DNA from: a virus
Direction: 5' to 3' (one strand)
Virus record (IMG/VR): IMGVR_UViG_3300020711_000011
Coordinates: 1-58,446 of that record
DNA length: 58,446 nt
In this document: positions 1 to 58,446 of the stretch, piece by piece
How the letters are laid out: each line of letters begins with the position of its first letter
Numbering within the stretch: the first letter of the stretch is position 1
The notes under the pieces: model-generated
Database searches by the model: none
Told to the model about the DNA's origin: nothing
What the model saw: only the letters and a program-made list of their open reading frames with translations
Program-made: the position numbers and the translations under genes

Positions 1-12
1 TCTTCTGATATT

Positions 13-963
13 TTATAAGTCGAGGTCATTCAAAAAAGAGTCTAAATCATCAGAAGATTCTACGTTTGCTGCTGGAGCCGCTGCCTTTGTAGGTTTCGTT
101 GCAGTAGCAGTTGTAGTTGGAGTTGTATCGAAAGAGAAATCATCTGTGCTTTCAGCAACTGGTGCTGCAGTCTTTGCAGATTTTCTGCTACTTACGATTT
201 CATCCATTGCGCTTCCTGGATTTAAATACTGTCTTAAGATTGAATTAACAAAGTCTCTTGTTTCATCATCCCATGCTTTAAATTCGTATGGAGTTAATGT
301 TGGAGCTTTATCTAATTCGGCTCTGATTGCAGCCATGTTCTCTGCATTCTTTTCAGCTGGAGTACCTTTAATTAAAAGAGCACTTTTTGTTGCTGAGAAT
401 TTAGACTTATCATAATTGTTATAGTCACCTTGACGGGTGATAATCAATTCGAAGTTCTTACCTTGGAATAGGTCAAATACCTGGGTTGGTTCACCGAATG
501 CTGGTTTTAATTCTTCATCGATCTTCTCTTTGATTTTGTAACCAAATTTGAATACCTTGTAAGTACCTTCAAATTCTGGGAACTGAGGATCTTTGATGAT
601 TTTAACCAATGCATAATATTGTTCTCTTCTCTTTAATGTTTCGCTCATCTTACGATCCACTGCTGAATCAGATTTACGTAACTTGAAGAATGCATCTGCG
701 ATTGGACATTTTTCGCCAATAGAGGATGGAGAATCAACTAATTTACCTTCACCGCCGGCATCTTTAAGCCAATGCACGTACTTCTTAATTAATGAATTGC
801 GGGGGTTGGTTGGGTTTGGAACAAATCTAATAAGTGCTTTGTAAGTTCCGTCTTTGCCTTGATCGGCTGCTGGTTTGTAAAGGTCATTACCTGAACCAGA
901 TGATTGGGTTTCGTGGGTGTCAACATCATTGACCCCGAGATTGAAGATGTCAAAATCTGCCAT
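13..963 (-). CDS. 32: Single-stranded DNA-binding protein, T4 gp32-like
   Basis: A 316-residue protein resembling T4 gp32 (301 residues), which coats ssDNA during replication, recombination and repair. What is seen: a central region with the motifs YVHWLKD (from residue 62) and KCPIADAFF (from residue 85) at the place of the gp32 core, then a low-complexity Ala/Thr/Pro linker (about residues 262-298) and a strongly acidic tail ending DDLDSFLNDLDL. Such a tail in gp32 contacts partner replication proteins. Oddity: T4 gp32 binds zinc with one His and three Cys; here only His64 and Cys86 lie in that region, so the zinc site appears lost. A 12-base palindrome lies 39 bases upstream of the start. 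Family assignment is fairly sure; loss of zinc is inferred from missing ligands. Confidence 0.85.
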   Translation of the reverse strand: MADFDIFNLGVNDVDTHETQSSGSGNDLYKPAADQGKDGTYKALIRFVPNPTNPRNSLIKKYVHWLKDAGGEGKLVDSPSSIGEKCPIADAFFKLRKSDSAVDRKMSETLKRREQYYALVKIIKDPQFPEFEGTYKVFKFGYKIKEKIDEELKPAFGEPTQVFDLFQGKNFELIITRQGDYNNYDKSKFSATKSALLIKGTPAEKNAENMAAIRAELDKAPTLTPYEFKAWDDETRDFVNSILRQYLNPGSAMDEIVSSRKSAKTAAPVAESTDDFSFDTTPTTTATATKPTKAAAPAANVESSDDLDSFLNDLDL

Positions 964-1002
964 GTCTTTAATACTTTAATTTTCTTTAAATTGGTTAATT
1001 CG

Positions 1003-1014
1003 TTAAACGTTTAA
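1003..1014. promoter_or_regulatory. Perfect 12-bp palindrome upstream of the gp32-like gene
   Basis: TTAAACGTTTAA is a perfect palindrome in the 84-base gap upstream of the gp32-like start. It could be an operator or part of an RNA structure for autoregulation, as T4 gene 32 mRNA has an upstream pseudoknot. No further support is visible. Confidence 0.3.
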
Positions 1015-1047
1015 TCGTTGATAACTTTAATTATAAGGAGAATCTTC

Positions 1048-1257
1048 CTATTGTTTCACATTCATAAACAATAAATCACCATCTTCGTTCTTATATTGAC
1101 CTGCCTTTATTTTAATTAGGCCAGATTTACTCAATAGATCTTCCATCTCAATAGATGTGATCTTATTAAGAGAAACCATTTTTGCTAACGCGTCGAATAG
1201 GTCAAAATGATCTGATGAGTTTAATGATGAATCTAAATCGAATACTTGATTTTCCAT
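1048..1257 (-). CDS. Small hypothetical protein
   Basis: Unrecognised 69-residue protein starting MENQVFDLDSS. A longer frame begins at 1293, but the internal ATG at 1255-1257 is preferred: a TATATAAT box sits 4 bases upstream of it, as at other genes here, and the extra 12 residues would lie across that box. The product is mixed-charge with an N-terminal acidic stretch and a probable two-helix middle (residues 18-45). It ends with TAG. It lies between the resolvase and the gp32-like gene, so a role in replication or recombination is possible but unsupported. Confidence 0.6.
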   Translation of the reverse strand: MENQVFDLDSSLNSSDHFDLFDALAKMVSLNKITSIEMEDLLSKSGLIKIKAGQYKNEDGDLLFMNVKQ

Positions 1258-1261
1258 ACAT

Positions 1262-1269
1262 ATTATATA
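1262..1269 (-). promoter_or_regulatory. TATATAAT late-type promoter box
   Basis: TATATAAT on the minus strand, preceded by GA, ends 4 bases upstream of the ATG at 1257. It is one of a recurrent set of T4-late-like boxes in this window. Confidence 0.5.
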
Positions 1270-1376
1270 TCTCACTCTCTTATTGTTTCCCAAAATACTT
1301 TAAAAAAACTTTAAGAATCTTGAAACAAAAGGGCCTACACAGAATATAAGTTATGGTTCCATTGGTTGAAAGGGTT

Positions 1377-2042
1377 CTAGGAGGGGCTTAAAGCCAGAGA
1401 CTGGATATACAGGGACAGGAAATAGGCGTCCACCAAATCATCAAAGGGCTTCGGGACCTTAGCACCGACTTCAAGCGCTACCGCGAACTTCCAAACACCG
1501 CTTCCCGACAGAGAATCGTCTTCTAATGTATTTTGAACAAAAACATCCCAGAGCTCTCTTTTCTTTAATCTACCCCCACCAGCATGCTTCTTGATCGAAG
1601 TCGGAGCTACCGTAAGAATATTATTATCAGGATGCTGAAACCGAATTAATAAAGAATATTTAAAGATGGCTGCAGCCGCCGCTAGATCGATTAAATTATT
1701 GGTTCCTCCACCCCCACTACCATAAGAAACACCTTCGAATGCAAAGATCGTATGTGAATCAGTTGCAACTCCAGCCGAGATAATCATTTCGATCATGTCT
1801 TCAGCCATAGTAATGTACCGATTCAATTTGGTTAACTCTCTTTCGGAGAACTCTTTACTGGTTTCAAATCCGGGTTGAATCTTAAAGTCTATATCATTTT
1901 GCAGAGTTAACTCTTCCTGCATCCTAATTTCTGACTTGGTACCACCAGCTTTCATATAAGACAAGAATTTGAGCTCATTTTCATGAGTTCGAACTACGAT
2001 ACCAGGAGAGTTAAGTGAAAAGTCGATTGCGACTATGTTCAT
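1377..2042 (-). CDS. RuvC-like Holliday junction resolvase / RNase H-fold nuclease
   Basis: A 221-residue protein with the RuvC/RNase H-like acidic pattern: first strand MNIVAIDFSLNSPG with Asp7, a second acidic residue in FAFEGVSYG (Glu103), and a C-terminal PFDDLVDAYFLSLY with Asp201, Asp202 and Asp205. The segment APTSIKKHAGGGRLKK (from residue 146) matches the basic P-x-x-hKK-x-x-x-G pattern of RuvC-type resolvases. Such enzymes cut four-way junctions or branched DNA before packaging. The start MNIVAID at 2040-2042 is chosen because the first strand begins there and the upstream gene stops at 2044; a longer frame from 2084 would add 14 residues inside the neighbour. It could also be another RuvC-superfamily nuclease. 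Confidence 0.75.
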   Translation of the reverse strand: MNIVAIDFSLNSPGIVVRTHENELKFLSYMKAGGTKSEIRMQEELTLQNDIDFKIQPGFETSKEFSERELTKLNRYITMAEDMIEMIISAGVATDSHTIFAFEGVSYGSGGGGTNNLIDLAAAAAIFKYSLLIRFQHPDNNILTVAPTSIKKHAGGGRLKKRELWDVFVQNTLEDDSLSGSGVWKFAVALEVGAKVPKPFDDLVDAYFLSLYIQSLALSPS

Positions 2043-2043
2043 A

Positions 2044-2424
2044 TTAGATTCTATTGCCAAGAGCTGCACCGACTGCGGCACCAACTAATCTTGATGTTAA
2101 TAAATCATACAATAATCCAGATTGTACGCCTAATGCTCTAGCAACTATTTTACCAACTGTAGATCCAAGAGCAAATCCAGTTAGTCCGCCGATGATTGAA
2201 CCTAAGATACCTTCATTTGTAAGTTCTTCATTGAATCTTTCGATATCAATAACTCCATTCGCATCGGTATAGTTGCTCATAAATTCATCAATCGCAAGAT
2301 CAATTTTGCTTTCCAATTGCGGAGTTAGTTCCGAAGTCAATGACTCACGTAACATTCCCCATTCTTTATCGGTAACATTTTGCTCGTTTAGATAATCTTC
2401 GAACGTTTTAAAATCTTGTTTCAT
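2044..2424 (-). CDS. Hypothetical protein with FEDYLNE N-terminus and glycine-rich C-terminal membrane segment
   Basis: A 126-residue protein of unknown function. The N-terminus MKQDFKTFEDYLNEQ carries the F-E-x-Y-h-x-E pattern shared by several proteins here and resembling the T4 capsid-targeting sequence. The C-terminal third (about residues 70-126) is rich in Gly and Ala with GxxxG spacing (ILGSIIGGLTGFALGSTVG), like a glycine-zipper hairpin able to enter membranes. A minor head or ejected membrane-active protein is a plausible inference. Its stop lies just upstream of the resolvase start. A TATATAGA box sits 2 bases upstream of the ATG. Confidence 0.7.
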   Translation of the reverse strand: MKQDFKTFEDYLNEQNVTDKEWGMLRESLTSELTPQLESKIDLAIDEFMSNYTDANGVIDIERFNEELTNEGILGSIIGGLTGFALGSTVGKIVARALGVQSGLLYDLLTSRLVGAAVGAALGNRI

Positions 2425-2426
2425 AT

Positions 2427-2434
2427 TCTATATA
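2427..2434 (-). promoter_or_regulatory. TATATAGA late-type promoter box
   Basis: TATATAGA on the minus strand ends 2 bases before the ATG at 2424. If it acts like a T4 late promoter, transcription would start at or near the start codon. Confidence 0.45.
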
Positions 2435-2986
2435 TTAGTCTATTTCTAGGATAACACTGTATCTATTGTATTGGAATTGGCATGTGAACGTATTAAATTC
2501 TGCAGTATTGCTGCTCATGTTAAGATCTAGTTCTGAAATTTCTTTTAGTAGAGGTCTTTCAAAAAGAACTGAAGCCAATGCGATACCTTCAGCATCTAGC
2601 AATTGTAATTTTAAATCTTCAATGTATGGCTCATTTTCACCCTGAGAATAGTAATACAACATAGTGTCTCTCATGATCCAATAATTGATAAATCCATCAA
2701 GCAATTGCATTGTTACTGTAAATTCTCTTTGTATCAAATTTTGTATTGGTTGAGATCCTCTAAAGTATCTTATGGTACCATCAAAATTTTGTTGGGTGGT
2801 CGGCTCATACGTTAAACCTGGAAGATTAATTCCTTGCACTGCATAATTTACAAAATCTATCGGCTCCGTAATAATATTACCAGGCATCCTGTTCAAATAC
2901 TTTGAGTATTGATCAGATACTTCCTTAGGTACAAAGTTCCTTGGGAACTGGAAGTTGAATAAATTATTTCTACTATTTAATATCAT
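2435..2986 (-). CDS. Tail tube-like / baseplate tube protein
   Basis: A 183-residue protein with features of the contractile-tail tube family (T4 gp19 and related gp48/gp54 domains). Seen: an early segment with a loop at VQGINLPGLTYEP (around residue 50), the type of loop found in tube proteins, then FTVTMQLLDGFINYWIMRDTM (around 88-108), a strand plus helix, and a terminal beta hairpin FTCQFQYNRYSVILEI. Size and layout fit a tube or tube-initiator subunit. It overlaps by one base the downstream end of the 687-residue structural gene, so the two are probably cotranslated. Which T4 protein it replaces cannot be decided from sequence alone. Confidence 0.55.
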   Translation of the reverse strand: MILNSRNNLFNFQFPRNFVPKEVSDQYSKYLNRMPGNIITEPIDFVNYAVQGINLPGLTYEPTTQQNFDGTIRYFRGSQPIQNLIQREFTVTMQLLDGFINYWIMRDTMLYYYSQGENEPYIEDLKLQLLDAEGIALASVLFERPLLKEISELDLNMSSNTAEFNTFTCQFQYNRYSVILEID

Positions 2987-5049
2987 TATACAATGTTGAC
3001 TATTCCGTAATATAAGGTTGAAGAACTTCCACCATTCGTTAAGTTAATGTAGAACTTATCATTTGCTGCATTCACATCAGGTTGATCGAATCTCGTTGCA
3101 ACTGATTTCGGTATTTTAAATATTACCTCTCCTTTGCTTAGATCGATATCTGGAAATGTATAGTCTGCGGCAATGCTTTGTTCTACTGAGCCACTCTTAA
3201 TTAAAAGATTCACTGAATCTGCATTCACTAATGAAACTGCAGTCATCGAATCTCCTGTTTGTTGAGCAATTATAAATTTAATAAAATTATCTGCAACTTT
3301 AGAAAGGGTCATAACACCAGATCCTTGCGGTTGATAATTTAATGGGCTTGTTGTTGTTATTGTGGTACCGTTTAAAGTAGCTTGAGAATTTCCAGCCATT
3401 ATATTTACAGTTTCAACTGCAACTGGAACGTATCTGGTTTCTCCAACAGTAGGTCTAATTGAATTGATAAAGGTTTCTATTGCTCCTGTTGCTGCAGTAG
3501 ATACGATCGTGTTATAAACCTTGTTCACTACATTATTTCCAATACCAAGTTGCAACATCTTTTTGCCATATTTCGATGGCTTATTATAGATTAAAGAAGC
3601 TTGCTTTAATATTTGAGTATTATCAGTTTCATTGTAGATTCTTAAATTCAAATTAATCATAAATGAAGCTGCAATATTTGCATTTTGAATTATTGGTCTA
3701 AAATTAATTGGAGTATCAAAGTTTTGAGTTTGAACATACGAACCTGTAAAGGTTGAAGCAAAAGCCAAACCAATTTGTTCTAAGATTTCAATATCATAAA
3801 ATACAGTGATGTCATCGCTACTAGTAGTCAATCTATTTAAAATATATTGAGAGAAGTTAGATATTGAACCATCTTTTTCTCCATATAATTGAAAGTAATC
3901 TCCATCTCCAGCTTCTGCGATTACTGCAGTAATATCTTGATATTCATCTTGCTGTGCAATAGTAACATCAGTTTCATGGCCAGTATCTGCATAATAAACA
4001 TTATTAACTTGTACTAAGCTATTAATTAATTTAAATGCAATTTCATAGTTTGCAGTTGGATTTAATGCTATCGAACTTGTAGGATCTGCTGATCCAAAGA
4101 ACGCAGTTTCAAAATCTAAATTGATCGCTGAATTAAACATATCCACCAATGATGGAACTTTAACTTCGATAAATTTAGAGAATGGAGTTCCAGCTAAAAC
4201 AAATGGTGAAGGATTCTGAACTTCATAACTTGAAAAATTCAAGTACGCTAAAGAGGTAAAGAAGTTATAGATTCCAGAGTTTCTCTTTGATTTAATTTGA
4301 AAGATAAAACCCTGTAAGCCTCTTGCTCCAAATGAGAATCCAGTTCTTAAGTGTAGTCTAACGGTATCATAATTTACTAAATTGTTAGTAATCGTTTGAT
4401 ACGTTAAATTTTGAGCAGTTGTACCAGTCCAGCTTGGATCAGAAAGATAAGTTAATGCATTGTCCAATAAGGCAAAACGGGTACCGTCAGTGTTATCAAC
4501 AATCGCATAATATCTTCCAACCTCTCCAACTCCAGTTTTAATGGTGTTTCCAGTTTCTTGTTCTGGTAAAGTATAGTAAGGATTTACTTTGTTTCTAACT
4601 TGAATGGTTCCAGCATTGTAATTTACATTTGCTGCTCCAGTATATGAATATTGATATGTTCCATTTGTATTTGGAGAATAAATCAAGTTAGTTCCTTGCA
4701 CTGTTAAACTTCCACCTCCACTTATTACAAAGTTTGATGGTGTTGGTAATGCTGAAAGGTTAAAAATATAAGTATTTCCGTTTTGTAATTGTAATTCTCT
4801 CGACGCAAAATCGTTAATAACGATGTATGCACCATTTAACGTAACTGTAAAGTTAACAACATCTCCACCCAATTCATTTATTAAATAACGGGTTTGAGTA
4901 TTGTCAGATGCTATAGTATTTAAAAATTTGACATGGCTTCCGCTATTGCCAACTGTAATTTCAGTAGCAGTAGGATTCGATTGATCGTGATAGATGAATT
5001 CTAATAAGACATCCGGATCTAACCTTAAAAATTTAGAAGATTGAGCCAT
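2986..5049 (-). CDS. Large virion structural protein (fibre- or baseplate-type)
   Basis: A 687-residue protein, not recognised by specific motifs. It is rich in Asn, Thr, Ser and aromatic residues with predicted beta strands throughout, typical of phage fibre or baseplate-appendage proteins. The N-terminus (MAQSSKFLRLDPDVLLEFIY) has no signal peptide. Around residues 60-135 is an all-beta region with GGGSLTVQGTNLIY; the C-terminal part (from about 540) has short beta repeats. It is flanked by a tube-like gene downstream and a membrane-anchored protein upstream in the virion block. Called structural from composition and context only. Confidence 0.55.
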   Translation of the reverse strand: MAQSSKFLRLDPDVLLEFIYHDQSNPTATEITVGNSGSHVKFLNTIASDNTQTRYLINELGGDVVNFTVTLNGAYIVINDFASRELQLQNGNTYIFNLSALPTPSNFVISGGGSLTVQGTNLIYSPNTNGTYQYSYTGAANVNYNAGTIQVRNKVNPYYTLPEQETGNTIKTGVGEVGRYYAIVDNTDGTRFALLDNALTYLSDPSWTGTTAQNLTYQTITNNLVNYDTVRLHLRTGFSFGARGLQGFIFQIKSKRNSGIYNFFTSLAYLNFSSYEVQNPSPFVLAGTPFSKFIEVKVPSLVDMFNSAINLDFETAFFGSADPTSSIALNPTANYEIAFKLINSLVQVNNVYYADTGHETDVTIAQQDEYQDITAVIAEAGDGDYFQLYGEKDGSISNFSQYILNRLTTSSDDITVFYDIEILEQIGLAFASTFTGSYVQTQNFDTPINFRPIIQNANIAASFMINLNLRIYNETDNTQILKQASLIYNKPSKYGKKMLQLGIGNNVVNKVYNTIVSTAATGAIETFINSIRPTVGETRYVPVAVETVNIMAGNSQATLNGTTITTTSPLNYQPQGSGVMTLSKVADNFIKFIIAQQTGDSMTAVSLVNADSVNLLIKSGSVEQSIAADYTFPDIDLSKGEVIFKIPKSVATRFDQPDVNAANDKFYINLTNGGSSSTLYYGIVNIV

Positions 5050-5063
5050 TCTTTTTTATTATT

Positions 5064-5858
5064 TTAAAATTGTAAAAACTTAGGACTCCAGTACAATCCA
5101 ACTCCGATAGTCGGTCCGAATTGTATTATTTGTCCATTGATTAAAGATGCGCCATAGCCAACCCCAAATCCGATCGACCATCTTGCTTTCTTTTGGATTT
5201 TTTCGTTTAGTTTATTATTTATCAAGTTTATATTTTCAATAGAATCAAATTTAATTCCAGGATAAGAAGTACTCATTTTAAGAGACTTGTAACCATTATT
5301 GTCTTGTATGTCTGCATACAATTTAATATTTTCTTGAATATCAAACTCTGAATTTTGAACACTAAATTTATTTTTAATAAAAGAAAACTTCACGTTTCCA
5401 TTAAATGTTCTATTGTTTCCATTTCCATAATCTTTAAAATCATTGATCTTAAAAACATCTGTTGTATCATTAATTGTAGCGATCGATCCAGAAACTTTAA
5501 TTGTATCTTTTAAAGTCAATTGAGATTTTAAAAGTGAATTAACGTTAGACAAATTTTTGTTTAAAGATAGAGCAGTTGAATATTGATTACTTAATTTTGA
5601 ATATTGTTTTTCAAAATTTTCAGTATCAAAAGTGTAACTTCTTTTTTCAGCTACCAAATCTCCAGCAGTATTTTTATATACCTTGATGGTATCTTGTGCT
5701 GCTAATAGGTTATTATAATTGGTAGTTGCGGTTGTATTCGCGGCTACTAATTGTTGTTTCAAATTTGAATTTGAATTACACTCTCTTAGAAATAGTAGAA
5801 TAAAAAGAGCTACTACTACAAAAATAATTGTGTTTCGTGTAAGATTTAAATTTAACAT
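5064..5858 (-). CDS. Membrane-anchored coiled-coil protein with beta-rich C-terminus
   Basis: A 264-residue protein. A hydrophobic helix (about residues 10-25, ending FLREC) anchors the N-terminus, followed by a long Asn/Gln/Ser-rich coiled coil (about 30-125) and a beta-rich end containing GFGVGYGASLINGQ and GPTIGVGLYWSPKFLQF. This TM plus coiled coil plus amphipathic beta ending is seen in Bacteroidota phage and prophage proteins of unknown role (compare DUF6808-type proteins). A spanin-like or envelope-spanning lysis role is possible, since one end could sit in the inner membrane and the other could contact the outer membrane, but this is speculation. Cys27 follows the hydrophobic helix without a clear lipobox. 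Confidence 0.6.
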   Translation of the reverse strand: MLNLNLTRNTIIFVVVALFILLFLRECNSNSNLKQQLVAANTTATTNYNNLLAAQDTIKVYKNTAGDLVAEKRSYTFDTENFEKQYSKLSNQYSTALSLNKNLSNVNSLLKSQLTLKDTIKVSGSIATINDTTDVFKINDFKDYGNGNNRTFNGNVKFSFIKNKFSVQNSEFDIQENIKLYADIQDNNGYKSLKMSTSYPGIKFDSIENINLINNKLNEKIQKKARWSIGFGVGYGASLINGQIIQFGPTIGVGLYWSPKFLQF

Positions 5859-5869
5859 AGATTAAAGAA

Positions 5870-8089
5870 TTAAGATATTGATGCATTATTGCCAGCAGAA
5901 CCATTATGCCCTGTTAAAATTAATGTATATGAATAAGTTCCATTTGAAGATATATCAAGGGTTTGCGTATCTGTTAAATATCCGTCTGCATATCCATTCA
6001 CCTGTCCAATTCCACTTATATTTAATTGTGAACTTGTCCAATGTCCAGAACTTGCACCACCAAACGTTTTTAATGTTATTGTTACTGGAGCATTTTGTAC
6101 ATTGATAACTCCACCGACGTTTGTATTATCTAGATCAACATATGTTGGACCTAAAATAGTATATGGAGCAGCTACAATTAATGATATTGCATTTGATTGG
6201 AAATATACTCCGTATGATGGAGGTACTGCACTATTGTCTTGCAATCTAATCAATACTCTGTATAAATAAGTTCCTACTGCTGATTCATTTGCATCATACG
6301 TTGCACCCGTTGCCCCTACAACATTACTCCATGTTGTTCCACTGTCTGCACTTCTTTCCCATTGATATGATGGACCAGCATCGTATCCTACGGGTAATAA
6401 TGTTTTAGATGCGTACATCGTAATTGTTGTGTTCGCTGAAGTCGTATATGTATGAACACCAGATCCAACGTTATCAAATTCTGCAACCGCATTTACACAT
6501 GTCATTGCATTTGTTCCCTCTAATGTACCAATTGGATTTCCAATCAATACTCCAGAAGTAACGTATCTGATATATCCATTGATTGCATAATATCCTGAAG
6601 ATACTTTATTTGTTGTACCTGTATAATAAACATATACCGTAGAACCAGTTTCAGAAAATGCAAGTGTATCATCTCTCCATGCCGTTGGGAACGTTGAATT
6701 ATTGTAAGCTTGCCATGCTGCAAATGTTGAATTCGTAGAAGGTATTACAATGTCATATCCAGCAGGTGTACCACTACAAGAATCAGTTGTATTATTAGTA
6801 TTATTTAAAAGCGTTATATTTGTGAATGTTACATTAGATCCTGATCCTCCTTGGTTTCCAGCATCTTCCCAATATAAATTATCAGCTCCTAAATAAACAA
6901 TGTACACCATTTTGTATAGGTTGTATTGCGTTCCACTTCCAGCAGTGTAGATATTATCTGTTGCGGTATTTAGCGTTGTTGTTATTGTATATGTAGGAGA
7001 AGCGTAAGCTGCAGCCATCGATGTATCTGAACCTCCTGGTATTGCAATGATGCTATTTGTTACCGATGCAGCTCCTTGACCGGATCCCGCAGGTCTATTT
7101 GTGTTATTATCAATTGTATAACTAAATGAACAAAGATCTACCGTTGAAAATGAAGTAGCACCATTCTCCCATGTTTTACCATTTGAAAGATACCATCCTG
7201 CATAGTTTCCAATACCTCTACCATACGCAACTTCTAATACATCAGAATCTGATGGTAATGTAACGCTTTGCGCAAAATTACTAGTGTTTGTAAAAACAGA
7301 TGTTAAGATTGGAATGATTGTACCAATTGGAACTGAACCTCCTAAATCTGAAACTGATTTCCAAGCTACGGTACCATTTGTATCAGTACTAGCTAGAATT
7401 TGTCCAGAAGCAGGTGATCCAACATTAACTTTTAAGTAGTTATTTATTGTTGCTCCTGCATTAAAGATTGCTGGTGTATTTGCAAGTAATTGACTTGCAT
7501 TTATGGTAACGATGTCATTGGTACCATCAGAAAAAATATATTTAGATGCATTCTTTTTAGAAAGAGTTGCTATTGTTGTATTATCAAATCCTTCTGTTTT
7601 TGTAACTACATTTCCGGAACCAAGTTCAATTCTTAAGAAGCTAGTTGCTGCGGTAACTGCATTTACGCTGTCATCAGTCATTTGTATGTTATCGATATAA
7701 ACATTAGACTTTTTATTTACCAACATCGCCGTATCAGAAATCACATCTCCATAAATAGGATCAGTTGAATCAACACCAATCATAATGGTCGGTGGATTTA
7801 TCTTTCCGCTTACCTGGATCGGTACTAAAGTATCATTGTTACTTCCAATATTTGAATTCCAATATTCTGAACCGATTGTACCTTGAGCACCTTGAGGTCC
7901 TGTTGAACCTTGAGCTCCCTGTGGACCGGTATCACCAGTCAAACCATCAAAACCCTGAGCACCTTGAGCGCCTTGGGATCCGATTGGTCCACCGCCATTC
8001 ACCAAAATTTGGTCAAAATTATAATTAATCTTGTCCAACTTTTGCTGATCAGAATCGGTATTTAATATTTCTTTAAGATTGTCAATCAT
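5870..8089 (-). CDS. Collagen-like tail fibre protein A
   Basis: A 739-residue fibre. Residues 1-33 form an anchor with the INYNFDQI motif that recurs in two other virion proteins here. Residues 34-72 are 13 uninterrupted collagen-type Gly-x-y triplets, including GPQGAQGSTGPQGAQG. The remainder is a long Ser/Thr/Asn-rich beta region; a module around residues 250-410 (VPIGTIIPI then GWYLSNGKTW) resembles a segment of the next gene and the tail-collar style of phage fibres. The collagen triplets should trimerise the shaft. It lies directly downstream of its paralogue 8131-10203. Host receptor binding by the C-terminal part is inferred. Confidence 0.8.
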   Translation of the reverse strand: MIDNLKEILNTDSDQQKLDKINYNFDQILVNGGGPIGSQGAQGAQGFDGLTGDTGPQGAQGSTGPQGAQGTIGSEYWNSNIGSNNDTLVPIQVSGKINPPTIMIGVDSTDPIYGDVISDTAMLVNKKSNVYIDNIQMTDDSVNAVTAATSFLRIELGSGNVVTKTEGFDNTTIATLSKKNASKYIFSDGTNDIVTINASQLLANTPAIFNAGATINNYLKVNVGSPASGQILASTDTNGTVAWKSVSDLGGSVPIGTIIPILTSVFTNTSNFAQSVTLPSDSDVLEVAYGRGIGNYAGWYLSNGKTWENGATSFSTVDLCSFSYTIDNNTNRPAGSGQGAASVTNSIIAIPGGSDTSMAAAYASPTYTITTTLNTATDNIYTAGSGTQYNLYKMVYIVYLGADNLYWEDAGNQGGSGSNVTFTNITLLNNTNNTTDSCSGTPAGYDIVIPSTNSTFAAWQAYNNSTFPTAWRDDTLAFSETGSTVYVYYTGTTNKVSSGYYAINGYIRYVTSGVLIGNPIGTLEGTNAMTCVNAVAEFDNVGSGVHTYTTSANTTITMYASKTLLPVGYDAGPSYQWERSADSGTTWSNVVGATGATYDANESAVGTYLYRVLIRLQDNSAVPPSYGVYFQSNAISLIVAAPYTILGPTYVDLDNTNVGGVINVQNAPVTITLKTFGGASSGHWTSSQLNISGIGQVNGYADGYLTDTQTLDISSNGTYSYTLILTGHNGSAGNNASIS

Positions 8090-8130
8090 GTTTGTATATC
8101 TTTTTCTATATAGCTATGTATCTATTTTAA

Positions 8131-10203
8131 TTATGTGCAAGTATTTTTGATGCCTAATATTCCATTGCTTATTGAAAACCTATTATACACTGTTCCTTCA
8201 ATATCTACTACCCAATCGCTATAGTAATATCCTTGTGTTATTTGCAACATTGCTTCTGTTCCTTCGGCAGTAGAATCACTATTTGAATTTATATATGCAG
8301 TTAGTGTTGAATCTGCTGTATTTTCTAAATTACCCAATAGTGTATAAACAAACATTTGAGTTCCAAAACCCAAACATGCATTTGATGCCGTTGCGGATTG
8401 TACACATGTAAATCCTGTGACCGGTGCATCTGGTACACCTCTATTTGCATTCATTATTATGGTTCCATCTATATTTGTTCCATCAAATGAATTTAATCCA
8501 TTATCCCAGAATCTTAATAGTGTACCGACTCTGTACCAACCTGTCGGTGCTGGAATTGTTCCTTGTGCATTTGTAAATAATTTGGTAGCACTAATTAAAT
8601 TTGAATTATCACCATATAAAGTAACATTAAATCCAGTTGGAGGATTTCCATTTGAATAATTTAGATCAAAAATAACTGCGCTATGCATCGCATTTAATAT
8701 CTGAGATGTTGTTGGACATGATCCAACATAATTTGAACCATTAAACGCAGGAGAAACCCAATATCTAACCACTCCGCCGTAACTGTAAAAACCAGATGTT
8801 GCAAGAGTTACTCCATCAATATTATAAAGATGCAGACCAATAAGATTGTTACTTAAATTCGTCCAATCTTCTACAGAAAAATCTGCTTTAAATGTATTTG
8901 TTCCAGCAGCGCATGCAGATGCTTGAGAACTTGTATCATAACCTAAATCAATATTATTTAATGTAGGAGGAACATAACTTCCAGTTTCCCATGTAAATCC
9001 AGTTTGTCCTAAATAACATATATAGATCAATTTTGTATCTCCATATTCAGTTCCAGTATTCGGAAAATCTATCACTCCTGGTTCTCCAGTGCTTGCAAAA
9101 TCTACAATTGTCGAAGTGATTGTATATCCACTGGAATACGGCATTGTTAGCGTAACTTCTGCGCCTGCAAGCATTGAAAGATCTGCAGGTCCAAATGTTT
9201 GTTCTGTCTGTCCTCCGTCATTTGATGCAATGTTATATTTAAATGCATTTATGTTTGGAAGAGTATAATTAAGAGTTCCAATAGTCCAGGTTTGTCCATT
9301 ACATGCATACCATCCTTCGAAAAGGGTGTTTGCCATACCGGCTCCGGTTCTATTTTGTAGAATTGGAGTTCCTGTTTGTTGTATTGTCTCGTTTAAATAA
9401 AAATTAGTTGAATTAAAATACGAAGGATCGATTCCAATAATTGATCCGATTGGAAACAACGCGATTAAATCTCTTAATCTTGCCCAACTTACGCTCCCAC
9501 TACTATCTGAAGATCTTACAACATAGTTTGCAACTGGACTCGCTACATTAAATTGAGCACCTATGTGCATCTCTGATCCTGAATTTAAAATTGAATCAAC
9601 TGAACTTGTTAATCCACCATCAATTTCAATAAAACCAGAATAATTATGTTGCGATGCAGCATCCACCAAAATTCCAGATGCATTTTCATCAAAGCTCTCT
9701 TCTAAAACTATTTGTGATCCAACTGAATCATAATAAAAATTATAATGAGATCTATTATCAGAATCTGAAGTTTTTAAAGAAAGGTTATATGTGTTCTTAT
9801 CAGAAGTATGTAAAGTTTTTAATCTGGTAGTCGGATTGTTATAATCTGCTGATGAGCTTGACACTCCAATTTCAATCGTGGTTGGATTTAACTTTCCAAA
9901 TTGATTTGTCTTTAGGGTATCATTATCGCTTGTTATAAGTGTATTCTTTAACCAAACCGATTGTCCTTCATCTCCTTGTGGTCCAGCAAATCCATCATCT
10001 CCAGGGTCACCTTGCGCTCCGGTTGTTCCTTTGGATCCATCATCTCCAGGGTCACCTTGCGCTCCTTGTGGACCATTTGGTCCTCCATGATTCAATTCAA
10101 TCTGCTGGAAGTTAGCATTTATTTTTTCAACCTTTTCGGGTGATAAAAATACGCCAGATCCATCGGCATCTGAATTGTATATTTCTGTAATTATTATTGA
10201 CAT
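8131..10203 (-). CDS. Collagen-like tail fibre protein B
   Basis: A 690-residue paralogue of the neighbouring fibre. The N-terminal anchor contains KINANFQQI (about residues 27-35). Residues 41-79 again hold exactly 13 Gly-x-y triplets, here including two copies of GAQGDPGDDG encoded by a 31-base exact DNA repeat with 45-base spacing. A collar-like module follows (FPIGSIIGI then GWYACNGQTW, about residues 245-310), then Asn/Ser/Thr-rich beta repeats to the C-terminus. The shared anchor and different C-termini suggest two fibres on the same attachment point or a heteromeric fibre. Its stop lies next to the start of fibre A, and its start is next to the stop of the 1577-residue gene. Confidence 0.8.
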   Translation of the reverse strand: MSIIITEIYNSDADGSGVFLSPEKVEKINANFQQIELNHGGPNGPQGAQGDPGDDGSKGTTGAQGDPGDDGFAGPQGDEGQSVWLKNTLITSDNDTLKTNQFGKLNPTTIEIGVSSSSADYNNPTTRLKTLHTSDKNTYNLSLKTSDSDNRSHYNFYYDSVGSQIVLEESFDENASGILVDAASQHNYSGFIEIDGGLTSSVDSILNSGSEMHIGAQFNVASPVANYVVRSSDSSGSVSWARLRDLIALFPIGSIIGIDPSYFNSTNFYLNETIQQTGTPILQNRTGAGMANTLFEGWYACNGQTWTIGTLNYTLPNINAFKYNIASNDGGQTEQTFGPADLSMLAGAEVTLTMPYSSGYTITSTIVDFASTGEPGVIDFPNTGTEYGDTKLIYICYLGQTGFTWETGSYVPPTLNNIDLGYDTSSQASACAAGTNTFKADFSVEDWTNLSNNLIGLHLYNIDGVTLATSGFYSYGGVVRYWVSPAFNGSNYVGSCPTTSQILNAMHSAVIFDLNYSNGNPPTGFNVTLYGDNSNLISATKLFTNAQGTIPAPTGWYRVGTLLRFWDNGLNSFDGTNIDGTIIMNANRGVPDAPVTGFTCVQSATASNACLGFGTQMFVYTLLGNLENTADSTLTAYINSNSDSTAEGTEAMLQITQGYYYSDWVVDIEGTVYNRFSISNGILGIKNTCT
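9990..10065. repeat. 31-bp direct repeat in the collagen-coding region
   Basis: The 31-base sequence at 9990-10020 is repeated exactly at 10035-10065, an offset of 45 bases (15 codons, five Gly-x-y triplets). It codes the duplicated GAQGDPGDDG unit. Such exact repeats allow the triplet number to change by slippage or recombination. Confidence 0.9.
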
Positions 10204-10204
10204 G

Positions 10205-13200
10205 TTAAGAAATTATATTGACTAGGAGCTCAAATTGATAATTATAACCTGGCCTCTTATTATATATTAGTCTAAATCCAAGTCGATCCGTAGGAAATGT
10301 CTGAGTCTGATAATTGGTTTGCATTGTATATACTGAGGTATCAATCAATGATGGATTATCAACACTTAAAAATTCTGTTGAAATATCTTTACCCTCTCTG
10401 GCATATACAACAATGCTGCCTAAATTAAATCTTGGTACAATATTATTATCAGTATAAACTATAAGATCATCCAGGGTTGTCGTTACATCACCGTATGAAT
10501 GATTAGCACTAACATAGTCATCGAATTTATATTTAATACCATCTGCTAATAATTTAGCAAACATAGATTTTTTAATGTAAACGTCGGCATATACTTTGTC
10601 CGTATCTTCGAACCAAACTATCGAACTGGTTTCTGAATCATTTGTTCTAATCGTATTCATTTGATCCAATGAACTAACGTTCATCGAAGTAAAATTAGTT
10701 ATTTGATATTGACTTTCAACCTTCATTATCGTCGATGCCAAGAACGCTGTCTTTTCAATAGGACTTAGGGTTCCATATGCCGTCGAAGAAATATTATTCG
10801 GAGAAGCTTTTGTAAAATATGTTGGAGAATACTTAGATTCTAAAACATTCATCGTTTTCTTATCAATCGCGATCTCACCAATTTTTGGATATAGAGGTAA
10901 TTTATCAGATGATGTTGACAATTTCAATGTAGAATCAGGTGCCTCTGGATTTACTTTATGGAAATAATAGTTATATAATAGACCAAATCCATTTTCATTT
11001 GTAGAAATATAGGTATCAAATGCGATTCCTAATCTATTAAATTTATCGTAGATTAATTTCTTTCTATAATCTACCGATCCGCTAGTATCATAAGCTTTGT
11101 ATTCTGTAAAAATATCTGTGAATGCAACAACATCTTTTACCAATGGGTTATATAAACCATTCATTCTTCGCATCGCCGTAAAATATGGATCACTTCTTTC
11201 AGTAATAATCTTACCGACATCCTGTGATGTAATTTTGTATGAATTAGGTTTATCTGAATCCACAGAAGGTTCAATGTAAGAAGCCTTTGCAAATGCAGTA
11301 CCATTATCGATTTCTAATACAAAATTATTTACTGATTCTGTTCCATCAGCGCTAATTGTTGTATAATTAATATTTGTTGAAAATTGATTAAATAAATTTG
11401 CAAAGCTCGATGCCTGTAAAGATTCTAATATAGATTTAAATGCATTATAACCTCCACCGATGTAGGTGTATGGTATTACGCTCTGTTCATTAATAGAAAT
11501 ACCTGCAACACCAGTCCACTCTGTACCTAATGATCCATTTGCCCATACTCTAGGATATCCATCTACAATAATTGATGAATCATTAGAAACACTTAGAACT
11601 TTTAATGCATATTGATCTGAACCATTTAATGGCCAGTTAAAAACCAAATATGAATATCCTCCACTTTCGGTAAGAGTTAATTGACTTTCAAATTTAGTTT
11701 GATTTCCCAAATTATCTGGAATTCCATTTACGGTTACTGGACCATTTGTCCATGCTGCATGTTTTAAATCTAATGTGCCACTCATTGCAGAATTATTGTA
11801 AGTTCCATTTAATTTAGAGTGTACCAATTCATACAGAACCTTTCTAGTCAATTCGTTTACATCATTTGGATTTAATTGTAAGTTAATATAGATACAAATA
11901 AAATCAAATGCATCATTTTTAATAACATCAATAGAATATTCGTTTGATGTCGCATCTGTTAAATTAATTACTGAACCAAATTTATAATCATTCACTAATG
12001 TATTACTAATAAATTCAGTAGGATTAACCTTATTGAATTCCTTTCTTGCCTTGTAAGTATATCTTAAACCTCTAAATACTGTCGATGCAAATTTATATTG
12101 AGATCCTTTATCGAAGTTAGAGTACAACTTTTTAGATCTATCTTTTACAAAAGAAATTTGATCTTTTAAAAATAAATCATTTATTGAAAAACCTGGATTT
12201 GATCCAGAAAAGCTTAATATTGATGCTCCATCTACTGTTGAAATATTTCCAGCACTTGGAAGCGTTATAATTGCACCATCTAATCTAACTACCGTAGTCG
12301 AAGACGTTAAAATAGTTGAAGAAACGATATCACTAAAATAAATTAAGGTAACTGATCCAGTTGTTATTTTTGTAACTGAAACTGTATCTCTAAATGCTCC
12401 ATCCCAAATAAAATATTTGCTAAAGTAATCATTTGTATAACTTTTTAAATTTGCAACATTTAATTCTGGATTATTTGAATTCAATAGAATAGAATCATAT
12501 CCAATATAACTATCCAACTCATTAATATTTGAATCTGTATCTTTAAAAATAGTAGGGATTCCATAGATATGAAAGTGTTCCATGCTATAGTCTAATGGAT
12601 TTCTAGATTTTCCGCTCTGAATATCAGGAGATATATTGTCAGTTCCAAATGCCTCATTAACATTTAAAAGATATGGTTTCATCCTTGCATTAAATGCATC
12701 CTTAAGAGCAAACTTATTTATTGTAGGAACCATCCTACTTAAAATTGCAGTTTCTTTTAATTCATTTTCATAAAGTCTATCATATTCAGAATCTGCAGTT
12801 ACATCTTTAATAATTAAAGTAGCATCCTGGGATAGATCAGTTATTGTTGATCTTCTATTAACTATTTCCGGTTGCAAAACTGAATACAGTGTTGGAAAAT
12901 ATGAAGATGCTTCCTCTGTAAAATTAGAGCTACATGCGCCCGCATAATTATTATAATAAGAAGAACTTAATAAAAGGTCCTCAAACGATAATTCACCTAA
13001 ATTAGAATTAGAAGTGTCATAAAAATCAAAGTCAAAGTCTTTAATTGCATATGCACTAAATTTACCGTATGTCGTAAAAGATTCAGCGTATACGTTTAAT
13101 ACTTTAGATTTCGGTACATCTATTACATTTTCTAAAATGATTCTGCTCGTAGCAGTTAAAAATGGATCAGCAATAATTTGAGTAATTTTAGAGAATGTAT

Positions 13201-14938
13201 TTGAAGTAGAACTCATTAAGAATTCACCAACAGCAACAGTTCCTTTGTTTTGATTCTTTACCAAAACTGCTCTATTTTGTATTGCTCCTCCGGTTGGAGT
13301 CCATATAGTCCATTGAGTAAAATCAGTATGCGATCCTACTGGAAGTATTGAATTTGTTAAACCAATATTATTCTGTAGACCTACATTTATTTGAATGAAA
13401 TCAGAAATATTACCATTTAAAATACCTAATGCGGTCAATTTTCTATTATTTCCAACTCCATAATCTTGTAAAATTATTCTATCTCCGATCTGTTGAACCG
13501 TATAAGGAAGCTCTGATAGATTAATTGATCCAGCTAGGGCACTTGCAATATCACTCGGTGTACCGTGGATTGAGTAGGTATTCTCAGTAAATTTGCCAAT
13601 TGGTAAATTAGCTATTGCAGTAAACTCAAATCCGTGCAACTTATAATCAAAGCCTTTCAATTCTGATTTGGGTGCAATAAATATTTTATCACCATCGTGT
13701 GGAGTGTCGATTATTTGAAGATCGATAAAATCATTTAGGTTAACTCCAAACTCTTCAATTTGAATCGAAGATTGTTTAACCATATCCGTAAATTCATTAA
13801 GACTTGCTCCATTTAATGAAACCGGTAGATATTGAGTATTATTAAATCCAACACCATTTCTGATATGAAAGAAATTACCAACTCCAGATTTTACCCAGTT
13901 TAGGGTTGGAATTGATAAATCACTTTGATTCAAGAACATATCTTGATGAGTCAAACCATTTGATAAAGGATATAAAGTAGAAACCGAATCAGCCTCAATC
14001 TTTAAGATTTCAGTTGAATCATTTTTAACCAGATCGTATGTTGTAAATTGTCCTTCTTGGATTGCATCAACATATAAACCAAAATATCTATAAATCTTAT
14101 AGGTTTCTGCAGTTGGATCATTGAATAAAAATTCAAGATTTAATATGTTTGCAACTGCGATATCATTTCTTTGAAAACCAGAAGTTAAAAGATTATTATT
14201 TAAGATTTCTATCTTATCAACGATAAGATCTTTATTCGTGTATTCATTTCTATTAACAAAACCACCCTTTGCCGTATCGATACCGCTAAAAATAGTAGGT
14301 TGCGATGGATCAAAGTTCTGTGTTATTGCAGCATCTGGAAAATTAGAATCATTTATATGAGTACTAATATATTTACCAATTCCAGTTTTTGTAGTTAAAT
14401 CAAATGAAGTAACGATCGTAGCCTTGCTTAACAATTCCATCACTCTTGTGTTTTGTGATGATATTGTCGTATCCATTTGTTTAGAGTAGTCAACATCTTC
14501 AACTCTATAAATTACAAAGTAAGAAGGTGTATTCTTTTCCAACCAAATAGGAGCAAAGAATCTATATTGTTCTAAATAAAATTTTGAAGTATTAAAGAAG
14601 GCACCGTACTGATATTGAGATTCATATTGCTTTGCATAATCTCCATAAACACTCAGATCAGAATCTTCTCTTAAAACATCGTATTTAATAGAATTCGGAG
14701 CAGTAGAATAGAATGCAGAAAGATCTTGCGAGTATGATCCTCCAGAATTGATTGGAAACTTTTTAAATGCAGAATTTGAGAGAGTACTATTCGCGTCAAT
14801 TGAATCCATATAAATGGATCCAGTAGAGTCAACTACTAATTTTACGTTCGTAGTTAATACGGGATTGGTTCTTAATAAACCAAATGATAGAGCGTCTAGA
14901 TTATTCTCAGACGCATCAAAGTTTGTTGTTATACTCAT
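10205..14938 (-). CDS. Very large virion structural protein (1577 residues)
   Basis: The largest protein in the window, not assigned to a family. It has no signal peptide or membrane segment; composition (Ser, Thr, Asn, Asp, aromatic) and many short strands fit a baseplate or long-fibre protein. The N-terminus MSITTNFDASENNLDALSFG lacks the INxNF anchor of the collagen fibres. The region around residues 95-130 is aromatic-rich (QYESQYQYGAFFNTSKFYLE). The C-terminus is beta-rich. An AGAAGGAAA stretch just upstream of the ATG is one of the few Shine-Dalgarno-like sequences in the window, and a TATATAAT box lies 24 bases upstream. Location between fibre genes and the Hint-domain protein supports a tail-tip or baseplate-periphery role. 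Confidence 0.6.
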   Translation of the reverse strand: MSITTNFDASENNLDALSFGLLRTNPVLTTNVKLVVDSTGSIYMDSIDANSTLSNSAFKKFPINSGGSYSQDLSAFYSTAPNSIKYDVLREDSDLSVYGDYAKQYESQYQYGAFFNTSKFYLEQYRFFAPIWLEKNTPSYFVIYRVEDVDYSKQMDTTISSQNTRVMELLSKATIVTSFDLTTKTGIGKYISTHINDSNFPDAAITQNFDPSQPTIFSGIDTAKGGFVNRNEYTNKDLIVDKIEILNNNLLTSGFQRNDIAVANILNLEFLFNDPTAETYKIYRYFGLYVDAIQEGQFTTYDLVKNDSTEILKIEADSVSTLYPLSNGLTHQDMFLNQSDLSIPTLNWVKSGVGNFFHIRNGVGFNNTQYLPVSLNGASLNEFTDMVKQSSIQIEEFGVNLNDFIDLQIIDTPHDGDKIFIAPKSELKGFDYKLHGFEFTAIANLPIGKFTENTYSIHGTPSDIASALAGSINLSELPYTVQQIGDRIILQDYGVGNNRKLTALGILNGNISDFIQINVGLQNNIGLTNSILPVGSHTDFTQWTIWTPTGGAIQNRAVLVKNQNKGTVAVGEFLMSSTSNTFSKITQIIADPFLTATSRIILENVIDVPKSKVLNVYAESFTTYGKFSAYAIKDFDFDFYDTSNSNLGELSFEDLLLSSSYYNNYAGACSSNFTEEASSYFPTLYSVLQPEIVNRRSTITDLSQDATLIIKDVTADSEYDRLYENELKETAILSRMVPTINKFALKDAFNARMKPYLLNVNEAFGTDNISPDIQSGKSRNPLDYSMEHFHIYGIPTIFKDTDSNINELDSYIGYDSILLNSNNPELNVANLKSYTNDYFSKYFIWDGAFRDTVSVTKITTGSVTLIYFSDIVSSTILTSSTTVVRLDGAIITLPSAGNISTVDGASILSFSGSNPGFSINDLFLKDQISFVKDRSKKLYSNFDKGSQYKFASTVFRGLRYTYKARKEFNKVNPTEFISNTLVNDYKFGSVINLTDATSNEYSIDVIKNDAFDFICIYINLQLNPNDVNELTRKVLYELVHSKLNGTYNNSAMSGTLDLKHAAWTNGPVTVNGIPDNLGNQTKFESQLTLTESGGYSYLVFNWPLNGSDQYALKVLSVSNDSSIIVDGYPRVWANGSLGTEWTGVAGISINEQSVIPYTYIGGGYNAFKSILESLQASSFANLFNQFSTNINYTTISADGTESVNNFVLEIDNGTAFAKASYIEPSVDSDKPNSYKITSQDVGKIITERSDPYFTAMRRMNGLYNPLVKDVVAFTDIFTEYKAYDTSGSVDYRKKLIYDKFNRLGIAFDTYISTNENGFGLLYNYYFHKVNPEAPDSTLKLSTSSDKLPLYPKIGEIAIDKKTMNVLESKYSPTYFTKASPNNISSTAYGTLSPIEKTAFLASTIMKVESQYQITNFTSMNVSSLDQMNTIRTNDSETSSIVWFEDTDKVYADVYIKKSMFAKLLADGIKYKFDDYVSANHSYGDVTTTLDDLIVYTDNNIVPRFNLGSIVVYAREGKDISTEFLSVDNPSLIDTSVYTMQTNYQTQTFPTDRLGFRLIYNKRPGYNYQFELLVNIIS

Positions 14939-14962
14939 CAGTTTTCCTTCTATTCGTTGTTA

Positions 14963-14970
14963 ATTATATA
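14963..14970 (-). promoter_or_regulatory. TATATAAT late-type promoter box
   Basis: TATATAAT preceded by GA on the minus strand, 24 bases upstream of the ATG of the 1577-residue gene. The predicted leader also contains AGAAGGAAAAC, a possible Shine-Dalgarno, unlike most genes here. Confidence 0.5.
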
Positions 14971-14995
14971 TCAAGAAATGAAGGAGACGTCTGGG

Positions 14996-17900
14996 TTATC
15001 TCAGTACTGACATTTCACCTGGTGTTGAAAAGTCATTAGAATCAGCAAACTGACCGGTATTCTTATTGTGGGAAACTAATCCTTCAACAACATACGTATG
15101 TGCATTTCCAATTTCAAGTTTAACTATTTCTGCGTTACCAACCGCCTGTTTGTATGTGATTGTAACAATTCCATTTTCTGATTGGATCTTATCTCCAACG
15201 TGTAGATCTGAGATCGAAACGTATTCTCCAGCTTCAGTTAAGAATTTATGTGAATTAGAAACTGTAACATTGCTTCCACCTGCGCTAACTAATACGATTG
15301 GTTGAATTCCTCTCGATGTATTAATCAATGGATATGTTCCCCATACTCCTGTTAATTCGTGTTTAGTGTAAACTAGATCACCAATCTTTAAGTCTCCTGC
15401 TGGTACTAAGGTATTAGATCCAGTTAAGATTCTCATGTTTGGTGTAGGACAACCTCCTCCGCCTGAAGAAGGTGCATTGTAGTTATTTAACATTGCACTC
15501 GTTACGTTTGTAGAAGAAGAACCCTCTTGTTTGTATTTCGCGTAAACTTCGACGTCAAACTGGAATGAATTTCCAGCAGCATCTAAAATATCGATACCTA
15601 TCTTTTTAGAATAAGTGATGTTTGTTAAAGTATTGCTATAGATACCACCAATTCTACCAGTGTTATTTGCAGCAGTTGCAGTTGTTGAAACTGTACTGTC
15701 AGCTATACCATAGTAATCAGTCATTCTATATTGGAAGATCAAATCTACTGAAACCGCATTTGTGGCTCCAGATGCTATTGTTTTTACACCAAATTTATTA
15801 TCTGCATCTACGATAAGACTTGTCTTTTGTAGAGGTGCAACATATAAATAGGCTCCACATGATTGACCACCTAATAGATATTGATCATTTGCATCGAATG
15901 CCATTTTCAAAGTTCTATGAACTGTGTTATTCGCATCATTTACCCATGTTGTATATTTGTATGGATTTTGGAATCCGCCATCTGCCATGTTTGCTCTTCT
16001 TGGTGCATTTTTAGACATTGCAACCATACCAGCACCTTGGATTTGCAATGGAGTGATCGCTCCATTTGACAAGATTGGATGGTCTTTATGAATGAAGATA
16101 CCATTGTCATATGCAGAACTTGATATTGGATTTGTAGCTCCTGCAAGATCAATTATCGTTATTGCTGGTGTAGTACTATTAAATGAACCTGTCCAAATAA
16201 ATGCATTTGCTAATACAGTTGGATCAGTAGGTGCATCAAATGGTGTACTTGAAGCCGCAGAATAATTTCTTTCTTTGCTAGTTGGATCGATTGTAACACC
16301 AGTAAAGATGTTTGAAAGACCATACTCATAATCATCAATACCAGTTGTTATTGATAAATCTGGCGCAGTTAAAGAATAAAGATCAGTATCATTCGCTAGA
16401 TTTCTGAATCTAGAGTTAACGAACTGTCCTCTTAATTGTCCTGACTGTAATGGTATTTGATTGAAGAAGATATTTGCTGAAATATCTGCTGCTGCCAAAT
16501 TTTGATATAATAAAGGTACTAAATCATAGTTACCTTCAGTTGTATAATATGTGTTTGTTGCAACCGCAGAATCAGGTGTTGTAGTTCCATTTGCAGAAAC
16601 TCCTAACGTTGCAGATTTACCTGAGTTATAAATAGGTTGAGTTCTATCACCTAGAATTCTTGCAACTAATTCTAAATTGGTTGCTTTAGTGTTTGCTAAC
16701 TTTAATTTAAAACTCTTTGTAACAATTGCACCTTTTCTATTTGTTTGACTTGTAATCTCATCAACATAGTAACCTGCAAATAACTGAACTGACGTATTAT
16801 TAGATACTACAGTTTGAGTTCCATTTTGATCTTCAAGGTATACTGAAAGTTCTCCAAGAGTACCAGCGATTTGAGCAGTTAGTGTTTGAATTTGATTTTG
16901 TAATTCAATCAACTTATCAAATACTGAAACTGGATTTTGATTTGCATCTAAGAATCCTGAAGCTATTGAGGTACCGATGTGCGCAAAATATTTAGAGTTT
17001 GCAGTAAATGAATCACCAATGTGTGTATAAACTCCACCAGTTGTTAGATCCTGATCAACTTGAACCTTTACCAAATCGGTTTGATTTTGATTGATAGCAT
17101 CTAATAATTTATCTCCAGTGAATTGTCCTTCTGGGAAAACAATTTGAACGATCGAAGAGAATTCTGATTCTGCTGGATTCGATGGGAAACCTGCCTCAGA
17201 TCTTGAAGCGATCATGATTTCAACAGCCTCTCCAGATTCAATTGGAATATCTAATGAATTAAAGTTTACGGTTTGAGCGTCTTCTTCATTCTCATTTTGC
17301 CATTTGTACTTTCCAGTAGTTGGATCCAAAGCTCTTTGTCTAACAGGTCCTAAAATTTCATTCCAGTTAGAGAATGCCGCAGTTTTAACGGTATTAGTTG
17401 TACTATCATTAAAAGGGATCTGATCAACTTGACTGGTTTTACCATTTACTGAAAGATATCGATATCTTATTTTAAATTGTACAACCTCTTGAGGTACGGT
17501 GTTTGCTACATTTTTTGGAAGTGGCACTGACCAGAAACCTCTTACGCTAAATTTAGGAGCTACATTCGTTAAATTGTTTGAAGCTGCTATAGTTTGAATT
17601 TGCGTAACTATTGATGCATATAAATTTGATTCAGTTGCTCTTTGAGAAACTAAAGCATTGTATTCATTCGTGTCTCTATCTTTATCAACTGAAGACGTAT
17701 ACTTTTGTGTATTGATTTGCGTTTTCTTTTGAGCAATAGAAGTATCTAACTGAGCCAATGACTGCTCTGCCGCAGCTTTATCTGACTGCAATTGAGTAAT
17801 CTTGATAGTCGAATCGTTATCTGTTAAGTGATTGTTTATTTGAACCACTTTAAAGTTATTTACATCCAGAACCGGCGCATCTGGAGGAACTGCCATTGCA

Positions 17901-19087
17901 GCAGGTGGAATAAAGTCTACTTGTAAACTTTTAATGAATTGACCAAAATCTGCAACCTCTGATTTATAATAATCAGCAAGTGTTACAACGCTTCCATCAG
18001 CCATGGTTATTTGCAAATCATTTGAATAGAATGCAACACCCGGTGAAAAATTAGCCGCTTCGATTTTAGAAACTGGATCAATTGCTTTAACAAATACAAC
18101 CTGTCTTTCATCGAAATTGATATTTAATTTAATATCAGTTGCAATTGAATTATCTTTGTAGATTGTTAATTGTGATGCTCCAATTTTAATAGGTTCAGAA
18201 CCTTCAACCAATAATAAAGAAACTTGAGAGGTGCTTGAATTGATCGATTGTACTGTGTATCTTGTTGCCAAGTTTCCAGAATTAACAACCAATGAATCTC
18301 CAACCTTTAAGGTTTCAGTATCCTGAAGTGTTTTAGATGAATCTGAGTAAGTTAATTTATTTAATGTGAATAACCTAACAGTGTTCGTTTGACTAACACC
18401 GTTAACAATCTGTGTAACTTGAACGTTGTCTACGCTTATAACATCTAGATCTCCATAATACTGAACCATCTTAGCTGGCATATCAACAGTATTCGAATCC
18501 AATGTATATTGGTATGAATTCTGAGATAATTGAGTTAAGAATGTTTTGTAATCGATGCTATTCGATCCTTTGTAATTATTATCGAATGCAGCAGAACTTG
18601 TTTGGTCTGCACTGTTAAAGATATATCTTTCAACATAAATTTTTTCAGTGTTAACTGCAATTTGATTGCTAACGTCCATTGTGATGGTTAACAATGGATT
18701 TAAAAAGTTCTGAAAGAATTGATTGTTCTTAGTTTCAAATGCAGTTGGAGTGTATAGACTGGTAATAGTTGGAGCTGGTCCATCTAATTTACTGGTCATA
18801 ACTCTTCTATAAGTACCATCTGACAATTGAATATTCGCTGTTGAATTTCCAATTGCGCTAAGGTTGTTAACGTTATTGCTTAATCTTTCAATCTCTCTTT
18901 TCAAGAAACCAAATGATGGAACTTGAACTGTTGTAACATTGGTAGTCGATGGATCATACAAGTTAATAACTACACTATCCTTATCGGTAGTAATAGCAGT
19001 ATTTGTTTGTTGGTATGTTGCCAATGCGTTATTATACAATTCTACGAATTGTTCTAATAGTTGCGAGATTGAATTGTTTGCGCTCAT
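14996..19087 (-). CDS. Large baseplate/fibre protein with C-terminal Hint (intein-like) domain
   Basis: A 1363-residue virion protein ending in a Hint autoprocessing domain. The first about 1200 residues include a coiled coil near residues 430-490 (QSDKAAAEQSLAQLDTS) and a fibronectin-III-like stretch near 510-650 (VQFKIRYRYL, then VEIMIASRSEAG). A GGGG hinge leads to Cys1213 in CPTPNMRILTG (block A), then VTVSNSHKFLTEAGEYV (block B, TxxH-like) and AHTYVVEGLVSHNK (block F) with His1340-Asn1341. The domain is only 129 residues, so it has no homing endonuclease. Residue +1 is Lys, not Cys/Ser/Thr, as in bacterial intein-like (BIL) domains, so C-terminal cleavage or transfer rather than true splicing is expected. 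A 22-residue tail follows the Asn. Confidence 0.8.
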   Translation of the reverse strand: MSANNSISQLLEQFVELYNNALATYQQTNTAITTDKDSVVINLYDPSTTNVTTVQVPSFGFLKREIERLSNNVNNLSAIGNSTANIQLSDGTYRRVMTSKLDGPAPTITSLYTPTAFETKNNQFFQNFLNPLLTITMDVSNQIAVNTEKIYVERYIFNSADQTSSAAFDNNYKGSNSIDYKTFLTQLSQNSYQYTLDSNTVDMPAKMVQYYGDLDVISVDNVQVTQIVNGVSQTNTVRLFTLNKLTYSDSSKTLQDTETLKVGDSLVVNSGNLATRYTVQSINSSTSQVSLLLVEGSEPIKIGASQLTIYKDNSIATDIKLNINFDERQVVFVKAIDPVSKIEAANFSPGVAFYSNDLQITMADGSVVTLADYYKSEVADFGQFIKSLQVDFIPPAAMAVPPDAPVLDVNNFKVVQINNHLTDNDSTIKITQLQSDKAAAEQSLAQLDTSIAQKKTQINTQKYTSSVDKDRDTNEYNALVSQRATESNLYASIVTQIQTIAASNNLTNVAPKFSVRGFWSVPLPKNVANTVPQEVVQFKIRYRYLSVNGKTSQVDQIPFNDSTTNTVKTAAFSNWNEILGPVRQRALDPTTGKYKWQNENEEDAQTVNFNSLDIPIESGEAVEIMIASRSEAGFPSNPAESEFSSIVQIVFPEGQFTGDKLLDAINQNQTDLVKVQVDQDLTTGGVYTHIGDSFTANSKYFAHIGTSIASGFLDANQNPVSVFDKLIELQNQIQTLTAQIAGTLGELSVYLEDQNGTQTVVSNNTSVQLFAGYYVDEITSQTNRKGAIVTKSFKLKLANTKATNLELVARILGDRTQPIYNSGKSATLGVSANGTTTPDSAVATNTYYTTEGNYDLVPLLYQNLAAADISANIFFNQIPLQSGQLRGQFVNSRFRNLANDTDLYSLTAPDLSITTGIDDYEYGLSNIFTGVTIDPTSKERNYSAASSTPFDAPTDPTVLANAFIWTGSFNSTTPAITIIDLAGATNPISSSAYDNGIFIHKDHPILSNGAITPLQIQGAGMVAMSKNAPRRANMADGGFQNPYKYTTWVNDANNTVHRTLKMAFDANDQYLLGGQSCGAYLYVAPLQKTSLIVDADNKFGVKTIASGATNAVSVDLIFQYRMTDYYGIADSTVSTTATAANNTGRIGGIYSNTLTNITYSKKIGIDILDAAGNSFQFDVEVYAKYKQEGSSSTNVTSAMLNNYNAPSSGGGGCPTPNMRILTGSNTLVPAGDLKIGDLVYTKHELTGVWGTYPLINTSRGIQPIVLVSAGGSNVTVSNSHKFLTEAGEYVSISDLHVGDKIQSENGIVTITYKQAVGNAEIVKLEIGNAHTYVVEGLVSHNKNTGQFADSNDFSTPGEMSVLR
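15065..15451 (-). other. Hint / bacterial intein-like domain coding segment
   Basis: Codes residues 1213-1341 of the large virion protein, from the N-terminal Cys (codon TGT at 15449-15451) to the terminal Asn (AAT at 15065-15067), with the preceding His codon CAC at 15068-15070. These are the expected catalytic residues for N-S acyl shift and Asn cyclisation. Confidence 0.8.
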
Positions 19088-19088
19088 A

Positions 19089-21053
19089 TTATCTTAAAAT
19101 GTCAAGTTCAAATATTTTATTCACTGGATCAACACATACTAATTCAACATAAGGTTTTGCAGTGATCATTGAAGAGGAATTAAAGTTTCCAACCAATGCC
19201 CAACCTGTTGAGGTTTTGTTGCTGTAGATATTTAAACTGAATGTACCCAAATTCAATATTGAATTGAATGCAATTTTAACAGCTTGACCTAATTTCCAGC
19301 CAGACGAGGTATCGTCTAAGTATATATTGATGTTATTTAAAGTCGTATTTGCCGAATTTAAATTCAATGAAATTCTATTTGTATATGGTTTTAACCTAGC
19401 ATAGATGCCAGTGTTTGCAGCCGCACTTGGATTGTATAAATTACTTGAAGTAATTTGATCTGCTACCGTCCAATTTAAAAATGATGTACTAGCAGTATTA
19501 TAATTATAAATAGGTGCTAATGAATATCCATAAACTGAATTGCTGATCTTAATTTTACCAGGTACGCTTTTATCATATAAGATACCATCTCCTTGTGTTA
19601 ATACATCGATATTGTATTGTACACTTGTAGGAACAGTACCATTTAACATTTGATTGATTCTGTCATTAGTTGACTGGATCAAAGATAATAGGGATGATGA
19701 AGTTGCATAGTTTAGTTTTGCATTTTCTACATCGGTTTGTAAGGTAGATAATTTATTTTGAATATCTGACAACTGACTTGTTGTTAAGAATAAACTTTGT
19801 AGATCTTGAACCTGTTGTGAAAGTGCAGTATAATTGTCATTTGCACTCAATAATAGTTTAGTTGCATTATCTAATGCTGATACGGTATCTAAGAAAATAT
19901 CCATACCGAATGTAGAGAAATCGTTAATATTATTTTCAACACCAACATTCTCTAAAGAAGTATTAAATTTAACATTCAACTTTAGGGCAAATGCATTACC
20001 ATTCAATGAAGTTATATCATTTGGTTTGTATTTGGTTTGAGTTGGAATGTACCATCCATTAACGTTAGGATCTTGTTTGAAATTATCAAGGATCAAGATA
20101 CCATATAAATTTGTTGATCTATTCGCTGGAACAGACTTAGAATATAAATCATAGTAAACTAAGATTGCATTGAAACTAAAGTCTCCACCATTAAGTGAAT
20201 AATCATATAAAGTATTTAACTTTGTTGAATTTACGATTTGAGCATAAGACGTAGGATCCCAATCGATTCCAACCGCATTTTCAACAAATCCATTTTCATG
20301 TGGATCAATTACCATTTCTCCATCTGCCTGATCTACAACTGAACGTAGATTTAAATTTGCATCTGGATGGGTTTGTCCTGCTCTTCCATCGATATAAGTT
20401 GATGGAGTATAAGATAAGGTTGAAGTGTTATAGGTTCCTTGCTTTAATAAAACCGTTGGAGTGTAACCAACCGAAGAAGGTACATTAATAAATACCTCAT
20501 TGTAAACATCTCCCAAATAATTTTTGTCATTCGATACATCGATATTACCGACGTATTTAACAACTCTTTCATATTCAGAACCTGTTTGTAAAGAAGTATC
20601 ATCTTCAACAACTCTGCTAACTGAAGAAACTGACTCCTGTTGAGTTGCAGTTCTTACTCTAAAACCTCCAATTCTATTTAGATATTTAAAGAAAATCTTT
20701 TCTGCGTCAGAACTTAATAGAGTAGAATCAAAATTGCCATCATTGATAATCAACTGTTCAAGATTCAATGCATAGTTTTCGAAAGTTTGTGCAAAGTGTA
20801 CGTTTGCATCATCTATTGTAGCATCATCGTATGGAGATCCACCAATATCATATAAGTCTTTGAACTGCAGATAGTTATTAGTAGAACCTGCACTAGGAGT
20901 TGTCACCACTGGAATATTCAGTAGCGCAAACTTTGAAAATTCAAAGTTTAGATCTGGATTGTAATAAGATCTTGTCAAATCTCTAGAAGCTCCTGCAAAT
21001 GCATAAAGCGTTCCTCCCTGTTCTTGTGGTATTCTAACTAATGGTGTTGCCAT
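19089..21053 (-). CDS. Virion structural protein with central coiled coil
   Basis: A 654-residue protein of the virion block, family not recognised. The N-terminus MATPLVRIPQEQGGTLYAFAGASRDL is unlike the fibre anchors. Residues about 385-480 are a heptad-like coiled coil (LSQQVQDLQSLF, then LSDIQNKLSTLQTDVENAK), suggesting a trimeric shaft. A beta-rich C-terminal domain of about 170 residues follows, which could be a host-contact or assembly domain. It lies one base upstream of the Hint-domain protein, so the two are probably produced together and may form one appendage. Confidence 0.55.
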   Translation of the reverse strand: MATPLVRIPQEQGGTLYAFAGASRDLTRSYYNPDLNFEFSKFALLNIPVVTTPSAGSTNNYLQFKDLYDIGGSPYDDATIDDANVHFAQTFENYALNLEQLIINDGNFDSTLLSSDAEKIFFKYLNRIGGFRVRTATQQESVSSVSRVVEDDTSLQTGSEYERVVKYVGNIDVSNDKNYLGDVYNEVFINVPSSVGYTPTVLLKQGTYNTSTLSYTPSTYIDGRAGQTHPDANLNLRSVVDQADGEMVIDPHENGFVENAVGIDWDPTSYAQIVNSTKLNTLYDYSLNGGDFSFNAILVYYDLYSKSVPANRSTNLYGILILDNFKQDPNVNGWYIPTQTKYKPNDITSLNGNAFALKLNVKFNTSLENVGVENNINDFSTFGMDIFLDTVSALDNATKLLLSANDNYTALSQQVQDLQSLFLTTSQLSDIQNKLSTLQTDVENAKLNYATSSSLLSLIQSTNDRINQMLNGTVPTSVQYNIDVLTQGDGILYDKSVPGKIKISNSVYGYSLAPIYNYNTASTSFLNWTVADQITSSNLYNPSAAANTGIYARLKPYTNRISLNLNSANTTLNNINIYLDDTSSGWKLGQAVKIAFNSILNLGTFSLNIYSNKTSTGWALVGNFNSSSMITAKPYVELVCVDPVNKIFELDILR

Positions 21054-21083
21054 TTAAAATTAAAGATTAATATTATTTAAAAA

Positions 21084-21632
21084 TTAGGCAATAGTACATC
21101 CATGTTGACCAACGATATACCATTTTGTTCCGATAAACTTAAGATCAATTGCACCATATTGCGCAATAGTTAAGCTTGAAATACCAGCAATTTGTGTAGT
21201 ACTTACTGCTACTGATCCAGCTTCAGAAATAATTGTGATTGCTTGACCAGGGTTACCAACATTAAGATTTACTGAAGTAATTCCAGAACCTGTAATATTA
21301 TAAACGTTACTTGTAAATTGATTTGCTGCTGGTAAATCGCCAGAAGCAACATTAGTTACTGATTTAACTTCATCAGCTCCAAGAGTAAAGGTTGCATTTA
21401 CCGTGGTCGGTACTGCTGAAACCATTGCAGTTGAATTGATGGTTACTTTGTTTGTTGCAATTGCTAATGAACCAAAAGAACCAGCACCTGTTAAAGTGAT
21501 AGTTTCATTGTTTGTGTCCAATAACGCTTCAATATTTGCAAGATCTGAATTGATCGATGCAAAGTTATCGTTTATTGTAACTCTAGATGAAGATACGCTG
21601 TCGGTACCTAAAATTGTTGTAATTGTTGCCAT
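21084..21632 (-). CDS. Small fibre-like virion protein with INxNF anchor
   Basis: A 182-residue protein. Residues 5-40 (ILGTDSVSSSRVTINDNFAS) match the N-terminal anchor pattern of the two collagen-like fibres. Then comes a Gly/Thr/Ala-rich beta region with TLTGAGSFGSLAIATNKVTINS and a C-terminal region ending GTKWYIVGQHGCTIA, the kind of short knob often found at the end of phage head-decoration or tail-fibre proteins. No Gly-x-y repeat is present. A short fibre or fibre tip that docks at the same site as the collagen fibres is the best guess. Confidence 0.55.
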   Translation of the reverse strand: MATITTILGTDSVSSSRVTINDNFASINSDLANIEALLDTNNETITLTGAGSFGSLAIATNKVTINSTAMVSAVPTTVNATFTLGADEVKSVTNVASGDLPAANQFTSNVYNITGSGITSVNLNVGNPGQAITIISEAGSVAVSTTQIAGISSLTIAQYGAIDLKFIGTKWYIVGQHGCTIA

Positions 21633-21641
21633 TTTGAACAG

Positions 21642-24416
21642 TTATGTTATTGTTAATAAATTCTTTGTTGTCGAATTTGTATTTCCATTGCAGTCAACCA
21701 ATTCTAATCCTATGGTGTAATCACCTTTATGCGGAAAGAGATATGTTAACCACTGATTATTGTAATATATATCACTATCATTTCGACTATTGTTTTTGAT
21801 TGTCCATCGTTGGCCTACAATTCCCGGCATTTTCGTATGATCCCATGAGAATGTAACATGTGTTAATAGACCTAAGTTTTGGTGACTAGTTAAGATATTA
21901 ATATCATTATAAGTAGGATTGTAACCAGTATAATTTACCTTTCCAGTTATTGAACCACCCGATACTGCGCTGAAAGATATGCTTGTAAAATCATACGTTG
22001 AAGAATAGTTTCTTCCTACTCCCACGATAAATTTACATTCATCTTCAGTTCCAGAACCAGTAGAATCATAATATGCTGGATTGAATTCAAACTTACTTAA
22101 AATTGGATTTGTAATTGGACTTAAAGCATTTAATTCATCAGTAACATTTTGCCATGCAGTTAAATCTGCATAATTTAATGGATAGGTCGAAGTTATGGTA
22201 TAGTTTTCAGTAATTGTTTTTCCAGTAGCTTGATTGTACCATGAAATTACGATAGTTCCACCACTTGTATATCCTTGATCCTGTCTAACATCGATCACAA
22301 ACGATGCTGCAAGATCTCCACCAACTCTCATCATATCCCAGCTTAAAGATCCATCGTTCCATGTGTGTTCCTTTAGATAATTCCAAACATAAGGACCTGG
22401 TGTCTCAGAGAAACCAGTCGATGATGTGTGGTCTAAATATCTTAAAACTGTAGAGAATTGTGTACCATTTGAATTGTCATGCACGTAATTTGCACGGTCT
22501 AAACTTTCATACCAAGTTGCCAATGAATCATCCATTGTTGTTGGACTCTCTTGCGCTAGATCGAATGTTCCTCCTGCTTTATTATATTGAGTTGTATAGT
22601 AATCCCATGTAATTAATGGTTGTTTTGATTCAAAGATGCCATAGATTTCGATGGATTTGGACTGAACTGTTACCGCCGATTTGATATTAGTATAAGATCT
22701 GGCATTATATAAATCATATAGATTCAACATGATGTCATAAGATCCAGCATATGGTAATATTATCGCAGATTCAAGCATGTTATCGATTCTATCTCTTTTA
22801 GAAAATTGATACCCTGCAGGACCACTAATAATCCATTCAGCTTCGTATACACTTTTATGCCACCAATTATTCCATGTCATAAAACTATTTGTATTGCTAT
22901 TATAGCCATTGCTAGAGAATCCAGCGTCATCCCATGTAAATTCGCATGAATCCCAATCAGTTGGAAGCGATGTATTTTTCAAAATAATCGGACATCCAAT
23001 TGGTGTTGCGCTTAACGTTGGAAAGCTATTTAAATCATGACTATAATAATCTGCATAAAATGTGTTTATCGCATCAATTGCTACATTTTGATTTGCTGCA
23101 ACCCATGCTTCATCGCAATTAGGATTAATGTATCTTAAATCTTCAATAAATACCGATCTTTGCGGTACCACTTCAAAGGAAACCTCAACTCCTGAACTTT
23201 GTACTTGTATCGAGTGTTGATTGTTCCATACGCTTTGCTTAAATTGAGAGAAGTAGTCGCCTTCACCAGTAATATCTACAATTCTAGATTGATGGGGCAA
23301 ATAAGATTTTTGTAACTTATTCTTAAGACCATATAATTTAACCAAAATTTCTTGAGGTGTAAATACTGTGGTCTCAACAGTAGTTGGAATGTCCCATTCA
23401 TCTACATTTCCTGTGGGTTCATTGAGTCTATAAACTAATGAAAATCTATTTGTTTTCTTTTGATTTGAGTTTGGTAACTGAAACCTATTCGATTTCTCGA
23501 TTAGAAATCCTTCTTGAGTTTGATTTGGTACTGCAACCGCCATTAACTTTCCAAAGTATGGAGATTGCTCATTTATATTTAACCAATATTCTTTTAGGGT
23601 TATATCATTATAGCCATAAAATTTGATTGCATTTAAAATTGCTTTATAGGTACCGATATATGGTTGAATGTTTGCATTTTCCAGCAACAATTCTTTTTTC
23701 TTATTGTTAATGATTTGCCAGTCAACGCCTAATTCATTCACATCAGTATCATTAAAGATCATCATATCTTCTTCTGGAATTGAAAGGCCCATATTACCTA
23801 ATAGAACGGTCAATCTCTCGTCATCTGCGACAGTTTCACCGTAAAATCTAATTGCTGCAACTGGCGCAGTTTGAACTCCATTTTGAACTTCATAGATATT
23901 TAATACTCTAACATGAATATCTTCACTGATTGAATTGATTGCAATATTACAGTGAATTGCATTTTTATCATAGATTCCAGAAACGGTTTTGTAATCAATA
24001 TTTTTTGTTACACTACCATCCGAAGAATTTGATTCAGTATATGTTGTAATTCCATTGCTTTCAGTGCTTGACTGCATTTGATCATCAACATAACTTGGTA
24101 TCGATATCTCATAGTTTCCTTGAGCATCTTTAACCATGTCATACACAAAGATTGCATCGCTTGAAGTTTCATCATCAATAAATTCAAATCTTAATGTTGT
24201 TGTCGCTGCATTTTCTGAAATTGGTCTAATATAATCTATGTGACCTGTTGAGGTTATAACCTCTTCAAAGATGTATAAGTTACAAGTTTCATAAAGACCA
24301 GACGCTACCCTTGGCAAATAGATATTACCTGACCAATATTGATTGGTCTCATCATAGTAAAAATCTAATTCTCCTGATTCTCCATTAAAAAATCTCAGGT
24401 TTTGGTATTTCAACAT
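21642..24416 (-). CDS. Large virion structural protein (924 residues), probable baseplate
   Basis: A 924-residue protein not assigned to a family. It begins MLKYQNLRFFNGESGELDFYYDE and contains Trp-rich beta regions, for example NSFMTWNNWWHKSVYEAEW (around residue 510) and repeated WDxxxxxYN segments near residue 600, resembling Ig-like or carbohydrate-binding type sandwiches. The C-terminal part (QRWTIKNNSRNDSDIYYNN, then PHKGDYTIGLELVDCNGN) looks like a PKD/Ig fold. It sits directly downstream of a small protein and the gp6-like wedge gene, so attachment to the baseplate periphery is likely. Function is inferred only from context. Confidence 0.55.
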   Translation of the reverse strand: MLKYQNLRFFNGESGELDFYYDETNQYWSGNIYLPRVASGLYETCNLYIFEEVITSTGHIDYIRPISENAATTTLRFEFIDDETSSDAIFVYDMVKDAQGNYEISIPSYVDDQMQSSTESNGITTYTESNSSDGSVTKNIDYKTVSGIYDKNAIHCNIAINSISEDIHVRVLNIYEVQNGVQTAPVAAIRFYGETVADDERLTVLLGNMGLSIPEEDMMIFNDTDVNELGVDWQIINNKKKELLLENANIQPYIGTYKAILNAIKFYGYNDITLKEYWLNINEQSPYFGKLMAVAVPNQTQEGFLIEKSNRFQLPNSNQKKTNRFSLVYRLNEPTGNVDEWDIPTTVETTVFTPQEILVKLYGLKNKLQKSYLPHQSRIVDITGEGDYFSQFKQSVWNNQHSIQVQSSGVEVSFEVVPQRSVFIEDLRYINPNCDEAWVAANQNVAIDAINTFYADYYSHDLNSFPTLSATPIGCPIILKNTSLPTDWDSCEFTWDDAGFSSNGYNSNTNSFMTWNNWWHKSVYEAEWIISGPAGYQFSKRDRIDNMLESAIILPYAGSYDIMLNLYDLYNARSYTNIKSAVTVQSKSIEIYGIFESKQPLITWDYYTTQYNKAGGTFDLAQESPTTMDDSLATWYESLDRANYVHDNSNGTQFSTVLRYLDHTSSTGFSETPGPYVWNYLKEHTWNDGSLSWDMMRVGGDLAASFVIDVRQDQGYTSGGTIVISWYNQATGKTITENYTITSTYPLNYADLTAWQNVTDELNALSPITNPILSKFEFNPAYYDSTGSGTEDECKFIVGVGRNYSSTYDFTSISFSAVSGGSITGKVNYTGYNPTYNDINILTSHQNLGLLTHVTFSWDHTKMPGIVGQRWTIKNNSRNDSDIYYNNQWLTYLFPHKGDYTIGLELVDCNGNTNSTTKNLLTIT

Positions 24417-24418
24417 CC

Positions 24419-24700
24419 TTATTTAACTTTTTTGTAGTTTTTATCAACCGTATAGTTCTTAAAGATCTTTAAGTACGATACGCCGTTTATATATTTAACC
24501 AAAATATTTTGAAGCAACACGATGAAATCGCTAACAAATGTGTTCTTATAGATTGATGGTGAAATGCTATTAAAAAGCAAATCCTTGGAGAAATTTCTTC
24601 CAAGGTTTAATCTATTATCTTTAATTTCAGTCTGTATGTCATAGATACTTTTTCGATCTGACTTGAATAGACCGTGATATAAGTTTTGCTTTGTTGCCAT
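24419..24700 (-). CDS. Small basic protein between wedge and structural genes
   Basis: A 93-residue Lys-rich protein with no recognised motif. It has an N-terminal KQNLYHGLFKSDRKSIYDI segment and a hydrophobic helix (VSDFIVLLQNILVKYI, about residues 56-71) followed by a basic tail. The start codon overlaps the stop of the gp6-like gene by one base, and the 924-residue protein follows after 2 bases, so it is translationally coupled within a baseplate operon. It may be a small baseplate connector or a chaperone. Confidence 0.5.
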   Translation of the reverse strand: MATKQNLYHGLFKSDRKSIYDIQTEIKDNRLNLGRNFSKDLLFNSISPSIYKNTFVSDFIVLLQNILVKYINGVSYLKIFKNYTVDKNYKKVK

Positions 24701-26535
24701 TATAGAGCTTTTCTATTTTGAGTCTGCAATGCAGAGAATATAGTGCTAGGGATCGGTGGATTATCAAAATAAACAGTCATTGCCGCCATTTCTCCAGTTC
24801 TTGCATCATCTATTACTGCAGCACCATTTCTATCCAACCAACCTCCTCTGAATAAAGCAACCTCTTCCGGTTGTAAGATAATATCTCCAAAGCTATCCAT
24901 TCCGATTATTGATTCTGGTAATGGATCGTTTTCTGCAATATTTACCGTAGTTGTCTGTGTTGTTTTCTTAAAGAAAACATATGATTGTTGTCCACTTCCG
25001 TCCGTTGTAAGGATTGGAGTAGATGGTGTTGTAATTGTTGTTGTTACGGTGTAGTAGCCATTTCTTCTAGCATCTTCTTCATCTTGAGATATAAATCTAA
25101 TATTTACCGAATCAATACCTTCAATTGCTTCAATTATTGCAATCAAATCTGATTTTGGTAAAGAGTCTCTTCTTGTAATAGTTAATAGATACTGAGATAC
25201 TGCACCTCTAATCACATTAAATAATTGTGATGTTGAATATCCTTCAAAGTATTTAACTTTGATGTCCATTCTATAATATTTAACGATTGGATCTACGATC
25301 TTGATTTCAGAATTAATCATCTGTTGACCTGAGTTTTCAATAACTCCTAAGATCGCATTGTTCATATCTTGAGAAAAGAAAAATTCGTTTTGATCAATAC
25401 TAAAATAATCTTGATTGCTTGTAAGTCTCTTATTCACGTCTGGCAACATAAATAAATAAATTATATTATCATCATCGATCGAACCGTCTGCTGTTGTAGT
25501 ATATGCATCTATATAAGAGAACATGCCATATTTGGCTAAGAAATATTCAAAATTATCTGGTGTTGCTAACACAAATGACTTAGAAGCCAAAGGAGCAATC
25601 AACTTAGTTAGGTTAATGTCTTCTGGATCGGCTCCCATTCTTGGAGCAACTGTACATGTTGAATCTAATAATAAATTAAGATCATAACTTGTTCCTGTTG
25701 AATCAAATCCCTGATCGATAAATTTAAAAGTTAAATCTTTAGAATCAACCAAGTTACCGATTGATCCTGCTGTAATAACGTATTCTATTATTATAGTAGT
25801 ACCAAGGTCTGGAATCATTCCAAAAGATCCATTACCAAAATAAATATCAATACCACCTGAGATTCCAGTCTTTGCTAAGAAACCAGTATCGGTTGGAAGC
25901 ATGTCATACAATGAATCAAATTTGGTCCATTTCTGTCCATTTACTGAAACTGTAATATTGTCATGATCCGCATTTCCATTGATCAAAATATTAAATGATT
26001 GCAATGCTAATCCAGTACCAGTTACGGTTTGACTTTCCAATGTACCTTGAATTATTGGAATATAAACATAATTTGCATTTGTTTTATCGATTCTAAACTG
26101 ATCTGCGCTGGTTTTTAATAAGTAATATAGACCATTTGAATTTGATTGTATCTTTGAATTTGCTGGAATATTAAGAGCATCACCTGCGATATCATTAATA
26201 GATCCTGCATTTAATCTAACTGCAATCTCTCCCACTGAACTTGCTCCTCTATATGGATCATGACCTGCTAATCTAGCAAGACCATAAATAGATTCTGGTT
26301 GCTGCGCAGTATAAATATTCTGCTCAACCGTAGAATTTTCAATATAATAAAATATCAATTCTCCGATCTCATTGATAACATCTATGATTTGAGAATAAGG
26401 AGACGCCGCAGTAAACATTTCACCCAAACGTCCATATAATCTGGCGATGTAGGTCTTTGTGTCAGCGACCATCTGTCCTGCCAAAATCCTAGAGGTTTGC
26501 AAAAAGCTTAAATTTGGTGGGTTTGGGTTTGCCAT
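24700..26535 (-). CDS. Baseplate wedge protein, T4 gp6-like / baseplate J family
   Basis: A 611-residue protein similar in size to T4 gp6 (660). It has the layout of the gp6/gpJ baseplate family: an N-terminal helical region (AGQMVADTKTYIARLYGRLGE, then YSQIIDVINEIGELIFYYIE), a beta domain with IPANSKIQSNSNGLYYLL, and a C-terminal region including YRMDIKVKYFEGYS and LPKSDLIAIIEAIEGIDSVNI, typical of J-family proteins. gp6 dimers join neighbouring wedges in the contractile baseplate ring. The gp25-like gene lies 13 bases upstream, the usual pairing in contractile systems, which strengthens the call. Confidence 0.8.
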   Translation of the reverse strand: MANPNPPNLSFLQTSRILAGQMVADTKTYIARLYGRLGEMFTAASPYSQIIDVINEIGELIFYYIENSTVEQNIYTAQQPESIYGLARLAGHDPYRGASSVGEIAVRLNAGSINDIAGDALNIPANSKIQSNSNGLYYLLKTSADQFRIDKTNANYVYIPIIQGTLESQTVTGTGLALQSFNILINGNADHDNITVSVNGQKWTKFDSLYDMLPTDTGFLAKTGISGGIDIYFGNGSFGMIPDLGTTIIIEYVITAGSIGNLVDSKDLTFKFIDQGFDSTGTSYDLNLLLDSTCTVAPRMGADPEDINLTKLIAPLASKSFVLATPDNFEYFLAKYGMFSYIDAYTTTADGSIDDDNIIYLFMLPDVNKRLTSNQDYFSIDQNEFFFSQDMNNAILGVIENSGQQMINSEIKIVDPIVKYYRMDIKVKYFEGYSTSQLFNVIRGAVSQYLLTITRRDSLPKSDLIAIIEAIEGIDSVNIRFISQDEEDARRNGYYTVTTTITTPSTPILTTDGSGQQSYVFFKKTTQTTTVNIAENDPLPESIIGMDSFGDIILQPEEVALFRGGWLDRNGAAVIDDARTGEMAAMTVYFDNPPIPSTIFSALQTQNRKAL

Positions 26536-26548
26536 TTCTTTCTTTATT

Positions 26549-26902
26549 TTATATCACTACTTGCATTTGATATTGATTGTCTATCACTATATCGATAAAG
26601 ATTGCATCTCTATCAGGACCACTTAAAAAATCTACAGATGTTGTAACTGCGTATTTTTGTGCCAATGGAACAAATTGTAGTAGCTGAGTATTTATCTCAT
26701 TTTGTAGCTGACTAGAATTATAGTTAAGTTCAAATATCAAATCTTCTAAATTACATCCAATTTCTGGTGTTCCCATAACTTCGCCCTTTCTAGTGAAAAG
26801 AACGACTTCGATCTGCGCCATTAATTGAGCAACCTCACTTACTGATTGTAATTTGGTTGGATCAAAATTTGGATCAGTGATTGATGTAATATAGAATTCC
26901 AT
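26549..26902 (-). CDS. Baseplate wedge protein, T4 gp25-like
   Basis: A 117-residue protein of the gp25/gpW-like baseplate family (T4 gp25 has 132 residues). Seen: an N-terminal helix (VAQLMAQIEVVLFTRKGEVMG), a Gly-turn followed by IGCNLEDLIFELNYNSSQLQNEI, and a terminal beta hairpin ending YQMQVVI. The conserved pattern of a reading such as TRKGExxGxPxxGxxLxxxxFE is evident. gp25 links the inner wedge to sheath initiation. A TATATAAA box ends 2 bases upstream of the ATG. It is followed by the gp6-like gene. Confidence 0.85.
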   Translation of the reverse strand: MEFYITSITDPNFDPTKLQSVSEVAQLMAQIEVVLFTRKGEVMGTPEIGCNLEDLIFELNYNSSQLQNEINTQLLQFVPLAQKYAVTTSVDFLSGPDRDAIFIDIVIDNQYQMQVVI

Positions 26903-26904
26903 GT

Positions 26905-26912
26905 TTTATATA
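26905..26912 (-). promoter_or_regulatory. TATATAAA late-type promoter box
   Basis: TATATAAA on the minus strand ends 2 bases upstream of the gp25-like ATG. It predicts a start of transcription at about the start codon. Confidence 0.5.
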
Positions 26913-26917
26913 TTTTC

Positions 26918-27757
26918 TTAAGAATGCATCATCCAGTCGGTGCCTTCTTCTTTTATAATTTCTTCGATAACTGCATCTAATTCTTCTTTACCTAGATCTT
27001 GAATTACGCTTGCATTTACTTTTACATTTCCTGGTAATGTGTAATCAAAGATCTGCATTTTGTTACCTAATGAAATTTTGATTTTAGCTGCGCAATATCT
27101 AAAGAAAGCTTCATCATCAAATAGGGCACATTCAGGAATAGTTTCATAAACATCAAGCATTATGTCCTTCATAGGATCTAATCCAGTAAATCTGATCTCG
27201 TGTGTTAATTGGTTATAATTAAATGATACAGCGTTTTCAATAATCTGTCTTGTCATATCAAAGAAGCTCTCATTGATAACGTAATATTGCAAGTTTTCAG
27301 CTCCTGCAACGGTACCGGTACCGCCATAAAGACCTCCATATAACATTCTTTCTAATGCAAAGTCACCTGTTGTAAACATCAATGAAGTTCCAGCTCCATA
27401 GATCGAACCTGTTTCAAAGCATCCAAATACTGAGAAAACCTCTCCACCGCCTGTAACTGGATCCATTGCATTAAGAGTAAGACTTTTAGTTCTTAAATAA
27501 TGTTCAGATTGAAAAACCGCCAAAGGCAAATAATAAACATTCTCTCTAACACTATATTCATAATGTTTATAGAACCATTTCTTTGCTCTCTGTACGATAT
27601 TATAAACCTCTTTTTTAGGTAGGTTCATTGGAATCATACAAGATCCTGTGATGTCATCTGCCAATCTTTGTAAAAAGTTATCAAGGCACATCGAGTCCCA
27701 ACTAGGTGGGGTAGTTTCATTGGTGGTTCCACCATCAATATTAAAAATATCGCTCAT
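26918..27757 (-). CDS. Virion structural protein, possible neck or baseplate component
   Basis: A 279-residue protein not assigned with certainty. A helical N-terminal segment (MCLDNFLQRLADDITG, then KEVYNIVQRAKKWFYKHYEY) is followed by a beta-rich Gly-containing middle (about residues 100-160) and an alpha/beta end with a DEAFFRYCAAKIKISLG helix and an acidic tail (KEELDAVIEEIIKEEG). The arrangement is compatible with neck or head-completion proteins of T4-like phages, but no diagnostic motif is visible. Position just upstream of gp25 and gp6 supports a virion role. Confidence 0.5.
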   Translation of the reverse strand: MSDIFNIDGGTTNETTPPSWDSMCLDNFLQRLADDITGSCMIPMNLPKKEVYNIVQRAKKWFYKHYEYSVRENVYYLPLAVFQSEHYLRTKSLTLNAMDPVTGGGEVFSVFGCFETGSIYGAGTSLMFTTGDFALERMLYGGLYGGTGTVAGAENLQYYVINESFFDMTRQIIENAVSFNYNQLTHEIRFTGLDPMKDIMLDVYETIPECALFDDEAFFRYCAAKIKISLGNKMQIFDYTLPGNVKVNASVIQDLGKEELDAVIEEIIKEEGTDWMMHS

Positions 27758-27758
27758 A

Positions 27759-29069
27759 TTATTCTATTATGTTTACAATTTTTTGTGAAGTTACTATTTC
27801 TACATCATCGAACTTAGCGCTCTTTGGTTCATATTTACCTTCTCTAAAGATTCCACCTTGCATTGTTCCTGCAAATACTCCATCAATACCATATACATAA
27901 CAGTTTTTTAATATTACTGTTTTTGCAACGTATGATGAACCGACCTTTGAATCATTTACTTGGGTATTTTGATAGAAATTACAGTTTCTAATATCTGAAG
28001 ATTTTACATCGCACTTAAAGAAGTCGCATCTTGTAACTTCTCCCTGTACCGTGCATCCAACAAATTCATATCCATTGATTTCAAAACAATAAGGTAATGA
28101 ACCATCTTTAACTTGAATATTTCCATTGTCAGAATCATAATTAATATGACCGCTTTCAAGTTGACCGTACGTAAATAGATTTGAAACTCTTTCTTTAATT
28201 TGAGGCCAGTACAAATCTATAGTATGCGGATTATCATTTAAATCAACCGTAAATTTACATTTAGGAAAGTTCTTAGCGATATTCTTCCAATCAACTCTGA
28301 TTTCAATTATCTTTTTATTGTCAGACAATATTTTCTTAAGTTCCAATTTATTTAATTGACTAAAAGAATTATCAGTCGCAGTTTTCCATAATTGAAGTAG
28401 AAAAACATCCAATAGATTTAAAATCTTTGCAGACTTTTTGTTCCAATCTTTGCCTCCTAAATATCTAAATTCCAAATAGTTCTTTTGTAACTTATCAAAG
28501 TTTACTCCATAGTATTTTGTCTTTGGAAAGATAAAATTGTTTTGGCTAATTTGTTCTCCATTATAATTATAAGTTTCTAATCTTGGAATTACAAATTTGA
28601 TAGATTTTGCGTAGGTTGAATTCTTTCTGTTTGGAAATTCTTTCCAAACCAAATCTTCATTAAAATCTAGAATGAATTTTAGTGGACTCATCTTTGAGAT
28701 AAGATTCTTATTGCCACTTAGCTTTGGATCAAAGCTTAAATTTAGGTGAATTGAAGATCTATCGGTAGTGTAACCATTTTCAGTAATCCAGTTGCACATT
28801 TTGATAATCATCAATCTTGCTGCCGAGTAAGGCATTGCACCCGTTACCAGTTCGATAAGTCCTGCCCCGCCGCTCATATCTGGTTCCATTTTGAATTCGT
28901 CTGCCGTAGGAGCAAATTCGCTATGGGCCTTCTTTTCGATACGGATCTTTTTCTGTAGGAGTTTTCCTATGCTTTTTGCCGTATCATCGATACTAAGGTT
29001 GGAGTAAAGTTCGAACTCTACTCCAACCAAAGCTTTCGATAATATATCTGAATCCTTAAGGTTGATCAT
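27759..29069 (-). CDS. Amidoligase-like enzyme with C-terminal pentapeptide-like repeat
   Basis: A 436-residue protein with features of the Amidoligase_2 family (GS/GCS-like COOH-NH2 ligases). Motifs: VGVEFELY with Glu18 and Glu20, an EPDMSGGAGLIELVTG segment (from residue 62, Glu73), SSIHLNLSFD with His108 and Asn110, and NYLEFRYLGG with Glu200 and Arg202. Such enzymes join a carboxylate to an amine using ATP, often making isopeptide or peptide-like bonds. Residues about 330-412 form a short-period repeat with Phe/Cys turns (FVGCTV, CDFFKCDV, IRNCNFYQN, VILKNCYVYG) like a beta-helix of pentapeptide type. It sits inside the virion block, two bases upstream of a structural gene. The substrate is unknown; a virion or cell-wall peptide target is possible. 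Confidence 0.7.
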   Translation of the reverse strand: MINLKDSDILSKALVGVEFELYSNLSIDDTAKSIGKLLQKKIRIEKKAHSEFAPTADEFKMEPDMSGGAGLIELVTGAMPYSAARLMIIKMCNWITENGYTTDRSSIHLNLSFDPKLSGNKNLISKMSPLKFILDFNEDLVWKEFPNRKNSTYAKSIKFVIPRLETYNYNGEQISQNNFIFPKTKYYGVNFDKLQKNYLEFRYLGGKDWNKKSAKILNLLDVFLLQLWKTATDNSFSQLNKLELKKILSDNKKIIEIRVDWKNIAKNFPKCKFTVDLNDNPHTIDLYWPQIKERVSNLFTYGQLESGHINYDSDNGNIQVKDGSLPYCFEINGYEFVGCTVQGEVTRCDFFKCDVKSSDIRNCNFYQNTQVNDSKVGSSYVAKTVILKNCYVYGIDGVFAGTMQGGIFREGKYEPKSAKFDDVEIVTSQKIVNIIE

Positions 29070-29115
29070 ATTAGTGATTGTATTATTCCGTCACTATATA
29101 TATCACCTACAATTA

Positions 29116-30333
29116 CTACAACTTCAAGAATAACTTTCTAGTTGATTCATCGATTCGGGTTAATGTAACCGTAATTGGATCTCCTTTCTTAATTTCATCG
29201 ATTGAGATACCATCAAGTTCGCTGATATGTAATAATCCTACAATTCCTTCTTCAACCGTTACAAAGATACCGTAATCTTTTATAGATTTAACAGTTCCTT
29301 GGATCTGACATGGAATTTTGTATTTATCTGAGATGTTCTCCCATGGATTTGCAGTTTCTACAGTATCGATCTGCGTTAATGTGATTTTCTTTTCGCTGAT
29401 AACCTCTTTAACTTTGAATGAAATTTCATCGCCAGGTTGGATCGATCCTTTTGAAAGTCTAGTTGCAAATTCTTCGTTTAGATCATTGATGTGAATCATA
29501 CCGGTTAAACAACCATTAAATTCAACAAAGACTCCAAATTTTGCAGAACCAGTGACTGTACCAGAATATTCTGTCTCAGCAGGATTAATCTTTAATTGTT
29601 CAATCTCATGAGGTACCAATGCTTGTAGGTATTTTCTATGAGATACCACAACGGTTCCTTTTTCTACTGAGAAACTTACTGGAACAACATATAAATCTGT
29701 TCCGATGATAGATTCAAAGTTTGATAATTTGTTTGCACCAGCTAGAGATCCAGGCATGAAACAATCAATTCCTTGTATGTTAACGATGTAACCACCATTT
29801 GGAATCATTTGAGTAACCGTACCAGTGTAAGCTGTTTTACCATCTTCGATTGCTTTATGTAATTCAGCAAATACTGCTTGTCTGGTTCCTTCTGTAACAG
29901 ATCCAACTATGAATCCTCTTTCATTTTTATCAGATGTGATTTTAACCATGAATTCCTTCCCTGGTTGAATCAATTTTTTAAATTGTGCTGATTCTTTTTC
30001 TAAATCGATGTATATTGATTCTCTATAACCAATATCGATCATTGCCCATTTTTCAGTTACGCTGTGAATAGTTCCAGTGTGGTGTTCTCCAGTGTTAACT
30101 TGCGGAATGATTTGAATATGATCATTTCCCATCAATAGATCATAAAAACGCTGAGCATCTTTTCCTCTAGAATAGACCTTTACGTTAATAGGTGTTTTGA
30201 TTCTGTCATTGCCCTTTTTTAGGATAGATGGGCACTCCGATTCATAACCTTCCCAATCAAATTCTCCTGTTGGTAATGTCCATGGGTCGTTCGGTGAATG
30301 TACTGGTGTTTTTTGTTGTTCTGCGTTTAGCAT
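29116..30333 (-). CDS. Four-repeat S1-domain RNA-binding protein (ribosomal protein S1-like)
   Basis: A 405-residue protein with four S1 (OB-fold) repeats at about residues 80-150, 162-236, 250-322 and 338-405. The last two are canonical: TGSAKFGVFVEFNGCLTG and GTVKSIKDYGIFVTVEEG, each followed by the typical hydrophobic-Gly-Leu/Met-His-h-x-[DE]L strand. Bacterial ribosomal protein S1 has four to six repeats and delivers mRNA to the 30S. A phage copy could recruit phage mRNAs or replace host S1. The N-terminal about 70 residues are unique (NDPWTLPTGEFDWEGYE). It is separated from neighbours by short gaps, with an ATAAATAT box about 35 bases upstream. Assignment to S1-repeat proteins is firm; ribosomal function is inferred. 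Confidence 0.9.
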   Translation of the reverse strand: MLNAEQQKTPVHSPNDPWTLPTGEFDWEGYESECPSILKKGNDRIKTPINVKVYSRGKDAQRFYDLLMGNDHIQIIPQVNTGEHHTGTIHSVTEKWAMIDIGYRESIYIDLEKESAQFKKLIQPGKEFMVKITSDKNERGFIVGSVTEGTRQAVFAELHKAIEDGKTAYTGTVTQMIPNGGYIVNIQGIDCFMPGSLAGANKLSNFESIIGTDLYVVPVSFSVEKGTVVVSHRKYLQALVPHEIEQLKINPAETEYSGTVTGSAKFGVFVEFNGCLTGMIHINDLNEEFATRLSKGSIQPGDEISFKVKEVISEKKITLTQIDTVETANPWENISDKYKIPCQIQGTVKSIKDYGIFVTVEEGIVGLLHISELDGISIDEIKKGDPITVTLTRIDESTRKLFLKL

Positions 30334-30371
30334 TGTTTTTTGTGTTTAAGTGATTAATAACTAAATATTTA

Positions 30372-31604
30372 TCATATTACAAAAGGCACAAATCCGATCA
30401 TTGGAGCTGTTCCAACTCCATAATAAATTTGTCCATTGTATATGAATTTAAGGTGTAATAAGTGATCTTGTAGTGCATAAGCCACTGCGGTTGCTACTAA
30501 ATTTGCAGCGACGTGTTTTTCTTCTGGCTTTTCATATTTTTTACCAGTGTTCCATGCTCTTCTTAAAAAATCAGCAAGCCTGGTTTGACTGCCATACGTT
30601 AAAGGAACATAGGTTCCTGGAGCCGGTATTGTTGCTGGAAATATGCTTGGAGTCTGAGCAAATGGTTGAGTTGCCGTAGATTTCCAATAATCAAGTACGC
30701 CTTTGGCCAATACCTCAAATGGATCTGTATCTGCACCCGCTTTCTCATCTTTATTTGCATTTGCACTATCAATTTCAGATTGTGTCCATTTGGTAAGCAC
30801 ATCCTTCCAATCTTTTTCTTCAGATTTAACGATATTAAGCTTATTTTGTATTCTGGTAGATTCATCTGCCTGTTCCACTTTTGGTATCAAAGATTCTACC
30901 TTTAATAGATCTGAATTAATATCTCCATCTATTTTTGCGTCATACGTATATTTCGCAATCAATTCAGGTGTTATGAATGGAGATGTTTTTTGATCTTGTT
31001 TATTTGCAAAGCTCTGAAACACCTGTTTGTTATATGTTCCAGTTGGTTTTTGCTTTAATTTAATTAGATTTAATACTGTGCTTTTAACCTTTACGGCCCA
31101 TAATGAATTGCTTCCAGTATTTAATCTATTGATCCAATCTAAATATTTTTTAGAATCTTCGCCATCCATTGCAAATAAGATTCTATCCGCCAAAACCTTA
31201 ATCATATCAGCTTCAGTAATCTTGGCATCCACCTTACCAAAATCAAAACTTAAAAAGTTTTTTGATTTTGTAGCGACTAACCATTTTATTAATTGCGCAT
31301 TTGCATCGTATGATTGAGTGTCTTGTAGAGGTTCCGTAAGATCTGCATACATTGGATCGACCATCTTCTGTTCATACGTTGGCGATGTTGAATCGCCCAG
31401 CATTTTAAAACCTCGTTTGAAAGCATCATTGAGAATTGTTTGTTGGCCAGGAATATGTTTATTTGAAAATGGTGTCTGTGAATTGGCTACCGCTGTAAAA
31501 TACTGCTGTGCCATGAAAGTACCCATCTCATCCAAATTTTGGATGGTCTGACTTTCTAGCTTTGATGCTACAGTATTGATGAAGGTTGGCCAATTTACGG
31601 GCAT
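30372..31604 (-). CDS. Hypothetical virion protein
   Basis: A 410-residue protein not recognised. The N-terminal 130 residues are helical (PVNWPTFINTVASKLESQ, then MGTFMAQQYFTAVANS), the middle is charged and helical with heptad-like segments (about 200-290), and the C-terminus is hydrophobic (LLHLKFIYNGQIYYGVGTAP). It lies between the S1-repeat gene and the hub gene in the tail block; a tail or baseplate accessory role is the best inference. A TATAATAA box ends 3 bases upstream of the ATG. Confidence 0.55.
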   Translation of the reverse strand: MPVNWPTFINTVASKLESQTIQNLDEMGTFMAQQYFTAVANSQTPFSNKHIPGQQTILNDAFKRGFKMLGDSTSPTYEQKMVDPMYADLTEPLQDTQSYDANAQLIKWLVATKSKNFLSFDFGKVDAKITEADMIKVLADRILFAMDGEDSKKYLDWINRLNTGSNSLWAVKVKSTVLNLIKLKQKPTGTYNKQVFQSFANKQDQKTSPFITPELIAKYTYDAKIDGDINSDLLKVESLIPKVEQADESTRIQNKLNIVKSEEKDWKDVLTKWTQSEIDSANANKDEKAGADTDPFEVLAKGVLDYWKSTATQPFAQTPSIFPATIPAPGTYVPLTYGSQTRLADFLRRAWNTGKKYEKPEEKHVAANLVATAVAYALQDHLLHLKFIYNGQIYYGVGTAPMIGFVPFVI

Positions 31605-31635
31605 ATATTATTATATTAACAAGTTATATATTGAA

Positions 31636-33147
31636 TTAAACTTGAGGTGCTTTAAAGATTAATAAATTCCAGGTCGATGCTGGTTTAGATTTATATACAA
31701 AATATGTATCGAAATTGTTTCTAGTATCAGTGGACCATTTATGTCCATTTGATCTGGTGTGTAGACCACCTGTAAAGATTTGAGTGTGTCCATATTGTCT
31801 ACAACTATCAGCAGTAGAACCATCGGTCGCCCAATAGCATACAACATCGCCAATATCAAAATCTTGAGATAAAATTGATGCTAACTGTGATTTACTAATA
31901 TTAGAACCACCCGCAATCTTTTTATATCCTATAGATTCTAATGTTGCAAAATATCCTTTACCATTTGCATTTCCATTTGCTGGAAACGTTGCTCCTGGAA
32001 TCATCTTTTTGCCATGCAATCCTGCCACATAATTTCTAGCGATATTCGATGTGTATCTAGAACATAATGATTTCGCTTCACCTGATTTTAATGTGTAATC
32101 AACAGCATTGATGATTGAAGTTGACTGTATTCCTTTAAATTTACGATTGTAGAATGTTGTTGAAGTATCATTGCCCTTATTTTTACCAACATCGGTATCA
32201 TTGACTTCATCACCTGATGTAATACCCGATATCGGTTGAGGTGCTCCATTTGCATCCAAGATGATTTCATCTTCGGTGCTGTATGTTGCTCCTGATCCGC
32301 CCGTTGAAGTAGTTGTTCCAGAAGTACCACTTGTTCCTGAAGTACTTGCAGCTGAAGTACCACTTGTACCTGTTGTACCACTTGTACCTGACGTAGAAGC
32401 TGATGTACCTGAGGTGCCACTGGATCCACTAGAGCTTGTTGGTGTTGATGAACTACCACCACCTGCTTTGTATTGCTTGATGGTGTCCAGTTTACCTTTG
32501 GTCTCAGTAACTTGTGCCTTTTCAGGAGGCAAGGGTGGACCTGAAGGACCTGTACCCGTTGGATGCGTGTGACTTAAGAATGATGCCATAAAGCTATCCA
32601 ATAACTTTCTTAGCGTCTCTCCTTTTACCGCAGGTTCTGCCTCGTCTTTTGAATTAGAAGCAATAAAGATTTGATCTGCATTTAAGAACATCTTTCCATC
32701 TGGACTAAAACGAATCATTGGTTGCGAATTTTTATCCGCACCTGTCGTCATTACTAGACCGTCCTCTTTGCTTAAATAGAATCTGAAATTTCTTACGATA
32801 TCATAGATCAATGAAACAACATTTTGAGGTTCTGCTGAACCATTTAAAATATCATTCTTTAATTCAGGACTTTGATTGATTTGATATGAATATGTTGGAG
32901 TGTAAATATTACCATTGTCAAATGTTATTGAAACAATATCTCCTTTATTTGGAATAATGTGTTGTCCTGGAGCCATTGAATTAGATGGAGACGCCCAAGG
33001 TATCGCGTCGTTTGTTAAATTATCAAACTTGCCATACACCTTTACCCTACAACGACCATTATTTTTTGGATCGTTATTATCAACAACTTCACCCAACCAA
33101 TGGGTGTCTCTAATGTTGTCAGAACCTAATTCATTTTCTGTTGCCAT
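31636..33147 (-). CDS. gp5-like baseplate hub/spike protein with C-terminal Cys/His hydrolase
   Basis: A 503-residue hub protein. Residues about 16-90 form an OB-fold as in T4 gp5 (DTHWLGEVVDNNDPKNNGRC, PNKGDIVSITFDNGN). Residues 193-208 carry SHTHPTGTGPSGPP, typical of the spike start. Residues about 229-287 are a Ser/Thr/Gly low-complexity linker. The C-terminal 150 residues resemble CHAP or NlpC/P60 peptidoglycan hydrolases: Cys362 in SLCSRYTSNIARNYV, a Gly-Asp-Val strand (IGDVVCYW), and His454 in QYGHTQIFTGG. In T4, gp5 instead carries a lysozyme domain in the middle. Thus the host wall is probably opened by a different enzyme. A TATAAATA box ends 6 bases upstream of the ATG. Confidence 0.8.
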   Translation of the reverse strand: MATENELGSDNIRDTHWLGEVVDNNDPKNNGRCRVKVYGKFDNLTNDAIPWASPSNSMAPGQHIIPNKGDIVSITFDNGNIYTPTYSYQINQSPELKNDILNGSAEPQNVVSLIYDIVRNFRFYLSKEDGLVMTTGADKNSQPMIRFSPDGKMFLNADQIFIASNSKDEAEPAVKGETLRKLLDSFMASFLSHTHPTGTGPSGPPLPPEKAQVTETKGKLDTIKQYKAGGGSSSTPTSSSGSSGTSGTSASTSGTSGTTGTSGTSAASTSGTSGTSGTTTSTGGSGATYSTEDEIILDANGAPQPISGITSGDEVNDTDVGKNKGNDTSTTFYNRKFKGIQSTSIINAVDYTLKSGEAKSLCSRYTSNIARNYVAGLHGKKMIPGATFPANGNANGKGYFATLESIGYKKIAGGSNISKSQLASILSQDFDIGDVVCYWATDGSTADSCRQYGHTQIFTGGLHTRSNGHKWSTDTRNNFDTYFVYKSKPASTWNLLIFKAPQV

Positions 33148-33153
33148 GTATAG

Positions 33154-33161
33154 TATTTATA
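33154..33161 (-). promoter_or_regulatory. TATAAATA box identical to the T4 late promoter
   Basis: TATAAATA on the minus strand, ending 6 bases upstream of the hub gene ATG. It is identical to the T4 late promoter -10 element and sits so close that the mRNA start would fall at about the start codon. Confidence 0.6.
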
Positions 33162-33165
33162 CCAA

Positions 33166-34368
33166 TTAGTGGAAGACATTACCGAGGTTTAAACCATTTA
33201 GTGCACCTCTATTAAGAGCTGAAATAATTGTTTGACCTACATTTGCGCCATATACATTTCCTAAGATAGCATTCTCCAGTTGAGCTGGATTAATTCGTGT
33301 GGCTTGATCGATTGCATTAACGCCATTCATTAATACATTTTCAGGAGTTGGAACCAAATTGCCAATAGTTCCTGTTACTGCTCCAGTAATTTCTTGTTTC
33401 TTTGCCGCTGAAAGAGTTGCTAAATCATTTGTTGCTTGTTGATTTAATTGATTTGCAGATGCTTGTAATCCAGAAGGTGAAAACTGTTTCTTTAAATTAC
33501 CAATAACTGTAGAATTATTGTTTGTTGTAAATGCTTGAACTCCTGGAGTATTTACTGTGGTTTGCGCTGTCGCATCGGTTGTCATATTTAATACTCCATT
33601 TAGATAAACACCATCAACTTGCTTTAAGTATTCGTATGTTATTGCAATTTCCTGAGATGTTATTTCAGGCACATCTGCTTTTAAACCTTCAAATGCTTTT
33701 GAACCTGACATAATATCAAATTCACAAAATTGAAGTTTAAATAGAGCAGTTGGCTTGTGGCTTATAAGATCTAAGTTTGCTGGATCTGTATCGTTTGAAG
33801 AATCTAATACCTTTGTACCTTCGTATGCATTATCATCCAATGTTCTAACATCTCCAATGTAAACAAACATTGAAAACTTTCTTAAGTTTGCTGGAAGTAA
33901 ATAAGACCATTTCTCTTCATCCCATACTGCCTTTCTGTAAAGTGCCATCAAACCAGTGATTGCCATATTTATAGATTCTAAACAACCAATTTTTAATTTG
34001 GCGTCATCACCACCCCAATAAACTCGATTCACATCATATTGAACCAATCTTTCAACTCCATCAAGAGACTGCCAGTACCAAGGCATTTGTGTATTGATTG
34101 CTAATAGAGCAGCTTTAAAATCTTTAAGATTTTGTAATCTTGTCTGATATTTTTGTATGTTAGAGCCTGTTTTTAATTTGGCTAAAAAATCTTCAGCTGC
34201 GCCAGAAAGAAATGGAGAATCATTGTTATCTCCGGTTACGAATAAAAGAGTAAACGAAAGATAGGTTGGATCTTGGTATGAATTATTAACTTGCCCACCT
34301 GGGTCCATCGGACCCTTTTTATAGAGACCCGATTTTCTAAATGAATATATGCTACCAAAATCTGACAT
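33166..34368 (-). CDS. Tail tube-associated baseplate protein (gp48/gp54-type candidate)
   Basis: A 400-residue protein, likely a tail tube initiator or related baseplate component. The N-terminus (SDFGSIYSFRKSGLYKKGP) and middle beta elements (RKFSMFVYIGDVRTL, TALFKLQFCEFDIMSG, SQEIAITYEYLKQVDG) fit a tube-like two-sheet domain at about residues 50-255. The C-terminal 140 residues are Gln/Asn/Ala-rich and helical (LNQQATNDLATLSAAKKQE). It sits between the hub spike gene and the gp27-like hub gene, as tube initiators do. The precise T4 equivalent is not certain. Confidence 0.55.
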   Translation of the reverse strand: MSDFGSIYSFRKSGLYKKGPMDPGGQVNNSYQDPTYLSFTLLFVTGDNNDSPFLSGAAEDFLAKLKTGSNIQKYQTRLQNLKDFKAALLAINTQMPWYWQSLDGVERLVQYDVNRVYWGGDDAKLKIGCLESINMAITGLMALYRKAVWDEEKWSYLLPANLRKFSMFVYIGDVRTLDDNAYEGTKVLDSSNDTDPANLDLISHKPTALFKLQFCEFDIMSGSKAFEGLKADVPEITSQEIAITYEYLKQVDGVYLNGVLNMTTDATAQTTVNTPGVQAFTTNNNSTVIGNLKKQFSPSGLQASANQLNQQATNDLATLSAAKKQEITGAVTGTIGNLVPTPENVLMNGVNAIDQATRINPAQLENAILGNVYGANVGQTIISALNRGALNGLNLGNVFH

Positions 34369-34370
34369 GA

Positions 34371-34378
34371 GTTATATA
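34371..34378 (-). promoter_or_regulatory. TATATAAC late-type promoter box
   Basis: TATATAAC on the minus strand, 2 bases upstream of the ATG at 34368. It is part of the recurrent leaderless-type set. Confidence 0.5.
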
Positions 34379-34385
34379 TTTAATT

Positions 34386-35906
34386 TTAAGCAGTGTAGTT
34401 GTTAAGCCTAGTCGGCCATTCTCTACGAAGCAGTGTTAATTTTTGTTGAAATGAGTTTGCAGTAAATGGATCATAAATATAACGTATCTCATCGATCACA
34501 TAATATCCTGAAACAAATTCATCCAATTTCTGTATGTTATTAGGTGAAGTTGTATCCTCTTTAAATTGTTTACCTGCGCTTTCGAATCCAGCGTTAGATT
34601 TAACTTTTTTAACCGCATCTCCCATCATATTTTCAAGAACATCATTTGCAAATATTAGTACAGGAATCTTCATAAAACGATATAAACCATGATTAATTGT
34701 TTCCAACGTAACCTCTAGTTTCATTTTATGAACCTCATTTCTGTTTATTTGATTGTGCATTGATGCATAAAAATATTGAGGATGCAAATTATCAGGATCT
34801 ACGCGTCCAACATATTTTTGTTTAACCTCATTTTTATATCTTTCTTCTCCTCTCCTACCTCTCATTGGTTCTTCTACATCTTTCATCTGTTTAGAATCAA
34901 GAGGATGAATATCAAAAGATACTAATTTTTCAGTAGAATTGTTTTCAAAATATTGTAATTTCCTTTGATAACCACTGCTTAAACTTACGGCACTTGCATT
35001 GTTTATTATCTTATTTGCGACAATATATTGTGAAGTTCCACCGAAGTTTTCATGATTGGTTAATATTAATTGAGACTTAAGTTTATTTAAATCATTTGTG
35101 TCGGTTGGCTGCGTATTAAAATCGATACCAAACATGTGGATCAATGTATCTTCTAAGTCATTATGTGAATTAAACACTTTATTTAAGTCAACAAAATTTA
35201 GATAGTAATATGGATCGATGCTTCCAAGCTGAAAGGTATCATCGCTAACATAGGAATGATCGATTGCATCATTAATAAAGTTAAGCTTCGACATGAATGG
35301 ACATAATCTAGACATTGCATCGTTTGCTGCATCCACATTGCTTGCAAATCCTAACTCCAAATCAGCTGATATTTTTTTCAAATGTTCAACTGAAGTATCT
35401 GAAGAATATCCAAAACAAGATTCTGCTAAAAGTGTTGGAACCTTCAGCATTCCAGTAATATAATAAGTTTGTATTTGTGTTGGATTCATTTTTTCTAATC
35501 CATCTCCATGTACGCTTGTTATATCAAAATCTGCTCTAATATCTTTAAATGTGTCATCTTGTCTTGCTGTGATTCTAACATTGATAACATCTCCATCTCT
35601 TGGAATGCTATCAGCTTTAAAGGATCTTTCAACATCATCAAATGAAAAGGAAACTATTGGCATAAATCCAGAGCAATCCAATATAAATGATCTAACACCG
35701 GTTGCAGGAATATAAAAGTTATTGATTCTGATATGGGGAACCCAAGTACCATTTTCTCTTGATTGCTTTTGACCTCCTTCACCTTCTGAATTCGCATCAA
35801 ACTTCATCTCATCTAGTGAAATGGTAGGTTCTAGAATGGCTAAAATATGCCTATCTAATGAAATGCCAGATTCATTTGCTGGCTGTGTATTTTGATCGGT
35901 AGCCAT
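34386..35906 (-). CDS. Baseplate hub protein, T4 gp27 / gpD-like
   Basis: A 506-residue protein with the architecture of baseplate hubs (T4 gp27, VgrG N-terminal half). Seen: IRINNFYIPATGVRSFILDCSG at about residues 60-80, then FSFDDVERSFKADSIPRDGDVINVRI (first hub beta barrel), FDITSVHGDGLE and TYYITGML strands, then a helical region (HLKKISADLELGFAS), and a C-terminal second barrel (KMKLEVTLETINHGLYRFMKIPVLIF) with VSGYYVIDEIRYIYDP near the end. It lies between the gp53-type and tube-initiator genes and above the gp5-like spike, which matches the tail assembly order. Identity as a hub is well supported by layout. Confidence 0.75.
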   Translation of the reverse strand: MATDQNTQPANESGISLDRHILAILEPTISLDEMKFDANSEGEGGQKQSRENGTWVPHIRINNFYIPATGVRSFILDCSGFMPIVSFSFDDVERSFKADSIPRDGDVINVRITARQDDTFKDIRADFDITSVHGDGLEKMNPTQIQTYYITGMLKVPTLLAESCFGYSSDTSVEHLKKISADLELGFASNVDAANDAMSRLCPFMSKLNFINDAIDHSYVSDDTFQLGSIDPYYYLNFVDLNKVFNSHNDLEDTLIHMFGIDFNTQPTDTNDLNKLKSQLILTNHENFGGTSQYIVANKIINNASAVSLSSGYQRKLQYFENNSTEKLVSFDIHPLDSKQMKDVEEPMRGRRGEERYKNEVKQKYVGRVDPDNLHPQYFYASMHNQINRNEVHKMKLEVTLETINHGLYRFMKIPVLIFANDVLENMMGDAVKKVKSNAGFESAGKQFKEDTTSPNNIQKLDEFVSGYYVIDEIRYIYDPFTANSFQQKLTLLRREWPTRLNNYTA

Positions 35907-35908
35907 AA

Positions 35909-36418
35909 TTATTTATTTGAAGGACCATTAACCGTTATTACTCCATTTGCGATTGTGATATTTGTCTTTCCAGTCTTTAATACATTTGGAGGCAAGATTT
36001 CAGTCGCTCCATTTTTATATGCAGCGGCTTTTCTCTTTAAGTAATCGATGCGCTTCTGATCTTGAATTGATAATCTTTTCGTATCGATGAACTTTTGTCT
36101 TATTACATTTTGTTCAGTCGATTTTTGTGTTGGCTTATTAGTCCAAGGTAAAAGAGTCGCATCTCTCTGAGGAATTAATAGTGTATCACCTTCAGCAATA
36201 GAAAATGGATTTGAAATATTGTTATATTTTAGAATGTAATCTGCATAAGATGCAACACCATAAACCTGAAGCGCTATTAAATCTGGTCGACCTGCAAAAT
36301 GCGAGTCAACTAAGAATTTAGACATTACTTGTGTATTGCTACTAAATAGCACTGTCGGTTCAGTCATTATGACTACTCCATTTTCAATCCTCTTATTTAC
36401 TAAAGTTGTTAAGTTCAT
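35909..36418 (-). CDS. LysM-containing baseplate protein, T4 gp53-like
   Basis: A 169-residue protein similar in size to T4 gp53 (196). Residues about 55-85 resemble a LysM repeat (NPFSIAEGDTLLIPQ), and the surrounding FAGRPDLIALQVYGVASYADYILKYN segment resembles the gp53 and contractile-system wedge LysM proteins that lock the inner wedge. Residues about 95-135 are basic and helical (IRQKFIDTKRLSIQDQKRIDYL). The ATG overlaps the stop of the upstream tube-like gene by one base, indicating coupling. Confidence 0.7.
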   Translation of the reverse strand: MNLTTLVNKRIENGVVIMTEPTVLFSSNTQVMSKFLVDSHFAGRPDLIALQVYGVASYADYILKYNNISNPFSIAEGDTLLIPQRDATLLPWTNKPTQKSTEQNVIRQKFIDTKRLSIQDQKRIDYLKRKAAAYKNGATEILPPNVLKTGKTNITIANGVITVNGPSNK

Positions 36419-38220
36419 TATCCGTTTGTGAATTTTCTCATTTCATCTGTACCGTATGATGAAAGTCCTGTTATATCATTACCTCCCTTCTGATGGTTAT
36501 AAACATCGGTATCGGTTGTTTTATTAATATCTGGTCCTCCGTATGGTTTAAAGTAAAATCTACCTTTACCCGCATTAAACATGCTTTCAATCTCAGCTTT
36601 ATCTCTTGGTCGAGCAGGTTTTAGGGTAACTTTCAATTCTAATATTTCTGGAAAATCTTGAATACCTAATGGTCCTTTAAAATTTAATTCAGTTTTTGTA
36701 CAAGCTAGATTTCCAATAACTGCAATTGGATTTAATGGGTTACCTATCGTAACATGCCATTGTCCAGTTGCTTCACCAGTTAAGAATGCATTTACGATTT
36801 GTCCAGCATTTGGAGAGTTGAATAATTTTAACAAAGATCCTCCTAAGATATTATTTGTTAAGTTATTACCCATCAAACCATTTGATTTAATATCTCCAAT
36901 CAAGTTTTGTCCAAGTGTTCCAAGATCTTTCATTACTGATCCTAAGAACCCTTTATAATCTCCATTTGCAATTAATCCAGCATTTCCCAATGGTTTACCA
37001 ATACTTCCTGCACCACCTCCTGTATATCTAACAGCTCCTCCCCAGAATGGAGCATTTGAATAGGTCAATGCTAACAATTGGGACATCATATCCATAAACA
37101 TGATCTTTGGATTTGCTCCATTTAAAGATCTCATTTCATATTCAAACGTTAACGTAAATTCATGATCAAAATCCATACCTTCCTTTCTTTGCAACATTTT
37201 AGTGATCGCATTGTATGGACCAAACACATAGTTTGGATAAGTTGATGTGATTGGATCAAATGAAGCGCTATTGTATATGCTGGCTTGAACTGCATTCTTT
37301 CCATTTGCGGCAGCATCAACGCTTCTTAATAAAGAAGATGAATTCATGAATGCTCCAAACTTACCTCTTCTAGATGCATCGTTTTCGATGGTTTGAACCG
37401 CAGCTTCGACTTCATCCCAATTATATTTAAAACTAAAACCTAAAATATCTTCTATTTTATTTCCAGTTTGCTCTGACATCCACGTTACTGCTCTTGAAAG
37501 ATCTGGAGATGGTTTTAAAATCTTTTTTCCAGATGCATCTACCGTAAATGGAGTTATAATATCATCCTCAATAGGGAATGGAAATCTTCTTAGGGTAATC
37601 ATGTGATTGTTAGGAATTCTTCCTAAATATCTGCATAGAGCAAAATCAGAATAACCATATCTATAACCTAATCCTCCATTTGTAGAAGTTCTTTCTATAA
37701 TAGTTTGAATTGTTGGATTAACCAGGGTATCTGGATTAAAATCTAATTGATTGTATTCTCCATAGGGTACGCCTGTTGTGGCACCTTGTAGCGGAGTACC
37801 TCTATAATTTACTAAAGACCAAGAGTTAAAATTAGAATGTACTAATTTACCTTCACTAACATCACTCGTACCTGTACCAGTTGAACTTGGAACCTTGTAA
37901 ACTTCTGCTTGAGTTACTCTATCATAATATAATTTATTGTCACTGTTTGCAGTTTTAATATCTCCTGTTGTTGGCGTTTTAGAACCAGTTCCAGTGACAC
38001 CCGATATCGTTGGATTTGCAGTTACTGTTTCAGCATTCAGCGGTATCGATGGATTTGGACTAGCATTTGCAGCCGCAACTTCGTCATGATTCGATTGAAT
38101 GGCATCAGCTGTATTTGTTACTGTACCATTACCATTGTTGATTGTTATTCCACCTGCATTTGCGTCATTTGTTAATGGCGCATTTGAAGTTCTAATAGTA
38201 TCTATTGGTTCGAATGCCAT
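36418..38220 (-). CDS. Tail/baseplate structural protein with tube-like C-terminal domain
   Basis: A 600-residue protein. The N-terminal 120 residues are low-complexity Ala/Asn/Thr. A following domain (about 130-350) has RYLGRIPNNHMITLRRFPFP. The C-terminal domain (about 480-575) contains GQWHVTIGNPLNPIAVIGN and LKVTLKPARPRDKAEIESMF, similar to contractile tube or tube-cap proteins. The middle is Gly/Asn-rich. It is the first gene of the tail-block transcription unit (38220 to gp53-type), with a GATATATACTT box about 40 bases upstream and a short ATGGG/CCCAT inverted repeat in the leader at 38242-38257. A tube initiator or central baseplate protein is likely. Confidence 0.55.
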   Translation of the reverse strand: MAFEPIDTIRTSNAPLTNDANAGGITINNGNGTVTNTADAIQSNHDEVAAANASPNPSIPLNAETVTANPTISGVTGTGSKTPTTGDIKTANSDNKLYYDRVTQAEVYKVPSSTGTGTSDVSEGKLVHSNFNSWSLVNYRGTPLQGATTGVPYGEYNQLDFNPDTLVNPTIQTIIERTSTNGGLGYRYGYSDFALCRYLGRIPNNHMITLRRFPFPIEDDIITPFTVDASGKKILKPSPDLSRAVTWMSEQTGNKIEDILGFSFKYNWDEVEAAVQTIENDASRRGKFGAFMNSSSLLRSVDAAANGKNAVQASIYNSASFDPITSTYPNYVFGPYNAITKMLQRKEGMDFDHEFTLTFEYEMRSLNGANPKIMFMDMMSQLLALTYSNAPFWGGAVRYTGGGAGSIGKPLGNAGLIANGDYKGFLGSVMKDLGTLGQNLIGDIKSNGLMGNNLTNNILGGSLLKLFNSPNAGQIVNAFLTGEATGQWHVTIGNPLNPIAVIGNLACTKTELNFKGPLGIQDFPEILELKVTLKPARPRDKAEIESMFNAGKGRFYFKPYGGPDINKTTDTDVYNHQKGGNDITGLSSYGTDEMRKFTNG

Positions 38221-38274
38221 TCTTTTGTGATATTTGTTTAAATGGGTTTAATCCCATCTAAGTATATATCACTT

Positions 38275-38871
38275 TTATAAGATCTCAATTTTATCCAGGT
38301 CGGAAGATAGAGGTCTAAATAATAATTTGTCGTAATAATCAGGATCGGTTGGAGCCCTTTGGGCTAAGAATTTCTTTAAAGAGGCCTCGAATTCACCTTT
38401 GGAGTGATAGTAGTATTGGCCCTTTGAGTAAAATGCACGATTTGTAGTTTCATATAGTTCTTTCATTGTCTTCTCCACGAAGAAGTCCTGCAACGAATTA
38501 AACAATTCAATTTGTTCAGCCTTGGTTTTCACGCAAAATACCGAGTCAACCGCAATTAAATAGGTCTCCCATTTCTCGGCAACCTGACGCTCCAGATCCT
38601 CGATTTTACGGTATAGCTGTCTCTTTAGTTTAAATTTAACCTGCTTTTTATTTTCAAAGTCACCTCTGAAAGTTAAACCAAAGAAATATCTTTTTAAGAA
38701 GTCAATATCATCATAGAAATGATTGATACGAACCAGATATTGAGGCATCAGTTCATCAAACTTAATATCATGAACGATACACTGCACTGGAAATACTACA
38801 TTTGGATGCCTATAATTAGATAATAGGGCATAGATGGTCTCACCTTTTGAAAATAAAGTATGTCTTACCAT
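38275..38871 (-). CDS. Hypothetical protein
   Basis: A 198-residue soluble, charged protein of unknown family. It begins MVRHTLFSKGETIYALLSNYRHP with a small beta region (residues 8-50), followed by long charged helices (KKQVKFKLKRQLYRKIEDLERQVAEKWETYL, written here in part) and a Tyr-rich segment (YSKGQYYYHSKGEFEASLKK). The pattern may fit a DNA- or chaperone-related factor. It is first of a run of small genes to 41332. No catalytic motif is visible. Confidence 0.55.
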   Translation of the reverse strand: MVRHTLFSKGETIYALLSNYRHPNVVFPVQCIVHDIKFDELMPQYLVRINHFYDDIDFLKRYFFGLTFRGDFENKKQVKFKLKRQLYRKIEDLERQVAEKWETYLIAVDSVFCVKTKAEQIELFNSLQDFFVEKTMKELYETTNRAFYSKGQYYYHSKGEFEASLKKFLAQRAPTDPDYYDKLLFRPLSSDLDKIEIL

Positions 38872-38873
38872 AA

Positions 38874-39284
38874 TTAATTATCTATAAACTTAACGTGATT
38901 GAAGCTTGAAAGTACACCTTTCTTTGGATAGTCATCCCGATTAATGATGATTAGATTAAATTTGTAGGAGTTTGGATAGATTGATGCGATAAGTCCTTTA
39001 AGTACATCTATGGTCTCAATGTTGAGGTTCTTAATCACATACAATATCTTCTTTTTATCAGAGATAGAGTCTTCTGACGTTGAAACCAGTGCATCGGTTA
39101 GTTGCTTAATAATATAGATTCCAATGACTGCGTCTGGGGGTTCTGCGCCATGAATGTCTGACTTCGAGAGTTTACTCGAAATTGCGTGATGGTCTATCAC
39201 GTGATCATAACAATCATCCGATTTCGAGAACTTAATAAAGTCCTTTCTGTTCGAATACCAAACACATTCAATAATTAATTCCAT
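38874..39284 (-). CDS. Hypothetical protein
   Basis: A 136-residue protein with alternating strand and helix pattern (MELIIECVWYSNRKDF, AVIGIYIIKQLTDALV, KILYVIKNLNIETIDVLKG, KFNLIIINRDDYPK). This looks like a Rossmann-type alpha/beta fold, but no nucleotide-binding or catalytic signature is evident. The segment CYDHVIDHHAISSKL is His/Asp-rich. It overlaps the upstream neighbour by one base, so is translationally coupled. Confidence 0.5.
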   Translation of the reverse strand: MELIIECVWYSNRKDFIKFSKSDDCYDHVIDHHAISSKLSKSDIHGAEPPDAVIGIYIIKQLTDALVSTSEDSISDKKKILYVIKNLNIETIDVLKGLIASIYPNSYKFNLIIINRDDYPKKGVLSSFNHVKFIDN

Positions 39285-39607
39285 TAAGTTTTAAGCAGAG
39301 ATTCCAGTCTTTTGATTTCTAACTGATGAGCAGCTATTTTAGACGTGATCTCCCCAGGAGTCGGTAAATAAGATTCACCCCATTCCTGAACTATTTTTAT
39401 TTGTTTTTTATCTCTTGGATTTCCAAGCTCAAGCCCGGCATCCATCGAGATGTCGTTTAAGAATTTGATCTTCGTTTCATTAGAATTAGAAGACTCAAAA
39501 TCATAAACAACAACGGCCTCATAACTCTCTCCTGCTGCATTGATATTATCATCTGCAACGGTTTTTATGAGGCCATTGTCTGCTAATTCTAAAGTTATTA
39601 CGTGCAT
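39284..39607 (-). CDS. Small hypothetical protein
   Basis: A 107-residue acidic protein, unknown family. Beta-rich first half (MHVITLELADNGLIKTVADD, YEAVVVYDFE) and a C-terminal helix with leucine spacing (AAHQLEIKRLESLLKT), which may dimerise. Overlaps the downstream gene by one base and lies 3 bases below the upstream gene, so it belongs to a compact operon. Confidence 0.5.
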   Translation of the reverse strand: MHVITLELADNGLIKTVADDNINAAGESYEAVVVYDFESSNSNETKIKFLNDISMDAGLELGNPRDKKQIKIVQEWGESYLPTPGEITSKIAAHQLEIKRLESLLKT

Positions 39608-39610
39608 ATC

Positions 39611-39997
39611 TTATTTAGTTCTGCTAGTCAAAGATAATTTTGCATCTCTTTCAAGCTTCTTAGCTGTTTTTCTGTCGATTGTTAAGGTTTCTCTAGTTTT
39701 AACTGATCTTAAGGCATATGCCTCTTCTAACATTTTAATTTCAGCATCATTATAACCTACTTCTTTCCAGGCTTCGATGCTTTTATTTAATCTGTCTTGT
39801 AATACGCTTTCAATAGCGTCTTGTGATGCTTTTACATTTCTTTCATGTGCTGCAGCGCCATCTTGACGCATTTTCTGATACCATGAATTAGAAACTGGGC
39901 TACCGAATCTGTACGTGTTCTTGATTCTTAAGAATCCAGCCTGTTTGTACATGCTTCTTCTTTGTCTGCGGCTAGCAGATTGTCCATTTTTACTCAT
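39611..39997 (-). CDS. Small basic hypothetical protein
   Basis: A 128-residue protein with a very basic N-terminus (SKNGQSASRRQRRSMYKQAG) and helical remainder (about residues 45-105), including IESVLQDRLNKSIEAWKEVG and a basic tail. The Arg/Lys-rich start suggests nucleic acid or ribosome contact, but it does not match a known ribosomal protein. It overlaps the upstream gene by 8 bases. Confidence 0.5.
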   Translation of the reverse strand: MSKNGQSASRRQRRSMYKQAGFLRIKNTYRFGSPVSNSWYQKMRQDGAAAHERNVKASQDAIESVLQDRLNKSIEAWKEVGYNDAEIKMLEEAYALRSVKTRETLTIDRKTAKKLERDAKLSLTSRTK

Positions 39998-40553
39998 TAT
40001 AATAGTTGTTTAAGTGTGACGTGATTTTATCTTTTAATTGTTGTTGTATAGTATTTATATCAATTTGATCGATTGCCATTTTTAAGATGGCATCAATGAT
40101 CGTTTCTCGGTCGTCATCTGAATTCTCGATCAGCATGTCTACAACCTCGATCTTTGGAATCCCAATCTCGATCTGCAGATCTAATGAGGTTGAATTCTTT
40201 TTAGACAATTTGAGAATCAGTTTTTCCAGTGGCGTCTGTTCAGGGGATTTAGAGGAAATTTGTTGTCCAAAGTCGGGGGAAATTCTAGAATCAATTTTCA
40301 TTTTTTCCATTTTTTCAATAACACTAGGTCCCTCATTTTGCATTGGTAATGGCAATTCATCCCCTTCAATAACAAACATGAACTCATTTAGTACCGTTTT
40401 GAATATCTTAGAGCCGTTTGTAAAGTACACAAATTGGTCATCTTCCCTTTCGAAGATAACTACATTGCCAAATTGATCACCCTTTCTCCATTGGTATCGC
40501 ATAGGTGCATTGGATTGTTCTGATGTTTCCACTGTTGTATCGTTTGTTTTCAT
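39990..40553 (-). CDS. Hypothetical acidic protein
   Basis: A 187-residue protein of unknown family, starting MKTNDTTVETSEQ at 40551-40553. A longer frame to 40640 is open but would overlap the upstream gene by about 77 bases, so the internal start is preferred. Residues about 20-65 are a small beta domain (YQWRKGDQFGNVVIFERED, FVYFTNGSKIFKTV) and the C-terminal half is acidic and helical. Role unknown. Confidence 0.5.
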   Translation of the reverse strand: MKTNDTTVETSEQSNAPMRYQWRKGDQFGNVVIFEREDDQFVYFTNGSKIFKTVLNEFMFVIEGDELPLPMQNEGPSVIEKMEKMKIDSRISPDFGQQISSKSPEQTPLEKLILKLSKKNSTSLDLQIEIGIPKIEVVDMLIENSDDDRETIIDAILKMAIDQIDINTIQQQLKDKITSHLNNYYNE

Positions 40554-40563
40554 ATAGTTGCTA

Positions 40564-40791
40564 TTAGTTTTCTGATAGATTTTCGAGTTCTTCAGAGACG
40601 TAATGAAATTCCTGATCTGTTTCATGATACTGTTTTGCAAATTGTTCTAAATATCTCATAGTCTTTGAGCTTCCGATAAAGCTATCAGTCTTCTTTATGT
40701 ATATTCGATAGAATTCATTAGATCCGATCTCTTTTACCCTGTCTCTTAATTCTTGTGGATCATCGGGTACATGCCATTTGTTAAATCCCAT
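40564..40791 (-). CDS. Small hypothetical protein
   Basis: A 75-residue charged protein beginning MGFNKWHVPDDPQELRDRV, predicted mainly helical, with no known motif. A CTATAAACTATAAG stretch lies immediately upstream, which may be a degenerate late-type box. Follows the dCMP deaminase gene in the same direction. Confidence 0.45.
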   Translation of the reverse strand: MGFNKWHVPDDPQELRDRVKEIGSNEFYRIYIKKTDSFIGSSKTMRYLEQFAKQYHETDQEFHYVSEELENLSEN

Positions 40792-40819
40792 CTTCTTATA
40801 GTTTATAGTGAATAATTAA

Positions 40820-41332
40820 TTAATCATTGTTCCATACAATTACTTGATTCACTGGAATCCCTGCGCGCTCCAATAGTGCAATTCCAGTCATGTCACGATA
40901 TGCTTCACAATAAAATACTTCCTTTACTCCTGACTGGATGATTAGCTTTGCACAATCAAAACAAGGGGATGTCGTTGTGAATAGAACCGAGTCTTTAGAG
41001 GACATCGTGGTCTTCGCCAATTTCATTAGTGCATTAGATTCTGCGTGTAATACTTCATGTTTAGAAACCAATTTAAAACGGCCTGTTTCATTCTCATACG
41101 GCCAGATCTCTTCAACTTCTTCTGGATCCAACCAGCCTCCAGCATCGCCATCCATATATACTATGGTTTCGCATGTGTTATCAAATTTATGCGGTGTGCC
41201 ATTATAGCCAAAGCTGACGATCTGTTCGTCCTTTACAATAACACATCCTACCTTACGCCGTTCAGCATAACTGAGCTTAGAGATTTGATATGCTATTTGC
41301 ATATAGATCTTTTCAATTGGGATACGTGGCAT
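40820..41332 (-). CDS. Deoxycytidylate (dCMP) deaminase
   Basis: A 170-residue zinc deaminase that turns dCMP into dUMP for dTTP synthesis. The signature is complete: H96-A-E98 (EVLHAESNAL) with catalytic Glu98, and SPCFDCAKLI with Cys124 and Cys127 as the other zinc ligands. The N-terminal RRKVGCVIV and GYNGTPHKFDN match T4 gene cd and ComEB types. The insertion with DGDAGGWLDPEEVEEIWPYE is longer than in minimal enzymes. A TATAAATA box 20 bases upstream suggests it can be transcribed separately. Family assignment is secure. Confidence 0.93.
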   Translation of the reverse strand: MPRIPIEKIYMQIAYQISKLSYAERRKVGCVIVKDEQIVSFGYNGTPHKFDNTCETIVYMDGDAGGWLDPEEVEEIWPYENETGRFKLVSKHEVLHAESNALMKLAKTTMSSKDSVLFTTTSPCFDCAKLIIQSGVKEVFYCEAYRDMTGIALLERAGIPVNQVIVWNND

Positions 41333-41352
41333 ATTACTATATTATGTTAAAA

Positions 41353-41360
41353 TATTTATA
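41353..41360 (-). promoter_or_regulatory. TATAAATA late-type promoter box
   Basis: TATAAATA on the minus strand, 20 bases upstream of the dCMP deaminase ATG. It matches the T4 late consensus and predicts a leader of about 14 bases. Confidence 0.5.
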
Positions 41361-41399
41361 TCGATTAGTCGAAGATAGTTTCTGAGCATTACTATGTTT

Positions 41400-41543
41400 T
41401 TATGATATATCAAGAATGCCAAGGAGCCCATTCAATCTCTTCAATAATAATTCACTAAAGTTGCCGCTTTCAACTCCAATTTCTGCGCCGATTCCATTAA
41501 GACCGATGGTCTTTAAGTATTTTGGTAATTCATTTCTAGTCAT
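41400..41543 (-). pseudogene. Truncated class I methyltransferase remnant (47 residues)
   Basis: A short open frame on the minus strand (ATG at 41541-41543, TAA at 41400-41402) coding MTRNELPKYLKTIGLNGIG then AEIGVESGNFSELLLKRLNG. The G-A-E-I-G-V-x-x-G-x-F-S-E string is the SAM-binding motif I of FkbM/macrocin-type O-methyltransferases, with the typical helix before it and the strand after it (LLGILDIS). The frame ends right after that strand, so about 150-200 residues expected for an enzyme are missing. No continuation in another frame is seen before the deaminase gene. It is best called a decayed gene, though a short peptide may still be made. Confidence 0.6.
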
Positions 41544-41564
41544 GATATATGTATACACAAAAAA

Positions 41565-41584
41565 ATGGACTCTTGCGAGTCCAT
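41565..41584 (-). terminator. Rho-independent terminator
   Basis: Perfect 8-bp stem (ATGGACTC / GAGTCCAT) with a 4-base loop, followed on the minus strand by a T-run of seven. It lies just downstream of the acidic 230-residue gene, so it ends that transcript. Confidence 0.9.
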
Positions 41585-41620
41585 TGTCCTTTTAGAGAGA
41601 TATGCGAGATATTAATTTAA

Positions 41621-42313
41621 TTATGCTTTAGCAGCTGGATCCTCGTCTACTTCTGGAGTTTGAGATTGTGGTGCCAAATTAGCATCCTTAGCCTCATCAA
41701 CTTTTTTGCAGAAGGCATCTTTCATAGAATTACATGCTGCTTCATAAGCTTCTGGCGCGTAATCTTCTTTTAAAGATTTAAGGGTGTTTGCTGAGTAGTT
41801 ACCGATTAAAGAAGCGCATTCAGCCATATAAGATTCTACCGTGTGCTCATCATGATCGTCTTCTTCCCATACTTTAGCCTCGTTTTTAACCTGTTCGTAA
41901 CATTCTTTCAAAAGTTCAGATACAGTTCTTTTAGGCTCGTCCTTTGGTTCCTCTACTTCAGTTTTTTTTTCAGCGTCTTCGTCTTCATTTACCTCTTTAG
42001 CAACCACATCGCCTTTGATGTCGTTCTTAAGGTCTTTATTTAATTCAGCTGAATCGTCATGTGCAGATTGATCAACAATTTTACCGTCGAATTTGATCTT
42101 ACCAGAAACGTCTTTAGTTTTACCGTCTAATTTTTCTGCAGGGATGCCGCTTTCGTCTTTAGCCTCGTTCTTTTGTTGAACTGTTTCAGCTTCAGCGTCA
42201 GCCTCTTTTTCTGATTTAACATCAGGAGTACCCATATCCATAATGTCTTTTTCTATTTCTTCAGTTCTGTCCATTTCTGAAACAAACTGATCAAATGATT
42301 TTAAACTTGCCAT
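41621..42313 (-). CDS. Acidic internal or core-like protein with FDQFVSE N-terminus
   Basis: A 230-residue protein dominated by Glu, Asp, Lys and Ala. The N-terminus MASLKSFDQFVSEMDRTEE carries the F-D-x-F-V-x-E motif resembling the T4 capsid-targeting sequence (MKTYQEFIAEA), whose cleavage by the prohead protease follows a Glu. The middle (about residues 20-140) is disordered and highly charged; the last 90 residues are more ordered and helical (ECYEQVKNEAKVWEEDDHDE, ANTLKSLKEDYAPEAYEAAC). Highly acidic prohead core or internal proteins are typical of T4-like heads. It is a stand-alone unit: TATATAAA box about 42 bases upstream and a strong terminator downstream. Confidence 0.65.
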   Translation of the reverse strand: MASLKSFDQFVSEMDRTEEIEKDIMDMGTPDVKSEKEADAEAETVQQKNEAKDESGIPAEKLDGKTKDVSGKIKFDGKIVDQSAHDDSAELNKDLKNDIKGDVVAKEVNEDEDAEKKTEVEEPKDEPKRTVSELLKECYEQVKNEAKVWEEDDHDEHTVESYMAECASLIGNYSANTLKSLKEDYAPEAYEAACNSMKDAFCKKVDEAKDANLAPQSQTPEVDEDPAAKA

Positions 42314-42355
42314 ACTTTTAAATTTTTTTGTGATTATTTTATTATGTTCTAAGGA

Positions 42356-42363
42356 TTTATATA
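42356..42363 (-). promoter_or_regulatory. TATATAAA late-type promoter box
   Basis: TATATAAA preceded by GA on the minus strand, 42 bases upstream of the acidic protein ATG. Here a normal leader is predicted, in contrast to the leaderless group. Confidence 0.5.
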
Positions 42364-42379
42364 TCTATGTTCTCGACAA

Positions 42380-43108
42380 TTATCTAAGTTGCCCGTTTCG
42401 GTTAATCAAGTACCTAGCAGCGGATGCCAATAGTTTTTGTTGTGAAAGTGTCTTTTCAATATGAGGACTAATTGCAATGATCTCGCCTAGTCCAAATGGA
42501 GCCCAAAGTCCAGCAATCGAACCCTTTACAAAATCTGGATGCTGCTTGATATGAGGAACCTCCTCTGCAAATTTTAATAACACTTTAAATTCTCCATCCT
42601 CTTCGTATTGCATGATCGGACCACCATGATAGTATAGATTCACAATAGGATCAGAAGCCTCAAAAACTTGCTTGCCGAATGCAGTAATTTCAAAATTTAG
42701 ATATACAACATCATGTGTCAGATATTCTTCTTGGTAATCCAATCTCTTTAATGGAATTAAATTAAGGGACCAATCATGCCCACCTGCGATCAAATGATAA
42801 CCTGCACAGACTGCCAAAAGTTTACCACCGTCAGAAATCCAATTCTTTAGGTCTTGTTTTCCATCTTCTGAGATTCCCAAGCTTTCTTCATATGCTTTAC
42901 CGCCCGGTATGATTAATAGATCTAAGTCTTTAAAATTATCTAATTTAAAGTTATCAGAGTCTAATTTAAATGGAGTAACGCTAAAAAACTTATCTAGAAA
43001 ATCATCCCAAACTTGGATTGTAGATTTTTTAACACCCTTGTCATGATAGATTCCAATCTTTAATTTTTTATCGGACTGAAATTCTTCAAATAGTTTAATA
43101 CGTTTCAT
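42380..43108 (-). CDS. Class I glutamine amidotransferase-like protein (BPL_N domain) with FEEF N-terminus
   Basis: A 242-residue protein of the DJ-1/GATase superfamily, closest in pattern to the BPL_N domain. Seen: LKIGIYHDKGVKKSTI (strand 1), DLDLLIIPGGKAYEESLG, the nucleophile elbow LLAVCAGYHLIAGG with Cys101, NLYYHGGPIM (His161), and IAISPHIEKTL with His216 and Glu218, giving a probable Cys-His-Glu triad. In other systems such domains supply ammonia or act as amidases beside peptide ligases and amidoligases. The first 13 residues MKRIKLFEEFQSD precede the fold and match a capsid-targeting-like motif, hinting at packaging in the head. The start overlaps the upstream gene by 14 bases. Confidence 0.75.
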   Translation of the reverse strand: MKRIKLFEEFQSDKKLKIGIYHDKGVKKSTIQVWDDFLDKFFSVTPFKLDSDNFKLDNFKDLDLLIIPGGKAYEESLGISEDGKQDLKNWISDGGKLLAVCAGYHLIAGGHDWSLNLIPLKRLDYQEEYLTHDVVYLNFEITAFGKQVFEASDPIVNLYYHGGPIMQYEEDGEFKVLLKFAEEVPHIKQHPDFVKGSIAGLWAPFGLGEIIAISPHIEKTLSQQKLLASAARYLINRNGQLR

Positions 43109-43781
43109 CTACATTATTATAATATGTTTGAACAAATGATTCAAATGTTGGCATCCAACTTTCATTAGATGATTTCATCTTAACTGTCGTTGCCTTCTTA
43201 TCTAAATTTAAAATCTGTAATTTTAATTTGTTCTTTTCAATTTCAATCTTGCTTACGGCCTGAACATCTTTATTCTTTTCAGCATGCTTGTCAGATTTCA
43301 TTTTAAAATCGATACTTTTGATTTTATCTTTGATTGAATTGGTTTTATCAGCAATGTCAGTCATTTTCTTTTGAAGACGTGCAGTTTTGCTCATATGCTG
43401 TGTAGCTGCCTCGTTAGCTTGTATAGATTCATCCATTGCATCCTCTTCTTTTTTTATTTGATCCATTTTCTTCATTGCCCAATCCACGCCTTCATCTCCT
43501 CCCCAAATAAGCCATGCAACGTATCCATTGTCTTTCCATGGTTCGTCTTTGTGCTCTGGAGCTATTGATGAGTTTTTACGATGACGATTAAACTGCGCCA
43601 TTCTTGAAACAACATCTCTTGAGAGAGCTTCTCCCTTTGCAAGTTGATGGGCTCTTTGCCAACCCACTTCGGTTCCAGCAGTGACTTCGTCTCTACCGTA
43701 CTTTTCCTTCCAATCTATTGCCTTTTTCGCATTTTTAGAAGCTGCTTTAGGATAGTCAGAATATGAATCATTTTTTGACAT
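43095..43781 (-). CDS. Phage head-associated protein with DUF-type N-terminal domain
   Basis: A 228-residue protein from the ATG at 43779-43781 (MSKNDSYSDYPK); a longer frame to 43802 is rejected because a TATATAAC box lies between. Residues about 8-105 form a domain seen in phage head-maturation or portal-linked proteins: YPKAASKNAKKAIDWKEKYG, VGWQRAHQLAKGEALSRDVV, MAQFNRHRKN and DNGYVAWLIWGGDEGVDWA. The C-terminal half is a charged coiled coil (about 120-205). The last residues contain TFESFVQTYY, similar to the FExF motif found at N-termini of three other proteins. Together with its neighbours a prohead role is likely. Confidence 0.6.
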   Translation of the reverse strand: MSKNDSYSDYPKAASKNAKKAIDWKEKYGRDEVTAGTEVGWQRAHQLAKGEALSRDVVSRMAQFNRHRKNSSIAPEHKDEPWKDNGYVAWLIWGGDEGVDWAMKKMDQIKKEEDAMDESIQANEAATQHMSKTARLQKKMTDIADKTNSIKDKIKSIDFKMKSDKHAEKNKDVQAVSKIEIEKNKLKLQILNLDKKATTVKMKSSNESWMPTFESFVQTYYNNVDETY

Positions 43782-43784
43782 ATA

Positions 43785-43792
43785 GTTATATA
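43785..43792 (-). promoter_or_regulatory. TATATAAC late-type promoter box
   Basis: TATATAAC preceded by TGA on the minus strand, ending 3 bases before the ATG at 43781, directly downstream of a terminator (43808-43825). It marks a new transcription unit and sets the start codon choice. Confidence 0.55.
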
Positions 43793-43807
43793 TCAAACAC
43801 AAAAAGA

Positions 43808-43825
43808 CCCTACCTTTCGATAGGG
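43808..43825 (-). terminator. Rho-independent terminator
   Basis: Stem of about 7 bp (CCCTATC / GGTAGGG with one G-T pair) closed by a GAAA loop, followed on the minus strand by GTC and then five T. Located downstream of the 71-residue gene. Confidence 0.8.
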
Positions 43826-43851
43826 CCTGGAATTGTGATAGGTAAATTGAT

Positions 43852-44067
43852 CTATTCGCTTGTATCGGTCTGTTTAACCGTAAATATTATGCTAAGCGTA
43901 TTTAATTTTTTATCGGCATTTACAAATTCATCAATATAACGGTCACATGCTCGTACAATTGAAGCGCTATTGTGAGAATTATTTATTAGGTTTTCAATGT
44001 TTGCCATTGCTTCAGCTTTTTCAGCTTCGTATTTTGCTTTTAGGGCAGATAATAATAATTTTGACAT
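43852..44067 (-). CDS. Small helical protein
   Basis: A 71-residue protein, mostly one or two amphipathic helices (SKLLLSALKAKYEAEKAEAM, YIDEFVNADKKLNTLSII). No known family. It is last in the 46041-43852 leftward unit that also holds the lipoprotein, before a terminator. Confidence 0.5.
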   Translation of the reverse strand: MSKLLLSALKAKYEAEKAEAMANIENLINNSHNSASIVRACDRYIDEFVNADKKLNTLSIIFTVKQTDTSE

Positions 44068-44101
44068 AGGATTAATATTTAAAAAGATTAAAAGGTTTCA
44101 A

Positions 44102-45394
44102 TTACATTCCTTGAACAATCGAAATAATTTGATTGATTTGCGTTATAAATTGTGTCTTGTTTGGTGATTGCGCTGCATCAAAAGTAATATAACCTAAAGC
44201 TTCATTCAATGCTGATAAAGCTGCCGTTTTATCATCATTATTTAATATCATTGATTGATAATTATTTGTTAAGTTATTTAAAATGTATTTCAGTCCAAAG
44301 CTCATTGCTTGATTGTAATAGTTTGGTTCACCGAATGCTGAGACAGATCTTAAATCATCATACATATTGTATACATTCTTTGGTCTATTTACCATGCTTT
44401 TTAATGCAATAGCAGTTGCCAATTGAGCATATCCATATCTAGAAATATATTGGCTAATCGATTTTGTTTGATATTCATTGTTACTTACGATGGTTCCTGG
44501 AGCTCCTGCGGTACTTGTCGTCATTCCATAGTTAGTAATCCAACCAGCATAGTACCATATTGCAGCATTGTGCACAGCATCTGGTAAAACTGAGGATCCT
44601 CCTAATTCTAAGCTCCTTCGGTAAATATCTCCGACCAACCAAACTGGTTCTAATGAACTTCCCATTTGATTATCAGATGAATTGTATACTCTTGTTGAAA
44701 CTCCGGCTGCATTTGTTACCCATGCATCATTATCTACATAATTTAAGATTCCAATCTTACCGTTATGATTAATAATTTGATTTTGCATATAGATCGCAGA
44801 GATCCATTTCATCGAATTTAAAGAAGACGCATAATTGGTAGAATTTCCTGGATCTCCTGGAAAAAGTTCATAATTACCCATTGTTGCAAATAGTGCCTTC
44901 TTTATAATCATATATGAATCATCAGCTGGTCTATTTTTAAAAGCAGCATATAGATATGGCCATCCGTTCATTGGATCGATGTTACCACTAATCAAATATA
45001 ACGTACTGTCGGGCATCCAATCATTTAGAGCCACAGTATCGCTCCAATGCGGTAATGCAAATGGAAGAGCTAATTTCGTAAAGTCCCATCCATTAATTTT
45101 GGATAAACTATAAGACGTATCCGACATTCCAAGTTGAACGTCAATACTTGCAGAACCTTCAGAAGTTGCAGATGTCAAATTTGATGATGACATTGAAACA
45201 TTTGAAAGTAATCCAAGTTGCTTTATCTTCGTAGTATCAGGAAGATTTGAAGATTTAATGCTGCTTCCAGATTTATTTCCAGATGCTAATAGGGCTGCAG
45301 TTTGTTGAGTACTTGTGTTTGATAAAGGCAAACCTTCCTTTTGGCATGATGCTAATAAAATTGCACCTAATGCGATTAAGATATTTTTTTTCAT
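44102..45394 (-). CDS. Phage-encoded lipoprotein
   Basis: A 430-residue exported lipoprotein: a KKN start, a hydrophobic helix ILIALGAILL and a lipobox LLAS-C with lipid-modified Cys17 predicted (cleavage before Cys). After the Cys comes QKEG and a Ser/Thr-rich linker to about residue 80, common for surface-exposed lipoproteins of Bacteroidota. The mature part (80-430) is a mixed alpha/beta domain, Asn/Tyr/Trp-rich (WPYLYAAFKNRPADDSYM, then NRPKNVYNMYDDL); I see no catalytic motif and no known family. It follows the gene under promoter A by 2 bases, suggesting early expression. Superinfection exclusion by blocking a receptor is the most plausible role but is speculation. Confidence 0.75.
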   Translation of the reverse strand: MKKNILIALGAILLASCQKEGLPLSNTSTQQTAALLASGNKSGSSIKSSNLPDTTKIKQLGLLSNVSMSSSNLTSATSEGSASIDVQLGMSDTSYSLSKINGWDFTKLALPFALPHWSDTVALNDWMPDSTLYLISGNIDPMNGWPYLYAAFKNRPADDSYMIIKKALFATMGNYELFPGDPGNSTNYASSLNSMKWISAIYMQNQIINHNGKIGILNYVDNDAWVTNAAGVSTRVYNSSDNQMGSSLEPVWLVGDIYRRSLELGGSSVLPDAVHNAAIWYYAGWITNYGMTTSTAGAPGTIVSNNEYQTKSISQYISRYGYAQLATAIALKSMVNRPKNVYNMYDDLRSVSAFGEPNYYNQAMSFGLKYILNNLTNNYQSMILNNDDKTAALSALNEALGYITFDAAQSPNKTQFITQINQIISIVQGM

Positions 45395-45396
45395 AA

Positions 45397-45681
45397 TTAG
45401 TATTTTGATGAGATTAAACTAAGAGGGGCACTGATCCTTTGGTTAGTATCGTTATCAACTAATACTGCTTTGGTACGTTTGATTTCGTTTACCGTGAAAG
45501 TTTTACCAGCCGCTTTAGGATGGTTAACCACTACCACTGAACCATAACTGATAGTTCTTTTAACCGAACCAGCTTCAGTTCTACGACGCAATTTAATAAC
45601 TTCGATAACATCAACATTAAGTTGAGAGAGTTCAGCGCTAGAAAGATTAGATAGAGCTGATTTGATTTGAGAATAATTCAT
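45397..45681 (-). CDS. Small hypothetical protein under the ACCGTGTCA promoter
   Basis: A 94-residue protein with a helical N-terminal half (SQIKSALSNLSSAELSQLN) and a basic SH3/KOW-like C-terminal beta region (YGSVVVVNHPKAAGKTFTV, NQRISAPLSLISSKY). It might bind RNA or protein. An 18-base leader separates the ATG from the conserved promoter; the leader ATTAAAACAAACAAT is shared with the next gene upstream. Confidence 0.55.
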   Translation of the reverse strand: MNYSQIKSALSNLSSAELSQLNVDVIEVIKLRRRTEAGSVKRTISYGSVVVVNHPKAAGKTFTVNEIKRTKAVLVDNDTNQRISAPLSLISSKY

Positions 45682-45699
45682 ATTGTTTGTTTTAATGAT

Positions 45700-45734
45700 A
45701 TGTAAATATAAACATTTTTTCTGACACGGTAAAA
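45700..45734 (-). promoter_or_regulatory. Early-type promoter A (ACCGTGTCA-N7-TGTTTATATTTACAT)
   Basis: Conserved 35-base element on the minus strand: TTTTACCGTGTCA, 7 bases, then TGTTTATATTTACAT. The TATATTTA fits a Bacteroidota -7 box, and TTTTA lies 19 bases upstream of it at the expected -33 place. The same element occurs at 46062 and 51538. Confidence 0.75.
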
Positions 45735-45735
45735 T

Positions 45736-46041
45736 TTATTTTTTAATTAAATCAGTACCAGTAAAAATATGACCTATTACGTACAAACCATCACTTCTTT
45801 TAACCAAATATCTTTTACATCTACGGTTTCTTTTAGGAACTATTAAGTTTTCTAAATGATGATTGAGCGAACTGCTACGTCCATAATTCAGTTGACCTCT
45901 TAATTCTACTTGATAGAATTCATCCATTGTTTTATATCGAACTGGACCATTTAACTGAACAAAATCTAAAATAGATTGAGTGATATAACCGTGTTGTCCT
46001 TCTTTAAGACGACTTTTGAAATTTTTAGTTTGAATATTCAT
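45736..46041 (-). CDS. Small hypothetical protein, possible DNA-binding
   Basis: A 101-residue basic protein. It has a wHTH-like pattern (YITQSILDFVQLNGPVRYK, YKTMDEFYQVELRGQLNYG) followed by a basic beta hairpin (KRNRRCKRYLVKRSDGLYV). This is consistent with a small winged-helix regulator, but no family is recognised. It is driven by promoter B and followed immediately by promoter A, so it might regulate this early region; that is inference. Confidence 0.5.
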   Translation of the reverse strand: MNIQTKNFKSRLKEGQHGYITQSILDFVQLNGPVRYKTMDEFYQVELRGQLNYGRSSSLNHHLENLIVPKRNRRCKRYLVKRSDGLYVIGHIFTGTDLIKK

Positions 46042-46061
46042 ATTGTTTGTTTTTAATTATA

Positions 46062-46095
46062 ATGTAATATAAACAATTTCTATGACACGGTAAAA
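46062..46095 (-). promoter_or_regulatory. Early-type promoter B (ACCGTGTCA-N7-TGTTTATATTACAT)
   Basis: Second copy of the early element on the minus strand, with the same TTTTACCGTGTCA, the same 7-base gap, then TGTTTATATTACAT; it lies 20 bases before the ATG at 46041. The leader TTAAAAACAAACAAT is nearly identical to that of promoter A. Confidence 0.75.
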
Positions 46096-46099
46096 TATT

Positions 46100-47023
46100 T
46101 TATAAACTATTTTCAAAATCTTTTCTGTACTTAAGCAGTGCAAGTTCTTTTGCCTTTGATTCTAATTCTATATCAATCAAATATCCGTGTGTATTGATTT
46201 CTTCGTAGATGTAATCGGCATGAGCCCTGAAGATAGAATCTTCGTCTTCGTTAATTTTCTTCGACGATGAATAGTGCGTTATTGGAATAATGCTGCTGTC
46301 CCATGATTTGAATGCCAGTCCAAGGGCTTCTGCTTCGGTAAGGTTACCTGGGTTGCATTGATGATGCAGAAAATCGAATGTGATCGGAATTCCAATGTTC
46401 TTATAGATTCCTTCGTATAGGTCTTCTACCGTGTACATCGAAGCCTTGTCATCATTCTCGATCACCAATCTTTTCTTTGCAGTATCATCCAACAGCTGGA
46501 AGTTGTCGCAGAATGTCCTGATTGTCTTCTCTTTGTCGCCATAAGCACCACCAATATGAATATTGATTGGATAATAAGGTGTTCGTGGCAGACCCATCAG
46601 ATCCAATATCTGACCATGCTGACACAGTTCTTTGTATGCTTTTTGAACAACTTGCGGCTTTGGAGATGCCAATACGTTAAAGGGTCCAGGATGGAACGTA
46701 AGTCTTACACCATTTTTTTGTACCGTATCACCGATACGTTCTAATATGACCTGAATCTTTTTGAAGTCTGGAAGATCGGTTAACTCATATTCTGACATCC
46801 ACGGAACCATATCGCTTGACATTCGGTACACTTTGATACCTCGTTGAATGTTCCATTGAATTACCTTTTCGAGGTCTTCGACGTTTTTAAGAGTGAGTTC
46901 TGAAGAGTACTTGATGCCTTTATCGTTGAAAGTTTTTCTGATCATCGATCTATTGGTCGTCAAGTTTTTTGATTCTTGTAACGTAAGATTAATGCAACAA
47001 TAACCCAAATTTAAGTTGCTCAT
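46100..47023 (-). CDS. uvsE: UV DNA damage endonuclease (UVDE/UvsE)
   Basis: A 307-residue UvsE-type TIM-barrel nuclease, which nicks DNA 5' to UV photoproducts and starts alternative excision repair. The metal-site residues fit the family: LTFHPGPF (His111), NIHIGGAYGDKE (His156), LVIENDD (Glu189), ITFDFLHHQC (Asp217, His220/His221) and ITHYSSS (His250). The N-terminus LGYCCINLTL is typical. Full length compared with bacterial enzymes (about 300 residues). Phage-encoded UVDE is uncommon; T4 uses DenV glycosylase instead. It lies 2 bases downstream of the next gene upstream, in the same unit. Confidence 0.92.
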   Translation of the reverse strand: MSNLNLGYCCINLTLQESKNLTTNRSMIRKTFNDKGIKYSSELTLKNVEDLEKVIQWNIQRGIKVYRMSSDMVPWMSEYELTDLPDFKKIQVILERIGDTVQKNGVRLTFHPGPFNVLASPKPQVVQKAYKELCQHGQILDLMGLPRTPYYPINIHIGGAYGDKEKTIRTFCDNFQLLDDTAKKRLVIENDDKASMYTVEDLYEGIYKNIGIPITFDFLHHQCNPGNLTEAEALGLAFKSWDSSIIPITHYSSSKKINEDEDSIFRAHADYIYEEINTHGYLIDIELESKAKELALLKYRKDFENSL

Positions 47024-47025
47024 TA

Positions 47026-47418
47026 TTAATATTCTTTTTCAAATTCGTAATAGTAATCTGCAGCTGCACAGTCTCTAAAAGCATCTAAGATTAAAAAGTC
47101 CATGTTTGTTCCATTTATGTTTTCAAAGAATCGATTAAATTCATCTTGTAGATTTTCAGCAGGAACTTTAGGTTGTAGATAATTTAATACTGCTGAAACT
47201 GCTCTACCTGCAACTGTACTATCATCTGTAAATCTATAGCCTCTATAATAATCTTCTCCAGCAGGAAATGTATCGAATATTTCTTGATCTGAATATCTCA
47301 TTCGATAAAGACTAACTGCAGTCTGCACTGATGCCGTTTGGCTATTGGTTTGGATGTTAGGAATGTAGGTAGATCCGTTGCATTCGATTTCATTGATGTT
47401 AATTTCTAAGTTGTTCAT
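47026..47418 (-). CDS. Small acidic hypothetical protein
   Basis: A 130-residue acidic protein of unknown family. The C-terminal half is helical and ends in an acidic aromatic stretch (CAAADYYYEFEKEY). It is the first gene of a unit containing UVDE; the start is preceded by a TGTTTATATTTGCAT promoter at 47442-47460, whose core equals that of promoters A-C. Confidence 0.5.
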   Translation of the reverse strand: MNNLEININEIECNGSTYIPNIQTNSQTASVQTAVSLYRMRYSDQEIFDTFPAGEDYYRGYRFTDDSTVAGRAVSAVLNYLQPKVPAENLQDEFNRFFENINGTNMDFLILDAFRDCAAADYYYEFEKEY

Positions 47419-47441
47419 TTTTTGTTTTAGTTTTTAATGAT

Positions 47442-47460
47442 ATGCAAATATAAACAAAAA
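47442..47460 (-). promoter_or_regulatory. Promoter with TGTTTATATTTGCAT core
   Basis: TTTTTGTTTATATTTGCAT on the minus strand, 23 bases upstream of the ATG at 47418. It has the exact TATATTTG -7 box of Bacteroidota but no ACCGTGTCA: the terminator T-run occupies that place. Confidence 0.6.
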
Positions 47461-47484
47461 TGCCCAGATTAAAAAATCTGGGCA
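47461..47484 (-). terminator. Rho-independent terminator
   Basis: Perfect 10-bp stem (TGCCCAGATT / AATCTGGGCA) with a 4-base loop, followed by five T on the minus strand, downstream of the membrane protein gene. The T-run overlaps the next promoter. Confidence 0.92.
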
Positions 47485-47510
47485 CAACTATTTTTAAAAA
47501 AAGTTTTAAA

Positions 47511-47855
47511 TTATTTCCAAAGCAACTGGACCGCAATTAAAATAGCTGCGATTCCTAAAGAAACCATAGTTTTTGTATTAAGACCTTCATCCATTAGGAT
47601 CCAAGTCATTACGGCAAAGATTACCATTCCAGTAGCTTGACCTAAAAATCTTGCAGGCCAAAGCTCTCCTTTAAAGTGTAGGGCAATATATTGTACTGAT
47701 TGAATAAACATATAGGACGCAGAGGTACCGAATATAAGTGATACGATAAACGGATGTTCTTTAAATTTAGGATAGATGAACTGTCCATAACTTTGAAACC
47801 ACACCAAAATTTGCGCGAAAGCCATATAGAGAAATCCAATAGTTAAATTGTTCAT
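47511..47855 (-). CDS. Four-helix membrane protein (SMR/DMT-like)
   Basis: A 114-residue integral membrane protein with four predicted transmembrane helices (about residues 5-22, 35-55, 68-88 and 94-113). The third helix GQATGMVIFAVMTWILMDEG followed by LNTKTMVSLGIAAILIAV is the two-helix pattern of small multidrug resistance/DMT-fold proteins. Residue Glu14-type binding seen in EmrE is not evident, so transport is unproven. It shares a start-stop junction with RNase HII (47855) and is followed by a strong terminator. Possible roles are metabolite export, exclusion, or a holin-like function. Confidence 0.65.
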   Translation of the reverse strand: MNNLTIGFLYMAFAQILVWFQSYGQFIYPKFKEHPFIVSLIFGTSASYMFIQSVQYIALHFKGELWPARFLGQATGMVIFAVMTWILMDEGLNTKTMVSLGIAAILIAVQLLWK

Positions 47856-48484
47856 TAGAATAATTGTTCTGTTTTTGTTAACAGATGCGATATGAAACTC
47901 ATTCTATGATTTTTACTAGGACCTAATGTTTTAATTGCATTAATGTGCGCTGCAGTACCATATCCCTTGTTCGAAGCCCATCCATAAATCTTACCCTCTT
48001 CTTCGTTTCTCATCCATTCATCATGTTTTACCTTTGCTATGATCGAAGCCGCAGCGATGGCAGTATATTTATTGTCTCCACCGACTATTGTTTGATATTT
48101 ATAATCATGATAGCCGTGAAATTGATCTCCATCGACAATAATAAAATCAAATTGTTGGTTTTGTTCTGTTAAACTATCCAAACATTTCTTCATTCCATGC
48201 ATCGTTGCATTTAAAATGTTGATCTTCTCGATCATTTCAGGTTCTATATGGACACAAGACCATGCGATCACATTATCCATTACCACTTTATAAGATTCTG
48301 CCTTCTGTGGTTCAGAAAGCAATTTAGAATCTCTTATCGCTGGGTGTTGGAATCCAATGGGCATTATGCATGCTGCAACGGTAACCGGTCCTGCTAAAGC
48401 TCCTCTTCCAGCCTCATCGAGTCCAACCTCTATAATGCTTGTGTTCTCGTTAAACTGCGATTTCAATAAGATCAATTTTGGCAT
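47855..48484 (-). CDS. rnhB: Ribonuclease HII
   Basis: A 209-residue RNase HII, which removes RNA from RNA-DNA hybrids and single ribonucleotides. Catalytic acids are visible: GLDEAGRGALAGP with Asp23 and Glu24, IIVDGDQFHG with Asp118, and AAASIIAKVKHDEW with Asp155. The DSKLLS motif (residues 52-57) and the HxxSF-type ending (NHRMSFISHLL) also fit. Length matches bacterial RnhB. T4-like phages normally use an RNase H of FEN type (rnh), so this bacterial-type enzyme is unusual. It could have been acquired from the host lineage. Overlaps the membrane protein start by one base. Confidence 0.95.
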   Translation of the reverse strand: MPKLILLKSQFNENTSIIEVGLDEAGRGALAGPVTVAACIMPIGFQHPAIRDSKLLSEPQKAESYKVVMDNVIAWSCVHIEPEMIEKINILNATMHGMKKCLDSLTEQNQQFDFIIVDGDQFHGYHDYKYQTIVGGDNKYTAIAAASIIAKVKHDEWMRNEEEGKIYGWASNKGYGTAAHINAIKTLGPSKNHRMSFISHLLTKTEQLF

Positions 48485-48531
48485 ATACGTAAATTAAGTA
48501 TTTAATCTTATATGAAAATATGTGTAAAAGT

Positions 48532-49218
48532 TTACTTACCGTTCTCATCTTTCCACTTTTCATAGCGGTTAACAACGTCTTGTAGAATTTTAGCTCTTAC
48601 AATATCTTTTTCGCCAAAGATATGTGTTCCGATTCCTTTAATTCCTTTCAACATATCCATGAACGACGGCAGAGATACCTTTGATTTAGCGATGTCGTGT
48701 TGACTTACGTCTCCAGCAACTATCACTTTAGAATCCTTACCCATTCTGGTAACAAAAAGCATCAATTGTTTATAATCGGCGTTTTGCGCTTCATCAAGGA
48801 TCATCAATGCATCATCGAATGTATCACCTCTCATGTATGCGAGCGGTTGAAATTCAATAATGCCTTTTCCGAATAGGGTTTCAGTCTGAGAGAAGCCTAT
48901 GATTTTTTCAATATTGGATTTATAAGATTTCATGTAGGGATCCACCTTCTCATCGATCGTTCCTGGTAAAAAACCAAGTTTCTCTCCAGCCTCTTGAATG
49001 GGCTTACATAAAATAATTCTTTTAATTTTCTGTTCTTGTAATAATTGGAGTGCTACATAGCATGCTGTAAAAGTTTTAGAGGTACCTGCTGGTCCATAAC
49101 AAAATGTAATATCATTCTCTAAAACCGTATCGACATAATTAATTTGAGATTGCCTTAATTGTACGTGATTGGTTGTTTCCTTCTGACTGCTGTTCTTTTG
49201 ATTTTTAGATGATGCCAT
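48532..49218 (-). CDS. phoH: PhoH-like ATPase
   Basis: A 228-residue PhoH-family P-loop ATPase. Walker A is GPAGTSKT (residues 42-49); Walker B is LMILDEAQN with Asp142 and Glu143; the sensor-like VIVAGDVSQHD and the preceding RIILCKPIQEAGEKLGFLPG are typical. PhoH proteins are common in phage genomes and are thought to act on RNA, but their role in infection is not settled. The N-terminal 20 residues are Ser/Lys/Gln-rich and disordered. It is the last gene of the DnaJ-bS21 unit. Confidence 0.92.
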   Translation of the reverse strand: MASSKNQKNSSQKETTNHVQLRQSQINYVDTVLENDITFCYGPAGTSKTFTACYVALQLLQEQKIKRIILCKPIQEAGEKLGFLPGTIDEKVDPYMKSYKSNIEKIIGFSQTETLFGKGIIEFQPLAYMRGDTFDDALMILDEAQNADYKQLMLFVTRMGKDSKVIVAGDVSQHDIAKSKVSLPSFMDMLKGIKGIGTHIFGEKDIVRAKILQDVVNRYEKWKDENGK

Positions 49219-49234
49219 GCATTTTATCTATTTT

Positions 49235-49483
49235 TTAGTCTCCTGCCATTATAACAAGATCCTTGAGCTTCATCAGTTTTTCGCACTTTTCATACTCTTC
49301 CAAGTCTTCAAAGTACTCAACCAATAAATCTATAAATTTTGATCGTTGACCAGTTCCGTGTGGGATTTCGATGGTATTCTTACCATCTTGGAATGCAATA
49401 AACCTGTTCACAGTCTTGGTAAAGTTTCTAGTTACATTGTAGTAACTAGATCTCATTAGGCTATCTTTTTCTTCGTTAGACAT
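49235..49483 (-). CDS. Small EYEKC-motif protein, copy 1 (UVR-like C-terminus)
   Basis: An 82-residue protein from MSNEEKDSL (ATG 49481-49483). Another ATG lies 9 bases upstream, and an open frame continues to a TTG at 49604-49606, but that extension runs through the intergenic region. Residues 52-76 (LLVEYFEDLEEYEKCEKLMK) match the C-terminal helices of two further proteins nearby (49801-50061 and 51187-51519), with the invariant EEYEKC. The pattern looks like the UVR motif of UvrB/UvrC/McsA-type proteins, a two-helix protein-binding hairpin. Function unknown. It lies between bS21 and PhoH. Confidence 0.7.
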   Translation of the reverse strand: MSNEEKDSLMRSSYYNVTRNFTKTVNRFIAFQDGKNTIEIPHGTGQRSKFIDLLVEYFEDLEEYEKCEKLMKLKDLVIMAGD

Positions 49484-49615
49484 ATAATTCATTACCAGTC
49501 TGTTCTTTCTTTTTGTGGCTGTATACCGTTGTTCGAGGTATATATTACAGCCGAACAAATAATACAACAATTTCGGATATTTTATTACGTTAATAAAATG
49601 TAACAAAATCCCTGA

Positions 49616-49804
49616 TTAGTCTATGTTTTGTTGTTTTTGTTGTTTGTAGATTGCTTTAAGGTTCTGAGTTCTATTGATAACACTTGGTTTTTCGAACTCT
49701 TTTCTTTTTTGTAGCTCTTGGGTTTGCTTAGTTTTAAGAACCTTTCTTTTGTATTCCTTTAGAGCTTTTTCAATATTACCGTCTTTGATATTAACTATAA
49801 TCAT
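49616..49804 (-). CDS. rpsU: Ribosomal protein bS21, phage-encoded
   Basis: A 62-residue bS21 homologue: MIIVNIKDGNIEKALKEYKR then KEFEKPSVINRTQNLKAIY match Bacteroidota bS21 (IEKALKxxKRK, EFxKPSVxxRxxxxKAxY). The conserved C-terminal aromatic residue is kept (Tyr53). In Bacteroidota, bS21 with bS18 and bS6 sequesters the anti-Shine-Dalgarno tail of 16S rRNA, so a phage copy could alter which mRNAs the 30S selects. The start overlaps the stop of the upstream gene (ATGA). Unlike host rpsU of many Flavobacteriales, no extended SD precedes it. The family is secure; incorporation into ribosomes is inferred. Confidence 0.93.
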   Translation of the reverse strand: MIIVNIKDGNIEKALKEYKRKVLKTKQTQELQKRKEFEKPSVINRTQNLKAIYKQQKQQNID

Positions 49805-50061
49805 AGAGTTTCAATAATTTTTTTAAGGTTGTGACACTTTTCATATTCTTCGCGAGATTCAAACCATTTTATTAATATATCTAATGCTTCAATTTGAGTT
49901 TCTCGAGGTACATTTCCATCTTGTAGAGCACCCATCTTTTTTTCAATCAATGCGCGATATGTGATTTCCATCATTTGCGCCTGATTTAATGTTGCTAAAT
50001 AACTAAAGAATTGGTTTGGATTATTTCCATCTAGTATATCATCATACTGTTCCACTTTCAA
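49801..50061 (-). CDS. Small EYEKC-motif protein, copy 2
   Basis: An 86-residue paralogue of 49235-49483 and 51187-51519. Its C-terminal helices (LIKWFESREEYEKCHNLKK, residues 63-81) share W/YF-x(3)-EEYEKC-x(2)-L with them. The N-terminal 60 residues are different and helical. Start overlaps the DnaJ gene by 20 bases, and the TGA stop overlaps the bS21 ATG, so it is coupled to both. It could act as an adaptor for the chaperone or ribosome function, but this is only inferred from position. Confidence 0.7.
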   Translation of the reverse strand: MKVEQYDDILDGNNPNQFFSYLATLNQAQMMEITYRALIEKKMGALQDGNVPRETQIEALDILIKWFESREEYEKCHNLKKIIETL

Positions 50062-50851
50062 CTTCCTTTATTTTATGTATCAGCTCAATTTGAGCATCAT
50101 TTAGGCCGTGGAATGTTGTGTTTAGTTTTACAAGAATCGAACCCGATTCGTGCGTATTGTATATTGGTAGTCCTTTTCCTGGAATTCTAAGTACTTTTCC
50201 AGGTCCTGATTTCGGAGGTATCTTAAATGATATTTTTCCGGTTGGAGCCGTAATTTCTGCGGTAGTACCCAATATCATATCATAGAACCTGACATTGGTT
50301 TCGAACCATATATCATTCCCTTGTATGATAAATTGTTCACTTGGTATAATTGTAACCGTGACAATTAGATCACCCCTGGGAGCGTTACTGTTCATTGGGT
50401 GATATTGACCTCTTTGCGGGTACTTAAATATCATTCCGTTCTTCACTCCTTTTGGAAAATTGATGTTTATCTTATCGTATCCCATGTCAAACACTCGTTG
50501 CGCGCCATAGATCACGTCGTAGATGGACAATTGAGCCGAAACCTTGACGTCCGGACCCTTGTTTCCTCGGTTTCCAAATATGTTATCGAAGTCTCCGGCA
50601 AAATTACTGCCGAAATTAAAGTTCTTTAGCAGATCTTCAAGGGACGGACCGCTTTGTGTACGATCGTAAGTTGCCTTTTTATTTGGATCACTTAAGACGC
50701 TATAAGCTTCTTGGATCTGTTGAAATCTGACTTTGGTATTTGCATCTGGATTTTTATCAGGATGGAATTCCTTTGCCAGATTTCGGTATGCACGCTTGAT
50801 TTCATCCTGCGTTGCAGCATCACTAACTCCTAATGTGTTGTAGTGACTCAT
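50042..50851 (-). CDS. DnaJ/CbpA-type J-domain co-chaperone
   Basis: A 269-residue J-protein. Residues 3-65 are a J domain with the His30-Pro-Asp32 motif (LAKEFHPDKNPDANTK), needed to stimulate Hsp70 (host DnaK). A Gly/Phe-rich linker (NFGSNFAGDFDNIFGNRG) follows, then the two C-terminal substrate-binding barrels (VSAQLSIYDVIYGAQRVFDM and RGDLIVTVTIIPSEQF). There is no CxxCxGxG zinc finger, so it is CbpA-like. A phage J-protein may recruit DnaK for virion assembly or replication. The Hsp20 gene lies about 0.7 kb upstream. Confidence 0.92.
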   Translation of the reverse strand: MSHYNTLGVSDAATQDEIKRAYRNLAKEFHPDKNPDANTKVRFQQIQEAYSVLSDPNKKATYDRTQSGPSLEDLLKNFNFGSNFAGDFDNIFGNRGNKGPDVKVSAQLSIYDVIYGAQRVFDMGYDKININFPKGVKNGMIFKYPQRGQYHPMNSNAPRGDLIVTVTIIPSEQFIIQGNDIWFETNVRFYDMILGTTAEITAPTGKISFKIPPKSGPGKVLRIPGKGLPIYNTHESGSILVKLNTTFHGLNDAQIELIHKIKEVESGTV

Positions 50852-51087
50852 TATTTCTCGTTTTTACGTCTGTCAATAGCCTCTTGTATCTTTTCTCTGG
50901 TACCGGTAACGATATCGATTTTTTGCTGACGTTCCATTAAATCGGCAACTCGTTTAAGTTGTTTGGCTAGTTCTTGAGCGGTTGATTCGGTAATAGGAGA
51001 GACTGTGTTCTTGCTCTTTGGAGATGCCAGGGCTGTGGTCCATCCCTTTGGAACTTTAGCGGGCAATTTTACTTTTTTATCTGACAT
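50851..51087 (-). CDS. Small basic protein upstream of DnaJ
   Basis: A 78-residue Lys-rich protein (VKLPAKVPKGWTTALASPKS) with a helical C-terminal half (AQELAKQLKRVADLMERQQK). Unknown family. Its stop overlaps the DnaJ start by one base, and a TATATAAA box lies 23 bases upstream of its ATG, making it first in the DnaJ-bS21-PhoH unit. The proline/lysine N-terminus suggests a flexible tail. Confidence 0.5.
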   Translation of the reverse strand: MSDKKVKLPAKVPKGWTTALASPKSKNTVSPITESTAQELAKQLKRVADLMERQQKIDIVTGTREKIQEAIDRRKNEK

Positions 51088-51110
51088 AATATTGTAATAT
51101 TTTAATCTAT

Positions 51111-51118
51111 TTTATATA
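51111..51118 (-). promoter_or_regulatory. TATATAAA late-type promoter box
   Basis: TATATAAA on the minus strand, 23 bases upstream of the ATG at 51087. It follows the terminator-like hairpin at 51142-51163, so the DnaJ-bS21-PhoH unit has its own promoter. Confidence 0.5.
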
Positions 51119-51141
51119 TTCGGCTTTCTTTGTTTACAAGA

Positions 51142-51163
51142 ATGGGTTCCTTTCGGAACCCAT
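51142..51163 (-). terminator. Hairpin, probable terminator
   Basis: Perfect 9-bp stem (ATGGGTTCC / GGAACCCAT) with a GAAA loop on the minus strand, downstream of EYEKC copy 3. The T-run after it is weak (TTCTTG), so termination may be partial. Confidence 0.6.
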
Positions 51164-51186
51164 ATCATATCACTACCATAAAATCT

Positions 51187-51519
51187 CTAAATTTGTTCAA
51201 GGTAATCTCTAAGAATCGAACACTTTTCGTACTCTTCGGTCTTTACGAAATAGTTCATCATAAATTCCAGAGTTGCCTTTAATTTTACCATTGCTTCAGG
51301 ATCCAAATTAACCATTTGTCTTGTAGCATTGATGTCTAAACCGTGCATTTGTATGGTTTCGTAATTAAACCTAACATATCCATCGATCGCCTTTTCAAAG
51401 ATTTCATTTGCTTTCATTTTGTCTTCTGAAGAGAAGTCATCTGGAAATTCATTGTCATTGAAATTTTCTTCAAAGCCATCTTCGTCATCAAAAAAGTCGT
51501 CGTTAAAATCGTCAATCAT
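51187..51519 (-). CDS. EYEKC-motif protein, copy 3
   Basis: A 110-residue acidic protein. Residues 1-35 are strongly acidic (FNDDFFDDEDGFEENFNDNE), and the C-terminal 25 residues (MMNYFVKTEEYEKCSILRD) match EYEKC copies 1 and 2; EKCxxLRD is closest to a UVR motif. It is a single-gene unit: promoter C (51538-51572) is 18 bases upstream, and a hairpin lies downstream. Early expression of a short acidic protein suggests a host-directed role; no function known. Confidence 0.7.
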   Translation of the reverse strand: MIDDFNDDFFDDEDGFEENFNDNEFPDDFSSEDKMKANEIFEKAIDGYVRFNYETIQMHGLDINATRQMVNLDPEAMVKLKATLEFMMNYFVKTEEYEKCSILRDYLEQI

Positions 51520-51537
51520 AAGTTATTTATTTAATTT

Positions 51538-51572
51538 ATGTAAATATAAACAATTTATCTGATACGGTAAAA
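51538..51572 (-). promoter_or_regulatory. Early-type promoter C (ACCGTATCA-N7-TGTTTATATTTACAT)
   Basis: Third copy of the early element on the minus strand: TTTTACCGTATCA, 7 bases, TGTTTATATTTACAT, 18 bases upstream of the ATG at 51519. It differs from copies A and B by one G-to-A change in the conserved box. Confidence 0.75.
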
Positions 51573-51578
51573 TTTATT

Positions 51579-51953
51579 TTAAGAAATTTTAACCTTTTTT
51601 ACAGTTTTTTCTGGTTTAACAGATTCAAATCCAATTGTCAATATTCCATTAATCAAAGATGCTTCAACCTTATTTAAATTTTTAATTTTAAATGATGTTT
51701 CAAAGCTTCTTTTATAAAAGGTTTCGTCTTCTGATTTGATTTCTGCTGAAATTTTCAGTAAATCATTTTCAATTTCGATGTTTAATTCTTCTTGAGAATA
51801 TCCTGGTACGATAAATATTATCGAATCATCATGAACAGTATAAGACGGATAAGAATACGTGGTCGTTGTTTTTTTCCATCCTATTGGATCATACGTTAAT
51901 AATCTTTCTAAATCATGCAGGTCGCTGGTTCTAGTGTTAAATAGTGAAAACAT
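51579..51953 (-). CDS. Small heat-shock protein (Hsp20/alpha-crystallin)
   Basis: A 124-residue Hsp20-family chaperone. The alpha-crystallin domain is at about residues 35-115: YTVHDDSIIFIVPGYSQEEL, then LNIEIENDLLKISAEIKSED, KRSFETSFKIKN and ASLINGILTIGFES, the A-x-x-x-x-G-h-L pattern. A short C-terminal tail has VKI, a possible I-x-I-type motif. Such proteins hold unfolded clients for Hsp70/DnaJ. Small Hsp20 genes occur in cyanophages and other T4-like phages. It lies near DnaJ and may work with it. Confidence 0.9.
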   Translation of the reverse strand: MFSLFNTRTSDLHDLERLLTYDPIGWKKTTTTYSYPSYTVHDDSIIFIVPGYSQEELNIEIENDLLKISAEIKSEDETFYKRSFETSFKIKNLNKVEASLINGILTIGFESVKPEKTVKKVKIS

Positions 51954-52037
51954 ATTTTTTAAGTTTTAATTTTCTGGATTATTCCATTACTAATATACCT
52001 ATAAAAACTGTGCCATTCAATATAAATTAATATAAAA

Positions 52038-52052
52038 ATGACATATTGTCAT
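52038..52052. promoter_or_regulatory. Inverted repeat ATGACA-TAT-TGTCAT
   Basis: Perfect 6-bp inverted repeat with 3-base spacer, placed between the exonuclease stop (52057) and the Hsp20 start (51953), in a 103-base gap that also holds TATA-like sequences. It could be an operator for Hsp20; no T-run supports termination. Confidence 0.4.
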
Positions 52053-52056
52053 ACTT

Positions 52057-52797
52057 TTAAGATTCAAATGGTAAAACTGTCATACCACTTAATCTTAATA
52101 AGACATTTCCAGTCGCTTTGACGTCTCTTTCGCAGTATTGTATAATTTGATCCAGGTTACCCTTCCAATAGTTTGAAGATACTTCACCACCTTCCATCTG
52201 TTCCTTTGGCGATGGGATCCCCAGTGATTCGCATACAACTCCTAGTTTTGCAGAGGTCCAACCACCAAACTTCCAGATCTCTGCGGTATCTAATAAACAG
52301 TTATCCCATGGTTTGATTTTTTGCATATGCAACTGATGTGGCAATTTAACTCCTAACATCATTGCCTTTCTACAAATAAAAGGTATATCGAATCCTTTAA
52401 TGTAGTGTCCTACGATTTTAATCGATGGAACCTTTGAAAAGATAGTTCCTAGGACTCCTAAGAATTCTTCCAACATTTGTTTTTCATCTCCACTGAAAGT
52501 TCTTACTTTGAAATCTACAGGTTCATCCAATTCATTAAATTTGATTTGACCCATTGAGATGCAAACCAATCTTGCCCATTCTGGATATAATGGCGACTGT
52601 GTGTTATATAAACCTTCTTCATTAAGCTTAATGAGATCAGGTCTCTCTTGCCGAATTGCTTTACATTTTTCATCCCACCAGCTCTTCATATTAGAATTGC
52701 TTGGTAATGAATCCAACCACTCATTATAATCTGCGTGCGATGACGCAGTTTCAATGTCAATAAACAACATTGTTTTTAACTCTTCTACTTTATACAT
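52057..52797 (-). CDS. DnaQ-like / PolB-type 3'-5' exonuclease
   Basis: A 246-residue DEDD exonuclease starting MYKVEELKT (ATG 52795-52797), one base after the upstream stop; a longer frame to 52821 would overlap that gene. Motifs: Exo I MLFIDIETASS with Asp14 and Glu16, Exo II region VGHYIKGFDIPFICRKA, and Exo III IIQYCERDVKAT (Tyr and Asp). These fit the predicted 3'-5' exonucleases related to DNA polymerase B. The insertion with WWDEKCKAIRQERPDLIKL lies after Exo I. Probable roles are proofreading-like trimming or degradation of DNA ends. Separate from any polymerase gene in this window. Confidence 0.85.
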   Translation of the reverse strand: MYKVEELKTMLFIDIETASSHADYNEWLDSLPSNSNMKSWWDEKCKAIRQERPDLIKLNEEGLYNTQSPLYPEWARLVCISMGQIKFNELDEPVDFKVRTFSGDEKQMLEEFLGVLGTIFSKVPSIKIVGHYIKGFDIPFICRKAMMLGVKLPHQLHMQKIKPWDNCLLDTAEIWKFGGWTSAKLGVVCESLGIPSPKEQMEGGEVSSNYWKGNLDQIIQYCERDVKATGNVLLRLSGMTVLPFES

Positions 52798-52798
52798 A

Positions 52799-53047
52799 TT
52801 ACGCTTCTTTAATGATGTCAAAAATTGAGCAAGGATAGATCCAATACGCTCTATTTAATTTCTTAGCGTCTGCTGGATCGGCTGGTACGTGGAAACTGTA
52901 CCATTTATAACCATAATGTTTGGTTAGATCTTCATTGACTGAGGCTAAAACTCCTACTCTTTGTGAAAAACCACCGAATAGAAATTCATATTCCTTGCCA
53001 ACTTTAGGATTTGCAACGTTAATAGGTCTTGCTTCTTTTTTTGCCAT
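52799..53047 (-). CDS. Small hypothetical protein
   Basis: An 82-residue protein starting MAKKEARPINVANPKVG; the first ATG (53045-53047) is preferred to a TTG extension to 53068, which would lie on the promoter. It is beta-rich with aromatic residues (GKEYEFLFGGFSQRVGVLAS, KHYGYKWYSFHVP) and ends with a short helix. The promoter has TATATTTG at about 16 bases upstream. Unknown function; coupled to the exonuclease gene. Confidence 0.55.
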   Translation of the reverse strand: MAKKEARPINVANPKVGKEYEFLFGGFSQRVGVLASVNEDLTKHYGYKWYSFHVPADPADAKKLNRAYWIYPCSIFDIIKEA

Positions 53048-53063
53048 AAGAATTAATTTATAA

Positions 53064-53080
53064 GACAAATATAAAACAAA
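53064..53080 (-). promoter_or_regulatory. Bacteroidota-type promoter -7 element
   Basis: GTTTTATATTTGTC on the minus strand, 16 bases upstream of the ATG at 53047, with a TATATTTG box and poly-T tracts at the expected -33 distance. No ACCGTGTCA motif is present. Confidence 0.55.
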
Positions 53081-53114
53081 TTTTTCAAACTAAAAAATAT
53101 TTTTCAATATTTTT

Positions 53115-53354
53115 TTAAAAACTTGTTCCTGTTTGATCATCCCAAGTATGGGATTGTCTTATTTTGCAAAATTGCTCGTAATTAATAGTTACTGCAACAT
53201 ATCCTCCTGTGACTGAGTAGGGGGCTTCACTCTCGGAGAACCAATACGGAGGGGTCTCTTCGATTCTATCATTTAGAAAATCGAAAAGTTCATCTATTTG
53301 CATGTGATGTACGTGGACTGTTATAACCATGCAATTGTTATTTGGATATCCCAT
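53115..53354 (-). CDS. Small hypothetical protein
   Basis: A 79-residue protein starting MGYPNNNCMVITVHVHHM, with a strand-helix-strand pattern (ITVHVHHMQIDELFDFLNDR, YVAVTINYEQFCKIRQ). No known family. It overlaps the ATP-grasp gene stop by one base and may be its small partner; this is only positional. Confidence 0.5.
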   Translation of the reverse strand: MGYPNNNCMVITVHVHHMQIDELFDFLNDRIEETPPYWFSESEAPYSVTGGYVAVTINYEQFCKIRQSHTWDDQTGTSF

Positions 53355-54307
53355 TATTTTTGTACTTTCCAGTTTGGATTTTGTTTCATGTTCTGTTTAA
53401 TATCTGCATCTCTAAATTCTTTCAATAACTTTTCAGTATCTCCAGAAATTTGAGTTTGGTAATAATCTTGGTAGATTCTTTGGTACACCATCGACATTAC
53501 TCCAAATAAGGCTCCAGGTTCTGAATTCATTTCGAACACGTAGATCTTATCCTTCTTATCCACTGCGATATCGATCGCATAAAAGTCTAAGTCATAATGT
53601 TGCTCGATAAAATAATCGCATGCTTTTAAGAATGCATCAGAAGGTGAACCCTTCATTAAAGTATATCCAAAGTTTGTTTCATCCTCAGGATCCTTTTCAC
53701 CGATATCTTCGGTCTCTTCATCCATCGGTATTCTAGTACACCATTGTAATATCTCTCCTCTCCATAGAAAGAATCTATATTCCTGTTTGATATCGATCTT
53801 TTCACCAAAAGAAGTAAATTGACGTAGATCTGCTTTATCCATGTCTTCTTGCGTATCAAACACTTGAATTCCTAATCCGCTATGATTGTTATCCGGTTTT
53901 GCAACTATCGGAAACTTTAATTCACTAATGTCCTTTGGATCAAATACAGTTGGAATGATGTATGGACTTTTTGCGTGTAATTTATAAAATTCTGATTTGG
54001 ATGCTACTCTCTTTTTTGCATCAATCCAATTATAAACTTGTTTCTCTCTAATAGCTCCAGATTTTAAGAACTTTTGTAGGGTCTCAGTATCGTAATTTAA
54101 AACTGGTAAATCTTTCTTGATCGATGAATCCTTGTCATCTCTAACGGCAATTACCCAATAATCTCGGGTTGAATAGTCTGGGCCAGTGATAAATGAATTC
54201 TTAAGTCTTTTTCTTCTGGTAATCATTACCTTCTGAAATTCTTCACGAACATATGCTTCCTGCATAAACTGTTCGAACATCATTATTTTAGTTAGAGATT
54301 TCTTCAT
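53354..54307 (-). CDS. ATP-grasp ligase with FEQFMQE N-terminus
   Basis: A 317-residue ATP-grasp protein. Seen: FPIVAKPDNNHSGLGIQVFD (Lys137 and the Gly-rich loop at 143-147), IDIKQEYRFFLWRGEILQW (Glu176), DFYAIDIAVDKKDKIYVF (Asp246) and FEMNSEPGAL with Glu259 and Asn261 binding Mg-ATP. The enzyme probably joins a carboxylate to an amine, as in RimK or glutathione synthetase type ligases; its substrate is unknown. The N-terminus MKKSLTKIMMFEQFMQEAY contains the F-E-x-F-h-x-E motif shared with three other proteins and T4-like head targeting. A TATATACA box sits 2 bases upstream of the ATG. Confidence 0.85.
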   Translation of the reverse strand: MKKSLTKIMMFEQFMQEAYVREEFQKVMITRRKRLKNSFITGPDYSTRDYWVIAVRDDKDSSIKKDLPVLNYDTETLQKFLKSGAIREKQVYNWIDAKKRVASKSEFYKLHAKSPYIIPTVFDPKDISELKFPIVAKPDNNHSGLGIQVFDTQEDMDKADLRQFTSFGEKIDIKQEYRFFLWRGEILQWCTRIPMDEETEDIGEKDPEDETNFGYTLMKGSPSDAFLKACDYFIEQHYDLDFYAIDIAVDKKDKIYVFEMNSEPGALFGVMSMVYQRIYQDYYQTQISGDTEKLLKEFRDADIKQNMKQNPNWKVQK

Positions 54308-54309
54308 GT

Positions 54310-54317
54310 TGTATATA
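54310..54317 (-). promoter_or_regulatory. TATATACA late-type promoter box
   Basis: TATATACA on the minus strand, 2 bases upstream of the ATP-grasp ATG at 54307. Divergent from the plus-strand box at 54330-54337 in the same 33-base gap. Confidence 0.45.
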
Positions 54318-54329
54318 TTCTCATCTCTA

Positions 54330-54337
54330 TATATAAA
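54330..54337 (+). promoter_or_regulatory. TATATAAA late-type promoter box (plus strand)
   Basis: TATATAAA on the plus strand, ending 3 bases before the ATG at 54341, the only plus-strand gene. It mirrors the minus-strand boxes and shows the element is used in both directions. Confidence 0.5.
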
Positions 54338-54340
54338 TCG

Positions 54341-55219
54341 ATGAGAAAAGCTATCTGGGTTTTAGAGAATGTCGATGGAAATCGTGAGTTTTATACCAGC
54401 GTTAAAATTTTAATGCTGCTTTCAAGTGTCATCAATTGGAAAAGATACAATGAAACCAATAACGCGCTGCATACGGATTCAATGACCTTGGCAGTCCTAA
54501 GCAACCTAGGAGTCTTGGATCTATGGGATGAAATTCATACCAACATAATAGACCAAGAGACTGTGATTGATAAGAGATCTTATTGGGCATCTTCTAAATT
54601 AAGAGTATTAATTAATCAAACTGAACCGGTTACATTGGTTGATTATGACTTTATAACATACACTAATTTGACAGAACTTGGAAAGGATTCCGCTTTTGTT
54701 TATTCATACGATGAAAATGGAACTCAATCATATTTTGGAGGAACTAATCCAGATGTTAAAAAATTAAATAACATTCCAGATTTTTTAAAAAGAAGTAAAA
54801 GCCTAGATGCTGCTAATGTTTCATATCTTTCTTTTAATGATATCGAATTTCAGTTAGAATATGCAAAGTATTCTTTGGCATGTATCGAAGAATTTTCTGA
54901 AATGGGAGTAAAGGGTACAAGCTATCTAACTTTTGCCGAACAAAAAATATTAAAGCAACTTGCGTTACATCTTGGTGTTAAACACGTTCCATTGATTAAA
55001 AATGAATTTAAATCTTCAAAGCAAGGATTTATAAATGTGATGAATCCTGATGGAATATGGCATGTTGATGATGCAAATTTTAAATTTAAACACATCGGTA
55101 CCGATAAAGCATTTATAAAAAATGGAGATCCAACCTTTATTTTTTTATGTAATAGTATAAGATCCAAAATCGATCAAGCTCATTTGGATAGAATCTTAGA
55201 ATTAGATCAACCGTTATAA
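54341..55219 (+). CDS. Putative glycosyltransferase-like protein (only plus-strand gene)
   Basis: A 292-residue protein, read opposite to every other gene. It begins MRKAIWVLENVDGNREFYTS and contains YNETNNALHTDSMTLAVLSN and VTLVDYDFITYTNLT with Asp101-Tyr-Asp103, a DxD-like motif as in GT-A enzymes. The pattern AxxSNxxVxxxWD with a later DxD resembles polysaccharide or GT32-type sugar transferases of Bacteroidota. No catalytic confirmation is possible. It converges with the GT2 gene (overlap 55207-55219) and diverges from the ATP-grasp gene, so it looks like an inserted module, possibly modifying a fibre or host glycan. Confidence 0.5.
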   Translation: MRKAIWVLENVDGNREFYTSVKILMLLSSVINWKRYNETNNALHTDSMTLAVLSNLGVLDLWDEIHTNIIDQETVIDKRSYWASSKLRVLINQTEPVTLVDYDFITYTNLTELGKDSAFVYSYDENGTQSYFGGTNPDVKKLNNIPDFLKRSKSLDAANVSYLSFNDIEFQLEYAKYSLACIEEFSEMGVKGTSYLTFAEQKILKQLALHLGVKHVPLIKNEFKSSKQGFINVMNPDGIWHVDDANFKFKHIGTDKAFIKNGDPTFIFLCNSIRSKIDQAHLDRILELDQPL

Positions 55220-56427
55220 ACTAAATTCACAGCGCCTTGTTCTTCTCCATATATTGATGGAGTATCTATTGGATGGTGAGGATTTTGTTCGTATGCCCAA
55301 TCTTTAACTCCAAGCTCTTTAAATCTTTTTACAATTTTCTCGTTATAATAGAGCATGATTGTTTTGACTCTTCGTTGAATATCAGCTCTAGTACGATCTT
55401 GCGTATTCATTTCAGTTCCATCATTATATAAAAATTGAATATAAAGGGTTTTCGGTATATGAACCATTTTTGTATTAAGAAAAGTTCTTATGATTAACTC
55501 ATAATCATCTGCTATAGTTAATCCACGAGCATGTCCACCAATCTCAAAATAGGTTGAACGCCTCCATGCTCTAATATGATTTGGAACTCCAACAATATGT
55601 CTAATTGTTTTAGGATTTATAGGAGGAGTAATCGAAGATTGTACCTCATGACCCATAACATAGTCAGTTCTATATGTTCCATATCCAAGCGCAAAACCTT
55701 CTCCATAAATATTAGATTTCCAATCAATTGAAACTTCAGGTGCATCTGAATAAAAGAATCCGGCATCTGGAAACATCTGAGACGCTTTATATAAGTGTTC
55801 TGCACAATCAGGAGTCAATAGGTCATCATGATCCAGCTCTGCCAATATTTCACCTTTACACATGCATGCTGCTCGCCACTTAACCTCTCCTATCAAACCG
55901 CCACTTTTTTCTTTAAAATCATAAACTCTAACCCTAGTATCTTTATCTGCTAAATCTTCTGCGATCTTTAATGTTATACCATCATCATTTGAATCGTTCA
56001 CCATCACCCATTCCCAATTATTGTGGGTTTGGTTTTTAAGAGATTCGTAAGTTTTGTATAGTTTTTCTTTGGTATTGTATATTGGAGTAAAGAACGAAAT
56101 CAATTCCTTTCTATCGGTAATATTTAGAATATCGTGCATTGCAACTCGATATGCCATATCTCCCATGAGTGATGATTGCTCTTTAACGTTTATCCATTTC
56201 CTTCTAATTTCTAAAGGAGCTACAAATAGCTTTGGCAAACTTGATTCATCTTGAACACACGATAATATCGCATCGGGTTTAAATCGATTAATGACTTGAA
56301 ATATTTCATCATCATTATTAATATACTCAACCTCAAGTTCAGAAGATTCATAGTACACTGGATTATTTGTTGTTAGGACTGGAGTCCCTTCACCGATAAA
56401 TAGAATCCTTGGATTTCTTACTTTCAT
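55207..56427 (-). CDS. Family 2 glycosyltransferase
   Basis: A 406-residue GT2 enzyme. The first about 105 residues form a separate alpha/beta domain (RNPRILFIGEGTPVLTT). Then the GT-A fold: ELISFFTPIYNTKEKLYKTY, WVMVNDSNDDG, LAELDHDDLLTPDCAEHLY (DxD within ELDHDD, residues 197-202), and the acceptor region IVGVPNHIRAWRRSTYFEIGG with ADDYEL as the catalytic acid region (about 300-325). It likely transfers a nucleotide-sugar residue to a protein or glycan. Neighbours are two 2OG oxygenases and a second GT-like gene, suggesting protein glycosylation or surface glycan change. Confidence 0.88.
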   Translation of the reverse strand: MKVRNPRILFIGEGTPVLTTNNPVYYESSELEVEYINNDDEIFQVINRFKPDAILSCVQDESSLPKLFVAPLEIRRKWINVKEQSSLMGDMAYRVAMHDILNITDRKELISFFTPIYNTKEKLYKTYESLKNQTHNNWEWVMVNDSNDDGITLKIAEDLADKDTRVRVYDFKEKSGGLIGEVKWRAACMCKGEILAELDHDDLLTPDCAEHLYKASQMFPDAGFFYSDAPEVSIDWKSNIYGEGFALGYGTYRTDYVMGHEVQSSITPPINPKTIRHIVGVPNHIRAWRRSTYFEIGGHARGLTIADDYELIIRTFLNTKMVHIPKTLYIQFLYNDGTEMNTQDRTRADIQRRVKTIMLYYNEKIVKRFKELGVKDWAYEQNPHHPIDTPSIYGEEQGAVNLVYNG

Positions 56428-56432
56428 ATAAA

Positions 56433-57365
56433 TTATTCTACGTCAAAGAAAAATAGTTGAAAAAATCTGGCATTGTTGATTGCATCTCCGAAATATTTGG
56501 TAGCTGCATGAATTCTTTTGGAATTAAAGAGAACCAATCTGTTATAGACATTTGCAACCTCATCCATTAATTCATATTGGGTGCTATCATAGAAGTTTAA
56601 TTCATTGCTAAGACCTTTAAATGTATCATTGAATTCTTTTTGATTTGAATCATCTACATTTTCAAATATTGTAGCACCTGTATACTTGCTCTTATAGAAT
56701 GCAGTTCCAGTATTAACTGGAGCATCTGGAGTTAAAAATACCATTGCTGCGTATGTTTGAGTATCTACATGATACACGATAGGATCTTGTGCTGTACAAT
56801 ATTGAAAAACTCCATTAGCATATCTTGGATGATTCCAATTAGTTACCTTACGACCTATAATCTTTTCAAACTTCTCTTTGGTACCATTCAAAATAAATGC
56901 ATTTCCTTTTGTACGTTTACCTTTATGATAATCAGAATCCTTGTACTCTAAATTATTAATAGCATAATCTCTAATCAAATCTGGATCCGCATAAAAATTA
57001 TCTACAACAATAAGATCTTTGTGATCCCTATTAAATCCAGAATAATACGCGATCCAAAATTTAAATGAATCCAATATCTTAATTAACGTAGTGCTTTCTT
57101 TAAGTTGTATGCTAAAAGGTTTATCAATTTCATTAGCATTGATAGTTATTTTAAATCCTATCATTGTATTGCCTAATAGAGGATACGCATCTTTCACATC
57201 AGTTCTCAGAAATTTAATATATGAAATTTCTCGGGTATCAATTACAAACTTTTCTATTTCTCTATAAATATTAAAGATCCAACCCTGTATTTCATAGGTA
57301 TCTTTATTCTGATGAACTTTATCGACATACATCCTTGTAGACGCATCAAATGTCTCGTGTGCCAT
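56433..57365 (-). CDS. 2OG-Fe(II) oxygenase (DUF6445-like) with N-terminal domain
   Basis: A 310-residue protein. The first 100 residues are a beta domain (TYEIQGWIFNIYREIEKFVI). The rest is a 2-oxoglutarate/iron dioxygenase: IVYHVDTQTYAAMVFLTPDA (His199-x-Asp201), LVLFNSKRIHAATKYFGD (His286) and NNARFFQLFFF (Arg300, the 2OG-binding residue). The HxD...H...R set is complete. It lies between the GT2 gene and another oxygenase. Hydroxylation of a protein side chain, possibly Pro or Lys of fibre repeats, is the leading hypothesis. Confidence 0.8.
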   Translation of the reverse strand: MAHETFDASTRMYVDKVHQNKDTYEIQGWIFNIYREIEKFVIDTREISYIKFLRTDVKDAYPLLGNTMIGFKITINANEIDKPFSIQLKESTTLIKILDSFKFWIAYYSGFNRDHKDLIVVDNFYADPDLIRDYAINNLEYKDSDYHKGKRTKGNAFILNGTKEKFEKIIGRKVTNWNHPRYANGVFQYCTAQDPIVYHVDTQTYAAMVFLTPDAPVNTGTAFYKSKYTGATIFENVDDSNQKEFNDTFKGLSNELNFYDSTQYELMDEVANVYNRLVLFNSKRIHAATKYFGDAINNARFFQLFFFDVE

Positions 57366-57386
57366 ATTTAAAATATTTAAATGTGA

Positions 57387-57971
57387 TTATTTAAAGTGTG
57401 ATCCACCAACCCAAAGAACCAATGACTTTCTTAAGCCTTTTGTAACCGGAGTTACTCTATGTAGCACATAAGAAGGAAATAAGACTCCGACTCCTTTACC
57501 TCTTGGACCTTGTTTCGGTTCATTTCCACCAAACCAAAGTTCTAAATCTCCACCTTCGTATTCTTCGGTATCACTCATTTGAACGGTGATCGAAATTTTA
57601 CGATGTGACATATTACCTGGTCCACAATCCATGTGCCATGTGTAATGTCCACCTTCTTCTGCATAATATTCAGTGTATTGAATTAATTCAGTTGCAGAAT
57701 ATAGATCAAAATGCCAAATTGCATTATTTGCAGTTGCTGCAAGCTTGGTTAATTTTTCGTATAACCAAATCCATTTTTGATCTTTTGGAATCCATTTAAT
57801 TCTAGAACTTCTAATTTCTTTACTGCTTTCTTCTCCTTCATCGCCAAGCTTTGCTTTGGCTGAAGATACTACAGCTAAATCTTTTTCAATTTTATCTAAT
57901 TCAATATCAGTGAAGATATTGCTATACCAGTAATAATTATCTGGTGTGTTGTGTGGTTGAACGTATTGCAT
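57387..57971 (-). CDS. 2OG-Fe(II) oxygenase (prolyl 4-hydroxylase type)
   Basis: A 194-residue dioxygenase. Active-site residues: HYTWHMDCGPG (His113-x-Asp115 iron ligands), VLFPSYVLHRVTPVTKG (His171) and LRKSLVLWVGG (Arg181). The EYEGGDLELWFGG strand before them is typical of PKHD/P4H enzymes. Related small oxygenases are widespread in cyanophages and other T4-like phages and hydroxylate proteins or free amino acids. It is transcribed with the other oxygenase 22 bases downstream. A terminator lies upstream (58008-58036), so it begins a new unit. Confidence 0.88.
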   Translation of the reverse strand: MQYVQPHNTPDNYYWYSNIFTDIELDKIEKDLAVVSSAKAKLGDEGEESSKEIRSSRIKWIPKDQKWIWLYEKLTKLAATANNAIWHFDLYSATELIQYTEYYAEEGGHYTWHMDCGPGNMSHRKISITVQMSDTEEYEGGDLELWFGGNEPKQGPRGKGVGVLFPSYVLHRVTPVTKGLRKSLVLWVGGSHFK

Positions 57972-58007
57972 ATTATAATCTTTAGTAGTTTATTTATCAC
58001 AATAAAA

Positions 58008-58036
58008 AAGAGCTCAGCCTTTTGGACTGAGCTCTT
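58008..58036 (-). terminator. Rho-independent terminator
   Basis: 10-bp stem AAGAGCTCAG / CTGAGCTCTT plus two inner G-C pairs across a bulge, followed on the minus strand by a T-rich tract (CTTTTTTATT). Ends the transcript of the S74-chaperone fibre. Confidence 0.85.
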
Positions 58037-58070
58037 AGTTTAAGCTTATGGCTTGTTATTTATATTGAGA

Positions 58071-58446
58071 TTAACTATTTTGTTTATTCTCAAGTTCTTC
58101 AACTTTAGCCGCAAGTGCTTTGATACCTTCGATTAACAATGGTACGATTTTTTCGTATTGAACCGTAATGTAGTTTTCACCACTAATACTGTTTCCATTT
58201 TCATCGGTATCGAATGGAGCAGCTTTGATAATCTCAGGCAATACTGCTTGGATTTCTTGTGCGATAACTCCGACATGTTTATTTGTGTCAGTGTAACCGA
58301 ACTGAGCCGCTAATTCGTTAGGCGTATAATAAACACCATTGATAGATTTGATCTTATCAAGTGCATCTACGATATTACCAAGGTTGTTTTTCAATCTGGC
58401 ATCTGAGTAGTATGCGATGATATCACCTGTTGCAGTGATAGAACCG
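58071..58446 (-). CDS. C-terminal end of tail fibre with S74 intramolecular chaperone domain (partial)
   Basis: Partial gene, running off the right edge of the window in frame. The visible end (about 125 residues) is the intramolecular chaperone of the endosialidase (peptidase S74) family: YYSDARLKNNLGNIVDALDK includes the S-D-x-R-h-K cleavage motif, then INGVYYTPNELAAQFGY, HVGVIAQEIQAVLPEIIKAA, GENYITVQYEKIVPLLIEGI and a C-terminal coiled coil. The chaperone trimerises the fibre and then cuts itself off before the Ser. The fibre body lies outside this window. An internal TTG at 58394 is not the start. Confidence 0.88.
   Translation of the reverse strand, partial: GSITATGDIIAYYSDARLKNNLGNIVDALDKIKSINGVYYTPNELAAQFGYTDTNKHVGVIAQEIQAVLPEIIKAAPFDTDENGNSISGENYITVQYEKIVPLLIEGIKALAAKVEELENKQNS

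Follow-up and report, generated by a model that had tools for sequence, protein, structure and literature searches.

Box elements at the locus

The window, i.e. the whole 58,446-nucleotide stretch of DNA that was analysed, is from a lake virus of Bacteroidota that belongs to the T4 phage group; together with 11 related contigs it forms the analysis set of 12 records. AT-rich boxes lie before the start codons of genes including those for baseplate components, a RimK-like protein and a dCMP deaminase (Table 1), two of the boxes being opposed inside the 33-bp divergent intergenic region between genes 53354-54307 and 54341-55219. The division into proximal and distal classes used below was set post hoc, from the inspected data.

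Table 1. Candidate promoter boxes and a terminator in the window; the gap is the number of nucleotides between box and ATG
Feature	Position	Strand	Gap	Gene	Context and orthologs
Late box GATATATA	1264..1271	-	6	1048-1257 (69 aa)	Adjoins gp32-like SSB; gap 4 in 3/4 orthologs
Proximal late box AATATATA	2429..2436	-	4	2044-2424	Predicted leaderless; 8/12 orthologs proximal
Distal late box GATATATA	14965..14972	-	26	10205-14938	Predicted leadered; 9/12 orthologs distal
Proximal late box AATATATA	26907..26914	-	4	26549-26902	Baseplate wedge (gp25-like); 8/11 orthologs proximal; two more with TAGATA and one with TACATA, all at gap 4
Distal late box GATATATA	29097..29104	-	27	27759-29069	Predicted leadered; 10/11 orthologs distal, 1 proximal
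Distal late box AATATATA	31625..31632	-	20	30372-31604	Predicted leadered
TATAAATA	33154..33161	-	6	31636-33147	Baseplate hub; poorly conserved (2/11 orthologs)
Proximal late box AATATATA	34373..34380	-	4	33166-34368	Adjoins gp5-like hub; 10/11 orthologs proximal, remaining one distal
GATATATA	38263..38270	-	42	36418-38220	
Distal TATAAATA	41353..41360	-	20	40820-41332	dCMP deaminase
Distal late box GATATATA	42358..42365	-	44	41621-42313	
Late box GATATATA	43787..43794	-	5	43095-43781	Right after intrinsic terminator
Terminator hairpin GGCCCTATC-GAAA-GGTAGGGTC + T run	43805..43828 (boundaries approximate)	-		43095-43781	About 20 nt before ATG; fold -15.8 kcal/mol, z -4.5
Distal late box AATATATA	51113..51120	-	25	50851-51087	
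AATAAATA	51524..51531	-	4	51187-51519	Late box doubtful, as the gene also has an early-type promoter
Proximal late box AATATATA	54312..54319	-	4	53354-54307	RimK-like; 7 orthologs proximal, 3 distal
Proximal box TATATATA	54328..54335	+	5	54341-55219	

Element identity and spacing

Motif discovery in ZOOPS mode, run per genome, blended early and late motifs, so the two classes were then divided by hand. In the window and its relatives the late element is RATATATA, with a looser form R-A-T-A-N-A-T-A and TAAATA as a minor variant. The original prediction had named TATATAA/TATAAATA boxes lying directly before start codons. All of the listed sites exist, as do the boxes that it placed further upstream of other genes (those at 14965, 41353, 42358 and 51113), and in the corrected register, two bases upstream of the 8-mer first proposed, their position and strand are far above chance. 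The element itself had to be redefined, since TATAAATA occurs 12 times in the window against a dinucleotide expectation of 10.6; because it is not enriched and the box is RATATATA, the box is classed as a variant rather than as a canonical T4 late promoter. At 31608 there is indeed a TATAATA, but the proper box of that gene is the AATATATA further upstream.

The bare number of RATATATA in the window is likewise close to its dinucleotide expectation (18 against 16.0), and both totals are as they should be if TATA strings before ATGs simply arise from intergenic DNA of 65-70% A+T. That explanation is refuted by strand polarity, by position and by a null collapsed to gene families. The minus strand, on which nearly all genes also lie, holds 17 of the 18 window occurrences, and in the tandem intergenic DNA of the 12 records GATATATA is found 186 times in sense and once in antisense orientation. 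Among 58 window genes TATATAA is present at gaps 2-5 in five cases, compared with about 0.1 in shuffled upstream regions. Over the 12 records the gap from TATATA to ATG is 4 in 70 genes, 3 in none and 5 in 17, with 4-9 gap-4 sites in every record, i.e. the ATG stands at a fixed distance from a -10-type box; counted without gene calling, RATATATA is followed by N4-ATG 71 times, by N3-ATG 3 times and by N5-ATG 25 times. With one member taken per family (741 gene families), 21.4 sites remain at gap 4 against 1.5 expected from shuffles, and none of 60 shuffles gave a family-collapsed count above 6 at any one of the gaps 0-10; the comparison of motif-to-ATG distances with shuffled DNA, which had been named as a check, goes against background. 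The proximal peak is also missing in T4, PTm1, Lak, a cyanophage and a huge phage, and phages that are at least as AT-rich (T4, PTm1, LR756500 and Lak-A1) have no peak at gap 4.

A second, broad class of boxes lies 15-32 nt upstream of the start, separated from the proximal class by a trough. Both classes have the same extended box, with G two bases before TATATA in 43% of proximal and 53% of distal cases, against 6-9% near the starts of other genes. There is no sequence information upstream of the distal boxes: more than 7 bp away each position carries at most about 0.1 bit, so that a -35 element is lacking. By contrast, a separate early promoter class, TATATTTAC, is two-part, with an upstream element. 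The TTTG that forms the 3' half of the -7 element in the Bacteroidota sigma-A promoter (TAHHTTTG) is absent; the box ends in TATATA.

Predicted transcription start signatures and context

Counting five nucleotides past a distal box leads to an A in 168 of 212 cases (79%, p 1e-12), the register being that of the A of the ATG in the proximal class. A pyrimidine occupies -1 in 61 of 69 proximal genes, compared with 1029 of 2053 others (p 5e-11). Among genes with at least 25 nt of intergenic DNA, an intrinsic terminator is found within 45 nt upstream in 14 of 49 proximal cases and in 74 of 947 others (p 3e-5). Proximal and distal boxes swap among orthologs with aligned N-termini.

It may be asked whether TATATA-N4-ATG, rather than being a promoter, serves translation as an mRNA signal, Kozak-like or A/U-rich. 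The element is located at the start codon, and Bacteroidota are known to tune initiation by the bases before the ATG (A at -3, -6, -12 and -13; PMC6847099). TATATA, however, does not match this pattern of A residues, and the leader determinant A(-3) is scarcer in proximal genes (27/70 versus 1266/2124, p 7e-4). The exchange between orthologs of an identical extended 8-mer, proximal in some and 15-32 nt upstream in others, its placement between terminators and start codons, and a spacing sharper than a Shine-Dalgarno (SD)-like element needs all make a translation signal very unlikely.

Alternatively, the box may be a promoter from which RNA starts a few bases upstream of the ATG, giving leaders of 1-5 nt, or within the coding sequence, in which case translation would begin at a codon further downstream. 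The T4 late box occupies -13 to -6, a geometry that for boxes at gap 4 would place +1 close to codon 2 (PMC2988020), and the gap is 6 at two of the window boxes (1264 and 33154). The preferred +1 at the fifth base past distal boxes, the sharp peak at gap 4 next to an empty gap 3, and the alignment of ortholog N-termini at the proposed ATG argue against a shifted start, and proximal genes show no excess of in-frame Met within codons 2-14 (7/70, against 330/2124 elsewhere); we consider it unlikely.

A late timing of the box is supported only indirectly, by the T4-late orthologs that bear a distal one, i.e. those of gp20 (portal, 10/10) and gp21 (protease, 9/9). The box is missing from the orthologs of further T4-late genes (major capsid protein, terminase, gp2 and gp4), and T4-early orthologs are mostly without it.

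A gp55-like late sigma factor in the relatives

One short gp55-like late sigma factor is present in all 14 relatives searched with the profile phrog_234, and was also recovered in PHROG scans; a direct search with the T4 gp55 protein gave no match. The homologs, of about 120-150 aa, have N-terminal, sigma-2-like and short hydrophobic C-terminal parts, segment 3 being missing. The relatives' homolog is 23% identical to T4 gp55, which is also its best PDB fold match (7d7c_F; probability 1.00, TM 0.69), with a Foldseek E-value of only 7e-3 and moderate model confidence (pLDDT 70); the model was built from an alignment of six rows, from relatives only. As ten close fragments to the window's phage contain no gp55, and the window itself is not known to carry one, its presence in this phage is inferred from the relatives. 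Profile searches of the related genomes for gp45 and gp33 (phrog_223, PF02916, phrog_254) gave one chance-level match, such absence being weak evidence. The gp55 homologs end in a conserved GGIYxI, for which clamp binding was considered and is unsupported; the matching polymerase subunit is without GGIYxI.

Discussion

The combined evidence makes it probable that the box is a gp55-type late promoter and that about a quarter of the late promoters produce leaderless mRNA. It is proposed that the late promoter of a T4-type system in Bacteroidota phages consists of a single 8-bp R-A-T-A-T-A-T-A at -12 to -5, lacking a -35 element, with +1 an A, the fifth base past the box; the short gp55-like sigma of the phage presumably recognizes it on host RNA polymerase. 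For most late genes the start codon would lie 10-28 nt downstream of this A, giving a leadered mRNA. In about a quarter of the late promoters +1 would coincide with the start codon (box, 4 nt, ATG), and the 5' end of the message would be its AUG. We infer that gp55 reads the box, where exactly the 5' end lies, and that the resulting messages undergo leaderless translation.

The suggestion that T4-late-type promoters are present gains indirect support, and so does that of leaderless or near-leaderless transcripts at proximal sites, the latter from the spacing and the +1 and -1 signatures. The geometry by which the original prediction reached leaderlessness does not work: T4 numbering (PMC2988020) applied in its register would start the RNA at about +4 of the ORF. 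The AUG would then be lost. Leaderless messages are predicted only if the box is read in the RATATATA register with a spacer of 4 nt, the lower end of the 4-5 nt reported for the Flavobacterium johnsoniae -7 element (PMC6847099). Nor is the stated consistency with SD-free initiation supported, since in Bacteroidota leadered mRNAs lack SD as well, and the majority of late genes here would keep their leaders; in F. johnsoniae 87% of transcripts have leaders of more than 10 nt (PMC6847099). The proposed connection with bS21 is unsupported: bS21 is present, but no observation links it to leaderless initiation. A reading in which start-codon placement lets one sigma yield leadered and leaderless late mRNAs, with phage-borne bS21 altering host ribosomes in favour of one of the two, is speculative and improbable; if true, hosts indifferent to SD signals would undergo a late switch in translation.

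If the proposed promoter is correct, the reach of the classic T4 late system would include Bacteroidota; its box there would be new, its gp55 trimmed and its geometry coupled to the start codon. Bacteria that seldom make leaderless mRNAs of their own would then harbour a large, conserved set of such messages. Short leaders are very few in Bacteroidota hosts, e.g. about 3.7% of Bacteroides thetaiotaomicron mRNAs have a leader below 10 nt (PMC7366714). In many environmental phages the DNA sequence would suffice to locate the transcription start site with single-base precision, so aiding gene calling, and the system would be a natural one for asking how Bacteroidota ribosomes start on a 5'-AUG.

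The arrangement resembles T4 late promoters (TATAAATA) in its single 8-bp AT box, the lack of a -35 element, the presence of portal and protease orthologs under the box, and a gp55 homolog in the relatives with the three parts named above. It differs from them in that the box is RATATATA, in a predicted spacer of 4 nt, one shorter than that of T4, and in that some promoters abut the ATG, an arrangement with no corresponding peak in T4; the sigma also differs from T4 gp55 in its length and missing segment 3, and its partners gp33 and gp45 were not detected by profile. A purine at the first box position is a known T4-type variant, as in Aeromonas phage Aeh1, the late promoters of which have a/gC at -13/-12 (PMC2988020); the second base is A here and C in Aeh1, the start-codon spacing of which is not described in that paper. 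Freshwater Bacteroidetes phages that are likewise large and carry bS21 express it with late structural genes (PMC9723584). By contrast, bS21 here lies near PhoH- and DnaJ-like genes, and the main text of that study never mentions a promoter or leaderless messages.

Literature searches that combined leaderless mRNA and phage late promoters brought up no leaderless T4-like late genes. Two candidate precedents were rejected, i.e. phiKZ, where late promoters have TATG with +1 at the G, and AR9, with UTRs of at least 26 nt. Leaderless promoters in Deinococcus, Actinobacteria and similar bacteria have a -10 box just before the ATG. The promoters described here share with those of Deinococcus and of mycobacteria (PMC4633059) a -10-type box that keeps a short, fixed distance to the ATG, with the AUG at the predicted 5' end of the RNA. 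They would differ in depending on a phage late sigma rather than on the housekeeping sigma.

Box position and predicted transcription start

The original prediction placed T4-late-like boxes directly before start codons and took the transcripts to be leaderless. All its boxes are found in the window; the signal rests, however, in box position and not in bare box count, which is close to chance (TATAAATA, 12 observed versus 10.6 expected). In the window and the 11 relatives read at length (for one, G009, all but the final 6.6 kb), the gap between TATATA and ATG is 4 nt for 70 genes, 5 nt for 17 and 3 nt for none, with a gap-4 peak in each of the 12 records. The gap-4 count, with one member per gene family, is 21.4 versus 1.5 in dinucleotide shuffles; a gene-call-free count gives 71 RATATATA-N4-ATG and 3 RATATATA-N3-ATG. 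Beyond a trough at gaps 6-16 there is a second, broad peak ~17-30 nt upstream of the ATG (distal boxes). Some 22 families have gap 4-5 (proximal) boxes and ~57 distal boxes, hence the former make up roughly a quarter of the late promoters.

Of 212 distal sites, 168 have A at the fifth base downstream of the box, exactly the position of the A of the ATG in gap-4 genes; the share of A at neighbouring offsets is 56% (p 1e-12). At the fourth base, G hardly ever occurs. The base directly before the ATG is C or T in 61 of 69 proximal genes, versus half of other genes, matching the -1 pyrimidine, +1 purine pattern usual at start sites. The T4 late box occupies -13 to -6 (PMC2988020), and the T4 geometry originally invoked would put the start within the first codons. 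In F. johnsoniae, 4-5 nt separate the end of the housekeeping element from the transcription start (PMC6847099), so a 4-nt spacer fits the host. With this spacer, transcription would start at the A of the ATG, giving an mRNA beginning with AUG; gap 3 would be empty because the AUG would be lost, and gaps 6-16 rare because the mRNAs would have leaders just a few nt long. Fifth-base A, -1 pyrimidine and spacing thus favour leaderless transcripts, though not by the T4 geometry, and we infer from sequence that the 5' end of proximal-box mRNAs may be predictable to the base.

The element and its genomic context

The aligned sites share an 8-mer, R-A-T-A-T-A-T-A, in both classes, with G or A first, A second, and T avoided directly 3' of the box. 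In tandem intergenic DNA GATATATA is almost entirely sense (186 versus 1 antisense). Some orthologs have TAAATA in place of TATATA at an unchanged gap, and others TAGATA or TACATA. No conservation is seen at the expected place of a -35 element; by contrast, a strong element does lie upstream in the early class TATATTTAC. The element looks as a T4-type late box should, and is a predicted promoter.

An intrinsic terminator at ≤45 nt accompanies 14 of 49 proximal genes (intergenic DNA of ≥25 nt required) versus 74 of 947 others (p 3e-5). The family of gene 33166-34368 has a proximal box in 10 of 11 members and a distal box in one, whereas that of gene 27759-29069 has the reverse (distal 10 of 11, proximal one); the N-termini of both align at the proposed ATG. 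A distal box precedes the T4-late orthologs gp20 (10/10) and gp21 (9/9), and orthologs of T4 early genes, e.g. gp32, gp41, gp44 and uvsX, are not under it. This supports late timing, but incompletely, since further orthologs of T4-late genes, among them those for the major capsid protein and terminase, have no such box before them.

Features of the window
Positions	Feature	Details
1048-1257	Conserved 69-aa ORF	adjoins gp32-like gene
43095-43781	Proximal-box gene	hairpin (-15.8 kcal/mol) with T run; GATATATA follows, 5 nt before ATG
53354-54307, 54341-55219	Divergent pair	33 bp in common; one box per direction
49616-49804	bS21 gene	PF01165, E 7e-13
45397-45681	Early-type promoter upstream	
45736-46041	Early-type promoter upstream	
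47026-47418	Early-type promoter upstream	
51187-51519	Early-type promoter upstream	
2044-2424	MKxxKLFEQFxNEA-like N-terminus	
41621-42313	MKxxKLFEQFxNEA-like N-terminus	
42380-43108	MKxxKLFEQFxNEA-like N-terminus	
53354-54307	MKxxKLFEQFxNEA-like N-terminus	

Candidate late transcription factors

Each of the 14 relatives searched encodes a single homolog of late sigma factor gp55 (~120-150 aa; 23% identity to T4 gp55 across the aligned part), which retains the NY.NN segment and a sigma-2-like core, followed by a loose linker and a conserved short hydrophobic tail. The first PDB match of its AlphaFold model (pLDDT 70) is T4 gp55 in the open complex 7d7c (probability 1.00, TM 0.69, E only 7e-3); further matches are mainly other sigma region 2 structures. 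Tails in this clade and LR756500 (GGIYxI, GGLFNI, AEIYSI; loci L296, L327, L165, L181, L212, L334, L235) follow a Gly/Ser/Asp-rich linker and are possibly clamp-binding. Profile searches gave no match to the coactivator gp33 or the clamp gp45. The 69-aa ORF, at the position of gp59/gp33 in T4, has no family match.

Virus, host and other gene classes

The window is a linear IMG/VR record of 58,446 bp. Its baseplate and tail genes, gp32-like single-strand binding protein, PhoH and dCMP deaminase are those of a T4-like myovirus. Its host is very probably a member of the Bacteroidota, because all four bacterial bS21 matches found are from that phylum (Mucilaginibacter twice, Sphingobacteriaceae, Cytophagales; the closest at 50-54% identity) and four genes have host-like TATATTTAC/TATATTTGC promoters. 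Absence of a Shine-Dalgarno sequence, with which the original prediction called the boxes consistent, is normal in Bacteroidota and needs no leaderlessness; for the suggested link of bS21 to these mRNAs no supporting evidence was found. No late box lies immediately before the bS21 gene.

The window also has promoters of a distinct early type, made up of TTTTACCGTGTCAG followed by GTTTATATTTACAT. Terminator and promoter overlap in several relatives, where the TTTTACCG part falls within the hairpin loop of a CCTGAC...GTCAGG terminator. Many otherwise unrelated proteins (5-27 per relative) share an MKxxKLFEQFxNEA-like start, resembling the MKTYQEFIAEA N-terminus of T4 internal head proteins, whose capsid-targeting sequence is a precedent (PMC3012670). 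These proteins possibly form a large group that is packaged and injected.

Comparison with other phages

The nearest named record is LR756500 (SSB identity 52%), hundreds of IMG/VR relatives being closer. As judged from the genomes compared, the leaderless arrangement appears specific to the window's clade, since the gap-4 peak is absent from T4, cyanophage S-RIM32, LR756500, Tenacibaculum phage PTm1 and Lak-A1. The distal peak is TAAATA in T4 and Lak, and TATATA in LR756500.

What the first reader, a model, noticed from the sequence alone, without database searches (positions are those of the whole stretch)
29116..30333. Second translation factor: a four-repeat S1-domain protein
Four S1 OB repeats make this a ribosomal S1-like protein in a virion gene block. 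With phage bS21 in the same genome, two proteins acting at the 30S platform or mRNA entry are phage-encoded. Inference: together they may steer the host ribosome to SD-less or leaderless phage mRNAs.
Basis: partly seen in the sequence, partly recalled or inferred. Interest (0 to 1): 0.7.

Follow-up and report, generated by a model that had tools for sequence, protein, structure and literature searches.

The report
Phage version of ribosomal protein S1
A large virus of Bacteroidota-type bacteria appears to carry its own cut-down copy of the ribosomal protein that feeds messenger RNA into ribosomes, a core gene of its whole virus group that probably helps it take over host protein synthesis.

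Summary
ORF 29116-30333 (-), 405 aa, has four S1/OB domains and matches bacterial ribosomal protein bS1 over OB1-OB4. It is not a PNPase/RNase R-type protein. A true bS21 gene lies at 49616-49804 (-). The gene is old: 22 phage representatives form one clade (100/100), apart from the sampled cellular bS1. 575 IMG/VR stretches encode relatives, and the gene sits in a fixed tail/baseplate cassette in 74 of 74 testable loci. Relatives occur in 462-735 kb huge phages and Lak phages.

New anatomy: bS1 OB5-OB6 are missing. An N-terminal F-x-W-x-x-[YHF] element (74 of 74 distinct proteins) is shared with Bacteroidota bS1 (6 of 6) but none of 8 other bS1 rows: a plausible 30S anchor. Best reading: a phage bS1 substitute that docks on host 30S and delivers late phage mRNAs.

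'Steering to SD-less mRNAs' is not distinctive: Bacteroidota hosts already ignore Shine-Dalgarno sites; 1 of 47 window genes has one. Al-Shayeb 2020 already proposed phage rpS1/rpS21 hijacking. New member of a known kind.

The parts
29116..30333 (-). bS1-like gene, 405 aa, four OB/S1 domains
30124..30273 (-). N-terminal module, residues 21-70, conserved in the phage family (F25, W27, C34, P35, N42, A60 invariant in 74 of 74)
30244..30261 (-). F-x-W-x-x-Y element, residues 25-30, shared with Bacteroidota bS1 N-termini; candidate 30S anchor (inference)
29890..30096 (-). OB/S1 domain 1 (residues 80-148), bS1 R1-like, least conserved repeat
29629..29841 (-). OB/S1 domain 2 (residues 165-235), bS1 R2-like with phage signature FMPGSLAGxNKL; most conserved repeat
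29368..29580 (-). OB/S1 domain 3 (residues 252-322), canonical RNA-binding face (F/Y266, F269, H281)
29119..29322 (-). OB/S1 domain 4 (residues 338-405), canonical RNA-binding face (Y354, F357, H369)
49616..49804 (-). bS21 gene, Bacteroidota type, no SD motif upstream
27759..29069 (-). next gene downstream: glutamine-synthetase/amidoligase-type fold plus C-terminal beta domain; conserved neighbour of the S1 gene in this clade
30372..31604 (-). next gene upstream, 410 aa, function unknown
31636..33147 (-). baseplate-V (gp5-type OB) protein
26918..27757 (-). head-tail adaptor (phrog_211), used as the independent probe for synteny
24700..26535 (-). baseplate wedge subunit (phrog_219)

Best explanation
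The protein is a phage-specific, shortened bS1. It is made with the late virion genes, docks on the host 30S through its N-terminal module and OB1, and uses OB2-OB4 to capture mRNA at the exit-side cleft. It thereby replaces or competes with host bS1 and favours initiation on phage late transcripts in a Bacteroidota host whose ribosomes depend on bS1 rather than on Shine-Dalgarno pairing. Shown: four-domain bS1 anatomy, conserved RNA-contact residues, conserved N-terminal module, fixed position among virion genes in this clade, lack of SD motifs, bS21 in the same record. Inferred: host phylum, late expression, ribosome docking, competition with host bS1, preference for phage mRNA.
For: Sequence and structure match bS1 collinearly: rpsA models E 8.5e-48; best PDB structure matches are ribosome-bound bS1, 9gut_B E 1.7e-27, model 63-405 on bS1 2-346 at Z 13.8. 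What is kept is the part of bS1 that matters for initiation: in E. coli OB1-3 suffice for mRNA docking, OB4 stimulates and OB5-6 are dispensable (PMC3858243, passages). N-terminal F-x-W motif: 74 of 74 distinct phage proteins (shuffle mean 0.35), 6 of 6 Bacteroidota bS1, 0 of 8 others; profile-profile comparison places it on the Bacteroidota bS1 N-terminus but not on the proteobacterial one. In E. coli the N-terminal helix (F5, F9) is the anchor to uS2 (PMC4288201, passages). OB2 positions that I aligned with E. coli F120/F130 are Y and F in 74 of 74; canonical F/Y-G-x-F and H residues are kept in OB3/OB4 (residue roles from PMC10123108 and PMC6705787 passages). Gene present in the cassette in 74 of 74 testable loci. 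F. johnsoniae bS1 raised initiation on one SD-less mRNA about 2-fold (PMC9976891, passage).
Against: No ribosome association is shown. All bit scores lie far below the NCBIfam equivalog cut-offs (163 against 524) and the phage clade sits on a long stem, so function may have shifted. Repeats 3 and 4 are not specifically bS1 R3 and R4. The F-x-W element is missing from the five huge-phage sequences other than Lak aligned, though their N-termini also hold aromatic residues. OB1, a ribosome-contact domain in E. coli, is the least conserved repeat. bS21 is absent from 10 of 24 larger contigs, all of them possibly incomplete.
Confidence: 0.58

Rival explanations
1. Off-ribosome RNA chaperone or mRNA shield: the protein coats late phage transcripts, unfolding or protecting them from host RNases, without being a ribosomal subunit.
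For: OB3 and OB4 carry complete RNA-binding faces; OB1, the ribosome-contact domain in E. coli, is the least conserved repeat (mean major-residue fraction 0.57 against 0.82 for OB2); Al-Shayeb 2020 left open 'on or off the ribosome'. In Lak-B5 the gene lies among RNA/DNA enzymes (tRNA-His guanylyltransferase, helicase, RNA ligase, kinase-type protein).
Against: The conserved N-terminal module and bS1-specific R1/R2 order would not be needed for a plain RNA binder.
Confidence: 0.2
2. Virion component: a tail or baseplate protein, or a protein packaged and injected with the DNA, that happens to use S1-type OB folds.
For: Fixed position between baseplate and head-tail adaptor genes in this clade; next to tail-type genes also in four huge-phage records. 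Chen 2022 raised packaging for bS21 (section 18 read).
Against: In both Lak records examined the gene is not beside homologues of these virion genes, and the Lak-B5 neighbours that could be named are nucleic-acid and metabolic enzymes. The best fold matches are bS1. RNA-contact residues are conserved.
Confidence: 0.12
3. Host shut-off decoy: the protein occupies uS2 and displaces host bS1, lacks OB5-6, and so lowers translation of host mRNAs more than it helps phage mRNAs.
For: Keeps a candidate anchor but loses two C-terminal RNA domains relative to the six-domain host bS1.
Against: RNA-contact residues of OB2-OB4 are kept; E. coli bS1 without OB5-6 is nearly active.
Confidence: 0.1

Closest known systems
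Ribosomal protein bS1 (rpsA), E. coli and Bacteroidota forms
   Same: Collinear OB1-OB4, R1 and R2 assigned one to one, R2 F-x-P-G-S loop, RNA-binding residues in OB3/OB4, N-terminal aromatic motif as in Bacteroidota bS1
   Different: Four domains instead of six; 24% identity in the alignment; below all rpsA equivalog cut-offs; extra conserved CP/NPHIK segment in the N-terminal module; separate clade
rpS1-like proteins of huge phages (Al-Shayeb et al. 2020, PMC7162821; passages read)
   Same: Same family: the 462, 634, 636, 642 and 735 kb records (LR7565xx, LR745206) carry orthologues and group with the window protein 100/100; record sizes match the paper's largest genomes; same lack of SD; same proposal of translation takeover
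   Different: The passages read do not describe the fixed tail cassette, the OB1-4 limit or the N-terminal motif; the window's record is a 58 kb fragment
bS21-encoding Bacteroidetes phages (Chen et al. 2022, PMC9723584; abstract, outline, sections 7 and 18 and passages read)
   Same: Bacteroidota-type bS21 near virion genes, with an aromatic residue at the F. johnsoniae Tyr54 position (Y53 here by the alignment)
   Different: There bS21 is on the strand opposite to the structural genes; here it is on the same strand. The terms 'ribosomal protein S1' and 'S1-like' do not occur in the main text held
bS1 of Microcystis phage PhiMa05/MaAM05 (PMC13157829, passages)
   Same: Phage-encoded bS1 of about 360 aa
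   Different: Falls with cellular bS1 in the tree, not with this phage clade

Membership tests
Ribosomal protein bS1 (rpsA) | Consecutive OB/S1 domains with the bS1-specific R1 and R2 | tested here: met
   R1 16.7 bits (next 10.3), R2 33.2 bits (next 7.2); structure collinear with bS1 2-346
Ribosomal protein bS1 (rpsA) | Score above the curated equivalog cut-off | tested here: not met
   Best rpsA model 163 bits, cut-off 524; other rpsA models likewise below. So it is called bS1-like, not bS1 proper
Ribosomal protein bS1 (rpsA) | Six domains, as in Bacteroidota | tested here: not met
   Four OB domains in the model; the C-terminus lines up with host R4 or R5. Four-domain bS1 exists in other phyla
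Ribosomal protein bS1 (rpsA) | N-terminal aromatic segment that anchors the protein to uS2 | tested here: inconclusive
   F-x-W-x-x-[YHF] present in 74 of 74 phage proteins and 6 of 6 Bacteroidota bS1; binding to uS2 not tested
Ribosomal protein bS1 (rpsA) | Placed inside the cellular bS1 tree | tested here: inconclusive
   22 phage rows are one side of a branch, 100/100; attachment to Bacteroidota, Proteobacteria, Bacillota-type or Chlamydiota rows not rejected, p-AU 0.353, 0.528, 0.427, 0.445
Ribosomal protein bS1 (rpsA) | Present on ribosomes, supports initiation | not testable with these tools
   needs biochemistry
PNPase / RNase R / RNase II type S1 proteins | Catalytic domain next to the S1 domain | tested here: not met
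   Pfam finds S1 (and one sub-threshold OB model) only; PNPase and RNase R models match only S1 stretches with 64 and 36 bits
Huge-phage rpS1-like proteins | Same orthologous family as the S1-domain proteins of the published huge phages | tested here: met
   tblastn E 5e-66 to LR756500 with 100% cover, 6e-43 to 6e-29 to the 634-735 kb records; one clade
Ribosomal protein bS21 | Match over the Pfam gathering score | tested here: met
   48.6 bits, cut-off 27; best PDB matches are bS21 chains of 9i5v and of the 7jil set
Phage tail structural protein | Gene stays with virion genes across the family | tested here: not met
   Holds in the window clade but the Lak-B5 gene lies among nucleic-acid enzymes

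The most novel reading that the evidence does not exclude
These phages rebuild the mRNA-exit side of the host 30S with two of their own proteins: a Bacteroidota-type bS21 that keeps the anti-SD buried, and a bS1 stand-in that wears the host phylum's own N-terminal anchor. In most of them the phage bS21 gene also lacks the SD that ties host rpsU to autoregulation, so phage-specialised ribosomes can be made while host bS21 stays under control.
Probability: 0.25. Interest if true: 0.82.

Novelty: new member of a known kind. Interest (0 to 1): 0.47.

Why it matters
Phage-encoded bS1 has been proposed as a translation-takeover factor but, in the papers seen here, never tested. This family is large, conserved in place, and has a compact set of invariant residues (F25, W27, C34, P35, A60) that make a clear mutational test possible. 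Bacteroidota ribosomes are a good setting: they work without Shine-Dalgarno pairing, and a purified F. johnsoniae bS1 and an initiation assay exist (PMC9976891). A clear answer would show whether viruses exchange the mRNA-feeding protein of the ribosome. It also warns that the published link between phage rpS1 and missing SD sites may only reflect Bacteroidota hosts.

Tried and rejected
Donor phylum by tree: rejected as unresolvable; four alternative attachments all fit.

Virion-protein reading from synteny alone: set aside because the Lak copy is elsewhere.

Idea that non-Lak huge phages carry a proteobacterial-type anchor (F-x-x-L-F) because of other hosts: dropped, since Al-Shayeb 2020 predicts Bacteroidetes hosts for its genomes over 634 kb.

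Search for further platform proteins: bS18 over cut-off in 0 of 31 records, one sub-threshold match with stops inside; IF3 C-terminal domain in 3 of 31, all three among the 7 named huge phages.

One-to-one match of repeats 3 and 4 with bS1 R3 and R4: not supported; the Bacteroidota profile alignment places them on R4 and R5, the proteobacterial one on R3 and R4.

Scan of genome contigs with the mixed alignment A1: 5 loci of 24 pattern hits, in bins named Erysipelotrichaceae, Clostridium, Clostridia or Deferrisomatales, not followed. Scan with a Bacteroidota bS1 in viral contigs: 1 locus.

Print status: searches of the open-access library showed, in their listings, no paper on this S1 family beyond Al-Shayeb 2020 and the PhiMa05 paper; subscription papers and preprints were not covered. 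PMC8545117 mentions predicted phage-encoded S1 proteins in one sentence.

Rows dropped: the SD count left out 7 of 55 listed ORFs as overlapping or doubtful, added two short genes, and dropped 3 TTG-start genes. The motif count used 74 distinct proteins of at least 350 aa out of 121 S1 ORFs found in 122 loci. Scans 77 and 79 keep the best 80 of 575 and of 462, so counts on them describe the nearer relatives; many IMG/VR contigs are near-copies and not independent.

Full report
What is there. ORF 29116-30333 on the minus strand encodes 405 aa. Pfam finds S1 domains (E 1.5e-27), and the NCBIfam models for ribosomal protein S1 match residues 50-403 at E 8.5e-48 (163 bits), against 64 bits for PNPase and 36 for RNase R. 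phmmer aligns residues 84-403 with E. coli bS1 23-344. An AlphaFold model from 35 family members has mean pLDDT 79 and pTM 0.49, as expected of beads on a string; it shows four OB barrels and a short N-terminal helix. The best solved match is ribosome-bound bS1 (9gut_B, E 1.7e-27); the second-look aligner lays model residues 63-405 on bS1 2-346 (Z 13.8, rmsd 11.6 over 331 residues, the high rmsd presumably because the domains are flexibly joined).

Which repeats. Profiles of the six bS1 repeats, built from ten six-domain proteins, assign repeat 1 to R1 and repeat 2 to R2; repeats 3 and 4 score best with R5. Much the same holds over the family, while the cellular-type four-domain bS1 rows score best with R3 for their third repeat. 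The first two domains are therefore bS1-specific; the last two are ordinary RNA-binding S1 domains. Bacteroidota bS1 has six domains (PMC6705787, passage), so two are missing. In E. coli OB5-6 are dispensable, OB1-3 are essential and OB4 helps (PMC3858243, passages).

The N-terminal module. Residues 21-70 hold F25, W27, C34, P35, N42 and A60, invariant in 74 of 74 distinct phage proteins. F-x-W-x-x-[FYH] occurs in 74 of 74 (shuffle mean 0.35), in 6 of 6 Bacteroidota bS1 and in 0 of 8 other bS1 rows, one of them the Microcystis phage copy. The profile comparison with Bacteroidota bS1 aligns this segment by itself; the one with proteobacterial bS1 does not. In E. coli, F5 and F9 of the N-terminal helix stack on uS2 and either alanine change abolishes ribosome binding (PMC4288201, passages). 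That the phage motif does the same is inference. Against it: the five huge-phage copies other than Lak in the alignment lack the exact motif.

A family, not an isolated gene. A single-sequence scan found 42 loci. In 38 of these the amidoligase-like gene follows S1; in the other four no such gene is seen because the contig ends. The family alignment found 575 encoding stretches in IMG/VR (best 80 kept). To avoid choosing loci by the gene under test, I probed with the head-tail adaptor: of the best 80 of 462 loci, 74 carry the S1 gene upstream, 6 were too short to tell and none with room lacked it. Orthologues occur in the 462 kb record with the same gene order, in four 634-735 kb records beside other tail-type genes, and in Lak phages; in Lak-B5 the neighbours include tRNA-His guanylyltransferase, a DnaB-type helicase, an RNA ligase and endonucleases. 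The tree puts 22 phage representatives on one side of a branch (100/100) but cannot name a donor phylum. It is thus an old phage gene, not a recent host copy, and its link with virion genes is not universal.

The second ribosomal protein. bS21 lies at 49616-49804 (48.6 bits, cut-off 27). Its nearest solved relatives are bS21 chains of 9i5v and of the 7jil group; 7jil is F. johnsoniae by PMC9976891. Y53 falls on the tyrosine that stacks on the anti-SD in F. johnsoniae (residue role from PMC9723584, passage). bS21 is present in 14 of 24 larger contigs of this clade, in 0 of 3 further fragments of it, and in 4 of 7 named huge phages. The contigs may be incomplete. Only 1 of 9 phage bS21 genes has an SD motif, that of the 735 kb phage; host rpsU of many Flavobacteriales has a strong SD and is autoregulated in F. 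johnsoniae (PMC9976891, passages).

The SD argument. One of 47 ATG genes in the window has a GGAG/GAGG/AGGA word at -20 to -4, shuffle mean 1.7; 10 of 318 long ORFs in relatives and 0 of 41 S1 genes do. Al-Shayeb 2020 linked phage rpS1 with missing SD sites. The same paper predicts Bacteroidetes hosts for its genomes over 634 kb and for Lak, and Bacteroidia lack SD use, so the link may be a host effect. Host of the window phage: Bacteroidota by inference from the bS21 type, the bS1 N-terminus and the SD-less genes; no CRISPR or other direct test was made.

Mechanism. I favour a bS1 substitute on the 30S (0.58), over an off-ribosome RNA chaperone (0.20), a virion component (0.12) or a pure shut-off decoy (0.10). 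The kind was proposed in 2020, and a public database already labels a relative '30S ribosomal protein S1 [uncultured marine phage]'. What is added here is the size and unity of the family, the cassette, the OB1-4 limit, the host-type N-terminus and the SD caveat.

Noticed in passing
27759-29069 (-): Gene directly downstream of S1: predicted N-terminal glutamine-synthetase-like (amidoligase) domain plus a C-terminal beta domain (model pLDDT 88.5; Z about 10.7 to glutamine synthetases); an 80%-identical relative passes Pfam Amidoligase_2. It follows S1 in 38 of 42 loci, the other 4 contigs ending first. Target unknown.
   Followed up: partly
53354-54307 (-): ATP-grasp protein, just below the R2K Pfam cut-off; PHROG label 'ribosomal protein S6 glutaminyl transferase' (E 2.3e-9). 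bS6 is part of the pocket that buries the anti-SD in Bacteroidia, so a RimK-type activity would be of interest; evidence is weak.
   Followed up: no
49616-49804 (-); L073: Phage bS21 genes lack an SD motif in 8 of 9 cases, unlike host rpsU of many Flavobacteriales; the 735 kb phage copy has AGGAGG, as if under host-like autoregulation.
   Followed up: partly
L242, L243, L244: Three of seven named huge phages with this S1 also encode IF3 (LR756504, LR756500, LR756501); two of these three also have bS21.
   Followed up: no
54341-55219 (+): The only plus-strand gene kept as real in the window: DUF6734, beside a family 2 glycosyltransferase (55207-56427).
   Followed up: no
L029 2008-3273: S1 gene split into two ORFs in one contig; frameshift or assembly error.
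   Followed up: no
L056-L059: Relatives of the family also turn up in genome bins labelled Erysipelotrichaceae, Clostridium and Clostridia, probably phage contigs binned with gut bacteria.
   Followed up: no

Follow-up and report, generated by a model that had tools for sequence, protein, structure and literature searches.

We propose that five sites in the analyzed DNA, designated A–E, are members of a single early-class family of promoters used by large T4-like phages of Bacteroidota, in which the primary sigma factor of the host (sigma-ABfr) would read an element carrying a phage-specific extended -33 box, and we put the probability of this reading at roughly 0.6. The window, i.e., the whole stretch of 58,446 nucleotides corresponding to IMG/VR record IMGVR_UViG_3300020711_000011, carries 61 called genes, 59 of them on one strand. 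Its proteins match those of virus records of 200–236 kb (including G001, 236 kb, and G004, 200 kb) with 28–82% identity, and records of this type encode a T4-type clamp loader gp44, a gp32-like protein, a DnaB-type helicase and a gp55-like late sigma factor, the last one found in all six phages tested (the genes of G001 and G004 were called as simple ORF choices). In named collections, relatives were found among Bacteroidota phages (Lak phages of Prevotella and Chryseobacterium phages), together with Sphingomonas phage PAU. Given these T4-type proteins and the named relatives, the window is a genome fragment from a large T4-like phage, whose host is probably a member of Bacteroidota. A megablast search with 22 kb of the window indicated no annotated phage that is close at the DNA level, and promoters of large Bacteroidota phages are, to our knowledge, almost undescribed.

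The pattern TTTTACCGTRTCA-N7-TGTTTATATT occurs three times in the window, always on the minus strand, at 45734–45705 (copy A), 46095–46066 (copy B) and 51572–51543 (copy C). All three show 0 mismatches to TTTTACCGTRTCANNNNNNNTGTTTATATT, for which no match was found in 100 dinucleotide shuffles with up to 3 mismatches permitted. The sequence-only reading had placed three minus-strand copies here; its further details, namely the 7-base gap, the 18–20 bases between ACAT and ATG and the leader common to copies A and B, were also correct. An origin of copies A–C by chance or as a simple repeat was ruled out by the shuffles, the reversed-pattern controls and the matrix scan described below. The 5' edge of each copy lies only a few bases from the stop codon of the upstream gene, the predicted leader between the predicted RNA start and the next ATG is 17–18 nt long, and none of the three copies folds into a hairpin.

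The box of predicted promoter A (TTTTACCGTGTCA, -36 to -24; 45722–45734, minus strand) is an exact match without counterpart in the shuffles (matrix score 43.7), and its -7 element TATATTTA (45703–45710) would give an RNA start at about 45698, as predicted from the spacing known for F. johnsoniae (PMC6847099). It precedes a gene for a 94-aa protein with no assigned function (45397–45681, minus strand). In predicted promoter B, the same box TTTTACCGTGTCA (46083–46095, minus strand; exact match, also found by the matrix) is combined with a -7 element TATATTA (46065–46071; matrix score 10.0), so that the -7 box reads TATATTACAT and has one T fewer than the other copies; the gene that follows (45736–46041, minus strand) encodes a 101-aa protein, again with no assigned function. 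Predicted promoter C consists of the box TTTTACCGTATCA (51560–51572, minus strand; exact match, also found by the matrix) and the -7 element TATATTTA (51541–51548; matrix score 45.1), with the RNA start predicted at about 51536, upstream of a gene for a 110-aa acidic protein with no assigned function (51187–51519, minus strand). The promoters are retained at orthologous genes whose products are only 31–58% identical: the 94-aa protein has a relative in L133 (58% identity), the 101-aa protein in L140 (56%) and the 110-aa protein in L150, L162, L094 and L124 (31–41%), and in each of these loci a boxed promoter is present as well.

A position matrix trained on other phages was then applied to the window, and the hits were ranked against 30 shuffles. 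Five sites scored above all shuffles, i.e., those at 51572 (45.1), 45734 (43.7), 47476 (21.4), 46095 (10.0) and 53097 (4.1), the last of which is marginal in view of the best shuffle score of 3.6; the best plus-strand site reached -5.6. All five lie on the coding strand with a predicted leader of 14–22 nt to a start codon. The site at 53097 (site E; 53066–53097, minus strand) may be a weaker fifth promoter, with TTTTTTAGTTTGA (2 mismatches) and the -7 element TATATTTG, upstream of the gene at 52799–53047. The site at 47476 (site D) had been described as a fourth core near 47442 lacking the box; the core is indeed present, but the site is not simply box-less, as a terminator-like hairpin stands in the place of the box. 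This hairpin (47460–47485, minus strand), which resembles an intrinsic terminator, has 11 perfect base pairs, a TTTT loop and a following TTTTTG (-17.4 kcal/mol, z -6.6), and it lies at the 3' end of the gene upstream (47511–47855; 114 aa). Its loop TTTT is at the same time the -33 element of the next predicted promoter, whose -7 element TATATTTG (47445–47452, minus strand; recognized in the sequence and by the matrix) precedes the gene at 47026–47418.

Within the related phages, the element proved to be far more common than the three copies with a conserved box that had been described: the copies and the box are real, but there are dozens of them per genome and ACCGTGTCA represents just one form of a less strict box, which reads TTTnCnGnnTC, or TTTTnnnnTGTC when two phage groups are considered. 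The general form comprises A/T tracts, the box TTTnCnGnnTC at -36 to -24 and then TTGWTTATATTTAC. The exact 30-base pattern was found in 28 stretches of IMG/VR, and with up to 3 mismatches there were 9–11 copies in each large (near-)complete record (200–236 kb), all on one, coding, strand, while the reversed pattern gave 0 matches in the same records at the same threshold. Iterated matrix scans, run on the window together with G001 and G004, gave a total of 66 sites, and each of the related 200–236 kb T4-like phages contains dozens of boxed promoters. The idea of a phage-specific promoter family was thus supported by the strong enrichment of the pattern in front of genes in related phages.

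Across all fetched loci, 192 distinct promoters were collected, in which the (near-)invariant positions are TTT at -23 to -21, C/G at -19, G at -17, T at -14, TTG at -5 to -3 and TTATATTTAC from -1 (counted here from the first T of TATATTT; the host numbering used elsewhere in this text is obtained by subtracting 12). Since the sites were gathered by their TATATTTACA core, the core was fixed by the search and the box was not. The information-rich positions are -36 to -24 and -17 to -2, the latter around the -7 element. The TTT at -33 is conserved in 99–100% of cases at the right distance, and the next base is A or C, not G. The last base of the -7 element varies: it is G at sites D and E, copies A and C carry TATATTTA, the element of B reads TATATTA, most relatives have TTTAC, and both forms occur in Chryseobacterium phage MA9V-1. 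Upstream modules were also observed at about -62 to -40 of boxed promoters (L062–L073), i.e., TTTAACA present twice 11 bp apart, TTGTTAATAACTTTTTG and CTTTTTGAAAATAATT, the last of which occurs in MA9V-1 too.

TTTTnnnnTGTC also precedes TATATTT(A/G), with unchanged spacing, in Chryseobacterium phages MA9V-1 and MA9V-2, where there were 43 coding-strand versus 4 opposite-strand matches in MA9V-1 (control: 0 and 1) and 40 versus 1 in MA9V-2 (control: 0 and 2). The proteins of MA9V-1 and G001 are only about 21–45% identical, and judged by these sequence matches the box is older than the group of freshwater relatives, being common to both Chryseobacterium phages. In Lak phage B5 and in PAU, the box pattern was no commoner than the control. 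In MA9V-1, boxed promoters are distributed genome-wide, including the structural part, so they need not be strictly early in this phage. In the open-access literature, the papers on MA9V-1 and MA9V-2 do not mention promoters (a description in a closed journal is possible). A strictly phage-only box shared by groups with such divergent proteins suggests a conserved mode of capturing the host polymerase, and MA9V-1 together with C. indologenes offers a cultured system in which to test it.

The box has no visible counterpart in bacterial hosts, in agreement with the earlier suggestion that it is not a host element. A scan of bacterial and archaeal genomes amounting to 257 Gb gave the general pattern in 7 stretches only, several of them within reading frames and one (Salegentibacter, L087) 28 nt before an ORF, as against more than 100 among the matches listed for the virus collection. 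In 148 Flavobacteriales genomes, the box combined with the -7 element gave 1 match, a number equal to that at a wrong spacing, and with the general host -7 element TANNTTTG, 60 genomes gave 3 matches versus 6 at a wrong spacing. The assumption that a host promoter was copied by the phage is accordingly unsupported, as the box architecture is enriched neither in Flavobacteriales nor in the 257-Gb set. The -7 box is, as had been noticed, of the Bacteroidota type, and the boxed promoters partly resemble those of sigma-ABfr (TTTG/TAHHTTTG; PMC6847099, PMC7366714) in their -7 element TATATTT(A/G), the T-run at -33 and the A-rich leaders. They differ in that most boxed copies have a -7 element ending in A, whereas host promoters almost invariably have G at -5 (PMC6847099), and in the long box at -36 to -24, the -33 motif being hardly visible in F. 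johnsoniae (PMC6847099).

In the mechanism that we favor, the host RNA polymerase, carrying a primary sigma factor of the sigma-ABfr type, would melt the -7 element TTATATTT(A/G), and the extended -33 box (TTTnCnGnnTC with the core TTTTnnnnTGTC, -36 to -24), together with the upstream A/T tracts, would make a strong promoter that is not host-like, the box either adding an extended -33 contact or binding a factor. The RNA start would lie some 12 nt past the first T of TATATTT, and the A-rich leader, about 14–22 nt long, would suit ribosomes that do not use Shine-Dalgarno sequences. Promoter activity, its timing, recognition by the host sigma factor and the role of the box are all predicted here from sequence features.

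Because the box is without counterpart in host promoters, it could be read by a phage protein rather than by the host sigma factor. In T4, a MotA box with its center at -30 stands in for the -35 element (PMC2988021), and the box described here (-36 to -24, center -30) occupies the same position over a host-type -10-like element, which makes a phage activator a serious rival. The boxed promoters would then be T4-like middle promoters, at which the host sigma factor reads the -7 element only and an early phage protein occupies the -30 box and assumes the -33 contact in a MotA/AsiA-like sigma appropriation; the specificity of the box, absent from hosts, and the T4-like gene content of the phages also fit this scheme. 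On the other hand, the box is unrelated in sequence to the MotA box and differs from it in length, G001, G004 and the window showed no separate early class, i.e., no host-type promoters lacking the box from which an infection could begin, and no MotA/AsiA homologue appeared among the top families listed. MotA/AsiA-like factors diverge fast. All in all, we consider this scheme possible, though improbable.

A different possibility, which we find quite unlikely, is that the box is read by a phage sigma factor, e.g., the ECF-like 204-aa protein of G001, the RpoS-like MA9V1_023 of MA9V-1 or a sigma factor carried in the virion. The G001 protein has sigma regions 2 and 4, its own gene is located behind a boxed promoter, as is that of MA9V1_023, and the annotation of the sigma-like gp1 of PAU (L198:94–1182) as an internal capsid (vertex) protein hints at a virion-carried sigma factor. 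Nevertheless, the sigma factors of G001 and MA9V-1 match different families (phrog_1740 and phrog_351) and showed no blastp match although the box and spacing are the same, which makes a phage sigma factor less likely as the common reader; besides, the -7 core resembles the host consensus, and PAU has a sigma factor and no boxed promoters. The G004 contig ends just short of the ECF-like sigma region, so a loss of the sigma factor in G004 is not valid as a test. The ECF-like gene (L072:10720–11334, minus strand) occurs alongside that of the gp55-like late sigma factor, and its product has relatives in Lak and other huge phages.

The assignment of the boxed promoters to an early class is suggested by their gene content and by the lack of any other visible non-late promoter class. 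They precede non-structural genes and tRNA arrays and hardly ever structural genes; the genes behind them are small ones without assigned function, a sigma factor gene and the tRNA arrays, and in G001 only 1 of the 33 TATATTTACA cores lies inside the structural block, which makes up 19% of the genome. Structural genes have a separate late-type motif, GATATATAA, from which they would be transcribed and which is probably read with the phage gp55-like late sigma factor. The motif GATATATA(A/C) is enriched (30 occurrences in the coding sense, 5 reversed and 1 on the other strand), with 23 of the motifs located 8–45 nt before a start, and it is likely the late promoter. In non-boxed intergenic segments, late-like motifs numbered 35 versus 12 for the reversed form; in such segments of G001, the host-type TAHHTTTG occurred once versus 1.7 times in shuffles, i.e., without excess, and neither G001 and G004 nor the window showed a second class of host-type promoters lacking the box. 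This absence of a host-type excess without the box, combined with the late-like excess, leaves the boxed class as the sole visible candidate for transcription on entry, which argues that at least some boxed promoters would work at that stage. The GATATATAA motif is present upstream of structural and other genes in both G001 and G004 and also in the window (e.g., 43782–43802).

Like T4, the phages with boxed promoters thus possess a gp55-like protein as well as a separate late-type motif, AT-rich and not to be confused with the boxed promoters; the latter differ from T4 late promoters (TATAAATA-like, with no -35 box, before structural genes) in having a -33 box and avoiding the structural block. 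With the T4 early "uber" UP/-35/TGn/-10 promoters (PMC2988021), they share many near-identical copies of an extended consensus, A/T tracts upstream, TG before the -10-like element, a T4-like phage background and the non-structural genes served. In contrast to T4 early promoters, a Bacteroidota -7 element replaces TATAAT, the boxed -33 element is without host counterpart, and terminator fusion is seen in about 30% of the freshwater-group copies. Arrays of more than 20 tRNA genes were found in G001 and G004 (L072:438–3571 and L074:4696–10140), and none in the window. Boxed promoters preceding tRNA genes (L074:4780–4880 and 5940–6045; G001 near 203440) have in both phages a leader AAATTAGAACAAAGGTTCTTTGACATACTGATAAC that resembles a boxA antitermination signal.

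By its sequence, site D is a member of the terminator-fused class, whose terminator activity is predicted from the form of an intrinsic terminator, a GC-containing hairpin followed by a T-tract, seen at the fused sites. In many relatives, TTTTACCGTGTCAGGTTTTTT constitutes the loop, 3' arm and T-tract of such a terminator, as in CCTGACA-TTTTACCG-TGTCAGG-TTTTTT, CTCCAGA-TTTTACCG-TCTGGAG-TTTTTT and CCCAGAT-TTTCGG-ATCTGGG-TTTTTTT, with the loop over the -33 element and the T-tract serving as the promoter spacer; MA9V-1 has fused copies too (CCCAAATG-TTTTCA-CGTTTGGG-AATTTTTG). The fused forms of relatives fold with about -13 kcal/mol, better than all shuffles, and strong stems were found in 30.2% of the 192 promoters versus 4.5% of chimeras whose left and right parts came from different promoters, a percentage that varies with the score threshold. 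At the position orthologous to site D, all nine distinct sequences keep the hairpin, the T-tract and the -7 element, with 15 double-sided (compensatory) pair changes and 95.6% paired cells, and no double-sided change was seen when the helix was slid by 1–3 columns. The inverted repeats around the box could alternatively be a DNA operator, i.e., a protein-binding palindrome, to which the clean palindrome CCTGACA-N8-TGTCAGG over the -33 region lends itself. An operator would keep its sequence, so the arms, which change freely with compensation next to a constant T-tract, count against it; moreover, several different arms exist and most promoters have no palindrome, and we regard this explanation as very unlikely.

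In about 30% of the copies in freshwater relatives, the same DNA would thus also serve the gene before it as an intrinsic terminator: the loop would hold the -33 TTT, the promoter spacer would be made up of the 3' arm and T-tract, and the next transcript would start about 20–25 nt past the hairpin. Close terminator–promoter pairs with polymerase recycling have been described (PMC11347151), in which the terminator likewise adjoins the next promoter; at the fused sites, the loop doubles as the -33 box and the T-tract as the spacer, so that about 50 bp would fulfill two structural codes simultaneously. A more speculative and rather unlikely extension is that a phage or virion factor reads TTTTnnnnTGTC and redirects the host polymerase, with the composite elements working as termination–reinitiation relays. 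If it were true, a polymerase ending in the T-tract would already be on the next promoter and restart there, and adjacent short genes would be expressed as separate, equal transcripts. A fused element of this kind may be a compact part for Bacteroidota engineering, and the simple element, standing before dozens of genes and forming a promoter unused by hosts, is now testable as a phage take-over switch.

Follow-up and report, generated by a model that had tools for sequence, protein, structure and literature searches.

Why would a phage encode a ribosomal protein of its own, and does that protein change which mRNAs the 30S subunit picks during infection? The question is raised by an open reading frame with an ATG start and a 62-residue product in a 58,446-base virus record, which we analysed over its full length and refer to as the window. 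A bS21 in Bacteroidota phages is a natural test of whether viruses refit ribosomes, and phage bS21 is known as a kind. S21 was reported in huge phages by Al-Shayeb et al. 2020, and Chen et al. 2022 (PMC9723584) described 47 phages with bS21, drew attention to an aromatic residue, noted that 127 of 900 published phages have Hsp20 close to bS21 and put forward the hypothesis of a ribosome takeover. To this we add a block of genes in conserved order, two residues (positions 18 and 28, the former not in their list) that set phage copies apart, loci that have lost the gene and a contrast in Shine-Dalgarno (SD) sequences; in the literature searched, which left subscription papers and preprints largely outside, we found neither this block nor deletion scars nor the absence of an SD before phage bS21 described earlier.

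Identity of the phage bS21 and its gene block

The translation of the open reading frame (MIIVNIKDGNIEKALKEYKRKVLKTKQTQELQKRKEFEKPSVINRTQNLKAIYKQQKQQNID) matches the Pfam family Ribosomal_S21 (PF01165) with an E-value of 6.8e-13 and a score of 48.6 bits (cut-off 27), over positions 2-54 of the 55 in the profile, and it is the sole bS21 in the whole record. Its closest relatives of solved structure are 9i5v (1.1e-11) and the F. johnsoniae protein in 7jil (6.8e-11), the third-ranked, 5myj, being far weaker (1.8e-5). An AlphaFold model (mean pLDDT 88.4, pTM 0.51) has the two helices of the bS21 fold, at residues 11-35 and 40-61. In the alignment with F. johnsoniae, which has a single-residue gap after Gly9, Tyr53 of the window protein falls on Tyr54, the aromatic position of the Bacteroidia type. 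A sequence-only reading of this DNA had called the product a 62-residue bS21 of Bacteroidota type with a C-terminal Tyr, and had named the loss of contact residues as the observation that would speak against it; the assignment is borne out, and K39, S41, R45, A51 and Y53 are all retained, as judged by conservation.

Only the relatives of the phage and the type of its bS21 point to the host phylum, which we infer to be Bacteroidota: the 600-aa protein encoded at 36418-38220 has matches in phages that infect Tenacibaculum, Chryseobacterium, Flavobacterium and Prevotella (Lak), along with Sphingomonas phage PAU. That search matched 31 records, none reaching 80% query coverage, and a PHROGs search with the same product gave no match; our guess is that it is a terminase. 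Baseplate proteins suggest a contractile-tailed phage. The window also encodes a UvdE-type UV endonuclease (46100-47023, minus strand) and a cluster of glycosyltransferase, DUF6445 and 2OG-Fe(II) oxygenase genes (55207-57971, minus strand).

Table 1. Genes of the block around the phage bS21, in 5' to 3' order of the minus strand, with positions in the window
Feature	Positions	Strand	Remarks
Hsp20	51579..51953	-	
smA, third EEYEKC paralogue	51187..51519	-	UVR motif weak (17.5 bits, short of the 21.5 cut-off)
78-aa block protein, no family match	50851..51087	-	
DnaJ (J domain and DnaJ_C)	50042..50851	-	
smB, helical protein of about 86 aa with a C-terminal EEYEKC motif	49801..50061	-	stop overlaps bS21 start; start codon uncertain (listed TTG, overlapping the DnaJ 3' end)
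Phage bS21, 62 aa, Bacteroidia type	49616..49804	-	phage-type residues E17, V22, L23, Q27
smC, smB paralogue, well conserved	49235..49606	-	homologues suggest that the true start is ATG 49492 or 49483
PhoH-like ATPase	48532..49218	-	
RNase HII	47855..48484	-	

The gene lies in a same-strand block (Table 1), with Hsp20, smA, a 78-aa protein, DnaJ and smB on its 5' side and smC, PhoH and RNase HII on its 3' side. The proteins smA, smB and smC have a C-terminal EEYEKCxxL in common, which resembles a UVR hairpin, and these paralogues are kept in the block of phages with and without bS21. A structure model of smB has five helices (pLDDT 82.1, pTM 0.70); a fold search with it against the PDB returned nothing at an E-value of 0.001 or better, and tblastn of smB and smC against a phage collection found no match. 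The window DnaJ matches only J and C-terminal domain models, the zinc-finger domain being absent from the matches.

A profile search of viral contigs with smC yielded 140 relatives. Across the best 80 of these 140 loci the order DnaJ-smB-bS21-smC-PhoH-RNase HII is conserved, and the slot is filled by bS21 in 67 of the 80, or 67 of 77 testable loci, given that three (L209, L235, L242) end before the slot. The ATGA junction that the sequence-only reading had described, in which the stop of smB overlaps the start of bS21, is present in the window. Of 52 distinct bS21 genes of the clade, the window included, 43 overlap smB; among the remaining nine, six have their start within 3-9 bases of the stop before it, two start at 24-25 bases, with DnaJ as the gene before bS21, and one is unreadable. 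The same reading had placed the gene in a chaperone operon, and this stands in part: DnaJ and Hsp20 are indeed encoded upstream in the same orientation, but the block also takes in PhoH, RNase HII and the three small UVR-like proteins, and the operon itself is putative.

The huge-phage bS21 proteins of Chen et al. (PMC9723584) are likewise of Bacteroidota type with an aromatic residue at 54, form phage and bacterial clusters that lie apart, and diverge from host bS21 at, for example, positions 21, 23 and 28. Their genes are described among those for terminase, portal, protease and capsid, on the opposite strand, whereas the neighbours of the window gene are smB (overlapping), smC, DnaJ, PhoH and RNase HII, all on the same strand. 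Moraphages (Perez-Hernandez et al. 2025, PMC12619734), which we compare by description only, are similar in being aquatic jumbo phages with predicted Bacteroidota hosts, some with DnaJ; the term S21 is absent from the main text of that paper.

Residues that separate phage from host bS21

Fingerprint counts on our first sets were rejected as stand-alone evidence, the phage scan having been seeded with EKALKEYK and the host pattern having allowed only E or R there. Because these scans were seeded on the tested positions, the fingerprint was recounted on phage sets retrieved without a first-helix seed, with 39 distinct proteins obtained via a C-terminal pattern (best 80 of 192 relatives) and 48 via smC (best 80 of 140), and on a phylum-wide host draw by profile, in which 109 of 109 genomes had bS21 and 110 loci gave 103 distinct proteins; 3 of 113 host matches, both from G115 (partial) and that from G041, were left out. 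Gln at F. johnsoniae position 28 occurs in 85 of the 87 phage proteins (best 80 of 192 and best 80 of 140 sets) vs. none of the 103 host proteins, and Lys or Arg at position 18 in 12 of the same 87 vs. 103 of 103, with exact tests treating related sequences as independent, so that their p-values are indicative only. The window protein has the first-helix divergence from host bS21 described for huge phages: V22, L23 and Q27, equivalent to F. johnsoniae 23, 24 and 28, are divergent, and R20 (F. johnsoniae 21) is unchanged. Chen et al. (PMC9723584) listed phage divergence at Arg21, Phe23, Asp25 and Thr28; our data agree at positions 21, 23 and 28, and at Asp24 in our own numbering, and add position 18.

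Tyr or His is present at position 54 in 98 of 101 distinct phage proteins, and in 86 of the 87 from sets without N-terminal seeding (best 80 of 192 and best 80 of 140), while K39 is kept in all 101 and S41 and R45 in 100 each; residues of the rRNA-side half, 54 included, are among the best conserved. One clade member that keeps bS21 (L217) has a diverged C-terminal end with no aromatic residue at 54. Tyr54 is not a phylum-wide trait, since in the host draw (L310-L419) Tyr or His was found at this position in 30 of 103 proteins and Arg in the other 73. When 52 phage proteins and 35 host proteins are placed in one tree (64 columns), a single branch with an SH-aLRT of 85 (not starred) splits the two groups, the inner forks being mostly unresolved; because phage and host proteins lie on opposite sides of this branch, the tree suggests an old phage family as opposed to a recent pick-up.

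Shine-Dalgarno contrast and natural losses

In F. johnsoniae, a strong SD precedes rpsU, which regulates its own expression (McNutt et al. 2023, PMC9976891; restated in the review PMC10931766). Its product (7jil) shares with the window protein the C-terminal half that contacts the anti-SD, Tyr54 included; the window gene differs in having no SD and in encoding Glu17 and Gln27 in the first helix. The longest exact SD match at -22 to -4 of the window bS21 is 4 nt, so the sequence-only reading was right that no SD precedes it, and the extended SD of autoregulated rpsU is absent there. This is on a par with the other genes of the phage: among 50 ATG-start genes of the window the match never exceeds 5 nt, which makes the SD-less state the rule. 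An exact SD match of at least 6 nt stands before only 2 of 103 distinct phage bS21 genes, two truncated loci (L133 and L205, of 80) having been dropped before counting, vs. 37 of 73 distinct cases for host rpsU in a similarity-selected set and 18 of 30 for the Tyr/His54 hosts of the phylum-wide draw; Arg54 hosts (73 proteins, 34 with at least 6 nt) represent another type and are excluded from the contrast. The unusual point is the frequent SD before host rpsU, not its absence in the phage. SD-like stretches in the two phage exceptions measure 9 nt (L237) and 7 nt (L259), and the former, which falls within the last part of the smB gene, may be no more than coding sequence that resembles an SD by chance. 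Three host genomes with two bS21 genes (G122, G107 and G056) have copies (L387, L419 and L352) without an SD of at least 6 nt, possibly mobile or specialised ones.

In ten loci of the best 80 of 140 the slot is present without bS21 (L214, L236, L279-L282, L284, L285, L287 and L288), and no bS21 was found elsewhere in these ten records, which include ones of 199,669 and 145,137 bases and may be fragments. With 10 of 77 testable loci lacking the gene and none elsewhere in their records, bS21 is not essential. The flanks of L236 and its relative L231 scarcely differ, and in L236 a clean deletion of 45 codons, in frame, fuses MLIIN to AKYKQPRDL; L214, compared with L215, has only the last bS21 codons left. 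No remnant was seen by eye in the three loci inspected from the L279-L288 group. Assembly error in these metagenome records may contribute to the apparent losses. Where bS21 is present it is under purifying selection, the median dN/dS being 0.30 over 166 usable of 1326 pairs, which are not independent. The deletion scars and this ratio together describe a gene that is dispensable in some phages though selected.

What the phage copy may do on the ribosome

The phage probably refits host ribosomes with a bS21 of its own, a known trick. Our main reading, to which we give a probability of about 0.7 as a whole, is that the window encodes a working, Bacteroidia-type bS21 that a lineage of large Bacteroidota phages has carried for a long time, and that this protein is made by coupled SD-less translation, enters the 30S subunit and keeps the anti-SD hidden. 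The protein would be translated behind smB and, because this translation would be coupled and SD-less, would not depend on ribosomes lacking bS21, which favour the SD-driven rpsU of the host. Most likely it would then enter the host 30S instead of, or beside, host bS21, where the Tyr53-type C-terminal half would keep the anti-SD tail tucked away, so that the ribosome would stay suited to SD-less, A-rich phage leaders; the altered N-terminal helix would sit at the mRNA path, as placed by Chen et al. The sequences themselves show the family, the residues, the smB overlap, the synteny, the missing SD, purifying selection and natural losses, whereas incorporation into the 30S, anti-SD occlusion and a benefit to the phage are what we infer. 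Counting against the reading are the ten loci without the gene, the lack of an aromatic residue at 54 in L217 and a host deduced solely from phage relatives and bS21 type. In its favour, the bS21 of pelagiphage HTVC008M (Mizuno et al. 2019, PMC6375957), also phage-encoded but of SAR11 and not Bacteroidota origin, entered E. coli 70S ribosomes, and F. johnsoniae ribosomes with C-terminally truncated bS21 formed poorer initiation complexes on SD-less mRNA (PMC9976891). The same pelagiphage protein cut E. coli in vitro translation to ~5% (PMC6375957), a result that weighs on the other side.

Another account is one of supply: bS21 binds loosely and is readily lost, and the phage copy would only replenish it at a time when host rpsU mRNA is broken down, doing nothing special on the ribosome. 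Coupled SD-less expression, purifying selection and repeated loss all fit such a conditional role, but supply alone does not predict a near-fixed Gln28 and a lost basic residue 18 across phage lineages, and we hold it as a tentative alternative that falls somewhat short of even odds. The conserved neighbourhood of proteins of unknown role might instead point away from the ribosome, for example to an RNA-binding partner of smB, smC, DnaJ or PhoH, and for another bS21 a connection with an RNA complex outside the ribosome has been reported (PMC12054373). Such a role is very improbable given the conservation of the rRNA-side half, including position 54, and the persistence of smC in 10 and smB in 9 of the 10 loci without bS21 (best 80 of 140). 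That some relatives have the gene missing or scarred could also be read as the decay of a randomly acquired host gene, an explanation that purifying selection and a position conserved across strongly diverged phages make hardly credible.

Going beyond our main reading, the SD contrast would also accommodate a one-way replacement, an idea that we regard as unlikely. In F. johnsoniae, bS21-free ribosomes boost SD-driven rpsU, so refilling bS21 (PMC9976891). An SD-independent phage bS21 that fills empty ribosomes and hides their anti-SD would stop this refilling, and with host rpsU shut off the replacement would run in one direction; the idea predicts both the near-absence of an SD before phage bS21 and the retention of an aromatic residue at 54. 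We found no earlier proposal of this feedback in the literature searched, and McNutt et al. (PMC9976891) suggest the reverse, namely that autoregulation is a host counter-defence.

The hypothesis of Chen et al. 2022, in which the altered N-terminal helix makes ribosomes prefer phage over host mRNAs, is favoured by the Gln28 and position 18 counts and by the single branch that splits phage from host proteins, yet we consider it rather doubtful. The lineage offers near-identical locus pairs with and without bS21, two phage-specific residues and an SD contrast with an often strong host SD, and because these come together the takeover question can be put to the test in F. johnsoniae, for which reporter strains have been published. 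An altered choice of mRNAs, an idea already in print (PMC9723584, PMC6375957), was also the suggestion of the sequence-only reading; its Bacteroidota type, Tyr and missing SD stood, but a comparison of upstream bases gave this last step no backing. Between 99 genes of two bS21-less phages and 240 genes of seven bS21 phages, the window included, there was no difference in base profile at -20 to -1 (lowest p 0.17 of 20 positions), in a comparison of weak power and unequal sampling that used the longest ATG open reading frames of at least 120 aa as proxy genes. Phage leaders look like ordinary SD-less leaders, with no obvious feature to be selected; selection by mRNA structure, or in competition with host mRNA, may operate and is compatible with this null result. 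In the same comparison, positions -30 and -24 had uncorrected p-values of 0.04 and 0.05, and genes lacked an SD alike in phages with bS21 and in phages without it, A being the base at -3 in 60% of the former and 67% of the latter.
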